From Aureococcus anophagefferens (Eukaryota > Sar > Pelagophyceae > Pelagomonadales > Pelagomonadaceae): a stretch of 64,000 nucleotides of DNA. Shown here one piece after another: positions 1 to 64,000 of the stretch. Below the pieces are notes generated by a model. It was given only the letters and a program-made list of their open reading frames with translations. It did not search any database and was not told where the DNA came from. Within the stretch, counting starts at the first letter, position 1. Every line of letters begins with the position of its first letter. Position numbers and translations under genes: made by a program. The stretch lies in the NCBI RefSeq assembly GCF_000186865.1, contig NW_008705572.1, positions 579,384 to 643,383 of the forward strand, in the 5' to 3' direction.

Positions 1-1471
1 GGCGCGGGACGCGCTCGGCGCGAACGGCTCGTCGAAGAACTTCTCGACGGAATCGGCCGCCCAGCCGACGACCTCCTCGAGCGTCGGGTCGTTGCCGTAT
101 CGCGTCGCGTCGCCCGTCGTGCCGTAGACCTCGAGGTCCAACGCCGACGCGGGCTGGCCGCCGTCGACGGGCCGCGCGACCTCGATGACGGCCGCCCGCC
201 ACGCGACGTCGTCGGTCATCGTCGTCGGCCAGTAGAGCGACGGCACGTTGCCCGTGGGCATGCGGTCGGCGCCGTAGATGAAGGCGTTGGGCACCTGGTA
301 GTCCCAGACGACCATGGCGTCCACGTCCAGGTTCGCGACGGCGACGCGGCTCCGCGGGTCCGTCGCGTTCCGCGAGTTCGCGAAGACGAAGTAGTCGCCC
401 TCGCCAAAGTATTCCAGGCCGTGGTTCACGTGTCAGAACGAGTAATTCCGCGCCTCCGCGCCCTCGCGGCTCCCGTCGATGTTCCGCCCTCGACGGCTAC
501 CGCGCCGCCGTCGCCGAGCGACGGCGCGCCGCCGCGGAGCGCGAGGTTCTCGAGGCGGAGCGCGCCGCCCGAGGTCACCTCGAAGAGCCGCGTCGCTCCG
601 CCCGCGAGGGCGACGGACGCGTTCGAGCCGCGCACGACGACGGACGTCGCCGCGACGCGCACGGCCTCGTCGAAGACGACGACCGCGCCGAGCGCGTAGA
701 CGGGCGAAGCGCCAAAGGGGTCGTCGTAGGCGAACGCGTTGCAGGTCCCGCAGCTCCGCGGGCACGCGGCGAGGAGCGCCGCCACGTCCTCGGCGTTCCA
801 GTCCTCCGCCACGGACGCGTTCCAGTCCTCCGCCGCGTTCGCGCAGTCGTAGCCGACCCAGTCGCGGCACGCGTACGGATAGTCTACTCCGGGTCGTCGA
901 AGCAGCCGACGTCCGTCGCGTTGCCGTAGGAAGCGTAGCCCGCGGCGTCGACGAGGCCCTGGAGGCGGCCGGACGACAGGACGGGCGTGTCGTCGCCCGT
1001 CGGCGCCGCCGACGGCGGCGGCGACGCCGTCGGCGCGACGGAGTGCGTCGGCGCGCGCGTGTACGTCGGCGCGGCGCTCGGCCTGAGCGGCTCTTCGTCG
1101 CAGGCGCTCTCGATGACGCGGCCGTCGGCGAGCAGCCAGTACTCCGTCCGCGCGAAGGGCGCCGCGCCGCCCTCGACGTCGACGAGGTCGAAGTCCCACG
1201 AGATCTCGCTGTCGTAGCTGCCGGGACGCACCTCGAAGGCGAAGCACGTCGGCGCGGACGCGACGCAGAGCGAGACCTCTTCGACGAGGCCGCTATCCAG
1301 CGTGCCCTCGGAGAATGTCTCGTTCGCCTGGAAGACCCATTCGGCCCCGTTCCAGCCGTCGCCCCACGAATCGCGCAGCGTCAGCGTGTAGCAGTCGCTC
1401 GCGCCGGCGCGCGCCGCGACGAGCGCCGCAGCGATGGCCGCGACGCGCAGGACTCTTGGGCACCGGTGCAT
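1..1471 (-). pseudogene. Disrupted secreted multidomain protein (3' end off window)
   Basis: The reading starts at an ATG at 1471 with a signal peptide (MHRCPRVLRVAAIAAALVAA), then a Cys/Trp-rich DCYTLTLRDSWGDGWNG segment of the kind common in stramenopile secreted proteins. A Ser/Pro/Thr linker follows, then a ShKT-like block (DYPYACRDWVGYDC...CPRSCGTC), then a beta-helix-like GGAL/GGAV stretch. Downstream, to the window edge, is a tract (GLEYFGEGDYFVFANSRN) that faintly resembles an arylsulfotransferase propeller. The reading is broken three times: a frame change near 884-890, another near 445-460, and an in-frame TGA at about 431-433 between NYSF and HVNHG. No intron fits in these short gaps. 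It is either a decaying gene or an assembly with indel errors. The domain names are inference from motif resemblance. Confidence 0.5.
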
Positions 1472-1553
1472 GAATCACCGTCTGAAGTGTTCAGAGCGCA
1501 AACCGGCGCATCGGCGGGCAGCCCGCTTCATCATAAAATTCAGAACTGCACCA

Positions 1554-3906
1554 TCAACCCTTATTAGCGGCCCTTTCCTTCGCGAGCCGCTCCTTCTCCT
1601 GGGCCGCCTTGACCTTGGCCGTCGGATAGGCGCCGCCCTCTGGCGGCAAGTCCAAAATGCCGAGGTCGTCGGGGAGCCGCGGCCGGGGCGCGCGCGCGAC
1701 GGGCGCGGGCTTGTCCATGCCCTCCCACGCGAGCGGCCACTCGCGGTTGAAGAACGGGTAGTGGGGCGCGACGGCCTCGTGGAGCACGCGCTTCTTCACG
1801 GGCGGCGCGGCGTAAAAAAAGGTCGTCTCCGCGTGGCCGTAGTAGGCGCGGAGCCGCGCGACGTAGGACGAGAACGTCGAGAAGAACGTGCCCGTGAACG
1901 TGCGGCAGTTGGGCGCGGACGCGACGAGCTGCTCGACCATGCCCCGCGCGTTCGGGTCGTCCAGGTCCGCCAGCAGGTGTTCAAAGTCCGCGAGGTAGAA
2001 GACGCGGAAGCGGCGCTCGATGGGCGCGAACCAGGCCCGGTCGGCCTCGTCCGTGAGCACGAAGAGCACCTCGCGCGGCGCGACCCACTCGCTGAGCGTC
2101 GCGTTCCACTCGTCGGCGGAGATGCGCACGGACACGTACTGGAGCTCGCCGCGGCGGATGTGCGCCGCCGAGTAGGACCCGCCGGCGGCGAAGGCCGCGA
2201 GCGCGCGGCTCACGCGGCCGGCCGCGCAGACCTGGGCAGGAAAAGGGTGCGACATGCCCAACTTCAAAGGCTCCGATCTCGGTCGTTTTCCGCTCGTTTC
2301 GGCTGATTTTTGGACGAGCGATCATCTCTCGGAGCGCTCGCGAAGCGTGGGTGCTATTTCCGAAACGCGCGCGCGCGGAACACTCACGCTGAAGCGACGT
2401 TGAATCACTCTTGTGCTGCCCTGGCGCAGACGATGTCGTCGCGGTAGCGCGTCGCGTCGCGCGCGAAGCGCTTGTAGTACGCGTCCGTCGGACCGTCGTC
2501 GAAGAGGAAGAAGGTGTACCAGTGCGTGAAGACGCGGTAGCCGAAACTCGCGTTCGCCTCGAAGTGGACCCAGGCCGCGCCCGCGGCTTTCGCGTCGAGC
2601 GGCCGGAGCCGCCGCTTCTCCGTCGCGAACGTCGCCGCGTCCAAGGTCCGCCAGGGCGGGTCCGGCGCCGCGCAGGACCCGAAGAGCACGGCCTCGCGCA
2701 TGGGCGCCCAGCGCGGCGTCGACGTCGCCGCGCGCCGCTCCCACTCGCGCAGGTCGCGCCGCGCCCGCGTGTCGCCGTCGTCGCCCGCGCGCCTCGCCGT
2801 CGCCGCGAGCGCGTCGACGGAGGCCGTCGCCGCGTTCGTCTCCCGGGAAAGGTCGAAGAGGCCCGCGGCCTCGCGGAGGAACGTCGGCGTGTCGACGACC
2901 CGCAACACCTTGCCCAGCGCGTCGAAGTTCAGGAACGCGTCGACGCCGTGGTGCGCGCGCCGGTTGCCCTCGTGCTGCACCTTGAGCAGGTAGAGCCGCT
3001 GCGCCGGCGGCATGACGAGCGTCCGCCCCGTCGCGTGCGCGAAGACGGCCACCGTCTCGAAGGCCATGCGGATGTTGTTCCAGCCGCCGTTGTCCGGCTC
3101 GAAGGTCACGTACTTTGCGGACCTGGGCAGGAAAAGGGTGATTCAAGTTCTCTTCAACATGAGTGTTCCGCGCGCGCGCGTTCCGAAAAAAGCATCTATG
3201 CTTCGAGACCGTTCCGAGAGATGATCGCTCGTCCAAAAATCAGCCGAAACGAGTGGAAAACGGCCGAGATCGGAGCCTTTGAAGTTGGGAATTTCGCTCT
3301 CTTTTCCTGCCCTGTTTCGGACGGGCCGTAGTCCGCGTAGGGGCTCACGCGCGGCTCGGGGTCCCTGGCCCAGTAGCGCATGCCCCGGAAGCCGCGCGAG
3401 CCCTCGAGCACGTCCGCGCAGGCGTCGACCGGTTGCGGTGGATTCTGCGGCGGAGTCCGCGGCGGCGCGGGGCGCCGCGCCGCCGGGGGACGCGGCGCCG
3501 CGGCGGCTCGGAGCGCCTCGAGCTCGGCGCGGGCGGCCTTGCCGCGCTCGCGCTCGTGCGCGAGGGCCGCGCCCGCGTCGCGCAGCTGCGCCTCGAGGCC
3601 GAGCGCCTTCTGCCGGAGCGCCGCCGCGCTCGCCTCCGTCGCCGCGCACGGCGCCGCCGGCGCCGCCGCGGCCGTCGCCACGGCCATGGCCTCCGCCTGC
3701 GCCGCGAGGATGGCCGCGTCGTCCTCGTGGCCCACGTAGCGCCGCACGGACCGCTCCGCCTCCGCCTCCGCCTGCGCCGCGGCGCGCTCCGTCGCGGCGA
3801 CGCCGCCCTCGTGGCGCACGACGAGCGAGCCCATGGCGAGGAGCCACACGGCGACGACGAGGTGCAGCGGCTGCCAGCGCTGGCGGCGCTGCTTGCTGGC
3901 GCCCAT
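1554..3906 (-). CDS. GDP-fucose O-fucosyltransferase family, type II membrane protein
   Basis: Three exons (3906-3323, 3122-2432, 2231-1554) join in frame to 650 residues. Both introns are introner insertions of exactly 200 nt with GT donors. The protein has a short cytosolic basic N-terminus, one membrane anchor at about residues 14-30 (LHLVVAVWLLAMGSLVV), and an Ala/Glu-rich probable coiled-coil stem to about residue 130. The catalytic domain opens with FEPDNGGWNN (201-210) and carries AAHIRRGE near 449-453, hallmarks of the protein O-fucosyltransferase/GT65-68 group. Type II topology suggests the Golgi lumen, with GDP-fucose as likely donor; the acceptor is unknown. The family call is firm from the motifs, the subfamily is not. 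Removing the introns restores YADYGPSAKYVTFEP and RYRDDIVCAAG without loss of residues. Confidence 0.85.
2232..2423 (-). mobile_element. Introner element A (192 bp) in fucosyltransferase intron 2
   Basis: The 192-bp element lies between perfect 8-bp target duplications (GCGCAGAC on the + strand, 2224-2231 and 2424-2431). Terminal inverted repeats contain GGGCAG...CTGCCC. Read along the host gene, the left duplication starts with GT and gives the donor, while the element ends in CAG and gives the acceptor. The intron is therefore 2431-2232, 200 nt, and the exon sequence is preserved exactly. The interior is inverted relative to copies B, C and D when all are read along their host genes. Confidence 0.92.
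3123..3314 (-). mobile_element. Introner element B (192 bp) in fucosyltransferase intron 1
   Basis: This is the second element in the same gene, again 192 bp, with near-identical 8-bp flanks (TTGCGGAC at 3115-3122, TTTCGGAC at 3315-3322; one mismatch). In gene sense the left flank starts with GT and the element ends in CAG, giving a 200-nt GT-AG intron (3322-3123). Interior sequence is clearly homologous to copies A, C and D, including the block TTCGGCTGATTTTTGGACGA. The mismatch in the duplication suggests it is somewhat older than A. Confidence 0.92.
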
Positions 3907-3918
3907 GACGATCGCGCA

Positions 3919-3958
3919 CGAGCGTGCGAGGCAGTCAACGAGCGTGCGAGGCAGTCAA
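3919..3958. repeat. Two tandem copies of a 20-bp unit
   Basis: The 20-bp unit ACGAGCGTGCGAGGCAGTCA occurs twice head to tail, just upstream of the ATG (3906) of the minus-strand fucosyltransferase gene. It lies in the short spacer shared with the divergent gene that starts at 4093. Its function is unknown; it could be leader or promoter sequence. Confidence 0.8.
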
Positions 3959-4092
3959 CGCTCGCGCACACGGTAGCCCTCGATCGCGTACGCCATCGTC
4001 GAGTGATTTTGCCCGCAGGAGAACTTGTTGACGTGCAACACTGACCTCGGCCCGCGCGATGGACAACAACATCGCAGCCCAGTAAGTAAAAG

Positions 4093-5089
4093 ATGCGCTG
4101 GACGCCGCTCGTGGCGCTGCTGCCGGTGCTGGCCGCCAACGCACCGCACCCGAGCGCCGCGGAACTGGCGCGCGCGCGAGCCAGAAGGAGGCGGCTCAGC
4201 TACTTTGGGAAAGCCAGCGAGGGCTGCACGACGCTCCTGAAGGAGAAGAAGCTCGACTGGCTCCTCGAGCCGTTCACGTGCACGCATGCCGTCAAGACGT
4301 CGCCCGTCGCGCTCGTGCTCGGCACGGGCCTCGGCGACACGGGCACGCGGTCCGTCGCCAAGGCCGTCGACGCGCTCGGCGTGCCGACGTGCCACCGCTC
4401 GGGCGCGACGATCAAAGCGCTCAAGGCGTCGAACCGGCGCGACATGACGCCCTTCGCGTCGTCGGGGGCGTGGTTCGACACGCCCGTGGCGTCCGTCTGG
4501 CGCCGCGTCGCGTGCTCGTTCCCCAACTACAAGGTCGTGCACACGACGCGCGCCGGCGACCGCCCGCGTCTCTCGTCGACCGGGAACCACATAAAAGCGC
4601 GCCGTAGGGTACCACCGCGACTTCTCCACGCAGACGAACAGCCACGGCAAGAGCAAGTGCCGCGCGGAGACGACGGAGCACCTCCTCGTCGCGCGCTGCC
4701 TCGAGTACGGCACGACGTGCCCGACGCTCGCGGACGCGCTCGTCGCCTTCGACGGCGTCGCGGCGAGCCTCGACCGCTACGCGCCGCGGGACAAGGTCCA
4801 CGTCATGAACATGTCGACGGGCTTCCGCCTCGTCCCCCTCGCGGCGTTCCTCGGCAAGCCCGTGCCGCGCGGCATGCGGGGCGTGCCGCAGAGCACGGAG
4901 TTCTTCTGCTCCGAGGCGCCCCCGGCGACGGCGGCGAGCCCCGCGCCGGCGCCGGCGCGCCGCCCCGTCGTCGGGAACGTGTCGCGCCTGCCCGCGGGCA
5001 TCCGGACCGTCGCCGCGCCGGCGACGACGACGCGCGTCGTCACGCGGCACCGCCCCGGGAAGAAGAAGAAGAAGAAGCCCCACGTCTAG
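4093..5089 (+). CDS. Sulfotransferase-like secretory-pathway protein
   Basis: Two exons, 4093-4567 and 4608-5089, join in frame to 318 residues if a 40-nt GT-AG intron (4568-4607) is removed; without it the frame is lost. A GC donor a few bases upstream would also keep the frame. The N-terminus is a signal peptide or anchor (MRWTPLVALLPVLAANA). A glycine-rich nucleotide loop, GTGLGDTGTRS at residues 77-87, followed by a CH, FPNYKVVHTTR arrangement resembles PAPS-binding sulfotransferases. The second exon has CRAETTEHLLVARCLEYG and a Pro/Ala-rich, Lys-rich tail. The likely place of action is the Golgi or outside the cell. The family call is an inference from the loop and length. Its stop codon is only 5 bases from the stop of the convergent gene. 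Confidence 0.6.
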
Positions 5090-5094
5090 TCGCG

Positions 5095-5803
5095 TTATTT
5101 CCACTTCGTGTCCGCGCGCGGGATGCTCGAGTAGGTCGTGCGCATGTTCTCGGGCAGCGAGCACGGGCCGACGGAGATGGCGATCTTCTGGCCGTGCATG
5201 GACTGGCGCTCGTAGGCGGGCTGGGCCTTGCGCTCCTCGCGCTCCTCCTTGCGCCGCTTCTTCAGCCGCCGCTGCGTGTCCGCCTTGAGCTTCTCGTGGA
5301 GCGCGTGCTCGCCTGTGTGGAAATCAACCACTGGTTTGGGGGGTCCCCACCAAACTTCAGAACTCTCTATCTCAATCAAATCGAAGTCGATTCGGCTGAT
5401 TTTTGGACGGATCGATTGCTCTCGTCGAGTTCTCGAAGCACGGCAGAAAGCTTTGCGTCGAAACGGTCGCATACGCGCAAATTGAAGTCGGGTTGAAGAT
5501 TTGATTTCCACACAGGTGCTCGCGCCGGTCCGCCTCGAGCTTCGCGTCGGCGTCGACGCCGACGCGCTGCGTCGCGGGCGCCGACGGCGCGACCTCGGGC
5601 GGCGCCTCGACGTTCGCCGTCGCCGTGAGGAACTCCGGCGGCGCCGAGGCGCCCAGGGCGTCCAGCGCGGAGGGGAGCGCGGCGCCCGCCGCCGCCTCCT
5701 CCTCCTCGAGCGGCCGCTTCTTCTCGTTGTCCTCGGCGGGGGCGGCGGGCGCCGCGGCGGGGGCGTCGTCGCCCTCGGACTCGTCGGAGCTGTCGGCGAA
5801 CAT
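5095..5803 (-). CDS. Small acidic/basic protein, unknown function
   Basis: Exons 5803-5524 and 5312-5095 join to 165 residues. I chose the ATG at 5803 (MFADSSDESEGDD); the open frame upstream of it has no ATG. The N-terminal half is acidic and Ala/Pro-rich, and the C-terminal half is a strongly charged helix (LKADTQRRLKKRRKEEREER) followed by IAISVGPCSLPENMRTTYSS. I do not recognise the family; the composition suggests a nuclear or RNA-associated protein, which is only a guess. The intron is introner E with a GC donor, and splicing there restores DRREHALHEKLK exactly. A GT four bases inside the element would also stay in frame, adding four residues. Confidence 0.65.
5313..5515 (-). mobile_element. 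Introner element E (203 bp), second subfamily
   Basis: The element has terminal inverted repeats CTGTGTGGAAATCAA / TTGATTTCCACACAG and a perfect 8-bp target duplication (GTGCTCGC at 5305-5312 and 5516-5523). In gene sense the duplication begins with GC and the element ends in CAG, so the predicted intron is 5523-5313 (211 nt), GC-AG. Its ends differ from the 192-bp group, but part of the interior (TCGGCTGATTTTTGGACG) is shared, so the two groups are related. Confidence 0.9.
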
Positions 5804-6053
5804 GTCACGCGGACGTCGAGAGCGCGCGCGGCTCACCAGGTCCGCCGGCGGGGGCTGAGCTGCACCTTGGCGGCACTACAGCATCACTTTAAGAGACTTC
5901 TCGAGTCTCGACGCGGCTCTTCCTTTCAGCATCCTCTCCTACGTCTGCGCCATCGGCGTCTTCGTCGTGGACCAGCTCCCGGCGCCCACGGCCGTCGTCA
6001 CGGTCGCCCCGACGCTCGCGGGCACCGTCTACCTCTACCGCACTCTTAAGTGA
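5802..6053 (+). CDS. Possible 53-residue membrane protein
   Basis: An ATG at 5802 opens a 38-nt exon (5802-5839) ending in a GT donor. A 90-nt intron with a TTCCTTTCAG acceptor leads to the second exon 5930-6053 in matching phase. The product is a short basic N-terminus followed by one long hydrophobic segment (ILSYVCAIGVFVVDQLPAP... TLAGTVYLY). Supporting points are the pyrimidine-rich acceptor and the phase match; against it are the small size and the fact that its ATG overlaps the ATG of the divergent gene in a shared CATG. The function is unknown. Confidence 0.4.
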
Positions 6054-6277
6054 TGGGCGATGGGCGAGTTCGGCATACCCGGCTGCAGCGTAGATCGCAC
6101 CGGGTCCGGCTAAGCGAATGCAAACACCGCGAGCGGCGCGATCGCGTGCGGATGGCGACGATCGAGGTCGATCGGGTACGTCAATTTGAGGGCTCGTGAA
6201 AATCGTGAAGTGCTCTCTGTGCCGCGGGCGAGGTGGGCCGAGCTGCGGCTAGCTCCGTGTCGAGGTCGAGCATCGCG

Positions 6278-9200
6278 ATGGGCAAAAAGGATAGAGCAGT
6301 GAACGTCAAGGACGTCAAAAAGGCCGAGCGCGAGCGGCGGCAACGACGGGAGTCGCGGCAGCGGAGTCTCATCTCCGAAGAAGTGTCGCTGGCGGATGCT
6401 CGACGCGAGCTCCTGAGCGCCGGGCCGTGGATACCGGGGTTAGAGCCGGTCATCAACGTGCTCATCGGCTTCAGCGACGCCATCGAGGACGAGTCCATGG
6501 ACGAGGAGCAACAGGGGTTTTGCGAGGCCTACTCCGTCGGTTGGGTGAACGAGCAACCGGAATTTTCCGTCGCCGACGGCGGCGGCGAGCAGCTGGAATT
6601 TCTGCTGCGCACCTGCCGCCGCGCGAACCACTGGAAGCTCGACGACGACGACGACGACAAGTTCTGTTCCGACGCGGTCTACGGCGTGGTCGACGGGCTG
6701 CTCAAAGTCTTTCGGCGCGGCGACGCGCGGCCCCTGCGGGTCGGCGAGGCTCGCGAGCTCACGGCGTTGTACCGCCTCGGCGAGGCGCTGACGAACTGCG
6801 AATTCGCGCGCGGGTTCGGCGTCCCTCGACGGACGCGCCGCCGTCCACCGCGCGCCGCAGGTACGAGACCGTCGGCCGCCTGATCCACCTCGGCGGCGCG
6901 GCGAGCTTCGACGCCGTCCTCGAGCGCCTCGAGGCGCACCCCGCCGCGACAGGCCGCGGGCACATGTGCGAGACCGTCAAGGACATCCTCTTCGACGAGG
7001 AGCGGACGAGCCTCCGGCGGTCGCGGAAGCTCGCGGCGTGGGTCGACGAGGCGACCGTGCGGCGCGCGCTCCGCGCGTTCTGCGCCGTCCTCGACGACCC
7101 GCGGTGCGCGCCCGAGACCGGGGGCTGGGTCGCGGGCGCCATCGAAGCCCTCGCCGGGACGGCCGCGTACGCGCGGCTCGCCTGGGGCGCGGCGGGGCCG
7201 TCGCTCCGCGCGGCGTTCGTCCGCGGGTCCGTCGACGACTCGCTCCGCGGCGACCTCGACGACATCCTGCTGACCGCGTCGAAGGGCGCCCACGCGGCCG
7301 ACGGCGGCGGCGGCGGCGACGACGCGGCCTGGGCCTTCTTCTTCGAGGAGTTCCGCAGGGACCCGCGGGGCATCTCCGTGTGCTCCTGCGTGCCGCCGAA
7401 GCCGAACATCTGGTGCGCGAAGGAGCGGGGCAAGGAGACGGCGCGCGCGGTCGCGGTGGCCCTCGAGGTCGCAGCGCGGGCGCTGGGCCTCGGCCGGCAC
7501 GAGCAGGCGGCGTCGGCCGCGCAGGGCGCGCTCCGCGACATATCGCTTCCGGAACGCGGACTTCGACGCGAACGAGCACGAGGCCCGGGCGCGGCTCCTG
7601 CTGGGCCGCGCGAAGTTCGCCCGGGGCGAGCTCGACGAGGCCATCGACGCGCTGGAGAAGGCGCGCCCGCGCCGCTACTGGGGCGACGGGCCGCGCGTCG
7701 TCGACGACGTCGCCGCGGAGGCCCTCTTCCTCACGGCGGCGGCGCAGCTCAAGCTCGGCGACCGCAAGCGCGGCCTCGCGAACGCCAAGGAGCTCGCGCG
7801 GGTCGAGGCGAAGTACGTCTACGACGACGACACGGGCGCCCGGGCCCGCGACGCCTCCGTCGACGTCGCCGGGTGGCGCGCCAAGGCGACGGCGCTGCTC
7901 GCGCCGCCGCCGCCCGCCGCGGCGCCCGCGCCGCCCGCCGCGCCGCGGCCGATCCGGTCGTCGCCGGTCGTCGCCGCGGCGGCGGCGCCGGGCCCGGTGG
8001 CCCGGCGGCTGCGGCGGTGGCGCTGGACCAAGTTCGGCAAGATCGACGAGCTCCGGGAGGACGACGCGCACCGCCTCCACGTCGAGGTCGTGCCATCCCT
8101 CGGGTGCGTCGTCGTGCAGGCCGCGCGGACGCGGCTCTGCGTCTGGGACTTGGCGCGGGGCGCCGTGCGGGGCTGGGTCGACTTTTCGGGCGCGGGCCTC
8201 GACAACGACGACGGCGACGGGTCCTTCCGCCACGTCCGCGCCGCCGGCGGCGACGTGCTCGTGCTCTTCGCGCCGCGCGGCCTGCCGCTGTTCGTCGACC
8301 TCGGCGCGCTCGAGGACGGCGCGACGTGGACGGACGTTGACAGCGCGCGCTACCTCGCGTCCTTCGGCGAGGTCGGCGACGGCCGCGTCGTCGCCCTCGA
8401 GCGCTTCTGCGACGTCGTCGCCCTGGCCGTCTATCCGCCGGAGAAGCCGCGCGTCCTCGCGACGTACGGCCGCGCCGTCGCGGGCCCCGTATCCGTGCAC
8501 GCCTGGGACCGCGACGACCGCCTCGGCGCCCTCTCCGCGACCCGGGCCGGGAGCCTCGAGAAGCCGTCCCTCCTGTGCGCGCCCGCCGCCAAATCCGCCT
8601 GCGAGCTCGCCTTCGCGCGCGAAGACTGCCTCGTGATCGCGCACCACGACAGGCGCGCGCGCGTCTGGACGAGAGGCGACGGTTGTTGGGCCCTCGCCGC
8701 GACGCTCCGCGGCTACGAGGCCTCGCCCTGGCACGTCGCCGCCTCCCGCGACCTCGCCGCCCTCGCGTGCTTCCACGACGGACATCGGACCCCGGCGGAC
8801 GACGACGACGCCGACGACGTCATCGCGCACGACCAAGTCGGCCTCTGGGACCTCGCGAGCGCGCCGTCGCCGGGCGCGCTCGTCTGCCGCCTCGCCGTCC
8901 CCGGCCACGGCGTCCGCGCGATCGCCATCGCCGAAGCCCGGGGCGTGCTCGTCACCGAGCACGACGAGGCAGGCGGGATCCACCTCTGGCGGCTCCTCGC
9001 GCGCGGGGAGACGCCGCGCGCGGTCCACGTCGCCGCGTACGCCCTGCACAGACCCGCCAGCTGCCCCATCAACACGGCCTTCTTGGCGCGCGACGACCAC
9101 GTCTACGTCGGCGGCGTCGGCGTCCTCCTCGCGTTCTCGACCGGCGAATCCGCGCCCCCGTCGTCGGACGACGCGCCCGAGGCGACCGTCGTCAACTGCT

Positions 9201-9367
9201 TCGCCTGCGGCACCTACGACGCCGCCAACTCGCAGGTGTGCCAGCGCTGCAAGGCCGTCCACTTCTGCGGCCCGGCCTGCCTCCGCGCGGGCTGGAAGCG
9301 CCACAAGCCGCACTGCGTGCCGGCGGACGCGAAGCCCGGGCGCGGCGCGAAGCGACGGGGCTGTTGA
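6278..9367 (+). CDS. TPR / propeller-like protein with C-terminal MYND zinc finger
   Basis: The first ATG in the open frame is 6278 (MGKKDRAVNVKDVKKAERER). An intron at 6808-6860 (53 nt, GC-AG) is needed to join NCEFA to YETVGRLIHL. A second frame change near 7540 is best explained by one extra base (ALRD then YRFRNADFDANEHEA), although a cryptic intron at 7440-7545 cannot be excluded. The protein is about 1,000 residues. A helical N-terminal half precedes a TPR-like block (LLLGRAKFARGELDEAIDAL), then a WD-like region (LCVWDLARG, VGLWDLASA, IHLWRLLAR). It ends in a complete MYND finger, C-x2-C-x10-C-x2-C-x5-C-x3-C-x7-H-x3-C, encoded near 9200-9330. MYND fingers bind proline-rich partners; the rest of its role is unknown. 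Confidence 0.75.
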
Positions 9368-9375
9368 AGCGGCGT

Positions 9376-9436
9376 TTAACATATCCCGCCGGCGGGATAT
9401 GTTAAGGTCCCTCATCTGTATAGCATATCCCACCGG
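9376..9436. repeat. 30-bp perfect palindrome plus neighbouring half site
   Basis: Positions 9376-9405 form a perfect palindrome with no spacer; each half is TTAACATATCCCGCC or its complement. A near copy of the inner half (CATATCCCACCGG, one mismatch) follows at 9424-9436. It lies just past the stop codon of the MYND gene and about 270 bases before the next start. It could be a cruciform, a dimeric protein site or a termination structure. The rest of the 304-base spacer (9368-9671) shows no coding frame I can support. Confidence 0.85.
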
Positions 9437-9671
9437 CTAGTACGACGCGAGCGGCTCTAGCGAGCGGCGCTCGCCTGCGCGCAGACGGCGCGCGTTATGA
9501 GCGCCGGAGTTGGCCTTGGATGAGGTCGATGCATCCGACGCGACGACCGACACGAGCTCGAGGACAGTTACTGTGAGTTCGAGTACTCCCGCGCCGTCGT
9601 TCGTCGGCGTCCAGCGGTCGCTCGTAGCGACGCCACCGCCGCAGCGGTCGCTCGCGAACGCACCAGCAATC

Positions 9672-10784
9672 ATGCGCGCCATCGTCGTGCTCGCGGCGTG
9701 CGCCAGCGGCTTCCGCAGCCCGCGCGCGCTGACGGCGCGGCCGCGCCGCGCGGCCGTCCCGCAGCCGCGCCGCGTCGCCGCGCGGATGACGTCGATGCCC
9801 GAGCTGGCCCTCGCGTGCACGGTGCCGACGTGCCTCGGGTTCTGGAAGCGCGAGTACGGCGTGAGCTACGCCTACGGCCTCAGCATCGCGGCGGCGGCCG
9901 CGCTCGTGCTCGGGGAGGGCCCCGCGAGCCCCATCGCCGTGAAGCACTGCTGGGCGCACATCGCCTACGGCACGCGGCTCTGCGCCTTCCTCTTCTGGCG
10001 CGAGCTCACCGTGCCGCGGTTCCGCGAGTTCCGCGAGAAGATCGAGATGTCCGCGCCGGCGGGCGGGCGGCGCCGGCGCGCGCCCTTCATCCTCGGCTGC
10101 TCGTTCCTCTACTTCGCCATGTCCGTGCCCCTGGTCATGTCCGCGCGCGCGCCGGCGCCGACGGGCGCGACGCGGGCCGCCGCGGCCGCGCTCGCGAACG
10201 CCGCGTGGTTCGGCTTCTGGGTCGCCGCGGTCGGCGACGCGTGGAAGTACCTCGCCAAGGCGTCGCGGGGCGCGTCCGTGCTCGTCACGGGCGGCCCCTA
10301 CGCCGTCCTGCGCCACCCGAACTACCAGGGCGAGCAGCTGCTCTGGGCCGCGAGCGCGGCCCTCGGCGTCGCCGTCGCGCCGACGTCGTTCCTCTCGATC
10401 GCGGCCGCGGTCGTCGGCTGCGCGGGCATCCAGTTCGTCCTCATGCAGGCGACGACGGGCCTCAACGCGCGCCAGGACGTCGAGTACGCCAACTGGCCGG
10501 CCTTCAACGCCTGGCGCGCCTGGCGGGGCTTCGAGCTCCCCAAGCCGCGCGGCTACGACGACGACCGGGGCTACGGCGGCGGGGGCGGCGGGCCGCCGAA
10601 CGCGCCCTACGTCCCGCCCACCTTCCCGCCGCCCACCTACGGCGGCGGGACGCCCAACCCTCCGCCGCCCACCTACCGACCGCCTCCGACGGCCGCCCCT
10701 CCGCCCGCCTACCGGCCGCCCACCGGCGGCGAGGACCCCCCGGCGGCGCCCGGCTACGGCGGCGGCACCGGTACGCTGTACTGA
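9672..10784 (+). CDS. Plastid-targeted DUF1295 / steroid 5-alpha-reductase-like membrane protein
   Basis: A single exon encodes 370 residues from the ATG at 9672. A hydrophobic signal (MRAIVVLAACASGF) with a small-residue/Phe cleavage point, followed by an Arg/Ala/Ser-rich stretch, suits bipartite targeting into a secondary plastid. Several membrane segments follow. LVTGGPYAVLRHPNYQGE, with RHPNYQGE at 214-221, is the signature of the DUF1295/isoprenylcysteine methyltransferase-like fold. The C-terminal 80 residues are a Gly/Pro/Tyr-rich tail (PPTYGGG, PPTYRPP repeats), unusual for the family. The substrate is unknown; lipid or quinone metabolism would be typical. Confidence 0.75.
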   Translation: MRAIVVLAACASGFRSPRALTARPRRAAVPQPRRVAARMTSMPELALACTVPTCLGFWKREYGVSYAYGLSIAAAAALVLGEGPASPIAVKHCWAHIAYGTRLCAFLFWRELTVPRFREFREKIEMSAPAGGRRRRAPFILGCSFLYFAMSVPLVMSARAPAPTGATRAAAAALANAAWFGFWVAAVGDAWKYLAKASRGASVLVTGGPYAVLRHPNYQGEQLLWAASAALGVAVAPTSFLSIAAAVVGCAGIQFVLMQATTGLNARQDVEYANWPAFNAWRAWRGFELPKPRGYDDDRGYGGGGGGPPNAPYVPPTFPPPTYGGGTPNPPPPTYRPPPTAAPPPAYRPPTGGEDPPAAPGYGGGTGTLY

Positions 10785-10920
10785 GGAAAAGCTCCCTCTA
10801 GCCGACTAAGCGATGTTCGGCGGCGCGGCCATCGCCATTTCCGCGTTCCGCAGCGAGGGACGCAGCCGGTCGCGAAACCGCATGCGGACGTCGTCGAGGC
10901 ACGGCAGACTGAAGGTCACC

Positions 10921-11454
10921 TCAAAGTAAGGCTCTTCGTTTAGATGACCCCGCCGAGAAGAGGTTGTTCAGCGCCGCGCCGACGCCCGTCGCGCACGACA
11001 GGTGCGCCGCGTCGACGCACGTTTTCACGACGCGCGCCGACAGGAACGCCGCGAGCGGCGCGCGCAGCGCGTCCTGGCCCTCCATGGGGCCGTAGTTCGC
11101 GACCCAGTCGGGCAAGTCGTGTAAACACGCCTCGACCTTGGGTTTCAGTGTGCGCCACGCGAGCTTGTTCTCCGCGACGGCGAGGAGGACGACGCCCTCG
11201 CCGGTCGCGCGGTCGTAGGGATGCTCGAAGCCCGCGATGAGGCCGCCGATGTAGGGCAGCGGCGGCTGGTTCAGGCGCAGGCCCCGGCTCGAGATGCCCT
11301 CCTGGGACAGCGCGAGCTCCTTCGCCTTGCGCTGCCGCCGCCGCTGGCGCCTGCGCTCCTTGCGTTGCCGCGCTTGCTGCACGACGGCGGCGGCCGCGAC
11401 GAAGCCCAAAGCTGTGATGATGACGGCGTAGGGCGGCGGAGGCTTCGCAGCCAT
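10921..11454 (-). pseudogene. N-terminal fragment of a class I/II aminotransferase
   Basis: The frame from the ATG at 11454 encodes 177 residues: a membrane anchor (YAVIITALGFVAAAAVV), a basic stretch, then GISSRGLRLN, YIGGLIAG, LLAVAENKLAW and YGPMEGQDALRAPLAAFLS. This series is the start of the PLP aminotransferase / ACC synthase-like fold. The protein stops shortly after VGAALNNLF, before the region that would hold the PLP lysine and the substrate arginine. The convergent gene ends at 10784, so no room remains for the missing two thirds. A further open stretch, 10922-10813 (VTFSLPCLDDVRMRFRDR), lies in another frame and might be a replacement tail. It is probably a truncated, catalytically dead gene. 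Confidence 0.55.
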
Positions 11455-11770
11455 CGCGCAGCGTCGAAAGGTGTCGTCTTCTTGTGCTTTGCACCTGCGC
11501 AGCTCGAAGGTGTTGCGTCTTCTGCCCCCCGCACGACGTCGTCGGTGGCGGCGCGAGAGAGAATTGCGCAAGGTTTGGAACCGTCTCGAGCGGGCAGCGC
11601 CATCGAAAGTAATCGGCGTTGGAGTTGAGGCGCACGGTGACCGCACGGTGCGCTCCTCCGTTTCATGAAGACGACGTTGCCGTTTGTCCAGAGCGTCTGG
11701 GCCAGCGGAACGTCGCACATCGTCGACAATTGACGCCCGGCGCGGCGCGTCCGCGTTCCCCGCCGCGCTC
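11455..11770. other. Divergent intergenic spacer
   Basis: This spacer of 316 bases lies between the start codons of the aminotransferase fragment (minus) and the HNH-like gene (plus). Open frames here continue from the neighbours but lack supported starts or motifs. I see no convincing promoter element. Confidence 0.5.
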
Positions 11771-13950
11771 ATGTCGCTCCGCAGCTCACAACACAAGCGC
11801 GGCCGAGGCGTCGACGGTCCGACGCTCGGCGCCGAGCTCGGGCAAACGGCCGTTGATATATACGACGACGACGACGACGACGACGCCCCCGCGGCGAAGC
11901 GCCCCGCCCCCGCGGCGACGGCGGCGGAGTCCGACTGGGAGTCGCAGAACAACGGCGCGCCGCCGCGGCGGTCGCCCCGCCCCGGCGTCGCCGCCGCGCG
12001 CGCGCCGTTCGCGCTGCTCGAGTCGTCGCCGCCCGCGTCGCGGTCGCCCGAGGAGACCGCGGACCCGGCGTGGCGCGCGCTGGAGCGGGTCGGGGGCCGC
12101 AACAACTTCGGCGGGGCGAAGCTCGTCGAGCGGTTCGCGGATTTGGACACGTACTTCCCGAAGGCCGCGCGGCTGCTGCGGCTCTGCGACGCGGGCGACG
12201 GCGTGGGCTACCGGCGGGCGATGCAGGTCTGGGAGGGCCGCGGCCGCAAGGGCGCGGAGAAGGCCCGCCAGGTCAACGAGCACCTGCGGGCGCGGCAGGC
12301 GACGACGTACGCCCTCGTCGGGCCGTCGTCGCCGACGAGCCGCGCCTCGCCGCCGCCCCTGTTCGAGATCGTCGAGCTCCTGCAGCGCGAGCTCAACCTC
12401 CAGGGCTGCGCCGCCGACGTCGTCGCCAAGGCCTGCGCGGAGCTCGACGTCGCCGCGGACAAGGGCTCGCTCGTGGACCGCGCCGAGCGCTGCTGGGACG
12501 TGCTCTACGGCGGCAACGGCCGCGGCGTCGAGGTCGGCGCCGTCGAGCGCGCGTTGACGGTGCGTTTGCCGAAGCCCGGCGCGCTGGACGAGGAGGAGTT
12601 CCAGCTCAAGGCGCGAGGCCTCGAAGCTGCCGCGCGGAAGTCCCTTCGTCAAGACGCGGCGTTCCTCTCCGAGATCGCGGAGACCAGGGCAGCAAAAGAG
12701 AGCGAAATTCCCAACTTCAAAGGCTCCGATCTCGGCCGTTTTCCACTCGTTTCGGCTGATTTTTGGACGAGCGATCATCTCTCGGAACGGTCTCGAAGCG
12801 TGGATGCTTTTCCCGGAACGCGCGCGCGCGGAACACTCACGTTGAAGCGACGTTGAATCACCCTTTTGCTGCCCAGGCGGAGACGCGCGACCGCCTCGCC
12901 CTCGAGGAGGCGCGGGCGAACGTGTCGCGCGCGTCGCCGCACGACTACGTCGGTGACCTGCTCCCGGACCAGCGCCTCAACGAGATCACGCGCGAGTGCT
13001 CGAAGTCGCGGGTGAAACTGACGATCGAAATGTTCGTGCCGCCGCGGCATGATGTCACGGTGCGGCGCGACTTCGACGCGGCGTGCGACGCGTGGCTCGC
13101 CGCCCGCGCGGCGGGCGACGCGGACGCCAAGGCCAAGGCCAAGGCGGACATCCTGCGGCTCGCGACGGACACGTCGTTGCAGGTCCGCGACGCGGACTGG
13201 CTCCGGGACCGGGACCCGTACGGCGAGTCGAGCCTGCGGAAGCGGCTCATGGACGTGGCGCGCCGCGCGGGCGGCCCCAAGTGCGGCTGCGGCAAGTGCA
13301 AGGGCATCAACCTCGCGTCCGTCGAGAACCGGGGCCTCCTGGACTTCGACCACGCCGGCAAGGAGAAGAAGCGCGACGCGGCGGGCAGGCTGATCCAGCC
13401 GTGCGAGGTCGACAAGTTCGGCTCGCGCGGCGAGCTCGTCGACGAGTGGACCGCGTGCAATGCAATCTGCGCGGTCGGCCACCGGTGCAACACGCAGGAC
13501 GAGATCAACGCGGCGAAGCTCGCGCGGCGCGCGTTCGCGGAGCTGAGCGACGGCGCCGTGACCACGGAGCAGCGCGCGGACCGCGAGGCCAAGGTCATGT
13601 TCAACAACGAGGTCAAGCGCGGCATCGGCGCGTGCGCGTACTGCGGCCTCAGGGTCATCGAGGGGTACGAGTCCGCATTCGACCTCGCGCACAAGATGGG
13701 CTACGAGTTCCTGAAGTACCGCGGCGCCGTAGGCGACGGCATGGCCGGCCTCTGCGCCAACGGCGCGCGCTTCAGCGAGGAGTGGCTCGACGCCTACTTC
13801 GCCGAGCTCGCCATGTGCATCATGCTCTGCGCGAACTGCCACCGCAAGGAGGACACGAACAAGGCGTACGAGCGGGACGTCGAGGAGCGCTTCGCGCGCC
13901 TCGCGTACCTCGCCGTCAAGCTCGAGCGCCTCGACGCCCAGCGCGCGTGA
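11771..13950 (+). CDS. HNH-endonuclease-like zinc protein
   Basis: Exons 11771-12676 and 12877-13950 join to 659 residues across introner C (GC-AG). I use the ATG at 11771 (MSLRSSQHKRG); earlier in-frame codons are not ATG. The N-terminal third is acidic and low-complexity, followed by a helical domain with a KLVERFADLDTYFP block. The C-terminal half holds two zinc-type modules. Near 437-450 is CGCGKCKG followed by LLDFDHAGKEKK; near 554-622 is CAYCGLRV, AFDLAHK and LCANCHRKED. The D-H plus CxxC pattern resembles HNH/McrA-type nucleases. This may be a DNA-acting enzyme in the nucleus. The nuclease reading is inferred and catalytic competence is not shown. Without splicing, a TGA in the element would remove the whole HNH-like half. 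Confidence 0.65.
12685..12876 (+). mobile_element. Introner element C (192 bp) with GC donor
   Basis: The 192-bp element has a perfect 8-bp duplication GCGGAGAC (12677-12684 and 12877-12884). In gene sense the intron runs 12677-12876, 200 nt, starts with GC from the duplication and ends with AG from the element. Splicing gives LSEIAETRDRLAL. No GT occurs at the required position, so this insertion appears to have made a GC-AG intron. Confidence 0.92.
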
Positions 13951-14133
13951 ACCCGCCGTCGGTCCACAGGCCCGCCCCCACACCTTTTGCGAAGCCAGTA
14001 CGGGGGAAAGGGTCATAAGCTTAGTACTGCGTACGCGGCTGTCCCGACGCCGCGCGGTCGCCCGTAGACGTCGTCGTTGCCCCAAGTTTTAGCGAGTGCA
14101 CTACAGCTGTAATCCGGCATAGGACTCGGCATA

Positions 14134-15537
14134 TTACGAACCACCTTCCTCGACCACCCGCGCCACGACCTCCAGGAGCGCCGGCGTCGGCGACACGAGC
14201 ATGTCGCTCTTCATGTAGCGCGCCATCGACGCGCCGCCCATGCGGAGCAGCCGGCCGACGGGCTCGCCGGACGCGTCCGCGGCCGCGACGAGGCGGTCGA
14301 CCTCGATGACGGTCTTCGCGCGGCGGACGCGCCGCAGGTTCGCGCGGACGGCGTCGCCATCGCCGGCCGCGCCGACGGAGAGCCGCGGCGCCGCCTCGCT
14401 CTGGTCCGCCGCGGCCGCGAGGCTCGCGTAGTCGCCGAAGCCGCCGACGGCGCCCAGGAGGCACGCCGTCAGCCACGCGCTCTTCGCGCCGCCGGCGCCG
14501 CCGAACCAGTTGAGCTTCCCCGCCCAGCTCGGGTTCTCGCGGCCCGCGTTGCCGATCTTGCCGATGCAGCACGGCGACACGGCGAACGGCGCCGCGTTGC
14601 GCGCCGCGAGCCCGAGCGCCGCGTCCGTCGCCCCGCCGCACGCGTGCAGGGAGATGACGACGTCGCAGGGGCCGTCGTAGGCGTTGATGTCGCAGGCGAG
14701 CGCGTCGACGTTCGCCGCGCCGGCGGCGGACGCGCGCTCGAGCAGCAACGCGACGGCGCGCGGCTTGATGTCGAGCCCGACGAACGTGGTCTTCGGGAAG
14801 CGGTGGGCCAGCGGCCGGACGAGGTTGCCCGAGGAGCAGCCGCAGTCGACGACGGTCTTGCCGTCGAGATCCGCGAGGAGCGGCAGCACGGCCGCGAATT
14901 CCGCGACCTGCGCGCGTTTCCGCGCGCCGCGGGCCGTGTTGGCGAGTGCCGCGCCGCTGCGCGCGGGGTCGCAGCCCGCGGCCATGGCGTCCCAGGCCAT
15001 GGACGCGTCGGCCTCCGCGCGCAGCGCCTCGGGCAGCGCCCAGTGGCACCGCTCGAACCACGCGCCGCCGCCGCCGGCGACGTCGAGGCCCGCGGGCGCC
15101 GCGACGCGCGCCAGCGTGCCGTCGAGCGCCTCCATGCCGCGGAAGCGCCGCGCGCGCTTCGCCTCGGTCCGCGCGCGCGCCCGCGCGGCGGCGCGCGCGA
15201 CCTCGTCCGGCGACGGCGGCGGCGGCGCGGCCGCGGCCGGCGCCGCGGGCGCCTCGAGGGCCCCGAAGACGCGGCGCTCGAAGCCGGGCAGCCGCAGGCC
15301 GCGCGCGACGCTCGCGGCGCAGGCCGCGGCGGCCGCCGCGTCGACGAACTGCAGCAACGCCGTGCCGTCGTGGCCGGCTGGAGTCGTGCGCACCTCTGGC
15401 GGCGTTGCAAGGTTACTGAAGGTGTTTTCCAGTTCTGCCGTCAGCTCGTCGGCACTCAGAGCGTACGGCAGTGAGCGCAAGCGCACGTGCGTCGTCGCGG
15501 CAGGCTGCGCCATTGCAGGCTCTGTCGATGAACCCAT
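14134..15537 (-). CDS. RRM-like / Rossmann methyltransferase (Methyltransf_32 type)
   Basis: A single exon encodes 467 residues; the start is the ATG at 15537, with a second possible ATG at 15513. An RRM-like fold occupies about residues 18-85 (THVRLRSLPYALSADEL, then GTALLQFVDAAAA). The methyltransferase core starts near 225 with VVDCGCSSGNLVRPLAHRFP (motif I), then FVGLDIKPRAVALL. DVVISLHACGGATDAAL and PFAVSPCCIGKIG, in the second half, are typical of the GSTCD/METTL25-like Methyltransf_32 family. S-adenosylmethionine use is expected; the substrate, possibly RNA or a protein, is unknown. It is divergent from CLP1 with only 81 bases between the start codons, so the two probably share a promoter. 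Confidence 0.75.
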   Translation of the reverse strand: MGSSTEPAMAQPAATTHVRLRSLPYALSADELTAELENTFSNLATPPEVRTTPAGHDGTALLQFVDAAAAAACAASVARGLRLPGFERRVFGALEAPAAPAAAAPPPPSPDEVARAAARARARTEAKRARRFRGMEALDGTLARVAAPAGLDVAGGGGAWFERCHWALPEALRAEADASMAWDAMAAGCDPARSGAALANTARGARKRAQVAEFAAVLPLLADLDGKTVVDCGCSSGNLVRPLAHRFPKTTFVGLDIKPRAVALLLERASAAGAANVDALACDINAYDGPCDVVISLHACGGATDAALGLAARNAAPFAVSPCCIGKIGNAGRENPSWAGKLNWFGGAGGAKSAWLTACLLGAVGGFGDYASLAAAADQSEAAPRLSVGAAGDGDAVRANLRRVRRAKTVIEVDRLVAAADASGEPVGRLLRMGGASMARYMKSDMLVSPTPALLEVVARVVEEGGS

Positions 15538-15618
15538 CGTGAGGTGCCTCGCCGCACGGTCGGCAGCGCGACCGCGATCACCGCGACCCGCGCCGCGCCC
15601 GCGCACCGCAGCGCAGCG

Positions 15619-17181
15619 ATGGCCGCAACGAAACAGACGTGGACGCTCGAGGGCGAGAGCGAGCTGCGCCTCGAGGTCGACTTCGACGCCGTCGTCGTCG
15701 TCGTGCTCAAGCAGGGCCTCTGCGAGGTGCTCGGCGTCGAGCTCGCGGCCGGGCGCGAGTACGCCTTCGCCGGCGCCAAGGTGGCGCTCTACAGCTGGCA
15801 CGGCTGCCAGCTCGAGACGCGGGGCGAGTGCGCGTCCGTGTACCAGACGGGCCCCGGCGAGACGACGGCGGCGGCGGCGCTCAACGCGCACAGCTACCTC
15901 GAGACGCGGCGCGACGAGGCGTCGCGCGCCGTGTCCGCCGCCGTCGCCGGCGGCGTGCTGCGGTGCTGCGAGGGCGCGTCGCGCGCGGGGGCCGCGCCCG
16001 TCGCCGAGGGCGCGAGCGCGCTCGCGCCGGCGCTCGCGGCGTTCGCCGCGGGCGCGGGCGAGGACTCGTGCGGCCGCGACTGCCGGGGCCCGCGGGTCAT
16101 GGTCGTGGGCCCGAGCGACAGCGGCAAGAGCACGCTCGCCGCGACGCTCCTGGGCTACGCGGCGCGGCTCGGCCGCGAGCCGACGTTCGTCGAGCTCGAC
16201 CCGGCGCTCGGCGACTGCGGCGCGCCGCCGGGCGCCGTCGCGGCCGCGCGCGTCACGCGGGAGACGCTGAGCGTCGACGAGGGCTTCGGGTCGCTGGACT
16301 GCGCGCCGCTGAGCTACTGGTTCGGCTACGAGGCGCCGCGGGAGCACCCGGACCTCTACGCGCGCGTCGTCGACGAGCTCGCGGTCGCGGTCGCGGAGAA
16401 GCTCGACGGCGACCGGTCCGCGAACGTCGCGGGCCTGGTCGTGGCGACGTCGTCCTGGGTCGACGGCGACGGCTTCGCGAGCCTGCTGCGCGTCGCGTCG
16501 GCCTTCGCCGTCGACGCGGTGCTCGTGCTCGCGCACGACCGCCTCTTCGCGGACCTGCGGCAGGCGCTGCCGCCGTCCGTCGCCGTCGCGAAGCTGCCGC
16601 GGTCCGGCGGCGTCGTCCAGCGCGACGTCGTCCACCGGCGCCGGGCGAAGCACCGCAAGATCCACGAGTACTTCTACGGGCCCCAGTCGCACGCGCGGAG
16701 CCTCCTCGCGAAGAAGGACGACGACGCGGCGCTCGACAAGCTCCTCGAGGCGACGGCGCCGCCCCTCGCGCCGGCGACGCACGAGCTGCCCTTCCGCGCC
16801 GTGCGCGTCTTCAAGGTCCTCGCGGGCTCCACGGGCGACGACTCCATGCTCCCCGTGGGCCAGGGCTCCATGCTCGAGCCGCTCCAGGTCGTCGCCGTGA
16901 CCGTCTCGCCCGTGCTCGTCCACAACGTCCTCGCGGTCTGCCACCCGGCCAGGGACGGCGACGACGCGGGCGACGACGACGAACACGACGACGCGGCCGC
17001 CGACGCGGCGACGTCGCCGCACCAGCACCTCCTCGGCTGCGCGGCGGCGGGCTTCGTCGTCGTGACGAACGTCAACGTCGAGGCCCAGACCATCACGCTC
17101 CTCGGGCCCTGCTCCGGCGACCTGCCGTCACGGAACCTGCTCCTGGGCAAGCTCGAGTGGATGGAGTCGAACATCGCGTAA
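15619..17181 (+). CDS. CLP1: CLP1, polynucleotide 5'-hydroxyl kinase of the pre-mRNA cleavage complex
   Basis: A single exon encodes 520 residues from the ATG at 15619. The order matches the family: an N-terminal beta domain (WTLEGESELRLEV ... VLGVELAAGREYAF), then the P-loop GPSDSGKST at 164-172. FVELDPALGDCGAPPG, LSYWFGYEAPREHPDLY and the long C-terminal domain ending in LLLGKLEWMES follow. CLP1 acts in the nucleus in mRNA 3' end formation and, in animals, in tRNA splicing. A 15-residue acidic insert (GDDAGDDDEHDD) near residue 455 is lineage-specific. Confidence 0.93.
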   Translation: MAATKQTWTLEGESELRLEVDFDAVVVVVLKQGLCEVLGVELAAGREYAFAGAKVALYSWHGCQLETRGECASVYQTGPGETTAAAALNAHSYLETRRDEASRAVSAAVAGGVLRCCEGASRAGAAPVAEGASALAPALAAFAAGAGEDSCGRDCRGPRVMVVGPSDSGKSTLAATLLGYAARLGREPTFVELDPALGDCGAPPGAVAAARVTRETLSVDEGFGSLDCAPLSYWFGYEAPREHPDLYARVVDELAVAVAEKLDGDRSANVAGLVVATSSWVDGDGFASLLRVASAFAVDAVLVLAHDRLFADLRQALPPSVAVAKLPRSGGVVQRDVVHRRRAKHRKIHEYFYGPQSHARSLLAKKDDDAALDKLLEATAPPLAPATHELPFRAVRVFKVLAGSTGDDSMLPVGQGSMLEPLQVVAVTVSPVLVHNVLAVCHPARDGDDAGDDDEHDDAAADAATSPHQHLLGCAAAGFVVVTNVNVEAQTITLLGPCSGDLPSRNLLLGKLEWMESNIA

Positions 17182-17324
17182 GAAGTGGGGCGAGACCCGG
17201 AGGCGGCCCTCACGGCGCGGGAACGTAATACGAAGTGGGGTTATATGGGTGCGCGTGTTTTTGCGGCGCGCGGGGTTTTGCGGCGCGCGGGTCTCGCTTG
17301 GTCGAAGCCCGGGCGGTGCGCGGC

Positions 17325-18754
17325 CTAGGCGAGGAGGGCGAGGCCGGCCGCCGCGAGCGCGGCGGCGACGGCGCGCGCGGAGGCGCCGTCGGACTCGTCC
17401 GGGTCGTCGTAGATGATGATGGGGTTGTCCGGGGTCGGCGCGGGCTCCGGCGCCGGCACGGGCACCTCCGGGACGGGCTCCGGCGCCGGCACGGGCACCT
17501 CGGGGACGGGCTCCGGCGTGGGCGCGGTCGTCGGCGCGGGCGCGTCGCCGAGGACGTAGACGTCGGCCTCCGTGCCGCCGGTGCCGTCGGGGCAGTTGTT
17601 GAGCTTCTTGTCCGTGCCGCACTCGCCGTCGGCCTCGCACGCGTCGCCGTCGCCGAGACCCTCGGCGTCGCAGGTCTCGAGCGCGGCGACGTCCGCGGGG
17701 CACTCGGACGCGACCGCGGCGCGGAGCCGCTCCGGGCAGGCGCGCGTCGGCCGGGGCGCGGGCGCGGGCGCGTCGCCGAAGCAGCCCGTGCCCTGCTTCG
17801 CGTCGGCCATGCGGAAGACCTCGTCGAACCAGCGGAGGCACTCGTCCGGGTCCGCGTGTTTGCCGTCCGTCGTGTGGTCGTCGAGGTCCTTGTAGCCGTA
17901 GTTGTCGTAGACCTCGACGACGCCGACGCCCGCGTCGCCCATGACGTCGTGGATGACGTCGTTCGCGTCCTCGATGGCGTCGATCCACCCCTCGTCGTCC
18001 TCGCCGCAGCACGAGATCTCGCGGAAGAGCGGCACGTCGACCTTGCTCAGGATGTTGTCCACGAGCTTCTCCAGGGACGCCTTGTAGTCCTTCTCGCAGT
18101 CGTCCTCGCCGAAGTTCCCGCCGCAGTAGCGGTCCGCGTCGTCGTCCTCCTTGAGGTCCCACCAGCCGCTGTTGATCACGGCGATGTCGGCCTTGGCGAC
18201 GTCGCCGGCGATGTCCGCGACGTTCTCCTGCTTCGTGTCGTCGTCGTCGAACCAGGCCTTCTGGAGGAACCAGAACTCGCTCGTCGCGTCGATGTCGTCG
18301 AAGTCCTTCTTGAAGTAGACGCGGTGGCTCTCCTTGACGAAGCTGAAGCGCTTCCAGTCGGTCCACACGCTGTCCTCGTCGTAGTCGCCCTTCTCGCCCA
18401 TCTTCTCGTAGTTCCCGTCGACCTTGTACGTCTTGCCCGTGTCGACGAACCTGCGGGCCGCGCGAGCGTCCGACGGCTCGACGGCCGCGCGCGCGCTCGG
18501 CCCCGGACGCGGGGCTCGCGCTTGTTGAAGACGTAGTAGCAGTCGCGCGAGACGGAGTCCCCCATGAACGCCTGCGCGCGGGGCGTGTGGTTTCGGTTCG
18601 TCGGCGACGAAATCGATCTCCGGAAACCGCCCGTTGAATCGTTCAAATCGCGGATACGCACGATGCTCTTGCCCTCCATAACGCACTTCGCCTCGTCCCA
18701 CGAGACCTTGTCCGCGGCCGAGGCCACGCTCGCTAAGAAAAAAGCGGCGCGCAT
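17325..18754 (-). CDS. Secreted PC-esterase / GDS-type acyl hydrolase, possibly GPI-anchored
   Basis: Three exons (18754-18662, 18571-18516, 18450-17325) give 424 residues. Intron 1 is GT-AG (90 nt); intron 2 needs a GC donor (65 nt) to join YYVFNKRE to FVDTGKTYK. A signal peptide (MRAAFFLASVASAA) precedes AFMGDSVSRD (G35-D36-S37), the block I motif of the DUF231/PC-esterase family. The second catalytic block is DGKHADP around residue 247. These enzymes add or remove acetyl groups on polysaccharides or glycoproteins. Before the C-terminus is a direct repeat built on PEPVPEVPVPA, then a terminal hydrophobic run (AVAAALAAAGLALLA) like a GPI signal. The substrate is unknown. Confidence 0.75.
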
Positions 18755-18953
18755 CCTTGCCGTCCGTTGGCACTTATCCAAATTTGCGCGTCGCCTATTT
18801 TTTGCCGCGAGCATTCTTGCTCTTTCCGCGGCACGGCTAGCCTCGGTCGCTCTATAAGCTCCCAATATTGCTTACAGCCTCTTATCGCGGCCGCGGCAGC
18901 TCTGGTGTGGGCTCTAAGTATAGACGTCAGGTGCTGACCGGGACCGTGGAAGA

Positions 18954-19380
18954 TCACGCTGTGCTTCCCAACCGGTCGACGGCCTGCAGGAACGACACCA
19001 CAGACGCGCCGTACATCGCGTGCCAGTCCTGGAAGAAGTCGAAGCCCGTGACGTCGCTGACGGTCTCCTGGAAGGCGGCGCAACGCTCGGACTGCCGCGT
19101 CTTCGTGTGGCCGCTGTACACGTCCGAACCCCAGCGCCGCCTACGACTCAAAGTCTACGACCCCTGCGCCTCGACGGGCTACGTCTTCGAGCACAAGGCG
19201 TACACTCTGCCACCGGCGAGCTCGTGGTGCGGACGTACTTCACCGCGCCGACGCGCCTCACCGGCTCGCTCGACAAGTACGACGAGAAGAACCAGCTCAC
19301 GCCGTCGGCCTCAGTGTCGGCTCGGGAGCTCGCCACGCTCGCGTCGACAACCGCGAACTTAGTTCGCGCATAGACCAGCT
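18954..19380 (-). CDS. 3' end of an unidentified minus-strand gene
   Basis: An exon 19140-18954 encodes RWGSDVYSGHTKTRQSERC ... FDFFQDWHAMYGASVV and stops at 18954. A 65-nt GT-AG intron (19205-19141) joins it in phase to an upstream frame containing GVSWFFSSYLSSEPVRRVGA. The upstream limit and start codon are not found; 19380 is only where I stop trusting the frame. The plus strand also has G/C-third codons here (VVRTYFTAPTRLTGSLDKYD), but that reading needs a frameshift that no intron can explain, so I prefer the minus strand. I do not recognise the protein. Confidence 0.35.
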
Positions 19381-19627
19381 GCGGACGCAACGGGGCACGC
19401 CGTACTGTCGCAAGAAGGGCGCGAAGCCACGCACCCGGGCGACGCGACGACTCCGGCGCGCGCCGCTCGGCGGCTGGCGCCCAGGCCGAGGACCCCCGGC
19501 GCGAGTCGACGAGGCAAACCGGCCGAGGCCTCGAAGGTGGAGGCCGCGTCGAGGCGGCCGTGACGACGCCTCGACAACGCGAACAGAACCAGCGGCCTCG
19601 ACACCGCGAAACGACCAAAAAACACCC

Positions 19628-22006
19628 ATGGCCGCGTCGCCGGCGCCGTCGGCGAGCCCGACGCTGCGCGTCATGCGGCTCTACAAGCCCAAGCTCTACG
19701 TGGACAAGCGCGGCGGCGCCCCCGGCGCGACGCGCCTCACGTCGGCTTTGGTGCTGCCCGACTCCTTCGGGAACATCTACAAGGGCGAGACCTTCTTCGC
19801 CTACGTGAGCGTGCTCAACGCCGAGGACGCGCCGAGCCCGACGCTGCTCGACGTCGCCGTGTCGGCGAAGCTGCAGGCGCCGTGCGCGAAGCGCGCGGTG
19901 GAGCTCAAGGACACGAGCGAGCGGCGGCGCGCCGAGGCGCGGGCCGACGGCGTCGACCCCGACAGCTGGCGGTCGCCCGACATGCCGCCGACGCGGCGGC
20001 GGGCGAACCCGGCGGCGGAGCTGCGCTGCGGCGAGAACGTCGACATGATCGTCGAGCACGCGCTGGGCGAGTGCGGCACGCACACGCTGCGCGTGTCCGT
20101 GTCCTACCGCCTCGCCGGCGACGGCGGCCCGCCCGACGGCCGCCCCGCGGAGCCGCGGAGCCTCCGCAAGTTCTACCGGTTCAACGTCCTCGACCCGCTC
20201 GAGTGCGCGCCGCGCGCGTGGCTCCTGCCGCGCGCGGCGGGCGCGCGCTACGAGGACCGCTACGCCGACGGCGAGGCGAGCAGCAACGAGCCGCCCCTGG
20301 GCGTCGTCGAGGTCGCCGTGAAGAACTCGATGCAGGAGCGGTGCGTGCTCGACGCCGTGACGCTCCACTGCGCGCCGGGCTTCGCGTCGCGCGAGATCAC
20401 GGCGCGCGACGGCCGCATCGTCGAGGTCCGCGGCGGCGCGGCGAACGCGGACAGGGACCGGCCGTCGTTCCTCGACGGCTACGCGGACCTCGCGCGCGGC
20501 GCCGACGACCGGGCCGGCCCGCCGCCGCGGCCGCCGTTCGAGGGCTTCGCCGGCAGGATCACGGACATGGACCCCGCGGACGTCAAGGAGCTGCTCGACT
20601 TCGACCCCCTGGCGCTCTACGACGCCAAGTGCCACCTCGAGCCCGGCGACGTCGTCACGAAGCTCTTCACGGTGCACCGCGCGGCGCGGCCGGCCGCGTT
20701 CCTCACGGGCGAGACGCCGCGCGACGACGACGGCGATTTGGACGAGCCCACGCCGGACAACGCGGGCTTCCTGAAGCTGAGCTGGTCCGCGGCCATGGGC
20801 GAGGGCGGCTCCGTGACGACGCCCGCCGTCGACTGGCCGCGCCGCGACGCGCTCGGCGAGGCCCTGAGCCAGGCGCAGCGCGACGTCGAGCGGCGCTTCG
20901 CGGCGAACGCGCCGCCGGACCACGAGGGCCTGCGGCCCCCGCTCGCGTCGTCGACGCCGGAGCCCCTGGCGCCCGCGGACGCGCGGCGCCAGGACGGCGC
21001 CGTCGTCTTCGTCGAGCTCCGGGGCCTGCCGCGGCCCCGGAGCCTCTACCTCTACGAGGCCGTCGACTGCGTCTGCGCCGTGACGAACCGCGGCGACCGC
21101 GACCTCACGCTCCAGCTCCAGTGGCGCCTCGCGGACATGCCCGCGGGCGTCGCCGTCTACGGCAAGTGCTACACGAACCTCGGCGTCGTCGCCGCCGGCG
21201 CGACGGCGCGCGCGCCCGTGAAGCTGCTGCCCGTCCAGGGCGGCCTCCACCAGCTCACGGGCTGCTACGTTTTGGACCTCGTCTCCCAGCACGAGTTCCC
21301 CATCCCGAACCTCGCGGACGTCGTCGTCTGGCTCGCCGGCGTCGTCGAGTACGACAAGCCCGAGCCCCTCGTCTTCCCCAAGAGCGACAAGCCCGTGTCC
21401 CGGCCGCCGCACCCGCCCGCCTTCGACGACGACGACGCGCCGGCCGACGCGCCGGCCGCCGCGCCCGCGGCCGCGGCCGACGCGGCCGCCGCGCCCGCGG
21501 CCGCGGCGCCGCCCGCGCCCGCGCCCGCGCTCGCGTTCCCGGAGGGCGTGCCGGCGCTCACGCCCCTCCCGGGCGGCGCGCCGCCGATGCCGCCGCCCAT
21601 CGACTACCCGGACGCCATGCCCGACGTCTCGCGCGACCCGCTCGTCCTCGACCCGAGCGGCCTCGAGGCGGCGGTCAAGGCGAAGCTCGCGCTCGAGGAC
21701 GCGGCCCACGCCGACGGCACGATCACGTACCACGCGGAGCTCGACCAGCCGCTGCACCCGCCGGTCCAGCACCCCGACGGCACGATCACCGTGCCGGACC
21801 CGGCGCCGGCGCCGGACCGGCAGGCCGCCGCGGACGTCTTCGCCGCGCCGCCGCCGGCCCCGGACCTCCCGCCGCCGCCGGCCCCGGAGTTCTTCGGCGG
21901 CCTCGCGCCGCCGGCGGCGCCGGCCGCCTCGGACCCCGCGGCCGCGGACCTCTTCGGCGACCCGCCCGCCGCCGCGGACCTCTTCGGCGACCCGCCCGCG
22001 AAGTAG
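19628..22006 (+). CDS. TRAPPC13: TRAPP complex subunit 13 homologue
   Basis: A single exon encodes 792 residues. LRVMRLYKPKLYVDKRG, LVLPDSFGNIYKGETFFAYV, ECGTHTLRVSVSY and LRKFYRFNVLDPLECAPR follow the conserved N-terminal order of TRAPPC13. VVEVAVKNSMQERCVLDAV, ITDMDPADVKELL and a C-terminal beta-rich part also fit the family. The protein belongs to the TRAPPIII tethering complex in ER-Golgi and autophagy traffic. It is longer than the roughly 400-residue animal form because of inserts and a 200-residue Ala/Pro-rich tail ending in repeated DLFGDPP. That tail may carry adaptor-binding motifs, which is inference. Confidence 0.85.
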   Translation: MAASPAPSASPTLRVMRLYKPKLYVDKRGGAPGATRLTSALVLPDSFGNIYKGETFFAYVSVLNAEDAPSPTLLDVAVSAKLQAPCAKRAVELKDTSERRRAEARADGVDPDSWRSPDMPPTRRRANPAAELRCGENVDMIVEHALGECGTHTLRVSVSYRLAGDGGPPDGRPAEPRSLRKFYRFNVLDPLECAPRAWLLPRAAGARYEDRYADGEASSNEPPLGVVEVAVKNSMQERCVLDAVTLHCAPGFASREITARDGRIVEVRGGAANADRDRPSFLDGYADLARGADDRAGPPPRPPFEGFAGRITDMDPADVKELLDFDPLALYDAKCHLEPGDVVTKLFTVHRAARPAAFLTGETPRDDDGDLDEPTPDNAGFLKLSWSAAMGEGGSVTTPAVDWPRRDALGEALSQAQRDVERRFAANAPPDHEGLRPPLASSTPEPLAPADARRQDGAVVFVELRGLPRPRSLYLYEAVDCVCAVTNRGDRDLTLQLQWRLADMPAGVAVYGKCYTNLGVVAAGATARAPVKLLPVQGGLHQLTGCYVLDLVSQHEFPIPNLADVVVWLAGVVEYDKPEPLVFPKSDKPVSRPPHPPAFDDDDAPADAPAAAPAAAADAAAAPAAAAPPAPAPALAFPEGVPALTPLPGGAPPMPPPIDYPDAMPDVSRDPLVLDPSGLEAAVKAKLALEDAAHADGTITYHAELDQPLHPPVQHPDGTITVPDPAPAPDRQAAADVFAAPPPAPDLPPPPAPEFFGGLAPPAAPAASDPAAADLFGDPPAAADLFGDPPAK

Positions 22007-22069
22007 CCGGCGCTAATCGATCTTGGGTCCTTTCCCCCAGAGTGGTGGATCTCGCCTACGCGCCCGGTT

Positions 22070-22855
22070 TTACGTCTGGCTGGCCGCGCCCCACAGCTTG
22101 AGCGTCTTGTCGTGGGACCCGGACACGACGCGGTCGCCCGACGGGAACACCGCGACGCTGCTGACGTCGTTCGAATGCCCTTTCCACGTCGCGAGGCATT
22201 CGTCCGTGCTCACGTCCCACAGCATGAGCGTCTTGTCCTCGGACCCAGACACGACGCGGTCGCCCGACGGGAACACCGCGACGCTGTTGACGCCGTTCAA
22301 ATGCACTTTCCACGTCGCGAGGCAGTTGCCCGTGCTCGCGTCCCACAGCTTGAGCGTCTCGTCGTCGGACCCGGACACGACGCGGTCGCCCGACGGAAAC
22401 ACCGCGACGCTGTTGACGTAGGTCGAATGCCCTTTCCACGTCGCGAGGCAGTTGCCCGTGCTCCGGTCTCGCGCGTCCCACAGCTTGAGCGTGTTGTCCC
22501 AAGACCCGGACACGACGCGGTCGCCCGACGGGAACACCGCGACGCTCACGACGTTGTCCGAATGCCCTTTCCACGTCGCGAGGCAGTTGCCCCTGCTCCG
22601 GTCCCACGCGTCCCACAGCTTGAGCGTCTTGTCCGTGGACCCGGACACGACGCGGTCGCCGGACGGAAACACCGCGACGCTGCTGACGTCGTTCGAATGC
22701 CCTTTCCACGTCGCGAGGCATTCGCCCCTGCTCCGGTCCCACGCGTCCCACAGCTTGAGCGTCTTGTCCGTGGACCCTGACACGACGCGGTCGCCGGACG
22801 GAAACACCGCGACGCTGGTGACGCCCTTCGAGTGCCCTTTCCACCCGTTCCTCAT
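22070..22855 (-). CDS. WD40 protein made of six nearly identical repeats
   Basis: The frame from the ATG at 22855 encodes 261 residues, essentially all repeat: six units of the form WKGHSxxVxSVAVFPSGDRVVSGSxDxTLKLWDA, some with an extra DRSRGNCLAT segment. The units are almost identical at DNA as well as protein level, so the array is recently duplicated or gene-converted. Six blades may form an open or incomplete propeller, or part of one. No signal peptide or other domain is visible. The ATG overlaps the ATG of the divergent gene. The frame stays open upstream to 23107, but that part is antisense to a gene-like frame. The partner and role are unknown. Confidence 0.7.
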   Translation of the reverse strand: MRNGWKGHSKGVTSVAVFPSGDRVVSGSTDKTLKLWDAWDRSRGECLATWKGHSNDVSSVAVFPSGDRVVSGSTDKTLKLWDAWDRSRGNCLATWKGHSDNVVSVAVFPSGDRVVSGSWDNTLKLWDARDRSTGNCLATWKGHSTYVNSVAVFPSGDRVVSGSDDETLKLWDASTGNCLATWKVHLNGVNSVAVFPSGDRVVSGSEDKTLMLWDVSTDECLATWKGHSNDVSSVAVFPSGDRVVSGSHDKTLKLWGAASQT

Positions 22856-23964
22856 GAAGCAGGCGGCCAAGAAGTCCAAGGAGAAGGCCAAGCGCGACGA
22901 GGCCAAGCGCGGCGAGGCGGTCCGCATGGATGGCAGCATGGGCAGCGCGGGGAGCGTCGTGTCGTCGCTGACGTCGGGGACGTCGAACTTGTCGCCGCTG
23001 GACATCGAGTTCGACGTCGAGCTCGGGGCCGGCGGCGAGGACGACGACGCGGCGAAGCCCACGCTCACGGCCGCGCACCGGCAGGAGATGGACTTCCTCG
23101 TCGCCATGATATGCTACGAGGCGAACGTGGCGCCGGCGGCCTTGGCGACCTGCGTCGCCTTCCAGAAGCTGCTGAACCTGACGCTGTGCGGCTGGAACAT
23201 GGAGAACGAGCCCTGGAAGGTCCCCGACCGCCGGTGGATCCTGTCCACGGGCCTGGAGCTCGTGCTTGCTGGCCTCGAAGCGCGTGCTGCTCTGCAAGTC
23301 GTCGAGCTCGTCGGCCGAGCGCAACTACAGCACGTGGGGCCTCGTGTTCACCAAGCTCCGCACCATGGCCTTCGCCATCGAGGACGACTACGCGCAGAGC
23401 GTGTCGCAGCTCGTCCGCCAGATCATCGAGGAGGACCTCTACGACGCGTACTGGGCGAACCACGCGGGCGACTACAACGCGGACCCCTTCTGGGACGAGG
23501 ACGTCTCCTACCGCGACACGCGGTCCATCCAGCCCGAGGGCTTCGTCGGGCCCGTCGCCATCGCGGCCATCGCGCTCGTCATCGCGCTCGTCTACCACCA
23601 GCGCTACAAGGCGGAGCACCACGCGCGCACGGCGGCGATCACGCGCCGGGCCGAGGCCGGCCGGCGGTCCGACGCGGTCCGCCGGTCCGTGTCGGACCTC
23701 GCGGGCCTCGACCTCGCGCGGAAGCCCGACGGCGCGGCGGCCCGGGATCCCGCGGGCGAGGGCCTCGCGGCGATCTACGAGGCCCGGGCGCCGCCGCGCA
23801 AGGCCGCGCCGAAGCGCCGGCCCTCGGCGTCCCTCAAGAAGAAGCGGGTCTCCGTCAAGAAGCAGGCGCCGCGGAGCGACGCGTCCGCGGGCTCCGCGGA
23901 CTCGGCGGACGCCGCGGCGTTCTACCTCTGCTCCCTGGGGGCGCAGGAGGACGAGTTCGGGTGA
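22854..23964 (+). CDS. Unidentified single-pass membrane protein with one frame break
   Basis: The frame begins at the ATG at 22854 with a lysine-rich helix (MKQAAKKSKEKAKRDEAK). It runs to ILSTGLELV near 23264 and continues one base out of phase as LLASKRVLLCKSSSSSAERN. One surplus base is the simplest explanation; no intron of reasonable size fits. The joined protein is about 370 residues. Its helical middle part includes HRQEMDFLVAMICYEANVAP and DDYAQSVSQLVRQIIEEDLY. One membrane segment (GPVAIAAIALVIALVY) near the C-terminal third is followed by a basic, Ser-rich tail (RPSASLKKKRVSVKKQ). I do not recognise the family. It could be intact with a sequencing error, or a young pseudogene. Confidence 0.5.
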
Positions 23965-24087
23965 CGCGCGCGCGGCGGCCCCGGCGCCGCCGACCGCGCG
24001 GCGGCCCCGGCGCCGCCGACCGCGCGGCCGACCCCGACGCGGTCGGACGGCGGCCCGTCGCCCCCCTGGGTTTAAAAAAAGGCCACG

Positions 24088-25098
24088 TTAGTCCCGCTCG
24101 AGCGAGAGCGCGAGGTCGACGTCGAGGACGGAGAGGCGGATGTCGCGGAGGACGTAGTCGAGGACGACGGAGTAGAAGGTGAAGACGCGGCGGTAGAACT
24201 GCTCCTCGACGATGTCCGGCACGTAGGCGAGGTTGATCGTGTCGTCGGCGAGGATCTCGTCGACGAGCGCGCGGACGTGCGCGTCGCCGAAGAGCCGTCC
24301 GGACGACTCGCGCGCGGCGCGGCGCCGGCGGAGCTCGTCGAGGTCGAGGGCGTCGAGGGCGTCGTTGGGCGCGACGTCGACGCGGAGCGAGTGGCCGAAG
24401 CAGTCGAGGCGGAACGTCGACGCGGCGTCCGCGAGCAGGTTGACGACGATCGCGGCGACGTTGTCGTGGAGCGCGCGCTCCACGGCCCCCGCGGCGCCGG
24501 CCTCGCCGCCGCTCGTCGCCTCGCGCTCGACCTCGAGGACGCGGTCCACGAAGGCCGCGACGCGCGCCGCGTCGACGACCATGCGGTCGTCGCGCGCGAG
24601 GCGCCGCCGGAGCGCGCCGAGGAGGTCGAGCGGCGGCCGCGCGGCGGGCGCCGCGTCGACGCGGAGGCCGAGCACGCGCGCGTCGGGCAGGGCGTCGACG
24701 CCGTCGTGCATGACGCGGAGCAGGATCTTCACGCAGTGGCCGTAGACGTACCGCTCCGCGGCCTGGAACTGCGCGGGCAGGCCCTCGAAGTCGCCGAGGT
24801 GGCCCCCGCCGACGAGCTCGGACGTGTACGCGTCGATGTCCGCGTCGCTCATGTAGCGCAGGGCGCCGCTCAGGCGGGGCTGGCGCGCCGGCGGCGCCGC
24901 CGCGGCGGGCGCGGCGGGCGCGGCGCGCGGCGCCCGCTTCTCCTCGACGCGGACGCGGTGCGTGACGCCGAGGAGCCGCGCCGTCGCGTTCATCGACGTC
25001 GCCACGGCCTCGTGGAAACTCAACAGCGAGTCCTTCTCCGTCGACAGCGCGCGCCGAAGCCGCGGCCGGAGCCGGCGCGACGCGAACCTCGACAACAT
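24088..25098 (-). CDS. Probable mitochondrial protein, unknown function
   Basis: The first true ATG, 25098, gives 336 residues starting MLSRFASRRLRPRLRRALST, a classic Arg/Ser-rich mitochondrial presequence with no acidic residue for the first 21 positions. A Pro/Ala linker leads to a helical domain containing LSGALRYMSDADIDAYTSEL, QAAERYVYGHCVKILLRVMH and NLAYVPDIVEEQFYRRVFTF. It ends with SVLDVDLALSLERD. I do not recognise the family. The open frame upstream lacks an ATG. Confidence 0.65.
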   Translation of the reverse strand: MLSRFASRRLRPRLRRALSTEKDSLLSFHEAVATSMNATARLLGVTHRVRVEEKRAPRAAPAAPAAAAPPARQPRLSGALRYMSDADIDAYTSELVGGGHLGDFEGLPAQFQAAERYVYGHCVKILLRVMHDGVDALPDARVLGLRVDAAPAARPPLDLLGALRRRLARDDRMVVDAARVAAFVDRVLEVEREATSGGEAGAAGAVERALHDNVAAIVVNLLADAASTFRLDCFGHSLRVDVAPNDALDALDLDELRRRRAARESSGRLFGDAHVRALVDEILADDTINLAYVPDIVEEQFYRRVFTFYSVVLDYVLRDIRLSVLDVDLALSLERD

Positions 25099-25337
25099 CG
25101 CGATCTCGACAGGGCCTACCTTCCATGCAAGATGCACTCAACACCAGGTTTTGCGCGGCTAAAGGTGCCGCAAAGAGCTGCCCAAGATTTTGGGAGTGCA
25201 ATCTGTTTCATTCAGCGCTGCCTCTCTCAGAGAGCTGGCCGCGGTGCGCAACGAGAAAGCGTGCTGCCTTGGGCGCCGCGAGCTGCGCCGCCTCGGAGCC
25301 GCGCGCTTCCGCGACGACCCGGCGACGCCCGGCGCGC

Positions 25338-25368
25338 CGCTCTAAGGCGCCGCCGCCGCCTTAGAGCG
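25338..25368. promoter_or_regulatory. 12-bp-arm hairpin just before a start codon
   Basis: Arms 25338-25349 and 25357-25368 (CGCTCTAAGGCG and its complement) pair perfectly around a 7-nt loop. The hairpin ends two bases before the ATG of the vWA gene at 25371. In RNA this would be a very stable structure at the start codon and could reduce or regulate initiation. This is inference; it could also be a DNA site. Confidence 0.7.
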
Positions 25369-25370
25369 CC

Positions 25371-26429
25371 ATGGCGCAGCCCGTGCTGACGGCCGCGGCC
25401 CTCGAGGAGATCAGCGCGGCCATCGCGCGGCCCGTGGGCAGCAAGGCGCACTGCGCGTCCGAGTTCCTGAAGAAGGAGGGCCTGCCGCCGGGCCTCGTGG
25501 AGGAGATGGACGGCCTCACGGACGAGACGCCGATGCGGTTCTGGATCATCGACAACAGCGACAGCATGCGGAAGAAGGACGGCCAGCACCTCGAGGTCGC
25601 CGAGGACGGGTCCATCTCCTCGACGCCCTGCAGCCGCTGGGCCGAGCTCGCGGACACGCTGCGCTGGCACGGCGCGGTCGCCGAGGAGCTCCAGGCGTGG
25701 ACGCAGTTCCGGCTGCTCAACGCGGCCATGGGCTGCCAGCAGAACATCACGGTGGGCGCGAAGAAGGGCGTGGGGCTCGGGAGCCTGGAGAAGCTCATCG
25801 GCAGCGAGCCCGTCGGCGAGACGCCCCTCGTGGCCGCCCTCAAGGGCGTCACGGCGGAGATCGCCAAGGTGTCGGACGCGCTCGTCAAGGCGTCCAAGGT
25901 CGCCGTCGTCATCATCGCGAGCGACGGCGAGCCCTCCGACGGCGACGTGCGCGACGCCCTCTTCGAGCTCCAGAAGCTGCCCGTGGCCGTCCGCGTGCGG
26001 CTCTGCACGAACTCGGCGGACGTGCTCGGGTTCTGGAACAAGGTCGACAAGACGTCCGCGGGCGGCCTCGACATCCTCGACGACGTCCACAACGAGGCCA
26101 AGGAGGTGGCCAAGGGCAACAACTGGCTCACCTACTCCCTCGTGCTGCACCACGTCCGCGAGTTCGGCTGCACGAAGAAGGTGCTCGACCTCCTCGACGA
26201 GCGGAGCCTCCAGCCCGCGGAGATCCGCGAGTTCATCGTGCTCCTCTTCGGGTCCCACCTCAACGCGACGCTGCCGGACCCGGGCGCGGACATGATGGGC
26301 TTCATCAAGGCCACGACGGACCTCCTCGCCGCGGAGCCGCCCATCTGGAACCTGACGCAGAAGAAAAAAACGGCCTGGATCGACCTCAAGCGCGGCCGCC
26401 GCGGCTCCGCGTCCTGCGCCCTCTCCTAG
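25371..26429 (+). CDS. Cytosolic von Willebrand factor A domain protein
   Basis: A single exon encodes 352 residues. PMRFWIIDNSDSM holds the metal-ion site D61-x-S63-x-S65. GSEPVGETPLVAALKGV supplies the distal Thr, and VAVVIIASDGEPSDGDV the third loop. There is no signal peptide, so it acts inside the cell. The C-terminal third (NNWLTYSLVLHHVREFGC, LDLLDERSLQPAEIREFIVLL) is helical and specific. Such algal vWA proteins are widespread and mostly uncharacterised; ligand binding through the metal site is expected. Confidence 0.8.
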   Translation: MAQPVLTAAALEEISAAIARPVGSKAHCASEFLKKEGLPPGLVEEMDGLTDETPMRFWIIDNSDSMRKKDGQHLEVAEDGSISSTPCSRWAELADTLRWHGAVAEELQAWTQFRLLNAAMGCQQNITVGAKKGVGLGSLEKLIGSEPVGETPLVAALKGVTAEIAKVSDALVKASKVAVVIIASDGEPSDGDVRDALFELQKLPVAVRVRLCTNSADVLGFWNKVDKTSAGGLDILDDVHNEAKEVAKGNNWLTYSLVLHHVREFGCTKKVLDLLDERSLQPAEIREFIVLLFGSHLNATLPDPGADMMGFIKATTDLLAAEPPIWNLTQKKKTAWIDLKRGRRGSASCALS

Positions 26430-26768
26430 GCGCGCGGGAGGCGCGCGAGGGGGTGGCGAGCGCGGAGGCGCGCGGAGCCTCGCTAAGTACGACGTCCCCG
26501 GCGGCCGCCGAGCGGCTCTACCGAGCGGCGCGAGCGCGGGCGCCTCCCGCGGGACGCCGAGTACCGCCGGTGGCCCATCGAGGCGCCGCTGGGCCCACCC
26601 CCCTGGCGCGGCCGTCGCTCTCGGCCGTCGCCGGAGCCCCGCCGGTCGAGGACCGCGCGTCGTTCTTCTTTCGGAGCTTACGGGCCCCGCGCGGCGCGGG
26701 GGGTCGTCGGGGGCGGGGTTCGGGGGTGGGATCTGTCGAAAATCGACGCCGCGGCGGCGCCGCGCCGC
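26430..26768. other. Convergent spacer without recognised genes
   Basis: This stretch of 339 bases lies between the stops of the vWA gene (plus) and the small mitochondrial protein gene (minus). Frames here are open only because of GC bias. I see no motif, RNA gene or repeat that I can support. Confidence 0.5.
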
Positions 26769-27129
26769 TCAGCGCGAGCCCGCCGGCTCGATGCCCGCGA
26801 TCTCGACGATGATCGGCGACTCCTCGAACTGGTGGAGCGGCGGCGGCGTGTCCAGCACCCACTCGAGGGTCTCGACGAGCTCGGGCACGACGACGTCGCT
26901 GTCGGCGCCGTCGCCGTACTTGACGACGTAGGCGTCCGTCGTCTCGAAGCGCGCGGCGCCCAGGCGCCAGGCCGCGGCGGGCGCGGCCCGCGTCTGCGAC
27001 GCCGCCACGCGCGGGGCGAGCCTGCGGGCGGGGCGGGACGGTCGAGCGCGCGCGATTCGCGGTGCGCGGGGAGAGTTTCGGGGTTTCGGGGGACGCGGGC
27101 GCGCACGTCCGGGCGAATCGGGACAGCAT
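26769..27129 (-). CDS. Small mitochondrial protein (91 residues), unknown function
   Basis: Exon 1 (27129-27107, 23 nt) and exon 2 (27021-26769) are joined by an 85-nt GT-AG intron in matching phase. The product starts MLSRFARTLAPRVAASQTRA, a convincing presequence that only appears after splicing. The mature part is RFETTDAYVVKYGDGADSDV ... LVETLEWVLDTPPP ... FEESPIIVEIAGIEP. The small size and single short domain suggest an accessory subunit of a mitochondrial complex, but I cannot name it. Confidence 0.65.
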
Positions 27130-27377
27130 CGTCCAGTCGCTCGAGGAAAGTCAATGTCGGACAAAAGATTTTGTTGACGTCGCGGCCGGCCCGAGGCGAG
27201 CTTCGTCCACTCCTCCGCCTGTGGTGCTCGAGCGCGCGCGCGCGAGCGGCGACGCGCGGACCCGAGCCCCACGACAGCGTCGCACAAGCCTGCTGATTCG
27301 CGCACAAAACGCGCGCAAATCGAGGACGCCGAAACCCCCCAGCACGTGCGCATAGTTACAGTTTCGCCGAAGCGCCC

Positions 27378-27701
27378 ATGGAGCGCAGCGCTCGGAAGCG
27401 CGACCGCGGCGGCTCCGACGACGAGTACGTCGAGGAGGCGAGCGAGAGCGACGAGGACGTCGGCCGGCGGCGGCGCGCGCGGCGCGCCGTCGACTACCGC
27501 GAGGACCGCGACGACTCGTTCGAGGACGGCGGCGGCGGCGCCGCGTCGTCGTCGGACGAGGACGAGGTCGTCTGCCGGCCCGTGCGGCGCGCGGCGCGGC
27601 CCGTGCGCGGCGGCACGAAGCGCGGCCGCGCGCCGTCGCGCGGCGGCTCCGACGACGACGACGACGACGACGCGTTCGACGTCGCCGAGGCGGACGCCGC
27701 G

Positions 27702-27755
<54 letters not shown>

Positions 27756-30700
27756 GCGCTCCCGGAGTGCCGCGCGTGCCGGGGCCGCCACGTGAAGCAC
27801 ACCTGCGGCAAGGGCCGACCCGGCAAGAAGGCGAAGAAGCCGAAGGCGCGGTGCAAGCCCGCGGCGAAGGCGCCCAAGGCCTCGAAGAAGAAGAAGGCGC
27901 CGCAGCCCGACGACGAGCCCGCGGCGACGGAGTCCTTCGGCGGCGGGTCGCGGCCCAGCGACGGCGGCGGCGGCGGCGACGGCGACGACGGCGACGCGGC
28001 GGCGCGCGCCGTGCAGCTCATGCTCAAGCCGCCGTACGACCCGACGCGCGTGCCGTGGGCGCCGCGCGACGACGCGGGCTTCGCGGCGGCGTCGAGCGTC
28101 GAGGCCGTCGAGGGCCGGTCGGCCTGGGTCGACCTGCTGCCGGAGATGATGTGGGTCTGCAACGAGGCCGCGCGCCGCGCGACCGTCGCCGAGGACTCGG
28201 GCGCGAAATTCTTCGACAAGCCCCTCGCGGCGGACTACATGTACGACCGCGTCGCCCTCGCCGCCGACGAGCCCTGGGGCCTCGTGGCCCGCGACGACGC
28301 CACGGGCCAGATGCAGGGCTTCATCATGCTCGGCACGTTCGCGAGCTGGGACCGGACGCTCCGCTGGGCGTCGCGGGACCCGCGGGCCTGGGGCGTCGCG
28401 CAGTACGACCCCAACTGCGGCCGGTCCCACGGCAAGCGGCGCCAGTCCAAGGCCGACGACGACGACGACGACGGCGACGACGAGATCGCGGGCGGCGACG
28501 CGAAGTCGCGGTCCGACGAGCGGAAGCTCCGCGCGTACATGGCCGCGGCGACGGGCGCGGCGGCGGCGGGCGCGGCGCACGCGGCGACGGAGAAGCGCGA
28601 CGCCGACGGCGACCTCACGGACGACCTCGAGGCGACGCCGCGGCGTTTGGCGGAGTCGGACGCGCGCATGACCGAGTGGCCCGACCTCCTCGAGGTGTCG
28701 CTCCTCGGCGGCCTGGGCTGCGGCGGCCGCCTCCTGAGCGAGGCCCTCTTCCAGGCGAAGACGCGCGCGCCGCGGGTCGTGCGCTTCGCCGCGACGGCCG
28801 GCGAGGACGACGCCGCGTCCGCGGGCTCCGACGACGAGTACCGCGCGCCCGCGTCCTTCGTCGTGCTCCAGGCGACGGAGACGGCCGTGCCCTTCTACGA
28901 GCGCAGCGGCTTCGCGCGCGTCGGCGCGCTGGCCAAGTACCGCGACCGCCGCGACATGCCCGAGCTCGCGTACCGCCACTGGAACGACCGCATCTGCGTC
29001 GCGGAGAAGCACGGCGCGTCCCACATGATGGCGCTGCGGCTGACGTCCTTCGCGGGGCTCCCCGGCGGCAAGCGGGGCGGCGAGCAGCCCCGGGCGCCGC
29101 CGCGGCCGCCCGCGGACGCGGCCGCGCGCGCGCGCGCGCGCGACGACGTCTTGATGATCGCGCGGTCGGCCATCTCCTGCAACACGAACGTCATCGGCGG
29201 CTCCGGCGTCTTCCGCGAGCTCGTCGTCATCGCCCAGGGCCGCGCGGGGCCCTGGGGCGCCGACGACGACGGCCTCGCGCGCGCGCTCGCCAAGGTGCTC
29301 GTCGTCTTCAAGTCGAACGCGTGCGGCTCCGCGAAGCAGGTCCTCCGCACGGACGTCCTCGGCGACGACCACGCCGAGGACGGCCGCTACCGGCGCCACA
29401 CGCCCAAGGCGCCCCGCGCGAAGAAGGGCGCCCTCGACTCCGACGACGACGGCGACGACGACCCGGACCACGCGCGCGCCCGCGCGGAACTCTTCGACCC
29501 AACTTCACTGTGCGCGTATTGAATGTTTTGATACGAGCACCGCCGCTGTGCTTCGAGCACTCGACGAGAGCGACCGATTCGTCCAAAAATCAGCCGAATC
29601 GACTTCGATGTGACCGAGCTCGAGAGTTCCGAAGTTCGGTCGGGACGTCCCGGCTCACCGGTCGATTTCCGCGCAGGCGCCCGCCGCGAGCCGCACGCAG
29701 TGCGTCTCCGTCGTGCTCCGCCTCGCCCAGCCGGCCGCGGTCGCGGTCAAGGCCGAGGACGGCGGCGCCGAGGAAACCGCCGCCGACGGCGGCGACGGCG
29801 ACCTGCCGCCGCCTGACGCGCTCGCGCTCGCCGCCGACGTCGACGACGCGCTCGGCGTCGTCGGCGACGTCGACGACGACGACGTCCTCGGCGCCGTCGA
29901 CCTCCTCGACGTGCCCATCGACGGGCCCCTGCTCGCCGACGGCGCCGACGGCTTCGAGTTCGCGCCGCCGCCCTTCGACGGCGACGGCGACGGCGGCGGC
30001 GGCGACGGCGGCGACGCGTCCGAGGACGACGTGCGGTGCCAGGCGTGCCGCGGGCGCCACGTGCGCCACACGTGCGGCAAGGGCAAGCACGGCCGCCCGA
30101 AGAAGGGCGCGGCCAAGGCCAAGGGCGGCGCCGCGGCCGCGCGCGCGGCCGCCGCGGCCGCGGAGCGGCGCCGCGCGGCGGACGCCGCGCGGGAGCGCGC
30201 GGACGCGCGGAAGGCGCCCGTCGTCGGGCCGCCGCCCCTCGAGGCCTTCGTGCGGCGGCCCTGCCGCCGCGCGCCGCTGACCACGGCGTCCGTGGCCGTG
30301 TCCCTCGTCGGCGCGGGCGCGGAGTTCCGCCTCCTCGCGGCGTTCCCGCGGAAGCTCCGGCGCCGCGCGCGCGCGGACGCGCTGTCGAGCGCGCTCGCGG
30401 CCGTGCGCCGCGCCTCGCGCGAGGACGGCGAGCGCGGGGGCGCGAGCCCGCGCCACGCCAAGCCGGGCTCCTGCCTCTCGCCCACGGGCGGCCACAGCCC
30501 GGGCTCGAAGAAGCGCGGCCGCCCGCGCCAGGCGGACCGCGGCCACGCGGTCGACGCGTACCAGCCGCCGCCGCTCGACGACGCCATGCACCTCGACCCG
30601 GACAGCGACAGCGACAACGAGGAGGACACGGCGGCCGAGCCGGAGAACGGCCTCAAGATCCGCGCGGCGGCCGCGTCTTTCGCTTCTTTCTTCGCCGGCC

Positions 30701-30980
30701 CACGCGTCGCGTCCTAGGCTTCAAGTGGAACGCGCCCCACGGCTGGGGCAAGGCGGCGCTCAAGCGGCGCGCCTTCAAGAAGGAGGTGCTCACGGACGAC
30801 AACGACACCAAGGTCCCCAAGGACCGCACGTGGCTCATCACCTGCGCGGACGGCGAGGCCATGCTCGTCGCCCTGAACCCGGAGTTCCGCGGCACGTCCA
30901 AGGGCAAGAACTGGTACGCCGTCAAGCCCAAGGCGAAGAAGCCGACGAAGCGCGGCCCGCCGAAGGAGCGGGGCTGGTGA
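27378..30980 (+). CDS. Large nuclear protein: CCHC motifs, GNAT-like domain, AT-hook
   Basis: Exons 27378-29471, 29677-30661 and 30718-30980 give 1,113 residues. Intron 1 is introner F with a GC donor; intron 2 (56 nt) is placed by frame with a GC donor and is the less certain. The N-terminus is acidic, with a long Asp run (codon GAC repeats near 27655-27755). Two copies of a compact zinc-type motif, CRACRGRHVKHTC near 131 and CQACRGRHVRHTC near 818, are each followed by a Lys/Pro/Gly basic tail. Between them, FVVLQATETAVPFYERSGFA near 494-513 resembles motifs A/B of a GNAT acetyltransferase. KKRGRPRQ near 975 is an AT-hook. The composition points to a chromatin protein. Acetyltransferase activity is inference. 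The two CCHC-bearing halves might alternatively be separate genes. Confidence 0.6.
29480..29676 (+). mobile_element. Introner element F (about 197 bp), diverged copy of the second subfamily
   Basis: The interior aligns with element E over most of its length in the same orientation relative to the gene. The right end, TTCCGCGCAG, mirrors a left end CCGCGCGGAA with one mismatch, and the 8-bp flanks GCGCGCGC (29472-29479) and GCGCCCGC (29677-29684) differ at one position. In gene sense the intron 29472-29676 (205 nt) starts with GC and ends with AG, and joins the two exons in phase 0. The divergence suggests an older insertion. Confidence 0.82.
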
Positions 30981-31036
30981 TCCCGCGACTAACCTGCTGT
31001 GCCACCCCGAGGCTCGACGGCGTCGTCTCGAAAAAC

Positions 31037-31456
31037 TTATCGTCGCGGCGCGTCCGCGGGCACGAGCTCCGTCACGGGCCGCTCCGGGTAGCTGTGCTTC
31101 GTCTCGCGGCCGTCGACGGTCTCCGTCTTCGTGACATAATTGTGTAACCAGGACAGGCGCACGCGCTGGCCCTCGGCGATGGCCGCGAGCGCGAGCGCGG
31201 AGGAGAAGTTGTCGTCCTCGACGAGGATGCGGAACGCGTCCTGCTTCTCGTCGCCATATTTGCCGGGCTTCTCGAACGAGACGTACGCCTCGATGTCGAA
31301 GCGCGCCCACTGCTTCCGCTCCCGCGGCGGGAAGACGCGCAGCAGGTGCTCGTTGCCCAGCTCAACACCTCGGTAGATGGCGATGGTCTCGTGCTTCGAG
31401 AGCAGCTCGCGAGTGTACGTCGGGCCGGTCGTTCGCGCGGCGTCCATCGCAGCCAT
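31037..31456 (-). CDS. Small conserved-looking protein, unknown
   Basis: A single exon encodes 139 residues from the ATG at 31456. Features include YTRELLSKHETIAIYRGVEL, RKQWARFDIEAYVSFEKPG, a compact segment DAFRILVEDDNFSSALALAA, and GQRVRLSWLHNYVTKTE near the C-terminus. There is no signal peptide or membrane segment. The balanced composition and strong third-position G/C argue for a real gene. I do not recognise the family. Confidence 0.6.
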   Translation of the reverse strand: MAAMDAARTTGPTYTRELLSKHETIAIYRGVELGNEHLLRVFPPRERKQWARFDIEAYVSFEKPGKYGDEKQDAFRILVEDDNFSSALALAAIAEGQRVRLSWLHNYVTKTETVDGRETKHSYPERPVTELVPADAPRR

Positions 31457-31484
31457 TGCGCTCTCGCGGAGCGCCTTGTTACGA

Positions 31485-31538
31485 GCTCTCCCACTGCGCA
31501 GAGGCTTTCAGAGCAAAAGCTCTCCCATTGCGCAAAGG
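31485..31538. repeat. Imperfect 20-bp direct repeat
   Basis: GCTCTCCCAYTGCGCARAGG occurs at 31485-31504 and 31519-31538 (spacing 34 bp), upstream of the 31456 start codon of the minus-strand gene. It may be a promoter or leader element. Confidence 0.6.
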
Positions 31539-31608
31539 ATTGATCAGGTCGTTGCCGTCAAGTATACCTCACCGAGCAGTCCGGGTCTTCGGCTTACGCG
31601 GTCTTCGG

Positions 31609-32072
31609 CTAGCGCGCGACGCGCGTGGTGGACTCCTCCCGGGCCTTCTTGGGGTAGTACTTGACGCGGCCGAAGAGGTCGGCGATGACCTGGTCGATCT
31701 TCGCGTCGTCGAAGCTCGACGGGAGCAGCGGCCGGAGGAAGTCGCGGGAGCAGACCGTGTGGGACTCGATGGCGACGCCCGGCGGGAGGGGGAGGCGCCC
31801 CGGCGGCACGCCCGTGACGTCGGCGGCGATGAGCGGCACCTCGCCGGGGAGCGGGTGGGGCACGGTGGGCACGTAGGCGTCGATCTCCGCGACGTCGCGG
31901 AACGAGATGGGCATGTGGTCGTCGTCGTCCTCGGCCGTGTTGCCGCAGAAGCAGTAGAGGAAGCCCCGGTAGAGCTCGACGCCTGCGCGCGGGGCGGGGG
32001 GGGTACGAGCGGGTCGCGCGCGCGGAGCGGCGGCGTCGGGCGCGCGCGCGGCTTCTCATTGAAGGAATTCAT
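31609..32072 (-). CDS. Small protein, unknown, two exons
   Basis: A 25-nt first exon (32072-32048, MNSFNEKPR) joins across a 65-nt intron with a GC donor and a CGCGCAG acceptor to 31982-31609, giving 132 residues. The main part reads VELYRGFLYCFCGNTAEDD, then IDAYVPTVPHPLPGEVPLIA, then SFDDAKIDQVIADLFGRVKY. It starts 20 bases beyond the stop of the OSCA gene on the same strand. The function is not recognised. The first exon is the least certain part. Confidence 0.5.
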
Positions 32073-32092
32073 GTGTTCTCAAACACGAGGAT

Positions 32093-34213
32093 TCAGGACA
32101 CTTTCAACTTTGTGAAATCATCGAAGTCGCACGAGACATGCTTCCGGACGCCGGCGCGCGTGCCGACGAGGTTCCAGACGGCGACGACGAAGGCGATGAC
32201 GCTCAGCGCCGGGTAGACGCGGTTCACGGTGCGCTGCGCCGCCGTGAGCTCCTCGTCGCCGGCGTTGCAGTCGAAGAAGGTGCCGAAGCACTTGACGTGC
32301 TTCTGGTGGTCGCCGAGCCCGTCGCCGGAGCCCGGCCGGCCGGACTCGGCGCCGAACTTGTCGAAGCGGAGGCCCCAGTTCATGAAGAACTCCATCGCGG
32401 CGCGCGTGTGCACGAGGACGATGAGCGAGAGCACGCCGACGGAGCGGCGCGAGAGCTGGTCGTCGAAGTCGGGCTTGCGCGCCCAGCGGCGCAGGAGGCA
32501 GAAGCGGTCCACGAGGAAGACGTTGAAGAGCGCCGCGGCCGTGACGAGGAGGCCCGCGGGCGCCGCGGAGGCCCAGAAGAGGCCCACGAGGAGCGTCTTC
32601 GCGACGTCCGTGTAGCGCTCGGCGATGTTCCACTCCGCGCCGTTCCAGAAGCGGTTCATGGCGCGCTGCGTCGGCTGCCGCGGCGCGACGACGTAGCGCA
32701 TGACGAGGTCGAAGGGGTCGAAGGCGACGATGAGCGGCGTCACGAACGCGTCCGCGAGGAGGATGAGGAAGACGCTCTCGAGGTTCGCCTTGCCGAGGCG
32801 CGCGGGCCGCCGCGTCGTGACGAAGACGACGACGGCCGTGTTGAACCAGCGCGCCATGGTCAGCTTGAGGAACATGGAGTCCTGCTCGTCGCCGAACTCG
32901 CGGTGGCGCTCGATGAGCTTCGTGACCTGCTTGAGGGTGGTCGGCAGCGCCGCGTTGACGACGGTGACCCAGACGAAGAGGAAGTTCGTCGCCTCCGCCC
33001 GGGCGAACGCGCGCGCGATGGCGTAGAGCACGCCGCCGATGCCGGCCGTCGCCGCGAAGCTCAAGGCCAACCGGAGGAGGCGCTCGGGCCGCGCGTAGTG
33101 CGAGTTGTGCCAGAGGATCTCCGTCGGCTCGACGGGCCGCGACACGAGGAGCACCGTGCCCTCGAAGTCGACGGGCGTCTCCGCGGACTCGATGCCCGTG
33201 ACGTTCGAGAAGACGCGGCGCGCGGCGGACACCTCGAAGGTCTGGAGCGTGCGCTCCATGGACGCCTCCGTCGCGAAGGTCACGACGACCCTCTGCGGCT
33301 TGTGCCAGTCGTCGCCCGCCGCGAGTGTCTTCCGGCCGTCGCCCGCGGCGAGCGCGACGCGGAGCTCGTCCTCGACGGCCGCGAGCCGCGCGCGCGCGAA
33401 GGCCGGCGTCTTCAGCAGGCCCAGGCCGTAGAGCAGGGGCTGGAACTTCTCGCCGAGCCCGTCGAGCTCGTCGAGCTCGTCCCAGCCGCCCTCGGCGAAG
33501 TCCGCGAGGTCCTGGAGGTAGCCCTTGCGCCGCGCGAGGAGCTGGAGCACGCGGCCGTTGTCCTTGCTCACGGTCACGCAGACGACGTCGTCGCCGAAGA
33601 TCTTCGCGAAGAAGTCGCGGTACCGGTCCGGGTCGAGGACGTGCGCGGGCGGGTTCGCGACGACGACGGAGTAGTCCGACGGCGTCTGCAGGTTGCCCTC
33701 GATGCGCTTGGAGAACGTGGACTGGAGGAACGTCGACGTGAGCGCCGCGAAGAGGATGACGAGGACGACGGCGACGTCCGGCGCGACGTTGAGGCCGACG
33801 GAGAGGTCCCCGACGACGCAGCCCGACGCCGTGCCCCGCGCGAGGCCCGCGTTTTCGTAGGCGGGCTTGGTCGTCGTGTCGTCGCCGTGGTGGCAGGCGC
33901 TCGCGTTGTGCGTCGTCGACGGGCACAGGATCATCGCGCAAACGAAGACGACGCAGAAGATCCACGCGAGCTGGCGGAAGTAGAGGCTCACGCCGAGGCC
34001 GAAGGAGTCCAGGCTCAGGAAGACGTCACCGATCGACTCCAGGGCCAGGGGGTAGGGCTCGCACGACTCCGTCTCGCCCTGCTCGGCGCGCCGGAACCCC
34101 AGGCGGCTCGTCGGATCGACGACGCGCTGGGGCATCTGTTTCGCGCGGTGCTTCCGGGCCGCCTCGAGGGACAGGCCGTGCTTGCTCATGACTTTCCGCG
34201 CGAGGGCGTCCAT
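32093..34213 (-). CDS. OSCA/TMEM63 (CSC1-like) mechanosensitive cation channel
   Basis: A single exon encodes 706 residues from the ATG at 34213. An N-terminal cytosolic region leads to a first membrane helix (LAWIFCVVFVCAMILC), an extracytosolic loop and a second helix (VAVVLVILFAALTSTFL). An RRM-like cytosolic domain follows (YSVVVANPPAHVLDPDRY ... VVVTFATEASMERTLQTF). EPTEILWHNSHY then marks the entry to the channel core of multiple helices (FLFVWVTVVNAALPTTLK, LESVFLILLADAFVTPLI, LLVGLFWASAAPAGLLVTAA). This order matches the calcium-permeable, stretch- or osmotically gated OSCA/TMEM63 family. The C-terminus ends with a short Lys/Val/Ser tail. Confidence 0.8.
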   Translation of the reverse strand: MDALARKVMSKHGLSLEAARKHRAKQMPQRVVDPTSRLGFRRAEQGETESCEPYPLALESIGDVFLSLDSFGLGVSLYFRQLAWIFCVVFVCAMILCPSTTHNASACHHGDDTTTKPAYENAGLARGTASGCVVGDLSVGLNVAPDVAVVLVILFAALTSTFLQSTFSKRIEGNLQTPSDYSVVVANPPAHVLDPDRYRDFFAKIFGDDVVCVTVSKDNGRVLQLLARRKGYLQDLADFAEGGWDELDELDGLGEKFQPLLYGLGLLKTPAFARARLAAVEDELRVALAAGDGRKTLAAGDDWHKPQRVVVTFATEASMERTLQTFEVSAARRVFSNVTGIESAETPVDFEGTVLLVSRPVEPTEILWHNSHYARPERLLRLALSFAATAGIGGVLYAIARAFARAEATNFLFVWVTVVNAALPTTLKQVTKLIERHREFGDEQDSMFLKLTMARWFNTAVVVFVTTRRPARLGKANLESVFLILLADAFVTPLIVAFDPFDLVMRYVVAPRQPTQRAMNRFWNGAEWNIAERYTDVAKTLLVGLFWASAAPAGLLVTAAALFNVFLVDRFCLLRRWARKPDFDDQLSRRSVGVLSLIVLVHTRAAMEFFMNWGLRFDKFGAESGRPGSGDGLGDHQKHVKCFGTFFDCNAGDEELTAAQRTVNRVYPALSVIAFVVAVWNLVGTRAGVRKHVSCDFDDFTKLKVS

Positions 34214-34577
34214 GGCGCTTACAGTCCTTGCGCGCGAGCGAGCAGTGGAGCAGTTGCTCACTCAAGGTGTGCCCGAGAGCCGGATTGAGGCTCGATTAAA
34301 TTATTGAGCGACGCGCCGCCGAGGAGGACTCCGAGGTCCTCCCGACCGCCTCCCGGCGCCCCCCCCCTGGTGCATCAATACTGGGAATTTTAAAGCGGAG
34401 TACGATAGCGAACGGCATCAGGGTCGTCTGGGACAAACAAAAAGGGGGCGGAGGGCGGCGAGGTCGCGCCGGCGCGTTCCGTGGGGCGGCGGCGGTCCCG
34501 ACGACGGGCGGTGCGGTCTACTTCAAGACGCCACGCGGCCGACGTCGCCGTTCGAACTGTACTGCGCTGCGCGCGCA
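34214..34577. other. Spacer between OSCA and cyclin genes
   Basis: This stretch of 364 bases holds the promoter side of the OSCA gene and the 3' side of the cyclin gene, both on the minus strand. A short hairpin (7-bp arms, 34323-34329 and 34336-34342) lies about 110 bases upstream of the OSCA start. No gene or RNA is supported. Confidence 0.5.
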
Positions 34578-36056
34578 TCAGCGCTTGGGACCGAAGAGGG
34601 GCTCCTGCGCGAAGGCCTCGATCTGGTCGACGTCCATGACGTTGTTCGGCGACGTGCGGTCCATGTCGCTCGCGTCCGTGCCCTCGTCGCCCTCGTCGTC
34701 GGAGGCGTGCGCCGCGACGAGGGGCGCGCCGCCGGAGGTCGCGCGCTCGACCTCGCCGTCGACGCCGTCGCCGTCGCCGTCGCACGCGGACCGGTCGTCG
34801 GGCCACGCGGCGTCGTCGGCGCCGCCGCCCAGGGGCCCGTCGCCGTCCAGCGCGATGAGCTTGAGGCCGCACTCCGTGATGAGCTGCGCCGCGTCCGGGC
34901 GGTCCGTGTAGGGCAGGTGGCAGTCGTGGACGCGGACCATCCAGTCCGACACGAGCCCCACGGCCGCGCCCATCTGCTTGAGCGCGCAGATGACGGAAGC
35001 CACGGCAATCATGGACGGCGGGTACTGGAGGAAGGCCACGTCGCCGCGCACGAGGTCCGCGTAGCGCAGCGCGCGCGTCCCGACGCCGCGCGCGTCCGCG
35101 CGGCCGCCGAAGAGCACGAGCAGGTTGTGGATCGACGCGTGCACCGTCGGCGGGTTCAGGTGCCACTTGAGCGTGCAGAGCAGCTCGAGCTCCATCAGCC
35201 GCAGGTCGCTCGCGCTGAAGAGGCCGTCGCTCAGCGTCACGAAGTCCGACGTCCGGAACGGCCGCGTCTCCTCGATCTTGCTCGCGAGGAAGATGGACGC
35301 GATGGACGCGAGCCTGGGGACGGGCGCCGGTCGCGTTTTCGGGCGCCGTCTCGCGCGTGGAGGTTCGGGGGTCGTCGCTCGGGGAGGGGGGAAAACGCGC
35401 GGTCGGCCGGGCCGCCGGCGCCGCCGCGGCCGCGGGCGATTTTTTCCGGACGCCGGCGACGCGCTGGAAGTTGACGTTGCCGCAGGACCGGCGGCTGAGG
35501 TACCGGTCGAGATAGTTCGTCGCGCTGCTCAGGGTCTCGCGCTTGAGCTTGAAGGAGTCTCCGAGCTGCGGGGGTTCGAACGGACGTCCCCTTCGGGCGG
35601 GGGGACGCGGCGCGCGGGGCGAGCGCACCTGGCCGAACCACGCCATGATCTTCGTCCGCCACGCCTCGCTCATGCCGTCGCGCTGCACCGCGTCGATGTA
35701 GTCGCTCCGCGGAGCATAGAGCGCCTGGGGGGGGACATTCGAAGATCTTCGGTGTCCGGGATGCCGCGGGGCTGCCCCCAGCGTTTCGAGCGGGGCCCTC
35801 GCGCCCCCCGGCGTTGCGGGCGGGCTGGGGTGGGCTGGGCGCAGGGCGGTGGCCAGCGGCCGGGCGGGAGGGCGTGGCGGGGGAGGGGCGATCCGATATT
35901 TTGTCGGAAATGCCCGCGCGGGTGGATTTGGGGGTGTCGCACCTCGGACGAAGCGAGAGCGCGCAGCCGTCTGACTGCCGTCTCCGGGTCGATCTCCTCC
36001 CCGCAGTGGACCGCGGGGAGGCCGCCATCGTGGGGGGCGACGTCGTCGTCCCCCAT
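34578..36056 (-). CDS. Cyclin (cyclin box, CDK regulatory subunit)
   Basis: Four exons (36056-35943, 35724-35629, 35565-35465, 35313-34578) join to 348 residues. Introns 1 and 2 are GT-AG; intron 3 (151 nt) needs a GC donor. The spliced box reads SEAWRTKIMAWFGQLGDSF, KLKRETLSSATNYLDRYLS, NFQLASIASIFLASKIEE, TLSDGLFSASDLRLMELELL, an excellent match to the cyclin N-terminal fold. The Lys and Glu (KIMAW ... KIEE) that contact the kinase are present. The second fold (HLNPPTVHASIHNLL ... YPPSMIAVASVICALK) follows. The acidic C-terminal tail ends IEAFAQEPLFGPKR. It fits the A/B/D cyclin group; the subtype is not assigned. Confidence 0.85.
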
Positions 36057-36753
36057 AGTCGGAGGAGCTCAGACGCCACTCCTCGCGGAGACGCTGCTCG
36101 CTCCAAAGCCAGCCAAAGATTACTGAGGACTTGTTGCAGTTTTTTTGAAAACATTCTGGGAACTCAATCAAGGCGTCAATATCAATTGACGGTTCTGAGC
36201 GTCGCCGATGGACGGCTGCGACCAGCGGTCGCGGCCACGCCTGGCTCTCCACCTCGTGACCACCCGCCGCGGGCAGCAGGAAAAGGCGCCGCGAGGCCCC
36301 CTCCGCTCGCCGCACGAGCGACTCTCGCGAGGCGCAGCGCGTTCGAGGCCACCCGGCGCCTCACAGACGCCGACTCGGATCATCGGCAGCCCCTTGGCTC
36401 GCTGAGGGGCCGTCATCGAAGATCAGCCCGGTCCGACCCCCGGGGGGGCTGGATCATCGGACCGCCGCCGGCTCTCGAGACCCCCGGTCGGAGTAAGTCC
36501 TAGTCAGCAACCAATGAGGCGGGCACACGACGGACGGACGGTAGCTGATCGCATGGGGCTGCCATAGCCGAGACGCCAGCCCCGGGACGTTTCCGTCGCC
36601 CCGCCATTCGCGGACGCGACGCCGCCTGCGAGCGCCGCCGCGCCTCGCCGCGCCGGCGACGCGGCGCTCCGCGCCGAGGCGTTCGGCGCCGGGCTGCCCG
36701 TTGGGCGCCGCCCCCCCGAGGAGCGCGACGAGCCGTCGCTGCCGCGCGGAGCC
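36057..36753. promoter_or_regulatory. Divergent promoter region with a CCAAT box
   Basis: This 697-base spacer separates the starts of the cyclin (minus) and the PB1-kinase-WD40 gene (plus). It contains CCAAT at 36511-36515, about 240 bases before the plus-strand start, and two copies of GGATCATCGG near 36375 and 36451. Frames here are short and show no codon bias. I see no RNA gene. Confidence 0.5.
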
Positions 36754-39700
36754 ATGAGCATGGCGGACCCCGAGCACGAGATCCCGGCGCTGAGCGTCGA
36801 GCCCGACACGCCCGGGGCCGCGGCGTCGAGCTTCGGCGAGCGCGCGGCCGACGCGGCCGACGGCGCGAACGGCTACTGCGGCGTGCCGCCGCTGCGGTCC
36901 CTGCCGGACTCGCTGCGCCTCAAGTTCCACCACAAGCGCGAGATTCGCGTCGTCGCCGTGAACCGGCGCACGGAGCGCATCTCCTTCCGGACGCTGAAGC
37001 AGCGCCTCACGACGGACTACGGCTTCGAGCTCTCGCTCGCGTACCAGGACGGCGACGGCGACCTCATCACCCTGGCGTCGCAGAACGACCTCAACGAGCT
37101 GCTGAACACGGACTCGTCGGTGGCGAACGTGCGCGTCATCCCGCGGGAGCTCGCGGCGCCCGGCGACGACGAGCCGGCCGCGCGGTCGCTGTCGCCGCCG
37201 GCGTCGACGCGCGGCGCGCGCGACGACGCGGCGCCCGCGGCGAACACCAACGCCGCCGCGGCGCGGCCCCAGCGCGGCGAGGCCGCCGACGCGGCGCCGC
37301 GGGACCGCGCCGCGGGCGCGCCGCTCCGGGGCGGCGTGCCCTCCGGGCCGCTGAAGATCCACACGTTGATCTCGAGCCCGACGCCGAACAAGAACGCGTC
37401 CGCGACGCTGGACCCGCTCCGCGCGCCCCTGTCGCCGCTGCCGCCGTCCCACGAGCTCGCGGCCGACGACCCGTTGCCGGCGCCCGCGCCGCAGATCGCC
37501 GCGAGCCCGCCCGCGGCGACGCGGCGCCACCACCACCTCCACGCGCCCATCGAGAAGTCGGAGCGGCCCGCGAAGGACCGCCGCGAGCCCGCGCCGGCGG
37601 CGCCGTCGCCGGGCGGCGCGTCGCGCGCGACGTTGGACCCGCTGTCCATCCCCGCGGCGCCCCACGCGGCCGCCGAGGCGCCGACCGCGGACCCGCGCGA
37701 GGCGACGCGGCGGCCGTCCGTCGACGGCGACCGCGCGCGCCGCGCGGACGCGGCGGCGGCCAGCGGCGGCGGCGGCTCGGGGTCCGGGAGCCTCTGCTCC
37801 GTCGACAGCGCCGCGGAGGTCGCCGTCGCCGCGGCCCAGGTCGTCCTGCCCGCGGACAAGGCGTCCGCGCGCGTCGCGCCGCTGTCCGCCTCCGCGCCGC
37901 CGGACAGGGGCGGCGCGGCGCCGCGGGCCATCCGCTGGCAGCGCGGCGAGATGATCGGCAAGGGCGCCTTCGGCAGCGTCTACCTGAGCCTGAATCTGGA
38001 CACGGGCGAGCTCATGGCCGTCAAGCACCTCGACTGCGCGGAGGTGTCGAGCCGCGAGCGGTCCGCGCTCGAGAACGAGGTGTCGATGATGAAGGGCCTC
38101 TGCCACCCGAACATCGTGCGCTACCTCGGCGTCGACAGCTCCAACGACGCGCTGGCCATTTTCCTGGAATACGTGCCCGGCGGGTCGCTGCGGTCGTTGC
38201 TGGACAAGTTCGGCAAGCTCGAGGAGGACATCGTGCGGCTCTACAGCCGGCAGATCCTGCTGGGCCTCGAGTACCTCCACGGCAACGCCATCGCCCACCG
38301 CGACATCAAGGCGGCGAACGTGCTCGTGTCCAACGACGGCTCCGTGAAGCTCGCGGACTTTGGGGCGTCGAAGCGCATGGCCGCGCCGTCGAATTTGAAC
38401 GGCGGCGGCGCCGTCGGCGCGCTGCAGACGGGCGGCGCCAAGGGCACGCCCCTCTGGATGGCGCCCGAGGTCATCAAGGCCGCGCCCAAGTCCCAGGGCT
38501 GGCGCAAGGCCGACGTCTGGAGCGTCGGGTGCACGGTCATCGAGATGTCGACGGGCCGGCCGCCCTGGAGCCAGTACTCGAACCCCGTCACGGCCATGTA
38601 CCACATCGCCTGCGTCGAGGAGCTCCCGGACATGCCGCCGAACCTGTCCGACGACGGCATCCAGTTCCTATGGCTCTGCTTCCAGCGCGAGCCGCGGCTC
38701 CGGCCCGAGGTCACGGCGCTCCTCCTCCAGGGCTTCGTGTCCGTCGCGCCGACGGCCTGGCGCGAGACGCGCACGAACTACCAGGACCACCGCAGCGCCT
38801 ACGCGGCGGCCCAGGGCCACCACAGCGCCCAGGACTCGCTCTACCCGTCGCGGCCGTCGACGGCGTCCGAGAGCCACGGTCTGGGCGCGCGCCGGTCCGC
38901 GTCGCTGCGCATCATCACCGACGGCAACGTCTTCGACCGAAGGCCCGAGCCCGACGGCGACGCCTTCGGCCACCGGAGGCAACCCAACGGCGACGTCCAC
39001 GCCGCGCGGCCGCCCGCGCCGCCGCGCGCGCCGCAGTCGCCCCACGCGCCGGGCACCGCGTCGACGGTCGCGCCGTCCCTGGGCTCGTCCCTCGAGTCCG
39101 GCGCGTCGTCCCACGTCAACGGCGGCATGCTCCTCGTGCCCCCGGGGGCGCTCCGGTCCACGCCGCGGTCCGCGCGCGGCCGGTCCCGGAGCCGGAGCGA
39201 CCTCGCGCCGTTCGCGCCGCCGGCCGACGCCGCGCGGCCGGAGCCCGACCGCGCGGCCTCGCCCAAGCCCGCGGCGCAGACGCAGCAGCCCCAGTCGCCG
39301 CACCAGCTCCACCGGGACCACGACCCGGGCGCGTCGCGGCCGACGCCGCTCCAGAAGCGGCAGCGGTCCGCGCCGAAGCCCGCGGGCGACGCGGACGCGC
39401 GCGACGCGCCGGGCGCCTCCGGCGACGGTGCGCCGCGGAACTCGCGCGGCGGCGGCCCGCCGCGCCGCGGGCCCTACGGCGCCGCGGGCCGCCGCGACGC
39501 GACCGGCCGCGCGCCGCCGTCGCCCGCGCCCGCGCTCGGCGGCATCGCCGACGAGGAGCCGCCCGCGCCGGCGTTGGGCCGCCCGCGGGGCAAGCTGCTC
39601 GTCGCCGCCCAGCCCAAGGGCCGCGGCGGTCCGGGCATCAAGGGCCCCCAGGCGACCGCGGCGAAGCCCGGGCTGCCCGCGTCGCCGAAGATCGGCGGTC

Positions 39701-42525
39701 TAGGCCAGTCGCGGACCGCGCGCGGCGGCGCGTCGACGCTCGTCCGCGAGGTCGCGCGGTCGCGCCAGGGCACGGGCCGCGGCGACGGTCGCCACCCCGG
39801 CCGCGGCGACGGCCGGCCGCGCCACCCGGACGACGAGCCCGAGCGGCCGCCGGACTCGCCGAAGCGCGTCGGCCGCGCGTCGCCGACGAAGCAGCTCCCC
39901 GCCGAGGGCGGCGCGTCGACGCCCGGCTCCGCCGCGCGCCGCGGGCCGTCGCGGACGGCTTCGCGCGCGCCCGGCGCGGCGTCGACGCCGCTGCCGGGCA
40001 GCAAGCGCCAGCCCGGCGCCGCGCGGACGTTGTTCAAGGGCGGCGAGCCCAAGAGGCAGCCCGAGGGCGCCGCGGAGACGGCGGCCGCCGTCGTTGCTTC
40101 GGCCGTGGCGGCCGCCGTGGGCAAGGAGAGCCCCGCGGCCGCGCGCGCGGGCCCCGCGGGCCGCGGCCGCGGCGGCGGCACGATCAACGTCGTCGGCGGC
40201 CGGGGCAAGACGCGCCACGCGACGCCCAAGGGCCGCAAGGCCGACAGCGACGACGACGGCTCCGAGAGCGACGGCAAGCAGTCGTCGCTCCGCGAGGGCG
40301 AGCCCGCGAAGCGCAAGTTCTTCCCGAAGCGCGAGCCGCCGCGGCCCGCGAAGCGCGACGAGGCCGACGACGCGCCGTCGCTCGCCAACGCGGCGCTCCG
40401 GCGGCCCTTCGAGTTCTCGGCGCCGCCGCCGAACCGCGCGCGCATCCCGCCGCTGGGCCTGGACGCGGCCGGGTCGACGCCGATCCTCGGGCGCCACTCG
40501 TTCGGCGCGCGGTCCGCGTCGAGCGCGGGGTCCCTCGACGCCGCGGGCCGCCACATCCGCAAGGGCCTGCACGCGCCCGTGTCGGCGCTGAGCGCGCCGG
40601 AGTCGCCGCCGCCGCCGGACGAGTCGCCGCACCGCGCCGCGGACGGCCCGGCGCCGCGGCGCCTCGCGATCTCGCCCGGCGAGCCCTTCCTCGAGGAGGA
40701 CTGCGAGAGCGACGACGAGGTCGGCACGCCCGTGTCGCCGTCGAGCATCGGCACGCCCCAGTCCCAGCGCGAGGCCGCGACGCCGCGCGAGGACCGCGCG
40801 GCCGCGGCCGTCGACGAGCTCGCGTCGACGGGCGGCGACGGCTCCTTCGCCGTGCCGAGCCACGAGGGCACGCCGACGGGCGGCAGCCCGTCGCCGAGCC
40901 GGCCGGGCCTCGAGGCCGTCTGGGGCAGCGACGGGTCGCGGCGCCGCGGCGCCGCGCTCGAGGGGTCCGTGGGCAGCGCGCTCGCGTGCGACGAGTCCAT
41001 CGCCGACGACTTCGAGGCCCACGAGGACCTCGGGCGGCGCGCGTCCGCGTCCCTCCCCATGGCCGTCATCTGCGACGACGCGGCGACCTACGCGGATTTG
41101 GACCGCGGCTTCCGCGACGACGACTCGTGCGTCGACGACGTCGCCGACGACGACGAGCCGCCGCCGCCGATCAGCCCCGACGGCACGGTGCCCTACGAGG
41201 AGGGGTCGCCGTCGGCGGCGCCGGCGTCGCCCCCGACGTCGCCGCGGCCGCGGCCCCCGGCGGACGCGGAGGGCGCCGTCGTCTGCGCGCACGACGGCGC
41301 GGCGACGGCGCTGGCCGCGTCGCGGTCGCGGAAGCTGCTCGCGTCCGCGGCCTACGACGGCGCCGTCCACATCGTCGCCTACGGCGGCGGCGGCGCCGAG
41401 GTCGTCGCGACGCTGCGCCACGAGGCGTCCGGCGGCGGCGAGCCGCGCGCGACGTCGCGGGGCCGCGCGACGCGCGCGGCGCGGCCCGCCGGCGCGCGGT
41501 CGCCGAAGCAGGGCGACGCGCCGGCGCCGGCGCCGGACCGCGCCGGCGGGAGCAACGGCGTGACCTGCGTCGTCTTCACGCCCGGCGGCGACCGCGTCGT
41601 CACGGGCTGCGAGGACCGCGTCGCGCGGATCTGGAGCCTGGAGACGGGCGTCGTCGTCCACGCGCTCGAGGGCCACGAGAGCCGCGTGACCTGCGTCCAG
41701 ATGCTCGCGGCCGACGCCGCCGGGACGGACCCGGAGTCGCCGGGCGGGCCGCGGCGGGGAAAGCCGGGCACGTCCGCGCAGTGGTCGGGCTGCGTCGTCA
41801 CGGCGTCCGCGGACCACACGGTGCGCCTCTGGGACGTGCGCATGCGCCGGCCCCAGGCGTTGGCGCTGCGGGGGCACACGGACACGGTGAACGCGCTGGC
41901 CGCCGACGCGGACAACATGGTCTGGTCCGCGTCGCGCGACACGAGCGTCCGCGCGTGGGACCTGCGGTGCGGCCGGGGCAAGTTCCACCTCACGCAGCAC
42001 TTTGGGGGCGTGACGTGCCTGGCCTACGACGCTTCTTTAGACGGCGACCGCGGCGGCCTGCTGAGCGGCGCGCGGGACACGACGGTGCACGTCTGGGCGA
42101 AGGCGTCGGGCGCGTGCATGCGCGCGCTCCGGTCGCAGCGGGGCTTCGTGCAGGCGCTGGCCGTCGTGCCGAAGCGGCGCGCGGGGGCGTCGTCCTTGGT
42201 CGCCTGCGGCGGGACGAACGGCAAGCTGCGGCTCTGGGACCACCACAAGGGGAAATGTGTGAAGGCCATCGACGCGCACGCGACGTCCGTCACGTGCTGC
42301 CAGTTCGCGACGACGCAGCACGGCGCGCCCAACGGGTTCCTCGTGTCCGGCGGCGGCGACGGCTGCGTCAAGGTCTGGGACGCGCGGTCCATGGTCCCGC
42401 GGCGGACGCTCGCGAGCCACGGCAACGCGGTCGTCGACGTCGCCGTCGTCGACGGCGACGGCGACGTCGGGCCCCGCGTCTTCTCCACGTCCAAGGACGG
42501 CACGCTGCGCGTGGCGCACCTCTAA
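36754..42525 (+). CDS. PB1 - STE11/MEKK-type kinase - WD40 fusion protein
   Basis: One uninterrupted frame of 1,923 residues. A PB1 domain lies at about 52-132 (LRLKFHHKREIRVVAVNRRT ... YQDGDGDLITLASQNDLNEL). The kinase begins near 396 with IGKGAFGSVY and AVKHL. It contains HRDIKAANVL, DFGASKR, GTPLWMAPEV and DVWSVGCTVIEMSTGRPPW, typical of MAP kinase kinase kinases. A long Ser/Pro/Arg-rich, probably disordered region covers about 690-1500. From about 1510 to the end are WD40 repeats (VVTGCEDRVARIWSLETG, VTASADHTVRLWDVRMR, VACGGTNGKLRLWDHHKGK). It should act as a cytosolic signalling kinase with PB1 and propeller docking surfaces. All catalytic residues look present. Confidence 0.88.
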   Translation: MSMADPEHEIPALSVEPDTPGAAASSFGERAADAADGANGYCGVPPLRSLPDSLRLKFHHKREIRVVAVNRRTERISFRTLKQRLTTDYGFELSLAYQDGDGDLITLASQNDLNELLNTDSSVANVRVIPRELAAPGDDEPAARSLSPPASTRGARDDAAPAANTNAAAARPQRGEAADAAPRDRAAGAPLRGGVPSGPLKIHTLISSPTPNKNASATLDPLRAPLSPLPPSHELAADDPLPAPAPQIAASPPAATRRHHHLHAPIEKSERPAKDRREPAPAAPSPGGASRATLDPLSIPAAPHAAAEAPTADPREATRRPSVDGDRARRADAAAASGGGGSGSGSLCSVDSAAEVAVAAAQVVLPADKASARVAPLSASAPPDRGGAAPRAIRWQRGEMIGKGAFGSVYLSLNLDTGELMAVKHLDCAEVSSRERSALENEVSMMKGLCHPNIVRYLGVDSSNDALAIFLEYVPGGSLRSLLDKFGKLEEDIVRLYSRQILLGLEYLHGNAIAHRDIKAANVLVSNDGSVKLADFGASKRMAAPSNLNGGGAVGALQTGGAKGTPLWMAPEVIKAAPKSQGWRKADVWSVGCTVIEMSTGRPPWSQYSNPVTAMYHIACVEELPDMPPNLSDDGIQFLWLCFQREPRLRPEVTALLLQGFVSVAPTAWRETRTNYQDHRSAYAAAQGHHSAQDSLYPSRPSTASESHGLGARRSASLRIITDGNVFDRRPEPDGDAFGHRRQPNGDVHAARPPAPPRAPQSPHAPGTASTVAPSLGSSLESGASSHVNGGMLLVPPGALRSTPRSARGRSRSRSDLAPFAPPADAARPEPDRAASPKPAAQTQQPQSPHQLHRDHDPGASRPTPLQKRQRSAPKPAGDADARDAPGASGDGAPRNSRGGGPPRRGPYGAAGRRDATGRAPPSPAPALGGIADEEPPAPALGRPRGKLLVAAQPKGRGGPGIKGPQATAAKPGLPASPKIGGLGQSRTARGGASTLVREVARSRQGTGRGDGRHPGRGDGRPRHPDDEPERPPDSPKRVGRASPTKQLPAEGGASTPGSAARRGPSRTASRAPGAASTPLPGSKRQPGAARTLFKGGEPKRQPEGAAETAAAVVASAVAAAVGKESPAAARAGPAGRGRGGGTINVVGGRGKTRHATPKGRKADSDDDGSESDGKQSSLREGEPAKRKFFPKREPPRPAKRDEADDAPSLANAALRRPFEFSAPPPNRARIPPLGLDAAGSTPILGRHSFGARSASSAGSLDAAGRHIRKGLHAPVSALSAPESPPPPDESPHRAADGPAPRRLAISPGEPFLEEDCESDDEVGTPVSPSSIGTPQSQREAATPREDRAAAAVDELASTGGDGSFAVPSHEGTPTGGSPSPSRPGLEAVWGSDGSRRRGAALEGSVGSALACDESIADDFEAHEDLGRRASASLPMAVICDDAATYADLDRGFRDDDSCVDDVADDDEPPPPISPDGTVPYEEGSPSAAPASPPTSPRPRPPADAEGAVVCAHDGAATALAASRSRKLLASAAYDGAVHIVAYGGGGAEVVATLRHEASGGGEPRATSRGRATRAARPAGARSPKQGDAPAPAPDRAGGSNGVTCVVFTPGGDRVVTGCEDRVARIWSLETGVVVHALEGHESRVTCVQMLAADAAGTDPESPGGPRRGKPGTSAQWSGCVVTASADHTVRLWDVRMRRPQALALRGHTDTVNALAADADNMVWSASRDTSVRAWDLRCGRGKFHLTQHFGGVTCLAYDASLDGDRGGLLSGARDTTVHVWAKASGACMRALRSQRGFVQALAVVPKRRAGASSLVACGGTNGKLRLWDHHKGKCVKAIDAHATSVTCCQFATTQHGAPNGFLVSGGGDGCVKVWDARSMVPRRTLASHGNAVVDVAVVDGDGDVGPRVFSTSKDGTLRVAHL

Positions 42526-42534
42526 TTTTCCGTG

Positions 42535-43752
42535 TTACGCCGTGTCTAACCCGTCGCGCTGGAGCATCTTCGCCGAGACGAAGCCCTGGAGCGGCGATAT
42601 AACGCGGAGCCGGAGCTTGCCGTCGCTCGTGCGCTCGCCCTCGAGGTCCGCCTCGTGGACCTCGGCGCCGGACCCGAACTTGAGCTCGCCGACGCAGGGC
42701 GAGTCCATCTCGACGCCCGCGCGGACGACCGCGCCGCGCTTGCCGACGACCGTGTGGCGGACGCCGGTCGCGGCCGGGCCCGCATCCACTCCCAAAATCC
42801 GCGCCTCCCACTGGGCGAAGCCGCCGTCGAGGCGCCGCGCCGCCTGGCCCGGGAGCAATAAACGCGCGTTCTCGATGAGCTTCAGCGCGTACTGGCAGTC
42901 GGACTTTTTTCGCGTGATGCGGCTGCCCGTCGTCGAGAAGACGACGACGGAATGCCGCCGCCGCGTCGCGAGCTCCGCGACGACGCGCAGCGCCTCCTTG
43001 ACGTCCTTGCCGCAGTCGCTCAGCCGCCGCAGCTCGCCCGTCGCCGCGTCCAGGATGCGGTCCACGGGCAGGTCGACGACGGACGCGTCGACGTCGCCGT
43101 CGACCATGACGCGGCCCGGGAACTCGCCGTTGGCCTGGACCTCGCCCTTGGACCGGCAGTCCACGAGGACCACGGCATAGCCCTTCTCCAGCGCCTCGTG
43201 GAGCATGTGCGGGCTCACGAGCTCGCCCCGCGGGAAGGGGCCGTGGAGCTCGACGTACTCGCGCGTGCCCGGGATCGACGACGGGTCCGGCCCGGCGACG
43301 CGCGGGTCCTCGTAGAGGCCGCCGGCGCCCTCGCCGACGCTCCGCGGGTTCGCGCGCCGCCGTAGAGGGATGCCCGCGCCGCCCGCCGCCGCGTGGAACA
43401 TCTGCGCGACCGTGGCCTCGTCGAGCTCGAACGTGACGCTGCCGCCCTCCTCGCCCATCTCCTCCATCATCTGCTGCATCATGGGCACGACGCTCTGCAT
43501 CATGGCGCCGAAGAGCTCGGCGAACAGGTCGTTGGCGTTGGCCTTGTGCGTCGGCGCCGGCTTGGCCTCCTTGGCGGCGATGAGCAGGTTGTAGGCGTCG
43601 GCGACGCGCTGGAACATCTCGTCGCTGCCGCCCTTGTCGGGATGGCTTTTTAAAGCCTTCTTCTTGTAGGCCTTCTTGATCTCCTCCTTGGACGCCTTGG
43701 GGTCCACGCCCAGGAGCTGGCCCGCAGCGCGTACCTCGAGCGCGTCGGCCAT
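42535..43752 (-). CDS. J-domain protein fused to a rhodanese-like domain
   Basis: A single exon encodes 405 residues. The J domain occupies the N-terminus with HPD at 37-39 (YKKKALKSHPDKGG), so Hsp70 stimulation is likely. A Met-rich helix (MMQSVVPMMQQMMEEMGEEG) follows. The rhodanese-like part has YAVVLVDCRSKGEVQ, EFPGRVMVDGDVD and RLDGGFAQW. Its catalytic loop reads FSTTGSR, with Ser in place of the catalytic Cys near residue 275, so sulfur transfer is unlikely. The C-terminal 90 residues (VVGKRGAVVRAGVEMDSPC ...) form another small domain. Its stop lies 9 bases from the stop of the convergent kinase gene. Confidence 0.82.
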   Translation of the reverse strand: MADALEVRAAGQLLGVDPKASKEEIKKAYKKKALKSHPDKGGSDEMFQRVADAYNLLIAAKEAKPAPTHKANANDLFAELFGAMMQSVVPMMQQMMEEMGEEGGSVTFELDEATVAQMFHAAAGGAGIPLRRRANPRSVGEGAGGLYEDPRVAGPDPSSIPGTREYVELHGPFPRGELVSPHMLHEALEKGYAVVLVDCRSKGEVQANGEFPGRVMVDGDVDASVVDLPVDRILDAATGELRRLSDCGKDVKEALRVVAELATRRRHSVVVFSTTGSRITRKKSDCQYALKLIENARLLLPGQAARRLDGGFAQWEARILGVDAGPAATGVRHTVVGKRGAVVRAGVEMDSPCVGELKFGSGAEVHEADLEGERTSDGKLRLRVISPLQGFVSAKMLQRDGLDTA

Positions 43753-43792
43753 AGTCGACTTTGTGGTGGCCGGGGCTGCTTGCTACTTTAGC

Positions 43793-44003
43793 NNNNNNNN
43801 NNNNNNNNNNNNNNNNNNNNNNNNNNNNNNNNNNNNNNNNNNNNNNNNNNNNNNNNNNNNNNNNNNNNNNNNNNNNNNNNNNNNNNNNNNNNNNNNNNNN
43901 NNNNNNNNNNNNNNNNNNNNNNNNNNNNNNNNNNNNNNNNNNNNNNNNNNNNNNNNNNNNNNNNNNNNNNNNNNNNNNNNNNNNNNNNNNNNNNNNNNNN
44001 NNN
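43793..44003. other. Assembly gap (211 N)
   Basis: An unbroken run of N lies between the J-domain gene start and the BASS transporter. The true gap length is unknown; the 5' exons of the transporter probably lie here. Confidence 0.99.
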
Positions 44004-44983
44004 GCGTGCGCTTCGCGCAGCTCTTCCCGCTCTGGACCGTGGCCGCCGCGACCTTGGGCGTCACGCAACCGGCGCTCGTCGAGCCCCTGACGACGCCCGC
44101 GGCGTTCCGCAACGGCCTGGCGCTGCTCATGCTGTCGATGGGAGCGACGCTCGCGCCCGCGGACCTCCGCGAGGCCGCGACGAAGAAGAAAGCCCTGGCC
44201 GTGAACCTCGCGTCCTGCTTCTTCATCGCGCCGCTCGCCGCGCTCGCCGCGTCGGCGCTCCTAAACGTCGACGCGGCGACGCGCGCGGGGCTCGTGCTCC
44301 TGGGGTGCGTGAGCGGCGGCCAGGCGTCGAATTTGTGCGCGCTCCTCGCGGGCGGCGACGTCGCGCTCAGCGTCGTCCTGACGACGAGCACGACGCTCGC
44401 CGGCGTGGCGCTGACGCCCTGCCTCGCGTCGGCGCTCCTCGCGACGACGGTCGCCGTCGAGGCCGGCGCGATCCTTCGGTCGACGGCGTCGCTCGTCCTC
44501 GCGCCGCTCGCGGCGGGCCTGGTCTTCGCCCGCGCCGCGCCCGCCCTGGCGGCGCGCGTCGTGCCCTGGTGCGCGCCGGCGGGCGTCCTGGCGACGACGG
44601 GCCTGGTCTGCGGCGGCGCGGCGAACGCCGCGCGCGTGCTCGTCGGCGCCGGCGCGTGGCGCGCGCACGCGGGCGTGGTACTCCTCGCGCTCGCGTCGGC
44701 GGCTTTGGCCTATTGCGCGAGCCGGGCGGCGGGGCTCGGCGAGCGCGAGGGGCGCACGGTCGCCATCGAGACGCTCGTCAAGTCGCCGACGCTCGCGTTC
44801 GTCCTCGCGCGAAAACACCTCGGCGAGCCCGCCGCGGGCGTCGCGGCGGCCGCGATGATCTGGCTCGCCATCCTCGGCGCGGCCGTGGCGTCGATGTGGG
44901 GGAGGATGGCGGCGCGGCCCACATCGGCCGTCGCCGCCGGTCCGCCGGCGCGCTGGAGCTGGAGCGGCCCCGTGGTCCCGTAA
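44004..44983 (+). CDS. BASS-family (bile acid:sodium symporter-like) transporter, 5' truncated
   Basis: The frame enters from the gap as VRFAQLFPLWTVAAATLGV and ends at 44983, about 325 residues. FRNGLALLMLSMGATLAP and GLVLLGCVSGGQASNLCALLAGGDVALSV are the signature stretches of the BASS family (core helices 4 and 9 region). TLVKSPTLAFVLARKHLG and a final helix (AAAMIWLAILGAAVASMW) follow. Family members move sodium with organic acids, and plastid-envelope members carry pyruvate or 2-keto acids. The N-terminus and any transit peptide are lost in the gap, so location cannot be judged. The stop is 71 bases from the next convergent gene. Confidence 0.85.
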
Positions 44984-45054
44984 GTAGGAGCAACTCTCGG
45001 AGCTGGACGGGTTCTTATGAGCAGAGCGCCCACGCGACAGACGGGGGGCGACGT

Positions 45055-47646
45055 TCAAGCGTCGTCATCCTCTTCGTCGTCGGAGCATGTTTCCCAGCCC
45101 GCGTCGTCGTCGTCGTCGTCGCCGCCGACGTCGGCCCGGCGGCGCTTCGCCGGCTTGGCCGCTTCGCGGCGCTTCTTCGGCTTGCCATGATTGCTCAGCC
45201 GAATCATATCTTCGGCGACGTTCGCGAAGTACCGCTCCATGCCTTCGACGACCTGCCGCAGCGTGTCGAGGTCGTCGATCGTCTGGACCTCCTCGAGCGT
45301 CGGCATCTTCCCCAGGACCTGGGACACGCCGGACGCCGCTTCGGGCTGCTCCGCGACCATGCCTTTCAATGCGCGCACGACCCGGGAATTGAGGGCTTTC
45401 TTCGCGCGGTCGAGGAGGTCCCACCGTTCGGCGTCTCGCATTCCCGGGAGCACGGCGTCCCAGCAGCCGGCGGCCGGCGGCGCCACCGCGTCGTCGTTTT
45501 CGCCGCCGTCGCCGTCGCCGCCGTCGGATCCGAGCCCAGAGTCCGAGTCGGACGAGTCGTCGCCCATGCTGTCGTAGCCGCCGAAGCCGCCGCCGCCGCC
45601 GCCGCCGCGGCACGGGCAGCGGAAGCCCTGCAAGCCCCTAAAGTAGTGGTCGCCGCAGCGGTGGCAGTGGGCCTCGCGGTAGTCGCCGATGCACTGGCCG
45701 AAGGCCGGGCACTCCGTGCAGTGGTTGTGGAACTTGCCGCTGTCGAAACGCGTGTCCCCGGAGCACATGCCCGTCAAGTAGTTTCCGCAACATTCCTCGC
45801 ACTGGACCGCGCCCTCCTCGCCGCCGTTCTCGTAGTCGTTGCCTCCGTAATCGGACTGGTGGAGCGCGTCGCGGACCGTGCACACCAGCTCCTTCCCGCA
45901 GCAGCAGCAGCCGCCCTCGTAGAGCGTCGCGTCGAGGAACGTCGCCGCGTCGCCCATGGGCACGTGGCCGTTGAGCATGCCCGCGCGCAGGCACGCGCTC
46001 GTGTGCTCCGGCTGTTCGACGCCCGCGCTCCGGAGGTACGCGTGGATCGTTTCCTCCGTCGGCGGCGGCGGCGGCGCGGCGAAGGCGCCGATGATGCCCT
46101 GGACGGCGTCGGGCACGCCCGCGGGGAGGCCCGGGATCGGCGGCGGCGGCGCGTCCACGGCGGCGACGGCCGGCGGCGCCGCGGCCGGATCGACGTCGAC
46201 GTCGCCGGCGACGACCTTCGCGGCGAAGCGGCCGTCCTTGGCGGCGAGGGCGTTCGCGAGCTCCTCGATCTCGCTGCGGTCGCCGACGACGTAGTGGCGC
46301 GTCGCCGTCGAAGCGGCGCCGCCGGTCCAGTCGTCGCAGGCGACGCGGACGCGCTTGTCCTTGCGCCGCGGCAGCACGGGCGTCGCGGCGAAGGCGCCCG
46401 CGGGCGTCGAGAAGTCGAGGCAGAGCACGGCCGCGTGCTCGAGGTCCGCGCCCATGGCGATCAGGCCCTCGGCGACGCGGCCCGGGTCGCGGTCGCCCTC
46501 GCGCTCGCGCGAATGCGTGCCGAGGTCGTCGACGGTGAGGGTACCCTGGGCGTTCTTCGGTACAGGCAGGCCGCCGTTGGGCCGCGCCGCGTCTAGCGCG
46601 ACGACGCGCGCGCCGACGAGCGTCGCGAGGTCGACGCGGAACCGGCGCGAGACGCTCCGCTTCCAGCGGACGTGGTCCGCGAGCACCTGCAGCGCCCCGG
46701 GGCCGAGCGCCCGCAGGCGCGCCTCGTGGCTCGAGCCCCGCGGCGCGCGCGCGATGGGGTCCTCGTCGTCGTCGTCGCCGTCGTTGACGTCGTAGCCGCC
46801 GCGGCCGTGCCTCAACATGATGCCGCTCATCGTCACGCGCTGCCGCTTCGTCGCCTTGCAGACGGCGTCGATCGCGTCGAGCTCCGGGACCGTCGCGACG
46901 GCGTCGCGGAGGGCTTCGTCGTCGGGAGCCGCGTCGAAGGCCGCCCAGGCCGCCTCGAAGGCCGGCGCGAGGGTCGGCTTGTGGTCGCAGAAGTCGTAGA
47001 CGAGGCGCTCGCCCGCGGGGTCGTGGCGCACGAGGAGCTGGCACGGGTAGCTCGCGTGGAAGCCCGCGACGTCGGCGCCGCCGGGCGCCGCGAGGTAGAC
47101 GCTCCAGACGCGCCCGCCGGCGAGCGTCGTCAGCGGCGCGAGCTTCGACCGGTCGTGGATCGCGTACTCCTGGGGCCAGAACGCCTCCGGCGCCTCGGGG
47201 TCCCTCGGGTGCCGCCGCGCGACTTCGACGAAGGCGATGTCCTCGAGGTCCGCCCATTCCGGGTGACAGATGTCGTGGCGGTAGCCGTTGACGGGCACGC
47301 CGTCGTAGCCGTCCGTCTCGACGACGCCGGGCAGCAGCCGCTCGACGAACTGCTCGCAGTCCGGCGCGCGGACCGCGTACGCCTCGCCCGCCCGCGGCGA
47401 CGCGAGGAGCAGCCGGAGCTCCTCGAGGGCCGGCCGCCGCGCGGAAGCGAGGAGGTCCACGACGCTCGCGCGCGCCATGTGGAGCGGGTGCTCGGCCACG
47501 CCCTTGGCGCCGGTCTTGGCCCAGCGGAACGCCGCCTCGGCGCCGAGGTCCTCCTCGTCGTCCTTGTCGAGGATCGTGGCCATCATCGCGGGCATGGATC
47601 CGTCCGCGTTCACTTCGCCCATGATGCCCGATGCGGCTTGGCCCAT
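45055..47646 (-). CDS. Probable N-myristoylated, Cys-rich 863-residue protein
   Basis: A single exon starts at the ATG at 47646. MGQAASG matches the N-myristoylation consensus (Gly2, Ser6), so membrane anchoring is likely. Residues about 20-470 form an unrecognised globular region (FCDHKPTLAPAFEAAWAAF, TVPELDAIDAVCKATKRQR). Around 560-700 is a dense Cys/His region (EGGCCCCGKELVC, CEECCGNYLTGMC, NHCTECPAFGQC, HCHRCGDHYFRG), probably several zinc sites. A Gly/Asp/Ser-rich linker leads to a helical C-terminus (LDTLRQVVEGMERYF) and an acidic tail with a basic KKRREAAKPAKRRR patch. I do not recognise a family; a zinc-dependent ubiquitin-type role is possible but unsupported. Confidence 0.7.
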   Translation of the reverse strand: MGQAASGIMGEVNADGSMPAMMATILDKDDEEDLGAEAAFRWAKTGAKGVAEHPLHMARASVVDLLASARRPALEELRLLLASPRAGEAYAVRAPDCEQFVERLLPGVVETDGYDGVPVNGYRHDICHPEWADLEDIAFVEVARRHPRDPEAPEAFWPQEYAIHDRSKLAPLTTLAGGRVWSVYLAAPGGADVAGFHASYPCQLLVRHDPAGERLVYDFCDHKPTLAPAFEAAWAAFDAAPDDEALRDAVATVPELDAIDAVCKATKRQRVTMSGIMLRHGRGGYDVNDGDDDDEDPIARAPRGSSHEARLRALGPGALQVLADHVRWKRSVSRRFRVDLATLVGARVVALDAARPNGGLPVPKNAQGTLTVDDLGTHSREREGDRDPGRVAEGLIAMGADLEHAAVLCLDFSTPAGAFAATPVLPRRKDKRVRVACDDWTGGAASTATRHYVVGDRSEIEELANALAAKDGRFAAKVVAGDVDVDPAAAPPAVAAVDAPPPPIPGLPAGVPDAVQGIIGAFAAPPPPPTEETIHAYLRSAGVEQPEHTSACLRAGMLNGHVPMGDAATFLDATLYEGGCCCCGKELVCTVRDALHQSDYGGNDYENGGEEGAVQCEECCGNYLTGMCSGDTRFDSGKFHNHCTECPAFGQCIGDYREAHCHRCGDHYFRGLQGFRCPCRGGGGGGGFGGYDSMGDDSSDSDSGLGSDGGDGDGGENDDAVAPPAAGCWDAVLPGMRDAERWDLLDRAKKALNSRVVRALKGMVAEQPEAASGVSQVLGKMPTLEEVQTIDDLDTLRQVVEGMERYFANVAEDMIRLSNHGKPKKRREAAKPAKRRRADVGGDDDDDDAGWETCSDDEEDDDA

Positions 47647-47670
47647 GCTTTAAACGAGGCAGCCAAAACA

Positions 47671-47774
47671 AGTCGAGTCACCCGTGCTTTTAGGACGCAG
47701 CCAGACGGCGGATCCGGAGAGCAGTCGAGTCACCCGTGCTTTTAGGACGCAGCCAGACGGCGGATCTGGAGAGC
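47671..47774. repeat. Two tandem copies of a 52-bp unit
   Basis: Copies at 47671-47722 and 47723-47774 differ by one base (GATCC versus GATCT). They start 25 bases upstream of the ATG of the myristoylated protein gene, so they lie in its leader or promoter. The remainder of the 360-base spacer (47647-48006) shows no gene. Confidence 0.9.
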
Positions 47775-48006
47775 AGCCCGCCTCAGTCGTGTCGCTCGAA
47801 GTTCATCTTGAAGGGCAATTGAAGGAAAGTTGAAGACAAGTGCAGGATGGCTAAAAATCCGCCCATGGGGCCGCGGTTAAAGGTTCGGATGCGGGGCGCT
47901 CTGGGGCCGGCGGTCGACTTTGCGAGGTCGGGCCGGCGGCGGCGGGGCGTCGCGGGGCGGTCGAGCCGCGACGTATGTGCAACGGGCGCGCGTTTCCGCG
48001 GCGCGC

Positions 48007-49566
48007 CTAGCGGGAGTCGTAGGTGCAGATGCCGAGGCCCGAGATGGCCTTGCAGGAGGCCTTGTCGCCGCACTGGGCGTCGCCGGCGCGGAGGCTGGCC
48101 TCGTCCGTCGACGGCGAGCACATGAGCGCGCAGTACTTCTTGCCCGACGCCGCGTCCGAGAGCGCGCACTGGGGCTTCGCGGTGACGCCCGCGGGGACGT
48201 CGGTGGGGCAGGCGGCGGCCGTGCAGGACGGGGAGCAGATCTCGCCCGCGAGGCCCTGGATCTGGACCTTGAGCTCGTCGGCCTCGCAGCCGACGTTCGG
48301 GTCGCCGTAGTGCGTCTCCGCGTCCGCGACGCCCGTCGGCTTCGAGGCGCCCGTGGGGTAGGACGGCTCGGAGGCGATGCCGCAGATGTTGGAGCCGCGG
48401 GCGATGCGCACGTAGCCGGACTCGCCCCAGGTCGTGCCCCAGGAGTTCTTGACCTTCCAGTATTCGGAGCCGTCGTCGGTGCCGTAGCCGACGACGAGGA
48501 CGCCGTGGTCGAGGTTCGTGCCGCAGGCGGACGAGTCGAGGATGCCGGAAGAGTAGGACTGGAAGACGGACTTGTCGGCCTCGATGGCGATGGACACGGG
48601 GCCGATGGCGACGGCCGTCTTGAGCGCGTCCTCGTCGCCGGACGGCACGTCCGTGTGGCCCGAGAGCGTCGCGACCTTGTCGCAGGTCGTCTTGCACGTG
48701 CCCTTGGCCGCCGTGTAGGCGTAGTCGGCCTCGGAGCAGATGCCGCCGTTGGACTGGATCCACTTGAACGCGTTGTCCATGAGGCCGCCGTTGCACCCGC
48801 TGTCCGTCGTGTCGCAGTCGACGAGGTTCTGCTCGCTGAGGGACGTGAGCGTGTTGCCCGCGATCTCGAAGGCGCCCTCGAGGGCGCCCGTCGTGGAGAA
48901 GGACCAGCAGGAGCCGCACTGGCCCTGGTTCTTGACGCCCGTGACCGCGCCGGACGCGACCCAGTCGACGTCCGACGCGACCGCGTCGACCTGCTTGGCG
49001 AGCGTGTAGTCGTAGTTGCGCTCGCGCTCCATGTAGGCCTTGGCGCCCGTGGCGTCGCCGACGTACTGGGCGACGAACTCGTCCCAGAACATGCCCGAGA
49101 ACTCGTTGTGGCCGAGCTTGTACGTCGAGTTCTTCGCGTTGTGCGCGACGATGCGCGCGTCCGTCTCGAGGAAGGCCGCGAGGGCGCGGGCCTCGGCCTC
49201 GGCCGTCTCGTAGGCGACCTCGAAGGTGCTCTTCCAGAGGCCGAACTTGGACTGCGGAGGGGATTCGAACTCGGGTCCCGGGTCCGGCGGCGCGCGCGCG
49301 CGCGGCGGGGGTGCGAGGAGGCGGGTCGCTCGTCGCGGTGCGCGGGACGGGTGCGTGTCCGGGGGCGGCGGGGCGCTTTGGGGCGCCCCGCCCGCGGGCC
49401 GCCCCGGGTTTTCCGATCTTCAAGGGCTGCCCCGGGGCGGGCGGGGAGTCGCGAGACGCCGGGCGCGCACGCTGGCCTCCATGTCGGGGGAGTTGAGGTC
49501 GACGGCGAGCTCGACCATGAGGCCGGCGGCCGGGGCGGCGGCGAGGGCGATGAGGGTGGTCTTCAT
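48007..49566 (-). CDS. Papain-family cysteine protease (cathepsin-like) preproenzyme
   Basis: Exon 1 (49566-49471) encodes the signal peptide MKTTLIALAAAPAAG; a 219-nt GT-AG intron precedes exon 2 (49251-48007), for 446 residues in total. The propeptide is of the I29 inhibitor type (TFEVAYETAEAEARALAAFL, NSTYKLGHNEFSGMFWDEF). The mature enzyme has QGQCGSCWSFS (Cys about 146), SLSEQNLVDCD, GCNGGLMDNAF, DHGVLVVGYG (His about 279) and KNSWGTTWGESGYVRIARG (Asn about 302), so the catalytic triad is complete. A C-terminal Cys-rich extension of about 100 residues (CSPSCTAAACPTD, CGDKASCKAISGLGIC) follows. It is probably vacuolar/lysosomal or secreted. Confidence 0.92.
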
Positions 49567-49907
49567 CGTGCGTGAGGGTGTTTAGAGCTTCTTGGCGCGG
49601 GACTCGGCAGCCTTTGACCCAAATCAACCAATGGGAAGACCCGCTTTCGTTCGCGGCGCGCTATCCGGCTTGTTCAACGGAGATCGGCGCCGCTATTTGG
49701 CTGACCCGGGTCAAGGCCGCCGAGTCCCGAAGCTGCCCAATCAAGAGGCTGCCCGGGTTCTTGCCGTTGGGGTTTTGATTTTATCAACCATGCAACATGG
49801 TGGGTCGCTAAATCAGTGGAGCTCTGCGGCTCTTCGGCGGCCAGCACCAAGGCCGCAAGCTTCGGCGGCCAGCACAAAGGCCGCAAGCTTCGGCGGCCAG
49901 CACAGCC
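49567..49907. promoter_or_regulatory. Divergent spacer with CCAAT boxes and 28-bp tandem repeat
   Basis: The 341 bases separate the protease (minus) and the 2OG oxygenase (plus). CCAAT occurs at 49628-49632 and 49737-49741. At 49833-49905 a 28-bp unit beginning TTCGGCGGCCAGCACMAAGG is repeated about 2.6 times, ending two bases before the ATG at 49908, so it probably lies in the leader of the oxygenase mRNA. Confidence 0.65.
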
Positions 49908-50609
49908 ATGGCGCTCCGCGCGGCGCGCGCGCGCGCGCGCCAGGCCGTGGACCGCGGCGCGGCGCAGCGGCTCCCGGCGATCCGCATCCCGAACTTCTGC
50001 AGCGAATCTGACCTGGCCACCATCGACGCGCTCGGTCTGGAGCACGCGCGGCGCCACGGCCCGCCCGTCGCGGCGTCGCCGACGCGGCCGAACTGGACGA
50101 CGCAGTACCTCAACGCGGACGGCCTGGCGCGGGAGCGGGCGCCCGAGCTGCTCGACCGCCTCGTGGACCTGGCGACGGACGTCGACGCGGAGCACTTTGG
50201 GGGCCGCGCTCGCGCGAGCGGCGCTCGCGCGCGGTGCGTCGAGCTCCATCGGTGCGGCGAGGGGTCGTCGCTGGCGGATCCGATGCACTTCGACAGCGGC
50301 TCCATCGTCACGCTGGACGTCATGCTCGACGAGGCCGACGCGGGCGGCGTCTTCGAGACCCTGGAGGCGGACGGCGCGCTTCGACCGCACGTCTTCGAGC
50401 GCGGCGACGCCATCGTCTTCCCGTCCTACAAATACCACTCCGTCTCGCAGATCGAGGCGGGCCTCCGGCGCGTGCTCGTCATGGAGCTCTGGCAGGGCGA
50501 CGAGAAGCGCGCGAACTTCCGGAGCAGCATCGCCCGGGGCGACGACGACGAGCTGAAGCTGGGCGTCAAGGAGGCCGAGGCGCCCCACGAGGCCGCGTGG
50601 CGTAACTAG
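49908..50609 (+). CDS. 2-oxoglutarate/Fe(II)-dependent dioxygenase (prolyl 4-hydroxylase-like)
   Basis: A single exon encodes 233 residues. IPNFCSESDLATIDAL opens the domain. MHFDSGSIVTLDVML gives the iron ligands H127 and D129. GGVFETLEADGALRP and RGDAIVFPSYKYHSVSQIE supply the distal His177, and GLRRVLVMELW the 2-oxoglutarate-binding Arg. This is the pattern of the P4H-type 2OG-Fe(II) superfamily. There is no signal peptide: the N-terminus (MALRAARARARQAVDRG) is basic and could be a mitochondrial or plastid leader. The substrate is unknown. Confidence 0.85.
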   Translation: MALRAARARARQAVDRGAAQRLPAIRIPNFCSESDLATIDALGLEHARRHGPPVAASPTRPNWTTQYLNADGLARERAPELLDRLVDLATDVDAEHFGGRARASGARARCVELHRCGEGSSLADPMHFDSGSIVTLDVMLDEADAGGVFETLEADGALRPHVFERGDAIVFPSYKYHSVSQIEAGLRRVLVMELWQGDEKRANFRSSIARGDDDELKLGVKEAEAPHEAAWRN

Positions 50610-50661
50610 TCTGTGTGCGGCCACGAAACGAACATGTTAAAAAACACAGAGACACGCGGCG

Positions 50662-52041
50662 TTACCCGGCCCAGGACGTCCGCCCGCCCGGGTGGCCCTT
50701 CTTCGCGCGGAGCCCGCCCGTCTGGTAGACGTCCTTGGGCTTGCTCTTCTTCTCCTGGGGCCGCACGGAGTTGGCGCGGGGGAACTTGCCCTCGCGGTAG
50801 AGGTAGTAGGAGTAGGGCCGGTAGGGCCGGTTGCGGCCCACGGCGGTCGCGACCCAGGCGACGACCGCGTCCGCGGCGAAGAGGCGCAGCCGGAGCGCGG
50901 ACGCCCGCGCGGGGCCGACGGCGTCGGCGACGACGTCGGCGATGGGCGGCCCCGGCGCGTGGGTCTCGCCGGCGACCTGCGTCGGGAGCCGGCCCCGGCA
51001 GTCCGCGGCGCGCTCGTCCGCGCCCGCTCGGAGGAGCGTGCGCACGAGCAGGGGGTCGCCGGCCCGGCACGCGGCGTGGAGCACCGTGTCCGTGCGGCAG
51101 TCCGCCGCGTTGACGTCCGCGCCCGCGCCGACGAGGAGCCGCAGGAGCCGGCTGCGCCCGGACGCGCCGGAAAAAAAGGGCCGCGAGCCCGCGCAGAGCA
51201 GGTGCGCGGGCGTCCGGCCCTGCGCGTTCCGCGCGCGCGCCAGCGCCCGCGGGTCCCGCGCCCGGTCGAGCTCCCGCGTGGCCAGCTCGATGTCGCCGCG
51301 CCAGCAGAGCGCGTGCAGGTCGCTGTGGCCCGGGTCCGGCCGCGGCCGGGCCGCCGCGTGCCGCGCGTCCTCCCGCTCCAGCAGTTCGCGGACCTCGCGC
51401 CAGCTGTAGCCCACGAGGGGCTGCGAGCCGTCGTTCGTCTCCGCCAGCGCGTGGTGCAGCTTCTTGAATTCCTTGCTCTGGTGCTCGCGCGGGACCATCG
51501 TCGGCCAGCACGTCCGGTAGGGACCCTTGTAGACGAAGGCGCGGCCGCCCTCGCCCCGGTCGTCCGGGTGCGCTTCGTCCGCCTCGGACCCGAGCTTCAG
51601 CCGCGCGTCCGTGAGGTCGATGGCGCCGGCGACGCCCGCGTCCTTGCCCCACTTCGCGCGTAACCCGACGGCCTCGCGCTTCTCGTAGCGGCCCTTCGAC
51701 TTCTTCCCCGCGGCGTCGGCCTTGGATCGCATGCGTAAAAAACCGATCACCGACGACTCGCGCCGCTTCCGCATCTCCGGCGCGCGCTTGTGCATGGCCT
51801 TGTTCGCGCGCCAGCCGTCGTCCTGCATCGCGCGCGCGAACTTGCCGCCCTCCTTGGGCTTGTCGACGGCGACGTACTCGTAGGGCTTCTGGCCGCTGGG
51901 ATCCGCGCGGATCCGCAGCTCCTGGTCCGGGTTCACGCGGCTCAGCGCCGGCGCGGCCTCGGAGGCCGCGACGCCCTTTTCGTACTTCTCGACGGTCGAC
52001 GCGCGCACGCCCGCGTGGTCCATCTTATGCATGCGCACCAT
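50662..52041 (-). CDS. Ankyrin-repeat protein
   Basis: A single exon encodes 459 residues from the ATG at 52041 (MVRMHKMDHAG). The N-terminal 200 residues are basic and unrecognised (KPYEYVAVDKPKEGGKFARA, FVYKGPYRTCWPTMVPREH). Ankyrin repeats occupy about 245-370 (HSDLHALCWRGDIELATREL, GRTPAHLLCAG, LLRLLVGAGADVNAADCRTD, TVLHAACRAGDPLLVRTLL). The C-terminal part has RPYRPYSYYLYREGKFP and a Lys/Gly-rich tail. It is probably a scaffold protein; the partner is unknown. The stop lies 52 bases from the convergent oxygenase stop. Confidence 0.75.
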   Translation of the reverse strand: MVRMHKMDHAGVRASTVEKYEKGVAASEAAPALSRVNPDQELRIRADPSGQKPYEYVAVDKPKEGGKFARAMQDDGWRANKAMHKRAPEMRKRRESSVIGFLRMRSKADAAGKKSKGRYEKREAVGLRAKWGKDAGVAGAIDLTDARLKLGSEADEAHPDDRGEGGRAFVYKGPYRTCWPTMVPREHQSKEFKKLHHALAETNDGSQPLVGYSWREVRELLEREDARHAAARPRPDPGHSDLHALCWRGDIELATRELDRARDPRALARARNAQGRTPAHLLCAGSRPFFSGASGRSRLLRLLVGAGADVNAADCRTDTVLHAACRAGDPLLVRTLLRAGADERAADCRGRLPTQVAGETHAPGPPIADVVADAVGPARASALRLRLFAADAVVAWVATAVGRNRPYRPYSYYLYREGKFPRANSVRPQEKKSKPKDVYQTGGLRAKKGHPGGRTSWAG

Positions 52042-52271
52042 GGTTGTTGGAGCTGTCGCACGAAGCCGCCGGCGCCGGGACGCACCGCCGACGGGCGCGC
52101 ACGGTTGGGAGGACGCTGCCCAGCGGCACCCTGCCCACAAGTTTGGGCCAATCGTGAAGAAAAGTGCTCTTGGGAGTTGACCTTGAGAAGCTCAAGCACG
52201 CGTGTAAAAACCGACAGCCTAGAGAGCATTAGAGGGCTGGCATCGAGGCTGCGCGGGCGCCGTCGCGCACC

Positions 52272-55200
52272 ATGGACATCGACGAGGGCTCCTACGAGGC
52301 CTCCTACCGGTCCCACGGGTCGTCCCACCAGTTCCCGTTCAATTCGCGGCCGTCGTCGGCGCGGAAGCAGCGAGAGAGCGGCGTCGTCGAGGTCGACGAC
52401 GAGCCCGGCGCGAGCCTCCTCGCGGGCCTCGGCGCGGCCGTGCTGGCCCCGGCGGCCTTCGTCGGCGAGGCCGCCGCGCCGTCCGGCGAGGAGGCGGCGG
52501 CGCTCCGCGGGGCGCCCGCGCCCGCGCCCGCGGCGGCCGGCGACGAGGACCTCGCGTCCCGCATCGGCAGCCTCGAGGCCAACCTGCTGGCCCCGCAGCC
52601 CGTCGTGTCGCTGCTGCCCGCCGACGCCGTCACGCAGACCATGGCCCAGGTGCTCCACGCACTCCGGGGCGTCGAGCGGCTCATCGAGGCCGAGGCCGCG
52701 GCCGTCGACGACAAGATCGAGGCCGCGCTGAAGAAGAAGTCCTTCCAGGACCTCAAGGCCGGCTCGGCGCGCGCGTCGACGGTCAACGCCCTCGACAAGG
52801 CCATCGTCGGCGCGCGCGCGGGCGTCGTGCCCGAGAAGGCCGAGGCCATCGAGCGGCCGAAGACGGCCGCGGAGCGGCGCCGGAGCTCGCTCGGTCTGGA
52901 CGAGGGCATGCGGCGGTCCGCGGTGCAGGCGTTGGTCGCCCAGATGATCGTCGAGAGCTCGCGGCGGCACCAGATCGAGACCGACGCGTTGAAGCGCCGC
53001 GTGGCCGTGCTGGAGCGCAACGCCGCGGCGCGCGGGCCGTCGCGGGGCGACGGCGACGGCGACGCGTTGGCCGCGTACGACGACCCGGAGCTCGCGCACC
53101 ACGTCTCCGAGCTCGAGGAGGCGACGCGGGCGACGCGCCACACGCTCACGAGCCTGACGTCCGACGTCGTCGGGCTCAAGGCGCGCACGGCGGGCCTCGA
53201 GCGGTTCCGCCGCGAGGAGGAGGTCCGCGAGAAGACGTTCCAGGCGTCCGTCGACGACGCGAACAAGTCCCTCAAGCGCCTCGCGACCTACGCCGCCGAC
53301 GCGAACGCGCACCACACGCGCACGTGCCGCCAGCTCGACCACAAGCTCAGCGTGCTGGCGACGAACGTCGAGGGCGACCCGCGCGCGTCCGCCGCGGGCC
53401 TCTGGGCGCGCATCGTCGACGAGGGCTCGTCGGACGCGTCGACGTCCTACGCCGACGAGGAGGAGGCGGCGTTGGCGGCTTTAGCGGGCGACGAGGGCGA
53501 GGACACGCTCCGACGACGCCGCGAGTCCGCGGACCGGGGCGCGGTCGCGCGGCGGCGCTGGCGCTGGGCGATCCGCCGGACGGTCGTCGCGAACCGCGCG
53601 CGGAACCACGGGTCTACCATGCTCGACTGCGTCCGCCTCGGCGAGCGGAGCCTGCTGGAGCGCGTGCGCGGCGCGGAGCACGCCTTATTCATGCTCAGCC
53701 AGAACGAGGCCGGCGTCGCGCGCCACGTCACGGAGATGCGGCGCCGGAGCCTCGACCTCGACGACGAGAAGAGCCGCGACCTGGCGCGGCGCATGCGGCG
53801 CGCGGCGCGGCTGCGCGAGGAGTCCGCGCGCGTCATGGACGAGGCCAAGGCGGCGCTCGCGCGGCTCCAGGTCGACGGCTGGCTCATGGCGGACAAGCAG
53901 ACCATCGTCGACCCGCGCTACGAGCACGCCGCGCACGCGATCGCCGGCTTCGTGAAGCTCCGGGAGACGGAGAAGGTGCGGTCCACGCGCCTGTCCGCCG
54001 CCCTCGCCGTCGCCCAGCACGAGCTCGCGACCGTCAAGGACGACCTCCAGCACGAGGCGCGGGCCGCGGAGTCCGCGCAGCTCCAGGCGGACGTCCACAA
54101 CGCGGAGCGGGACCTAAGGACCGCGCGGATGACGGACGCGATCGTCGCGTCCGTGCTCAAGAAGCACGAGGCCCTGGTGCTGGACGCGCTGGGCAGCTCC
54201 CTCGACGAGTTCGGCCCGGGCGCCGCGGGCTCCGCGCCGCCGCCGAAGCGGCTCGAGAGCGCCGTCGCGTTCCTCAAGAAGCGCGTCAACGAGCTCGGCG
54301 CGAAGTTCAACGCGCTCGAGGAGGAGGTCGAGCACGACCACGACCTCATCGAGCACGGCGCCCTCGAGCACGCCGCCGAGCGGAGCCCCGCGCCCAAGCG
54401 GCGGGGGCAGTCGGGGGGGGCGGACGCGGGCGCGATCTTCGAGGTCCGCCACCAGCTCCGCGCGCTCCAGCAGGCGAGCGCCAAGGCCGAGACGCGCCTC
54501 TCCATGAAGGCCGACGGCTTCATGCTGACGGACGTGCTCACGCGGCTCAACAGCCTCGCCGACGCGGAGGCCTCCGGGTCCGCGGACGCGAAGCGTTTGG
54601 CGCGCGACTGCGGCCACCTCCGCGACGCGTTCCCGCGGCTCGTCAAGTGGACCAAGGACTACGTGGACCGGCGTTTGGGCGACTTCGAGGATTTGGCGGC
54701 GACGCAGCGCATCGACGCCGAGGTCGACGGCGAGCCGACGCTGCGCATCACGGGCGCGAACATGGACCAGGGCTGCACGATCGCCTCGCCGCTCGACGCG
54801 CACGCCGCGCTCCACGCGGCGGCCATGGCGCCCTTCCGGCCGGCGTCGGCGGCGGCGACGGCCCGCGCTAGGAGCCCGGCGCGACACCTCGAGGCGCCCG
54901 ACGCGACGCCCCTCGACGACGGCCGCCGCCACCCGGCGCGGCGCCTCAAGGCCGCGCCCGGCCCGCGGCCCGCGTCCGCGAGCCCCGACGTCGCCGCGCC
55001 GCCGGGCGTCGTCGAGCGCGCCAAGCTCGGCAAGCGGCCCGCGACGTCCGGCGGCGACAAGAAGCGGCCGAACCCGCGGAGCCCCGCGGCCGTCGCCGGG
55101 AACCGCAACCCGCCGCGGTCCGCGACGCCGCCGGCCGAGAAGAAGCGCGACGACCTCGACCCGAGCCGCCTCGCGGGCTACGACGACCGCCACGTCGCCC

Positions 55201-55433
55201 ACCTCGACCGCGGCTCGCCCGCGGCGTCGACGGTCTTCTCCGCGGTGTCGCACCCGCCCGCGAGCCAGCTCATCCTCATTCCCGGGCCCGGCGACAGCCA
55301 GGACGACGCGGACCCCCGCTCCCCGCCGCCCCGCATGTCCTACGGCGACGGCAGCGCCCTCGAGCCGCCCACGCCCCACTCCCCGACGCCGTCCTCCTGG
55401 ACGCCCCAGACGCGCGGCGGCGGCGCGCCCTAG
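52272..55433 (+). CDS. Large coiled-coil protein, unknown function
   Basis: A single exon encodes 1,053 residues from the ATG at 52272. The first 100 residues are low-complexity. Long heptad-rich helices run about 100-390 (VLHALRGVERLIEAEAAA, AVQALVAQMIVESSRRHQIE, LTSLTSDVVGLKARTAGLE) and 440-830. ESAVAFLKKRVNELGAKFNA and WTKDYVDRRLGDFEDLAAT lie in the second stretch. The last 200 residues are Pro/Arg/Ser-rich and probably disordered. The layout resembles centrosomal, flagellar or cytoskeletal coiled-coil proteins, but no diagnostic motif supports a name. Confidence 0.75.
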   Translation: MDIDEGSYEASYRSHGSSHQFPFNSRPSSARKQRESGVVEVDDEPGASLLAGLGAAVLAPAAFVGEAAAPSGEEAAALRGAPAPAPAAAGDEDLASRIGSLEANLLAPQPVVSLLPADAVTQTMAQVLHALRGVERLIEAEAAAVDDKIEAALKKKSFQDLKAGSARASTVNALDKAIVGARAGVVPEKAEAIERPKTAAERRRSSLGLDEGMRRSAVQALVAQMIVESSRRHQIETDALKRRVAVLERNAAARGPSRGDGDGDALAAYDDPELAHHVSELEEATRATRHTLTSLTSDVVGLKARTAGLERFRREEEVREKTFQASVDDANKSLKRLATYAADANAHHTRTCRQLDHKLSVLATNVEGDPRASAAGLWARIVDEGSSDASTSYADEEEAALAALAGDEGEDTLRRRRESADRGAVARRRWRWAIRRTVVANRARNHGSTMLDCVRLGERSLLERVRGAEHALFMLSQNEAGVARHVTEMRRRSLDLDDEKSRDLARRMRRAARLREESARVMDEAKAALARLQVDGWLMADKQTIVDPRYEHAAHAIAGFVKLRETEKVRSTRLSAALAVAQHELATVKDDLQHEARAAESAQLQADVHNAERDLRTARMTDAIVASVLKKHEALVLDALGSSLDEFGPGAAGSAPPPKRLESAVAFLKKRVNELGAKFNALEEEVEHDHDLIEHGALEHAAERSPAPKRRGQSGGADAGAIFEVRHQLRALQQASAKAETRLSMKADGFMLTDVLTRLNSLADAEASGSADAKRLARDCGHLRDAFPRLVKWTKDYVDRRLGDFEDLAATQRIDAEVDGEPTLRITGANMDQGCTIASPLDAHAALHAAAMAPFRPASAAATARARSPARHLEAPDATPLDDGRRHPARRLKAAPGPRPASASPDVAAPPGVVERAKLGKRPATSGGDKKRPNPRSPAAVAGNRNPPRSATPPAEKKRDDLDPSRLAGYDDRHVAHLDRGSPAASTVFSAVSHPPASQLILIPGPGDSQDDADPRSPPPRMSYGDGSALEPPTPHSPTPSSWTPQTRGGGAP

Positions 55434-55609
55434 GCGCGACGACGCGCCCGCGCGCGTGGGCGCTACTGCTTTATATGGGCGTGCCGCCGAACAGGGGGGT
55501 GGGGGGGGGAACAGGCAGGCCGCCGCTCGCGGCGAGGCGGCGCGGCCGCGTTCGGTTGGTTCTTCTTGTGAGGGCCGGCGTCGCTCGCCGGACCCGCCCG
55601 GCGCGTCGC

Positions 55610-57921
55610 CTAGTCCTCGTAGGAGAAGTTGGAGGTCTGGTCGAGGAACATGAGGTCGACGTAGGTCGGGAGGGTCCAGAGGCTCGCGGGGCAGACCTTC
55701 TCGGCGGCGTCGCAGTGCGCGCGGATGGCCTCCATGGTCTCGAGGCGGAGGTCGCGCGCGAGCGTCGCCTGCGCCTCGCCCTCGGACTCCTCGATGGCGT
55801 GGACGGCGGCCTCGAGCGTGCCGACGGCGGCCTCGAGGTCGGACAGCGGGCCGAGGCCCGCGGCCTTGACCGACGGAATCACGTGCTTGTTGATCATGTC
55901 GATCATGCACTTGGCCTCCATGTCGACGACGCCGACGTAGTGGTCCAGCAGGATCTGCTGGCGCGCGGCGCACTCCTCCGCGCGGAGCACGCCCATCTCC
56001 TCGAAGAGGGCCGTGTTCTTCGGCGCGCTGTAGCGGCAGATGGCCTCGACGCCGGAGTCGATGCGCCAGACGCCGCGCTTCGTGAGCATGTCCTGGTTCG
56101 CCTCGTCGTAGTTGTCGCCGTTGAAGACGACCTTGGGCACGTGCGTCTTGATGAGCTCCGTGGCGACGTCGCGGGCGGACTCGCCGGCGTCCATGCGGTC
56201 CGCGACCTTCTTGAAGGCCGCCGCCGTGATGGTGTTGAGCACCGTGTTGACGAGCGACACGTTCTGCGCGGAGCCGACGGCGCGGAACTCGAAGCGGTGG
56301 CCGCCGTAGGGGAACGGCGACGTGCGGTTGCGGTCCTGGGCGGGGATGTCGAGCTTCTTCATGGCGGCGACGCCCATGTCGAGGGCCTTGGTGCCGGGCT
56401 TGTACTCGGCCTCGCCGCCGGCCGCGTAGGCCTCGAGGTAGCTCGTCATGTCCTCGCCGAGGTACGTCGACACGATCGCCGGCGGCGCCTCGCACGCGCC
56501 GAGGCGGAAGTCGTTGCCCGGCGACGCGATGGCCATGCGGAGGAGGTCGCCGTGGTCGTCGACGGCGCCGACGATGGCCGCCATGATCGTCGGGAAGACG
56601 TCGGGCGAGCCCGACTTGTCCGTGACCTGGCCGACGTTGAGCAGGTTCACGCCCTCGGAGGTGCCGATGGACCAGTTGTTGTGCTTTCCCGAGCCGTTGA
56701 CGTTGTTGAAGGGCTTCTCCTGGAGGAGCGCCGCCAGGCCGTACTGGGGCGCGACCTCCTCGATGATCTGCATGAGCGTCACGTTCTGGTCGATCTGCGT
56801 CGTCGCCGTCCCGAACTGCGGCGCGAACTCGTACCTGGGCGGCACAAGAGTGATTCAACGTCGCTTCAACGTGAGTGTTCCGCGCGCGCGCGTTCCGGAA
56901 AAAGCATCCGTGCTTCGAGGCCGTTCTAAGAGATGATCGCTCGTCCAAAAATCAGCCGAAACGAGTGGAAAACGGCCGAGATCGGAGCCTTTGAAGTTGG
57001 GAATTTCGCGCTCTTGTGCTGCCCTGACTCGTACTGGTTCGGCGCGACCTCGCGGTGGCGCGTGACCAGGGGGATGCCGAGGCGGAAGCACTGGGCCTGG
57101 ATCTCCTGCATGCAGGCCAGCGCCGCCGTCGCCGACGACGGCGACGCCATGTAGTGGTCGCACATCTCCTGGCCGCGGGGCGCGTCCGCGCCCATGATCG
57201 TCCGGCCCGTCATCATGAGGTCGAGGCGCTGCACGTACTGGTCGCGCGGGATGAGGAAGATCTCCTGCTCGAGGCCGATGTTCGACTGGAGGCCGCCGAC
57301 GTCGAAGCCGAGCTTGGACAACAGGCGCGTGCCCTCGGAGTTGAGCGCGTCGACGGACCGGAGCAGCGGCGTCTTCTCGTCGAGCGCGTCGCCGTAGTAG
57401 GAGCAGAGCGTCGAGGGGATGAAGATGCAGTCGCCGCGGAGGAAGATGGGGCTCGTCGGGTCCACGGACACGTAGCCGCCCGCGCAGTGCGTGCCGCGGA
57501 GGCCGCCGTTCGGGTAGCTCGACCCGTCCGTCTCGCCCGCGAGGATGTCCTTGCCCTTGAGGTCCCAGACGGGCTTGCCCGCGGCATCGAACTTGAAGAA
57601 GGCGTTCTGCACCTGGCCCACGAGGCCGTGGCGCACGCCGGACGCGCCCAGGGGCTGGAAGACGTGGCAGAACGACGTCGCGTCGTTCTCCGTCGCCCAC
57701 TCGAGCACCGCCGCCGCGACCTTGTCCGCGGCGGCGGCGTCCTTGGTCCACTCGCTGTTGTCGAGCGTGCCGGCGGCGAGGCCCTGCTTGCTGAGGTAGG
57801 ACTCGGCGACGGCCCCCTTGAAGACGTGGTCGCCGTAGCCCTCGAGGAGGCCCGACACGGAACGCGTCGTCGCGGCACTGCGGCCCTTGGGGAGGACGGA
57901 CTTGAGGGCGTTGAGCATCAT
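55610..57921 (-). CDS. GLNN: Type III glutamine synthetase (GSIII)
   Basis: Exons 57921-57035 and 56834-55610 join across introner D to 703 residues, the usual length for GSIII. The enzyme makes glutamine from glutamate and ammonia with ATP. Seen in order: GLVGQVQNAFFKFDAAGKPVW, SSYPNGGLRGTHCAGGYVS, GLEQEIFLIPRDQY, TRHREVAPNQYEFAPQFG, FNNVNGSGKHNNWSIGT (catalytic core) and NRTSPFPYGGHRFEFRAVGS. The N-terminus (MMLNALKSVLPKGRSAATTR) is basic and could be an organelle presequence. Splicing at the introner restores NQYEFAP exactly. The C-terminal 150 residues are the helical GSIII extension. Confidence 0.95.
56835..57026 (-). mobile_element. Introner element D (192 bp) in GSIII
   Basis: The 192-bp copy has perfect 8-bp duplication ACTCGTAC on the + strand (56827-56834 and 57027-57034). 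In gene sense the duplication is GTACGAGT: it donates the GT 5' splice site, and the element donates the CAG 3' site, making a 200-nt intron (57034-56835). It interrupts a core catalytic region of an essential nitrogen-assimilation enzyme, so efficient removal must occur. Confidence 0.93.
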
Positions 57922-58332
57922 CGTGCGCCTGCGGGCGAGTAAGAGGTGAGTGGCGGCGCGCGGCGGGCGGGGGTTGCAGGATGCCGCGAAGCCCGTCGAA
58001 ACCGTCGAAGCGGCGCGAATCCAGCCATCGCGGCCCGCGCTCGTTCTGTTTGCGACGAGCGAAATCTGACGCGATGAGGCCCTCTGGGGTCTGGGCGGGG
58101 TGCGCGCGCGGGGGCTTTGGGGCGCTGGATCGTGCTTGGAGAACGTGTCGTCCGCGAGGCAATGCTACAAGTGGCCGCGAAGCCGTAAGATCGACGGCGA
58201 GCCAGCGGCGACGGCAAGTGGAAATGCCGTCGCAAGTTGCAGTGGGCCAAGGCGTTCGGATGGTTAGGCCTGGCGTTCCGGGCGCCCAGCCTGAAGTCGT
58301 CCTCTTACGCCGCTTTTAAAATACCAGCTCTC
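57922..58332. other. Upstream region of GSIII
   Basis: This stretch of 411 bases between the GSIII start and the stop of the BTB-BACK gene, both on the minus strand, should include the GSIII promoter. A single AT-rich patch (CTTTTAAAATACC, about 58313-58325) is noticeable, but its distance makes a TATA role doubtful. No gene is supported. Confidence 0.45.
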
Positions 58333-59499
58333 CTAAACGTCCGCCAGTCCGCCGCCCACGACCACCTCCGAATCGTCGGTGAGGAACGGGTTGCCGCTGT
58401 CGACGGACGGGGCCCGCGCCGCCGGCGCGGGCTCCGGCGACGGCGGCCGCGACGGCGGCCGGTGGGTCTCGGAGCAGGGCACGTGGCGCGCCGCGGCGCG
58501 GGGCGCGACCTTGCGCCGCTCCGGCGGCAGGCAGAGGTTGCGGTAGGCGTCGTGGACGAGCTTCGTGCCCGCGGGCGACTGCATCCGCGCGTGCGGCTCG
58601 ACGCAGTCCGCGAGGAATTCGGGATCGATCAGCGGGAAGCGCACGTGGCGCAGCACGGCGTCGGCGTGGGCCTCGCGCTGCGCCTCGCGGCCCGGCGCGT
58701 CGAGCCAGGCCACCGCGGCCGCGAAGACGACCGACTCGTCGCGCGCGTCCAGACGGTCGTCGGCCAGGACCTCCTCCAGGAGGTGCAGGGGCAGATCGCC
58801 GAAGCCCGCGGCGGCCTCGGCGCGGTCGCCGGCGCCGCACGCCGCCCGCGACCCCTCGGCCATGGTCTTCTTCGTCGCGCGGCCGCCCGCGGCGACGACG
58901 GCGACGGCCGGGTCGACGGCGAGCCCCGCGGCCTCGTCGAAGTGGCGCAGCACGCAGAGCAGCACGTCGCGCCGGAGGAGCCGGCACTTGTGGCGGTCCG
59001 CGACGGCCAGGACCCGGCAGGCCCGGCAGGGGCGCGTCCGCTGCGCGACGAACGAGCAGCACTCCTCGACGAGCGCCGTCATCCGGAGCCGGCTCGCGAG
59101 CTCCAGGAGCGGCTCCACGTTCTCCTCCGTGAGGCGCACGACGCCGCCGTAGGCGTAGTCCAGGACGGCGCGCAGCACGGGCTCGCTCGCGCCGCCCACG
59201 CGCAGCTCGGGAATGTCGGTCTCGCCGTCGTCCGCGACGTCGTCGAGCATGGCCGCGAGCACGGGGCTCGACGCCCGCAGGAGCGCCCCGTGGGCGGGGA
59301 AAAGCGCGCCGCCGTCGCCTAAAATCGCCACGTCGCCGCCGCCGGCGGACAGCTGGTCCCGGAGCGCGGCGACGAGGCGCTCGCAGCCGTCGGCGCCGAG
59401 CGACACGGACCGCGCGGGCGGCGCGGGCGGCGGCGCCGGCGGCGCCGGCGGCGCGGCGGGGGCCGCCCGGAGGGGCACGACCTCCACGGCCACGGCCAT
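58333..59499 (-). CDS. BTB-BACK protein (CUL3 adaptor-like)
   Basis: I take the ATG at 59499 (MAVAVEVVPLRAAP), giving 388 residues; an ATG further upstream at 59697 is possible but would approach the divergent gene. The BTB fold reads DVAILGDGGALFPAHGALL, SSPVLAAMLDD, VLRAVLDYAYGGVVRLTEEN, VEPLLELASRLRMTALVEECCSF. The BACK domain follows, with RRDVLLCVLRHFDEAAGL, LHLLEEVLADDRLDARDES and VVFAAAVAWLD. No Kelch repeats follow; the tail is Pro/Ser/Arg-rich. BTB-BACK proteins usually link substrates to CUL3 ubiquitin ligase, and the substrate-binding part here may be the tail. Confidence 0.8.
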   Translation of the reverse strand: MAVAVEVVPLRAAPAAPPAPPAPPPAPPARSVSLGADGCERLVAALRDQLSAGGGDVAILGDGGALFPAHGALLRASSPVLAAMLDDVADDGETDIPELRVGGASEPVLRAVLDYAYGGVVRLTEENVEPLLELASRLRMTALVEECCSFVAQRTRPCRACRVLAVADRHKCRLLRRDVLLCVLRHFDEAAGLAVDPAVAVVAAGGRATKKTMAEGSRAACGAGDRAEAAAGFGDLPLHLLEEVLADDRLDARDESVVFAAAVAWLDAPGREAQREAHADAVLRHVRFPLIDPEFLADCVEPHARMQSPAGTKLVHDAYRNLCLPPERRKVAPRAAARHVPCSETHRPPSRPPSPEPAPAARAPSVDSGNPFLTDDSEVVVGGGLADV

Positions 59500-59768
59500 G
59501 GGGATCTCATTCGTCAACGCTGCCGGTGATGGGTGGGACGACTGTCGCCGCCGCGCCGCGACGATGGCCCGTTTCTGGGCCGGCGGCGCGTTGGAGCTCA
59601 GAGCGGCGAGCGCGACGATGGCGCTCGCGAGGCACCGCACGGCCGACTCCCGCCGCACCCCCCACGCCTCGAGCTGCCCCATCGACGGGAAAGCCATGCT
59701 CGAGGAAAGCGCTTTCAATCCAAAGATCAGGTCGATGGTGCCCTCTGGCGTGGCGGGGCTGCGCTCTG

Positions 59769-60436
59769 ATGCGTCGTGGCCTCGTGCTCGTCGGGCTCGC
59801 GGCCTCCGCGCGGGCGCTCACGACCCGCAGCAGCCGCGTCGTAACGCGCGGCAATTGGCGCAGCAGCATGCGCGGCGGAAGCGTTATGCAAATGAGCAGC
59901 GCCCCTCGAGAGGTGGAGGTACAAGCGGCCGCGGATTTCAAGATGATCACGGAGGAAGAGGCCACGGTGAGGAAGGGCGCCGGCGTCGCCATCGGCGTCG
60001 CTACGGCGGCTCTCTTCGCCGGCGGCGCCCTCGGCTACGGCCCGCTGTCCGCCGGCGCGTTCGGCGCGATCAGTACGTATCGTACGGGCCGCGAGTACCT
60101 CTTCGGCGTTTATTAAGCGTTACATTCCCCACTGTCAATTGCAACGCTTATTTTGCACCGAACAGGTACCAATGAGGCTGCATCGCCAACGGCAAGTGGA
60201 ACGTCGACGCGCCGTTGAGCATGACGGACGTGCCGAAGGAGTACGCGGGCTTCGTCACCGAGAAGCAGAAGCAGCTCCGGGACAATATCCTGACGTCCGC
60301 CGCCGCGGGCGTCGTCGTCGCTAACGGCGTCGCCCTGCTCGCCGGCGACGCGTCGCTCGCGGTCGTCGGCCAGACGATCTCCGTGCAGCTGCCGCTCATC
60401 GGCCTCACCGCCGTGGCCTCGCTCCTCGCGAGGTAG
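59769..60436 (+). CDS. Probable plastid membrane protein (198 residues), unknown
   Basis: Exons 59769-60105 and 60177-60436 join with a 71-nt GC-AG intron to 198 residues. The leader MRRGLVLVGLAASARALTTR plus an Arg/Ser-rich stretch suits a bipartite plastid signal. The mature part starts near VQAAADFKMITEEEATVRKG. Membrane segments are GVAIGVATAALFAGGALGYG, LTSAAAGVVVANGVALLAGD and VQLPLIGLTAVASLLAR. I do not recognise the family; a thylakoid or envelope protein is plausible. Without the intron the first exon would end as a 115-residue protein and the second would lack a good start. Confidence 0.6.
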
Positions 60437-60690
60437 GCCATCGCCGTCGCGCGACCATGACGGCGCGGCGCCACCGCCCCAGCGCGGCGCGCTGCGCCCG
60501 AAACAACAGCGCGTCTAGATGATAGCTCTCTTAGTGGCTCCTTTTTAGTCAAATTGAAGGCACGTTGTACCAGAGTGACGCGGATCCGGACGCTCGACGA
60601 GGTGAGAGCCTCGAGGAGAGCGTCTCGCGCCGGAACCGAGCGCCTTGACGCGCCGAGGAGCTCAAGAGAGAGAAGCACGACCAAGAGAAA

Positions 60691-61077
60691 ATGCGCGCGC
60701 CTCTGCTCTTCGTATTAGCTACGGCACAACTCTGCGACGCGCTCAGCGCGACGACGCCGATAAAACTCCATGTGGAATTCTGCCAGCAATGAAAGTACTC
60801 CCTGAAGGTCGATCGCCTCGAAACTATGCTCAAGGATCGCTTCGGTGACGACATCGTCATCACCGGACGCAACGATCCCGATCAACTTTCGCGTCTCTCT
60901 CCCAGCGGCGAGTGGCGCGTCGGCGCGTTCGAGGTCACCCGGCTGGGCGACGACGAGCTCCTCTACAGCAAGCTCGAGACGAAGCGGCACCTCGTCGGCA
61001 CGAGAATAAAGGTCGACGGCGAGGTCGTCCACGACGACAAGCCCTTCAACGAGTGGGTCGAGAAGTGGGGGTTCTAG
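60691..61077 (+). CDS. SelW-like (Rdx family) selenoprotein with in-frame TGA
   Basis: From the ATG at 60691 the frame runs to the TAG at 61077 with one internal TGA at 60790-60792, codon 34. Read as selenocysteine, it creates C31-Q-Q-U34, the CxxU redox motif of the Rdx family (SelW, SelT, SelH, SelV), in the setting IKLHVEFCQQ-Sec-KYSLKV. Downstream, GAFEVTRLGDDELLYSKLET matches the conserved FEV...L.YSK block of SelW, and the protein ends VEKWGF. The 128 residues begin with a signal-like leader (MRAPLLFVLATAQLCDALSA), unusual for SelW, suggesting ER, secretory or plastid location. A thiol-redox role is expected. Confidence 0.85.
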
Positions 61078-61098
61078 TGCAGCCAGCCCGCGCGCCGC

Positions 61099-61146
61099 GT
61101 GACGGCCCGCGCGGCGAGGCACGCCGCCTCGCCGCGCGGGCCCGAA
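61099..61146 (+). promoter_or_regulatory. Candidate SECIS element / strong 3'-UTR hairpin
   Basis: 21 bases after the selenoprotein stop, a perfect 16-bp stem (61104-61119 with 61127-61142) encloses a 7-nt loop. It is flanked by GTGA (61099-61102) on the left and GA (61144-61145) on the right, as in the SECIS quartet. The loop has CC rather than AA, the stem is longer than usual, and a C:C mismatch sits above the quartet. It is therefore a candidate, not a confirmed SECIS. It could also serve as a transcription end for the convergent genes. Confidence 0.5.
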
Positions 61147-61212
61147 GAAGGCCCCGGGAGCTCCCTAAGAACGCGTCCTCGACGGAAGGTGAGGCGTACT
61201 ACACACAGGCTC

Positions 61213-64000
61213 CTACGACCCGCCGTCCTCCCACGTCGCCCCCAGGTCGAGGTCCGCGAGGAGGTGGTCGACGACGACGCCGTCGCGCTCCACGCCGAGC
61301 ACGACGCCCTCGAAGCCCTCGACGTAGGACACGTAGCAGCGGCTGACCGCGGCCCAGTCCGCCTGGTCGTCGTCGCCCTCGAGCTTGAGCCGCCGGCCGA
61401 CGTGCCTCGCGCGCGCGGCGGCCTCGTCGGGCGCCGCCGTCGGCAGCGAGCCGTCGTCCGGGAGCACGACGACCTCGTCGCCGGGCCAGGGCTCCGTGAA
61501 CGTCGTCGCCGGGTCGTCGTCGTAGCGCACGTCGATGGAGCTTTCGCCGCGCGCGACGACGGTGCCGAAGTACCAGCCCCAGAGCGGGCCGCCGCTCGCC
61601 GAGCCGTCGTCGACGACGAACCGCGTCCGCACGCGGTCGCCCGCGCCCGCGTCGAAGTCGGGGGCGTCGTGGCGCCGCGTCTCGCGGCAGTGCAGCGCGC
61701 CCACGTAGCCCTCGAGGCGGCAGGCCGCGCAGGGCTTGCGCCGCTTCCGGCGGCTCGCGCCCTCGGCGCTCCGCAGCGCGGCCTCCGGGAGGAGCACGAG
61801 CGTCTTCGCGAGGAGCGTCGCCTTGCGCGTGAGCGCGGCGCCGCGCGCGATGTGGGGCAAGCGGCCGTTCTCCGGGGACAGCGCGTCGACGTCGAAGCGG
61901 TCGCAGATCTCGTCGACGGTCTCCTGGCCCTCGCAGCGGTAGTACGCGCGGCCGTCGCCGTCGACCAGGACCTCGCCGCCCAGGATCTCGAGCGCCGCGC
62001 GCGGCGGCACGAGCGGCGGCTTGGACGCGTCCCAGGCGCCGCCCGGGAGCGCGAGGCGGTCGCCGGCGACGACGGCGTCGTAGGCCGTGCGGATGGGCCG
62101 CTCGCGGCCGGAGTTCGTCGCCGCGAGGCTTCGCGCCGCGTTGATCTTCAGCGCGCGGCACGCGAAGTCGACGGACTCGCCCTCGCGCGCCGTGTAGCGC
62201 CAGCCCCGCCCGTCGTAGAAGAAGGCGACCTCGCCCGCGCCGCCCGCCGCGCGCCGCAAACCGTCGCCGGCGACGACGGCCTCGACGACGGCCGCGGCGT
62301 CCGCGGGCCGCGGCGCGGGCGGCTCGGGCCGCCGCCGCTTCCGCGGCGCCGCGCCGCCGGCGTCCATGCGCCGCGCGCCGAGGTTCGCCGCCCGCGGCCG
62401 CGCGGGCGGCCACTCGGCCTCGTCGGCGAGGATCGCGCGCAGCGTCCGCCGGGGCACGTGCGCGCGGCACCAGAAGCACGTAAAGTCGAAGTCCTTGAGC
62501 CGCTCGAGGCAGGGCCCGCAGGCCGTCTTCCCGCAGCAGCGCAGCGTCGCCAGCGGGCGCTCCTCGGCGCAGACCTCGCAGACGCCCGCGGCCCGGCCCG
62601 TCGGGATCTCCGCGTCGCCGAGGAGCCGCGCGAGCTCGTCGTCGCCGCCGAAGTCGCCCGCGCGCGGCGACCGGGGCCGCGCGCGCTCGCAGGTGTGGCG
62701 CTCCTTCTTCCCGCGGCACGCGCGGCACGCGGGCTCGGGCGGCGGCACGAAGGTGCCCAGCAGCTCGTGCGCCGGCGGCGCCGGCGCCGGCGCCGGCGCC
62801 GGCGCCGCGGCCGCGGCCGCGCCGGCCGCGAGCGTCAGCCAGAGGCGGCTCGCGGCCTCGTAGCGCTCGAGCTTCGACCCCCAGACGTCGCCCGCGCCGG
62901 GCGGCGGCGCCTCGTCCGGCGCCGGGGCCGCCGCGGGGGGCTCCGCGCGCGGCGAGGGGGCGGGCTTGCCGGGGAAGCGCCACGCCGCCGCCGCCTCGGG
63001 CGCCGCGCGCCGCGCGGCGAGTTCGGCCTCGTAGATGAGGTCGAAGAAGTGGTAGGGCCGCCGCTCGGGCAGGACGAAGGACCCCGCCGGCAGCGGGAAC
63101 GGCTCCGGCACCGCCTCCGCCTTCGGAGCCTCCTCCGCCTCCGGCTCCGCGTCCGCCTCCTCCTCGGGCTCGGGCTTGGGCCGCTTCCGCGGGGACCGCG
63201 GCGCCTCGGCGCGGTCCCGCTTCGCCGCCCGCGCGAGGCGGAGCTCCTCGTCGTGGAGCTGCGCCGCGAGCCGCGCGTCCTCCGTCGCCACCGCCGCCGC
63301 GCGCCGCGACGGCCGCCGCGCGCGGCCCGCGGCCTCGACCTCGCGCGCCAACGCCGCGTCGTCCTCGTCGGCGTCGTCCTCGGCGTCGTCCTCGTCGGCG
63401 TCGTCCTCGTCGGCGTCGGCGGCGTCGGCCTCGGCCTCGGCGTCGGCGACCTCGGCGTCGCCGGCGGCGTCGCCGGCGGCGTCCGCGGGCGCCGCCGCCA
63501 CGACGGTGACGCTCGCGTCCGGGAAGTGCACGGTCTCCTCGTCGCCGTCGTCGTAGACGATGCGCGCGCGGTTCGGGCCGAGGCGCTCGGCGACGGTGCC
63601 CGCGTAGCGGACGCCGTCGTCGAAGCGCGTCTCGACCCGCGCGCCCGGCGGCGGCGCGGCGAGTCGCGAGCTCCGCCGCGAGCCCTCGCGCCGCGGCCGG
63701 CCGCGGGGCGGCAGGCGCGACTCGCCGCGCCGCGCGGCGGCGTCGGCGAGGGGATTGCCGCTCGCGCCGGCGCGCCGCGAGAAGCCGCGCTCCTCGAGCT
63801 CCTCGGGCGCGGCCGAGCGCTCGACGAACGCGTCGCGCGCCGGCAGTTTCAGGCCCGCGCACGCGACGCGGACCTCGACGACGCCGTAGCCAAAGGGGCA
63901 GACGCGCGGCTTGGTCTCCAGGACGCGCCGGCGCCGCGAGTAGGGCCGCCGGCTCAGCGCGCCCGCGAACCAGGGCACGCCGTCGTCCTCGGACGACGAC
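61213..64000 (-). CDS. Tudor-like / RING chromatin-type protein, 5' end off window
   Basis: The frame is open to the right edge (SEDDGVPWFAGALSRRPYSR), so the start is missing; at least 925 residues are present. A Tudor-like segment (ARVETRFDDGVRYAGTVAER ... RIVYDDGDEETVHFPD) is followed by a long acidic repeat of DEDDAEDD type. CRACRGKKERHTC is a CCHC motif shared with the gene at 27378. A RING-type finger (CEVCAEERPLATLRCCGKTAC, then CLERLKDFDFTCFWC) follows. CAACRLEGYVGALHC and a second Tudor-like unit (DVRYDDDPATTFTEPWPGDE) lie near the C-terminus. It is probably nuclear, possibly a ubiquitin ligase reading histone marks; that role is inference. Confidence 0.7.
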   Translation of the reverse strand, partial: SSSEDDGVPWFAGALSRRPYSRRRRVLETKPRVCPFGYGVVEVRVACAGLKLPARDAFVERSAAPEELEERGFSRRAGASGNPLADAAARRGESRLPPRGRPRREGSRRSSRLAAPPPGARVETRFDDGVRYAGTVAERLGPNRARIVYDDGDEETVHFPDASVTVVAAAPADAAGDAAGDAEVADAEAEADAADADEDDADEDDAEDDADEDDAALAREVEAAGRARRPSRRAAAVATEDARLAAQLHDEELRLARAAKRDRAEAPRSPRKRPKPEPEEEADAEPEAEEAPKAEAVPEPFPLPAGSFVLPERRPYHFFDLIYEAELAARRAAPEAAAAWRFPGKPAPSPRAEPPAAAPAPDEAPPPGAGDVWGSKLERYEAASRLWLTLAAGAAAAAAPAPAPAPAPPAHELLGTFVPPPEPACRACRGKKERHTCERARPRSPRAGDFGGDDELARLLGDAEIPTGRAAGVCEVCAEERPLATLRCCGKTACGPCLERLKDFDFTCFWCRAHVPRRTLRAILADEAEWPPARPRAANLGARRMDAGGAAPRKRRRPEPPAPRPADAAAVVEAVVAGDGLRRAAGGAGEVAFFYDGRGWRYTAREGESVDFACRALKINAARSLAATNSGRERPIRTAYDAVVAGDRLALPGGAWDASKPPLVPPRAALEILGGEVLVDGDGRAYYRCEGQETVDEICDRFDVDALSPENGRLPHIARGAALTRKATLLAKTLVLLPEAALRSAEGASRRKRRKPCAACRLEGYVGALHCRETRRHDAPDFDAGAGDRVRTRFVVDDGSASGGPLWGWYFGTVVARGESSIDVRYDDDPATTFTEPWPGDEVVVLPDDGSLPTAAPDEAAARARHVGRRLKLEGDDDQADWAAVSRCYVSYVEGFEGVVLGVERDGVVVDHLLADLDLGATWEDGGS

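What the first reader, a model, noticed from the sequence alone, without database searches (positions are those of the whole stretch)
2224..57034. Six introner insertions in 55 kb, each using an 8-bp target duplication as the 5' splice site
Copies at 2232-2423, 3123-3314, 5313-5515, 12685-12876, 29480-29676 and 56835-57026 all have inverted repeats, an 8-bp duplication and an end in CAG. In every case the duplication starts with G followed by T or C, which becomes the donor, and removing flank plus element restores the host frame with no change. Introner elements of this MITE-like type are known from Aureococcus and Micromonas. The density, the uniform 192-bp length and the mixed GT/GC donors here make a very clean data set for intron birth.
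Basis: partly seen in the sequence, partly recalled or inferred. Interest (0 to 1): 0.9.

Follow-up and report, generated by a model that had tools for sequence, protein, structure and literature searches.

The report
Known brown-tide alga introners, confirmed
Six short mobile DNA elements sit inside genes of the brown-tide alga Aureococcus and appear to be cut out of the RNA as new introns, which is a phenomenon already published for this species.

Summary
All six copies have terminal inverted repeats, a flanking 8-bp duplication (exact in 4 of 6, 7/8 in 2 of 6), a 3' CAG, and a donor copy starting GT (3) or GC (3) on the gene strand. Removing one duplication plus the element leaves an open frame at each site. 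Four copies are 192 bp; the other two (203 and 197 bp) are a second family sharing the core.

The window is Aureococcus anophagefferens itself: a named AURANDRAFT protein matches it with no mismatch on a contig of exactly this length. Introners that carry one splice site and co-opt the other from the duplication are published for this species (citing papers and recall). So: real, but already known.

Counts made here: 2230 exact cores genome-wide. After 100 listed acceptor ends the exon starts GC 54, GT 45, GA 1. 37 of 37 scored family-A copies lie sense and in frame in coding sequence, against 35-39% of random sites. The family-A acceptor differs by one base from the end of a rare non-introner sibling. 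No autonomous partner was found. Splicing was not tested with RNA.

The parts
2232..2423 (-). Introner copy 1, family A, core antisense to the gene; predicted intron 2232-2431 (200 nt), donor GTCTGCGC at 2424-2431, acceptor CAG at 2232-2234 (minus strand), exon copy of the duplication 2224-2231
   Evidence: host O-fucosyltransferase exons
3123..3314 (-). Introner copy 2, family A; predicted intron 3123-3322 (200 nt), donor GTCCGAAA at 3315-3322, exon copy GTCCGCAA at 3115-3122 (7/8)
   Evidence: same O-fucosyltransferase gene
5313..5515 (-). Introner copy 3, family B (203 bp, CAG acceptor available at both ends); predicted intron 5313-5523 (211 nt), donor GCGAGCAC at 5516-5523
   Evidence: host without Pfam match
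12685..12876 (+). Introner copy 4, family A; predicted intron 12677-12876 (200 nt), donor GCGGAGAC at 12677-12684
   Evidence: host without Pfam match
29480..29676 (+). Introner copy 5, diverged family B (197 bp); predicted intron 29472-29676 (205 nt), donor GCGCGCGC at 29472-29479, exon copy GCGCCCGC (7/8)
   Evidence: upstream host frame without Pfam match
56835..57026 (-). Introner copy 6, family A; predicted intron 56835-57034 (200 nt), donor GTACGAGT at 57027-57034
   Evidence: P0001 reads across the site
57037..58164 (-). Glutamine synthetase III open frame upstream of copy 6
   Evidence: Pfam GSIII_N
55613..56833 (-). Glutamine synthetase III open frame downstream of copy 6
   Evidence: Pfam Gln-synt_C and Gln-synt_C-ter; solved relative 7u6o
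2432..3121 (-). O-fucosyltransferase open frame between copies 1 and 2
   Evidence: Pfam O-FucT
1557..2231 (-). O-fucosyltransferase open frame downstream of copy 1 (Pfam hit below the curated cut-off)

Best explanation
The six elements are introners of Aureococcus anophagefferens: short non-autonomous DNA transposons (probably hAT-type, inferred) that insert into exons with an 8-bp target duplication. The upstream copy of the duplication supplies the 5' splice site (GT or GC, rarely GA). The element's own end supplies the 3' splice site (pyrimidine-rich tract plus CAG). Splicing at these points removes the element and one duplication copy and leaves the coding sequence unchanged. Shown here from sequence: anatomy, duplication, donor rule, sense orientation, reading frame. 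Inferred: actual splicing in this strain, transposase identity, and that retention depends on splicing. In family A the acceptor is a single-base change (second base of the terminal repeat, A to T) relative to the end of a sibling element. Exactly one end is altered in most copies, and it can be either end relative to the body. Family B carries the acceptor at both ends and so can be spliced in either orientation.
For: Six copies with duplication, inverted repeats and CAG. 2230 exact cores genome-wide, control 0. 1508 family-A acceptor ends, control 16. After the 100 listed ends the exon copy of the duplication starts GC 54, GT 45, GA 1, while position 8 is A19 C38 G31 T12. In 37 family-A copies with both duplication copies read, the donor copy starts GC 19, GT 17, GA 1. 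Genome-wide only 11 acceptor ends are followed by a base other than G (control 6) and 23 by GA or GG (control 6). 37 of 37 family-A copies scored have both flanks coding in the sense direction with a continuous frame, against 648 of 1673 and 462 of 1327 random positions. Of 16 family-B records 13 pass, all 13 with a GY donor (8 GC, 5 GT) and CAG; 2 are mixed and 1 is a false boundary. Of 30 loci taken in listing order from the core search (L009-L038), 26 pass. P0001, 98.8-99.7% identical to the glutamine synthetase exons, reads across the copy-6 site as predicted.
Against: No RNA was examined. P0001 could come from a spliced cDNA or from an empty allele; its DNA is not held. Some copies break the rule: L062 and L066 have no usable donor at the duplication; L033 is antisense to coding with a non-GY duplication; L025 and L032 are decayed; L020 and L007 (family B) gave mixed coding calls. 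L012 and L015 pass the coding test, but their two duplication copies differ widely. The codon model was trained on nine window exons, four of which border copies 1, 2 and 6, so those three of the 37 are not independent. PMC7789003 describes A. anophagefferens introners as having canonical splicing motifs (passage), which sits uneasily with half GC donors, although the same paper also lists the species among those with many non-canonical introns. The hAT assignment has no transposase behind it: PF05699 and PF14372 gave nothing, but the controls rang nowhere.
Confidence: 0.95

Rival explanations
1. The elements are ordinary MITEs that interrupt and inactivate genes and are not spliced.
For: MITE anatomy (inverted repeats, 8-bp duplication), no RNA evidence here. 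A rare sibling element with the same repeats and no acceptor exists.
Against: 37 of 37 scored family-A copies are sense and in frame in coding sequence (control). After 100 of 100 listed acceptor ends the exon copy of the duplication starts GT, GC or GA. Open frames continue on both sides, in two cases in recognisable enzymes.
Confidence: 0.02
2. The copies spread by reverse splicing of excised RNA rather than by a transposase.
For: Copies are strongly concentrated at sense, splice-competent coding positions, which an RNA-based route would predict.
Against: 8-bp duplications (8/8 in 30 of 37) and inverted repeats are DNA-transposon marks. The co-opted donor is not part of the repeated unit. 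A sibling element with the same repeats, one copy with a perfect duplication, lacks a splice end. Family B is used in both core orientations (7 forward and 6 reverse among the 13 that pass).
Confidence: 0.04
3. The GY start of the duplication is a target preference of the transposase, not a consequence of splicing.
For: G at position 1 in 100 of 100; few copies outside coding sequence, which purging alone does not easily explain.
Against: A symmetric target preference should show C at position 8; position 8 is A19 C38 G31 T12. Of 7 exception loci with an acceptor at both ends, 6 were called antisense to coding when read from the end with the non-GY duplication, and the seventh was mixed. Among the 23 ends followed by GA or GG (control 6), 20 are GA and 3 GG although GG is commoner than GA in the window.
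Confidence: 0.1

Closest known systems
Introner elements of Aureococcus anophagefferens (Huff, Zilberman and Roy 2016, Nature 538:533; not held, known from passages of citing papers and recall)
   Same: Same species; DNA transposon with inverted repeats and duplication; one splice site carried, the other co-opted from the duplication (recall; co-option and both orientations also in a passage of PMC10228655). A characteristic length of about 210 bp is cited in PMC9481584.
   Different: Nothing established as different. The donor counts, the one-base origin of the acceptor and the sibling element could not be checked against the original text.
Introners surveyed by Gozashti et al. 2022 (PMC9860276)
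   Different: Its Fig. 2 example of that layout is Symbiodinium with a 4-bp duplication; its Aureococcus sp. example carries both splice sites and adds 12 bp, unlike the copies here.
hAT-superfamily MITEs (family traits recalled)
   Same: 8-bp duplication; CAGGG terminal repeats at one end of family A and at both ends of the sibling element.
   Different: In family A the other end is CTGGG; family B ends are CTGTGTGG; no transposase found.

Membership tests
Introner (DNA-transposon type) | Many near-identical introns dispersed through the genome | tested here: met
   2230 exact cores; 37 scored family-A copies average 92% pairwise identity
Introner (DNA-transposon type) | Terminal inverted repeats and target duplication | tested here: met
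   duplication 8/8 in 30, 7/8 in 4, 6/8 in 3 of 37
Introner (DNA-transposon type) | One splice site in the element, the other co-opted from the duplication | tested here: met
   at sequence level only:
Introner (DNA-transposon type) | Reading frame unchanged after removal | tested here: met
   6 of 6 in the window; 37 of 37 family-A copies scored
Introner (DNA-transposon type) | Spliced in RNA | not testable with these tools
   No transcript data; P0001 is consistent with splicing or with an empty allele
hAT superfamily | 8-bp target duplication | tested here: met
hAT superfamily | Terminal repeats starting CAGGG or similar (recalled) | tested here: inconclusive
   Sibling: both ends. Family A: one end only. 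Family B: CTGTGTGG
hAT superfamily | hAT transposase encoded by an autonomous partner | tested here: inconclusive
   PF05699 and PF14372 gave no match, but controls rang nowhere; a search with the 502-bp sibling found only the two known copies

The most novel reading that the evidence does not exclude
Insertion or retention is coupled to splice competence more tightly than random insertion plus purging allows. About a quarter of random sites fail the coding test (402 of 1673 and 383 of 1327), and about a fifth of dinucleotides in the window are GY in a given direction. If non-coding insertions were harmless, random insertion with loss of harmful copies should leave mostly non-coding copies (my arithmetic, not a simulation). 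Instead 26 of 30 core-selected loci are sense, coding and in frame. Of 31 exception loci examined out of 34 non-GY acceptor ends, 2 are copies without a usable donor at the duplication and 2 more stay unsettled. This would require strong targeting to coding DNA, or a splicing-linked step in propagation. Decayed copies are under-counted by these patterns.
Probability: 0.2. Interest if true: 0.6.

Novelty: already known. Interest (0 to 1): 0.3.

Why it matters
Introners are a well-documented route to mass intron gain, and this species is one of the founding examples (recall). The confirmation adds no new kind of system. The useful additions are a donor tally in which GC is as common as GT, a sibling element suggesting that the acceptor is one base away from an ordinary transposon end, and a measured scarcity of copies outside spliceable coding positions. 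The last is a testable puzzle about how such elements choose or keep their sites.

Tried and rejected
Autonomous partner: Pfam hAT families PF05699 and PF14372 gave no match in this genome, with uninformative controls; a search with the 502-bp sibling element found only the two known copies. A homologue search with the joined frame of the 12685 gene, meant to test a GC donor, found nothing. The Huff 2016 text is not held. The idea that family A never carries acceptors at both ends was dropped: 7 such copies turned up among 31 exception loci. The idea that non-coding or unspliced copies are wholly absent was softened after L033, L025 and L032. A single switch of the acceptor end between sides was not supported: 3 label changes on a tree of 37 copies, against a shuffle mean of 10.3 and minimum of 6. 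That count is biased, because L001-L008 were chosen by similarity to copy 1 and L044-L055 by an end pattern. The coding model was trained on nine Pfam-matched window exons, one of them below the curated cut-off and four of them bordering copies 1, 2 and 6.
Full report
What was checked. The six claimed copies were read and measured. On the gene strand each follows an 8-bp donor copy starting GT (2232, 3123, 56835) or GC (5313, 12685, 29480) and ends in CAG. The duplication is exact in 4 of 6 and 7/8 in 2 of 6. Four copies are 192 bp (family A); 5313 is 203 bp and 29480 is 197 bp (family B, different inverted repeats, shared core; the two are 77% identical over 190 bases). A relaxed search found no seventh copy in the window.

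Host genes. Gene strands follow from the open frame across the restored junction, from the codon model and, for two genes, from Pfam. Copies 1 and 2 lie in an O-fucosyltransferase gene (the frame downstream of copy 1 scores below the curated cut-off), and copy 6 in a type III glutamine synthetase (solved relative 7u6o). The frames submitted for the hosts of copies 3, 4 and 5 have no Pfam match (the part downstream of copy 5 was not submitted). Predicted introns are 200, 200, 211, 200, 205 and 200 nt, none a multiple of three. A 703-aa database protein (P0001, source jgi), 98.8-99.7% identical to the glutamine synthetase exons, reads across the copy-6 site as predicted. This fits splicing or an empty allele; the tools cannot tell which.

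Which organism. The window lies on a contig of 1,412,611 bases. The protein AURANDRAFT_27837 [Aureococcus anophagefferens] is listed with a longest contig of 1,412,611 bases and aligns to the window with 0 mismatches and one gap. The window is therefore the public A. anophagefferens assembly (strain CCMP1984 by recall).

Genome-wide picture. The 17-mer core occurs 2230 times, 0 for the reversed control. The family-A acceptor end pattern occurs 1508 times (control 16); this is a lower bound, since the pattern bars T at its last place. After the 100 listed ends the exon begins GC 54, GT 45, GA 1. This reads the exon copy of the duplication, not the donor copy; in 37 copies where both were read the donor copy starts GC 19, GT 17, GA 1. 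GC is three times commoner than GT in the window as a whole, and duplication position 8 shows no comparable bias. A family-B end pattern occurs 955 times (control 0).

Exceptions. Acceptor ends followed by a base other than G number 11 (control 6) and by GA or GG 23 (20 GA, 3 GG; control 6). I examined 31 of these 34, those returned as loci. Five are not clear elements (one of them, L067, has the core but no matching boundary). Seven have an acceptor at both ends; 6 of these were called antisense and 1 mixed when read from the listed end. Thirteen have a GA donor in a sense, continuous coding frame. Two with a GA start could not be settled (L077, next to N; L082, mixed). Two have a GT or GC start in the upstream copy (L083, L089). 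Two have no usable donor at the duplication (L062, L066).

Coding context. A codon model from nine Pfam-matched window exons was used to call strand and frame in 210 bp on either side. 37 of 37 family-A copies that met a strict end pattern were sense on both sides with a continuous frame; phases 0, 1, 2 were 19, 8, 10. The 37 are 4 window copies and 33 from loci chosen by similarity to copy 1, by the core, by an end pattern, and one (L040) because its exon starts GA. Three window copies border training exons. Random positions gave sense and continuous in 648 of 1673 (window, outside training exons and elements) and 462 of 1327 (loci). Of 16 family-B records, 13 passed, 2 were mixed (L007, L020) and 1 was a false boundary (L029). 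For the 30 loci taken in listing order from the core search (L009-L038), 26 pass, 1 is mixed (L020), 1 is antisense with a non-GY duplication (L033) and 2 are decayed (L025, L032).

Ends and origin. With both ends left free in the search, the 37 family-A copies all have a 3' CAG and a 5' CAG (35), CGG (1) or CCG (1). A sibling element of 479 bp and 502 bp (two copies found) has the same terminal repeats but CAG...CTG ends; the 502-bp copy has a perfect 8-bp duplication, the 479-bp copy has none that I could see. The introner acceptor thus differs from the sibling's end by one base; which came first is inference. The acceptor lies at either end relative to the body (25 sense, 12 antisense, a sample partly chosen by similarity). 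The hAT assignment is an inference from recalled family traits; no transposase was found.

Literature. I read passages of PMC9860276, PMC9481584, PMC7789003 and PMC10228655. Huff et al. 2016 is not held and is cited from these papers and recall. The passages state that introners with direct repeats and inverted repeats are known in A. anophagefferens, that introners can co-opt splice sites and insert in both orientations, and that families co-opting a donor from the duplication, and GC and GA donors, are known in general. PMC7789003 calls the A. anophagefferens splicing motifs canonical, which I could not reconcile with the GC share seen here. Searches made. I do not claim that the donor tally, the sibling element or the coding bias is unpublished for this species.

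Verdict. Real, correctly interpreted, already known. The remaining open question with some interest is why so few copies lie outside spliceable coding positions.

Noticed in passing
L039 977-1455 (G000:C1:618576-619054) and L049 1501-2002 (G000:C32:77547-78048): Two 479/502-bp elements with family-A inverted repeats but CAG...CTG ends, similar outer 150 bp and different middles; one has a perfect 8-bp duplication. Possibly non-introner siblings moved by the same transposase.
   Followed up: partly
L070-L076, L078, L080, L081, L085, L087, L088: Thirteen family-A copies whose donor copy starts GA in an in-frame sense coding context, suggesting functional GA-AG introns.
   Followed up: partly
L060, L064, L065, L068, L079, L084, L086: Family-A copies with an acceptor at both ends, apparently used in the opposite direction with a GY donor.
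   Followed up: partly
window 22085-22844: Array of overlapping 238-nt copies spaced 126-135 bp, 61-89% identical to the reference copy (family D3).
   Followed up: no
window 43793-44003: Run of 211 N inside the window.
   Followed up: no
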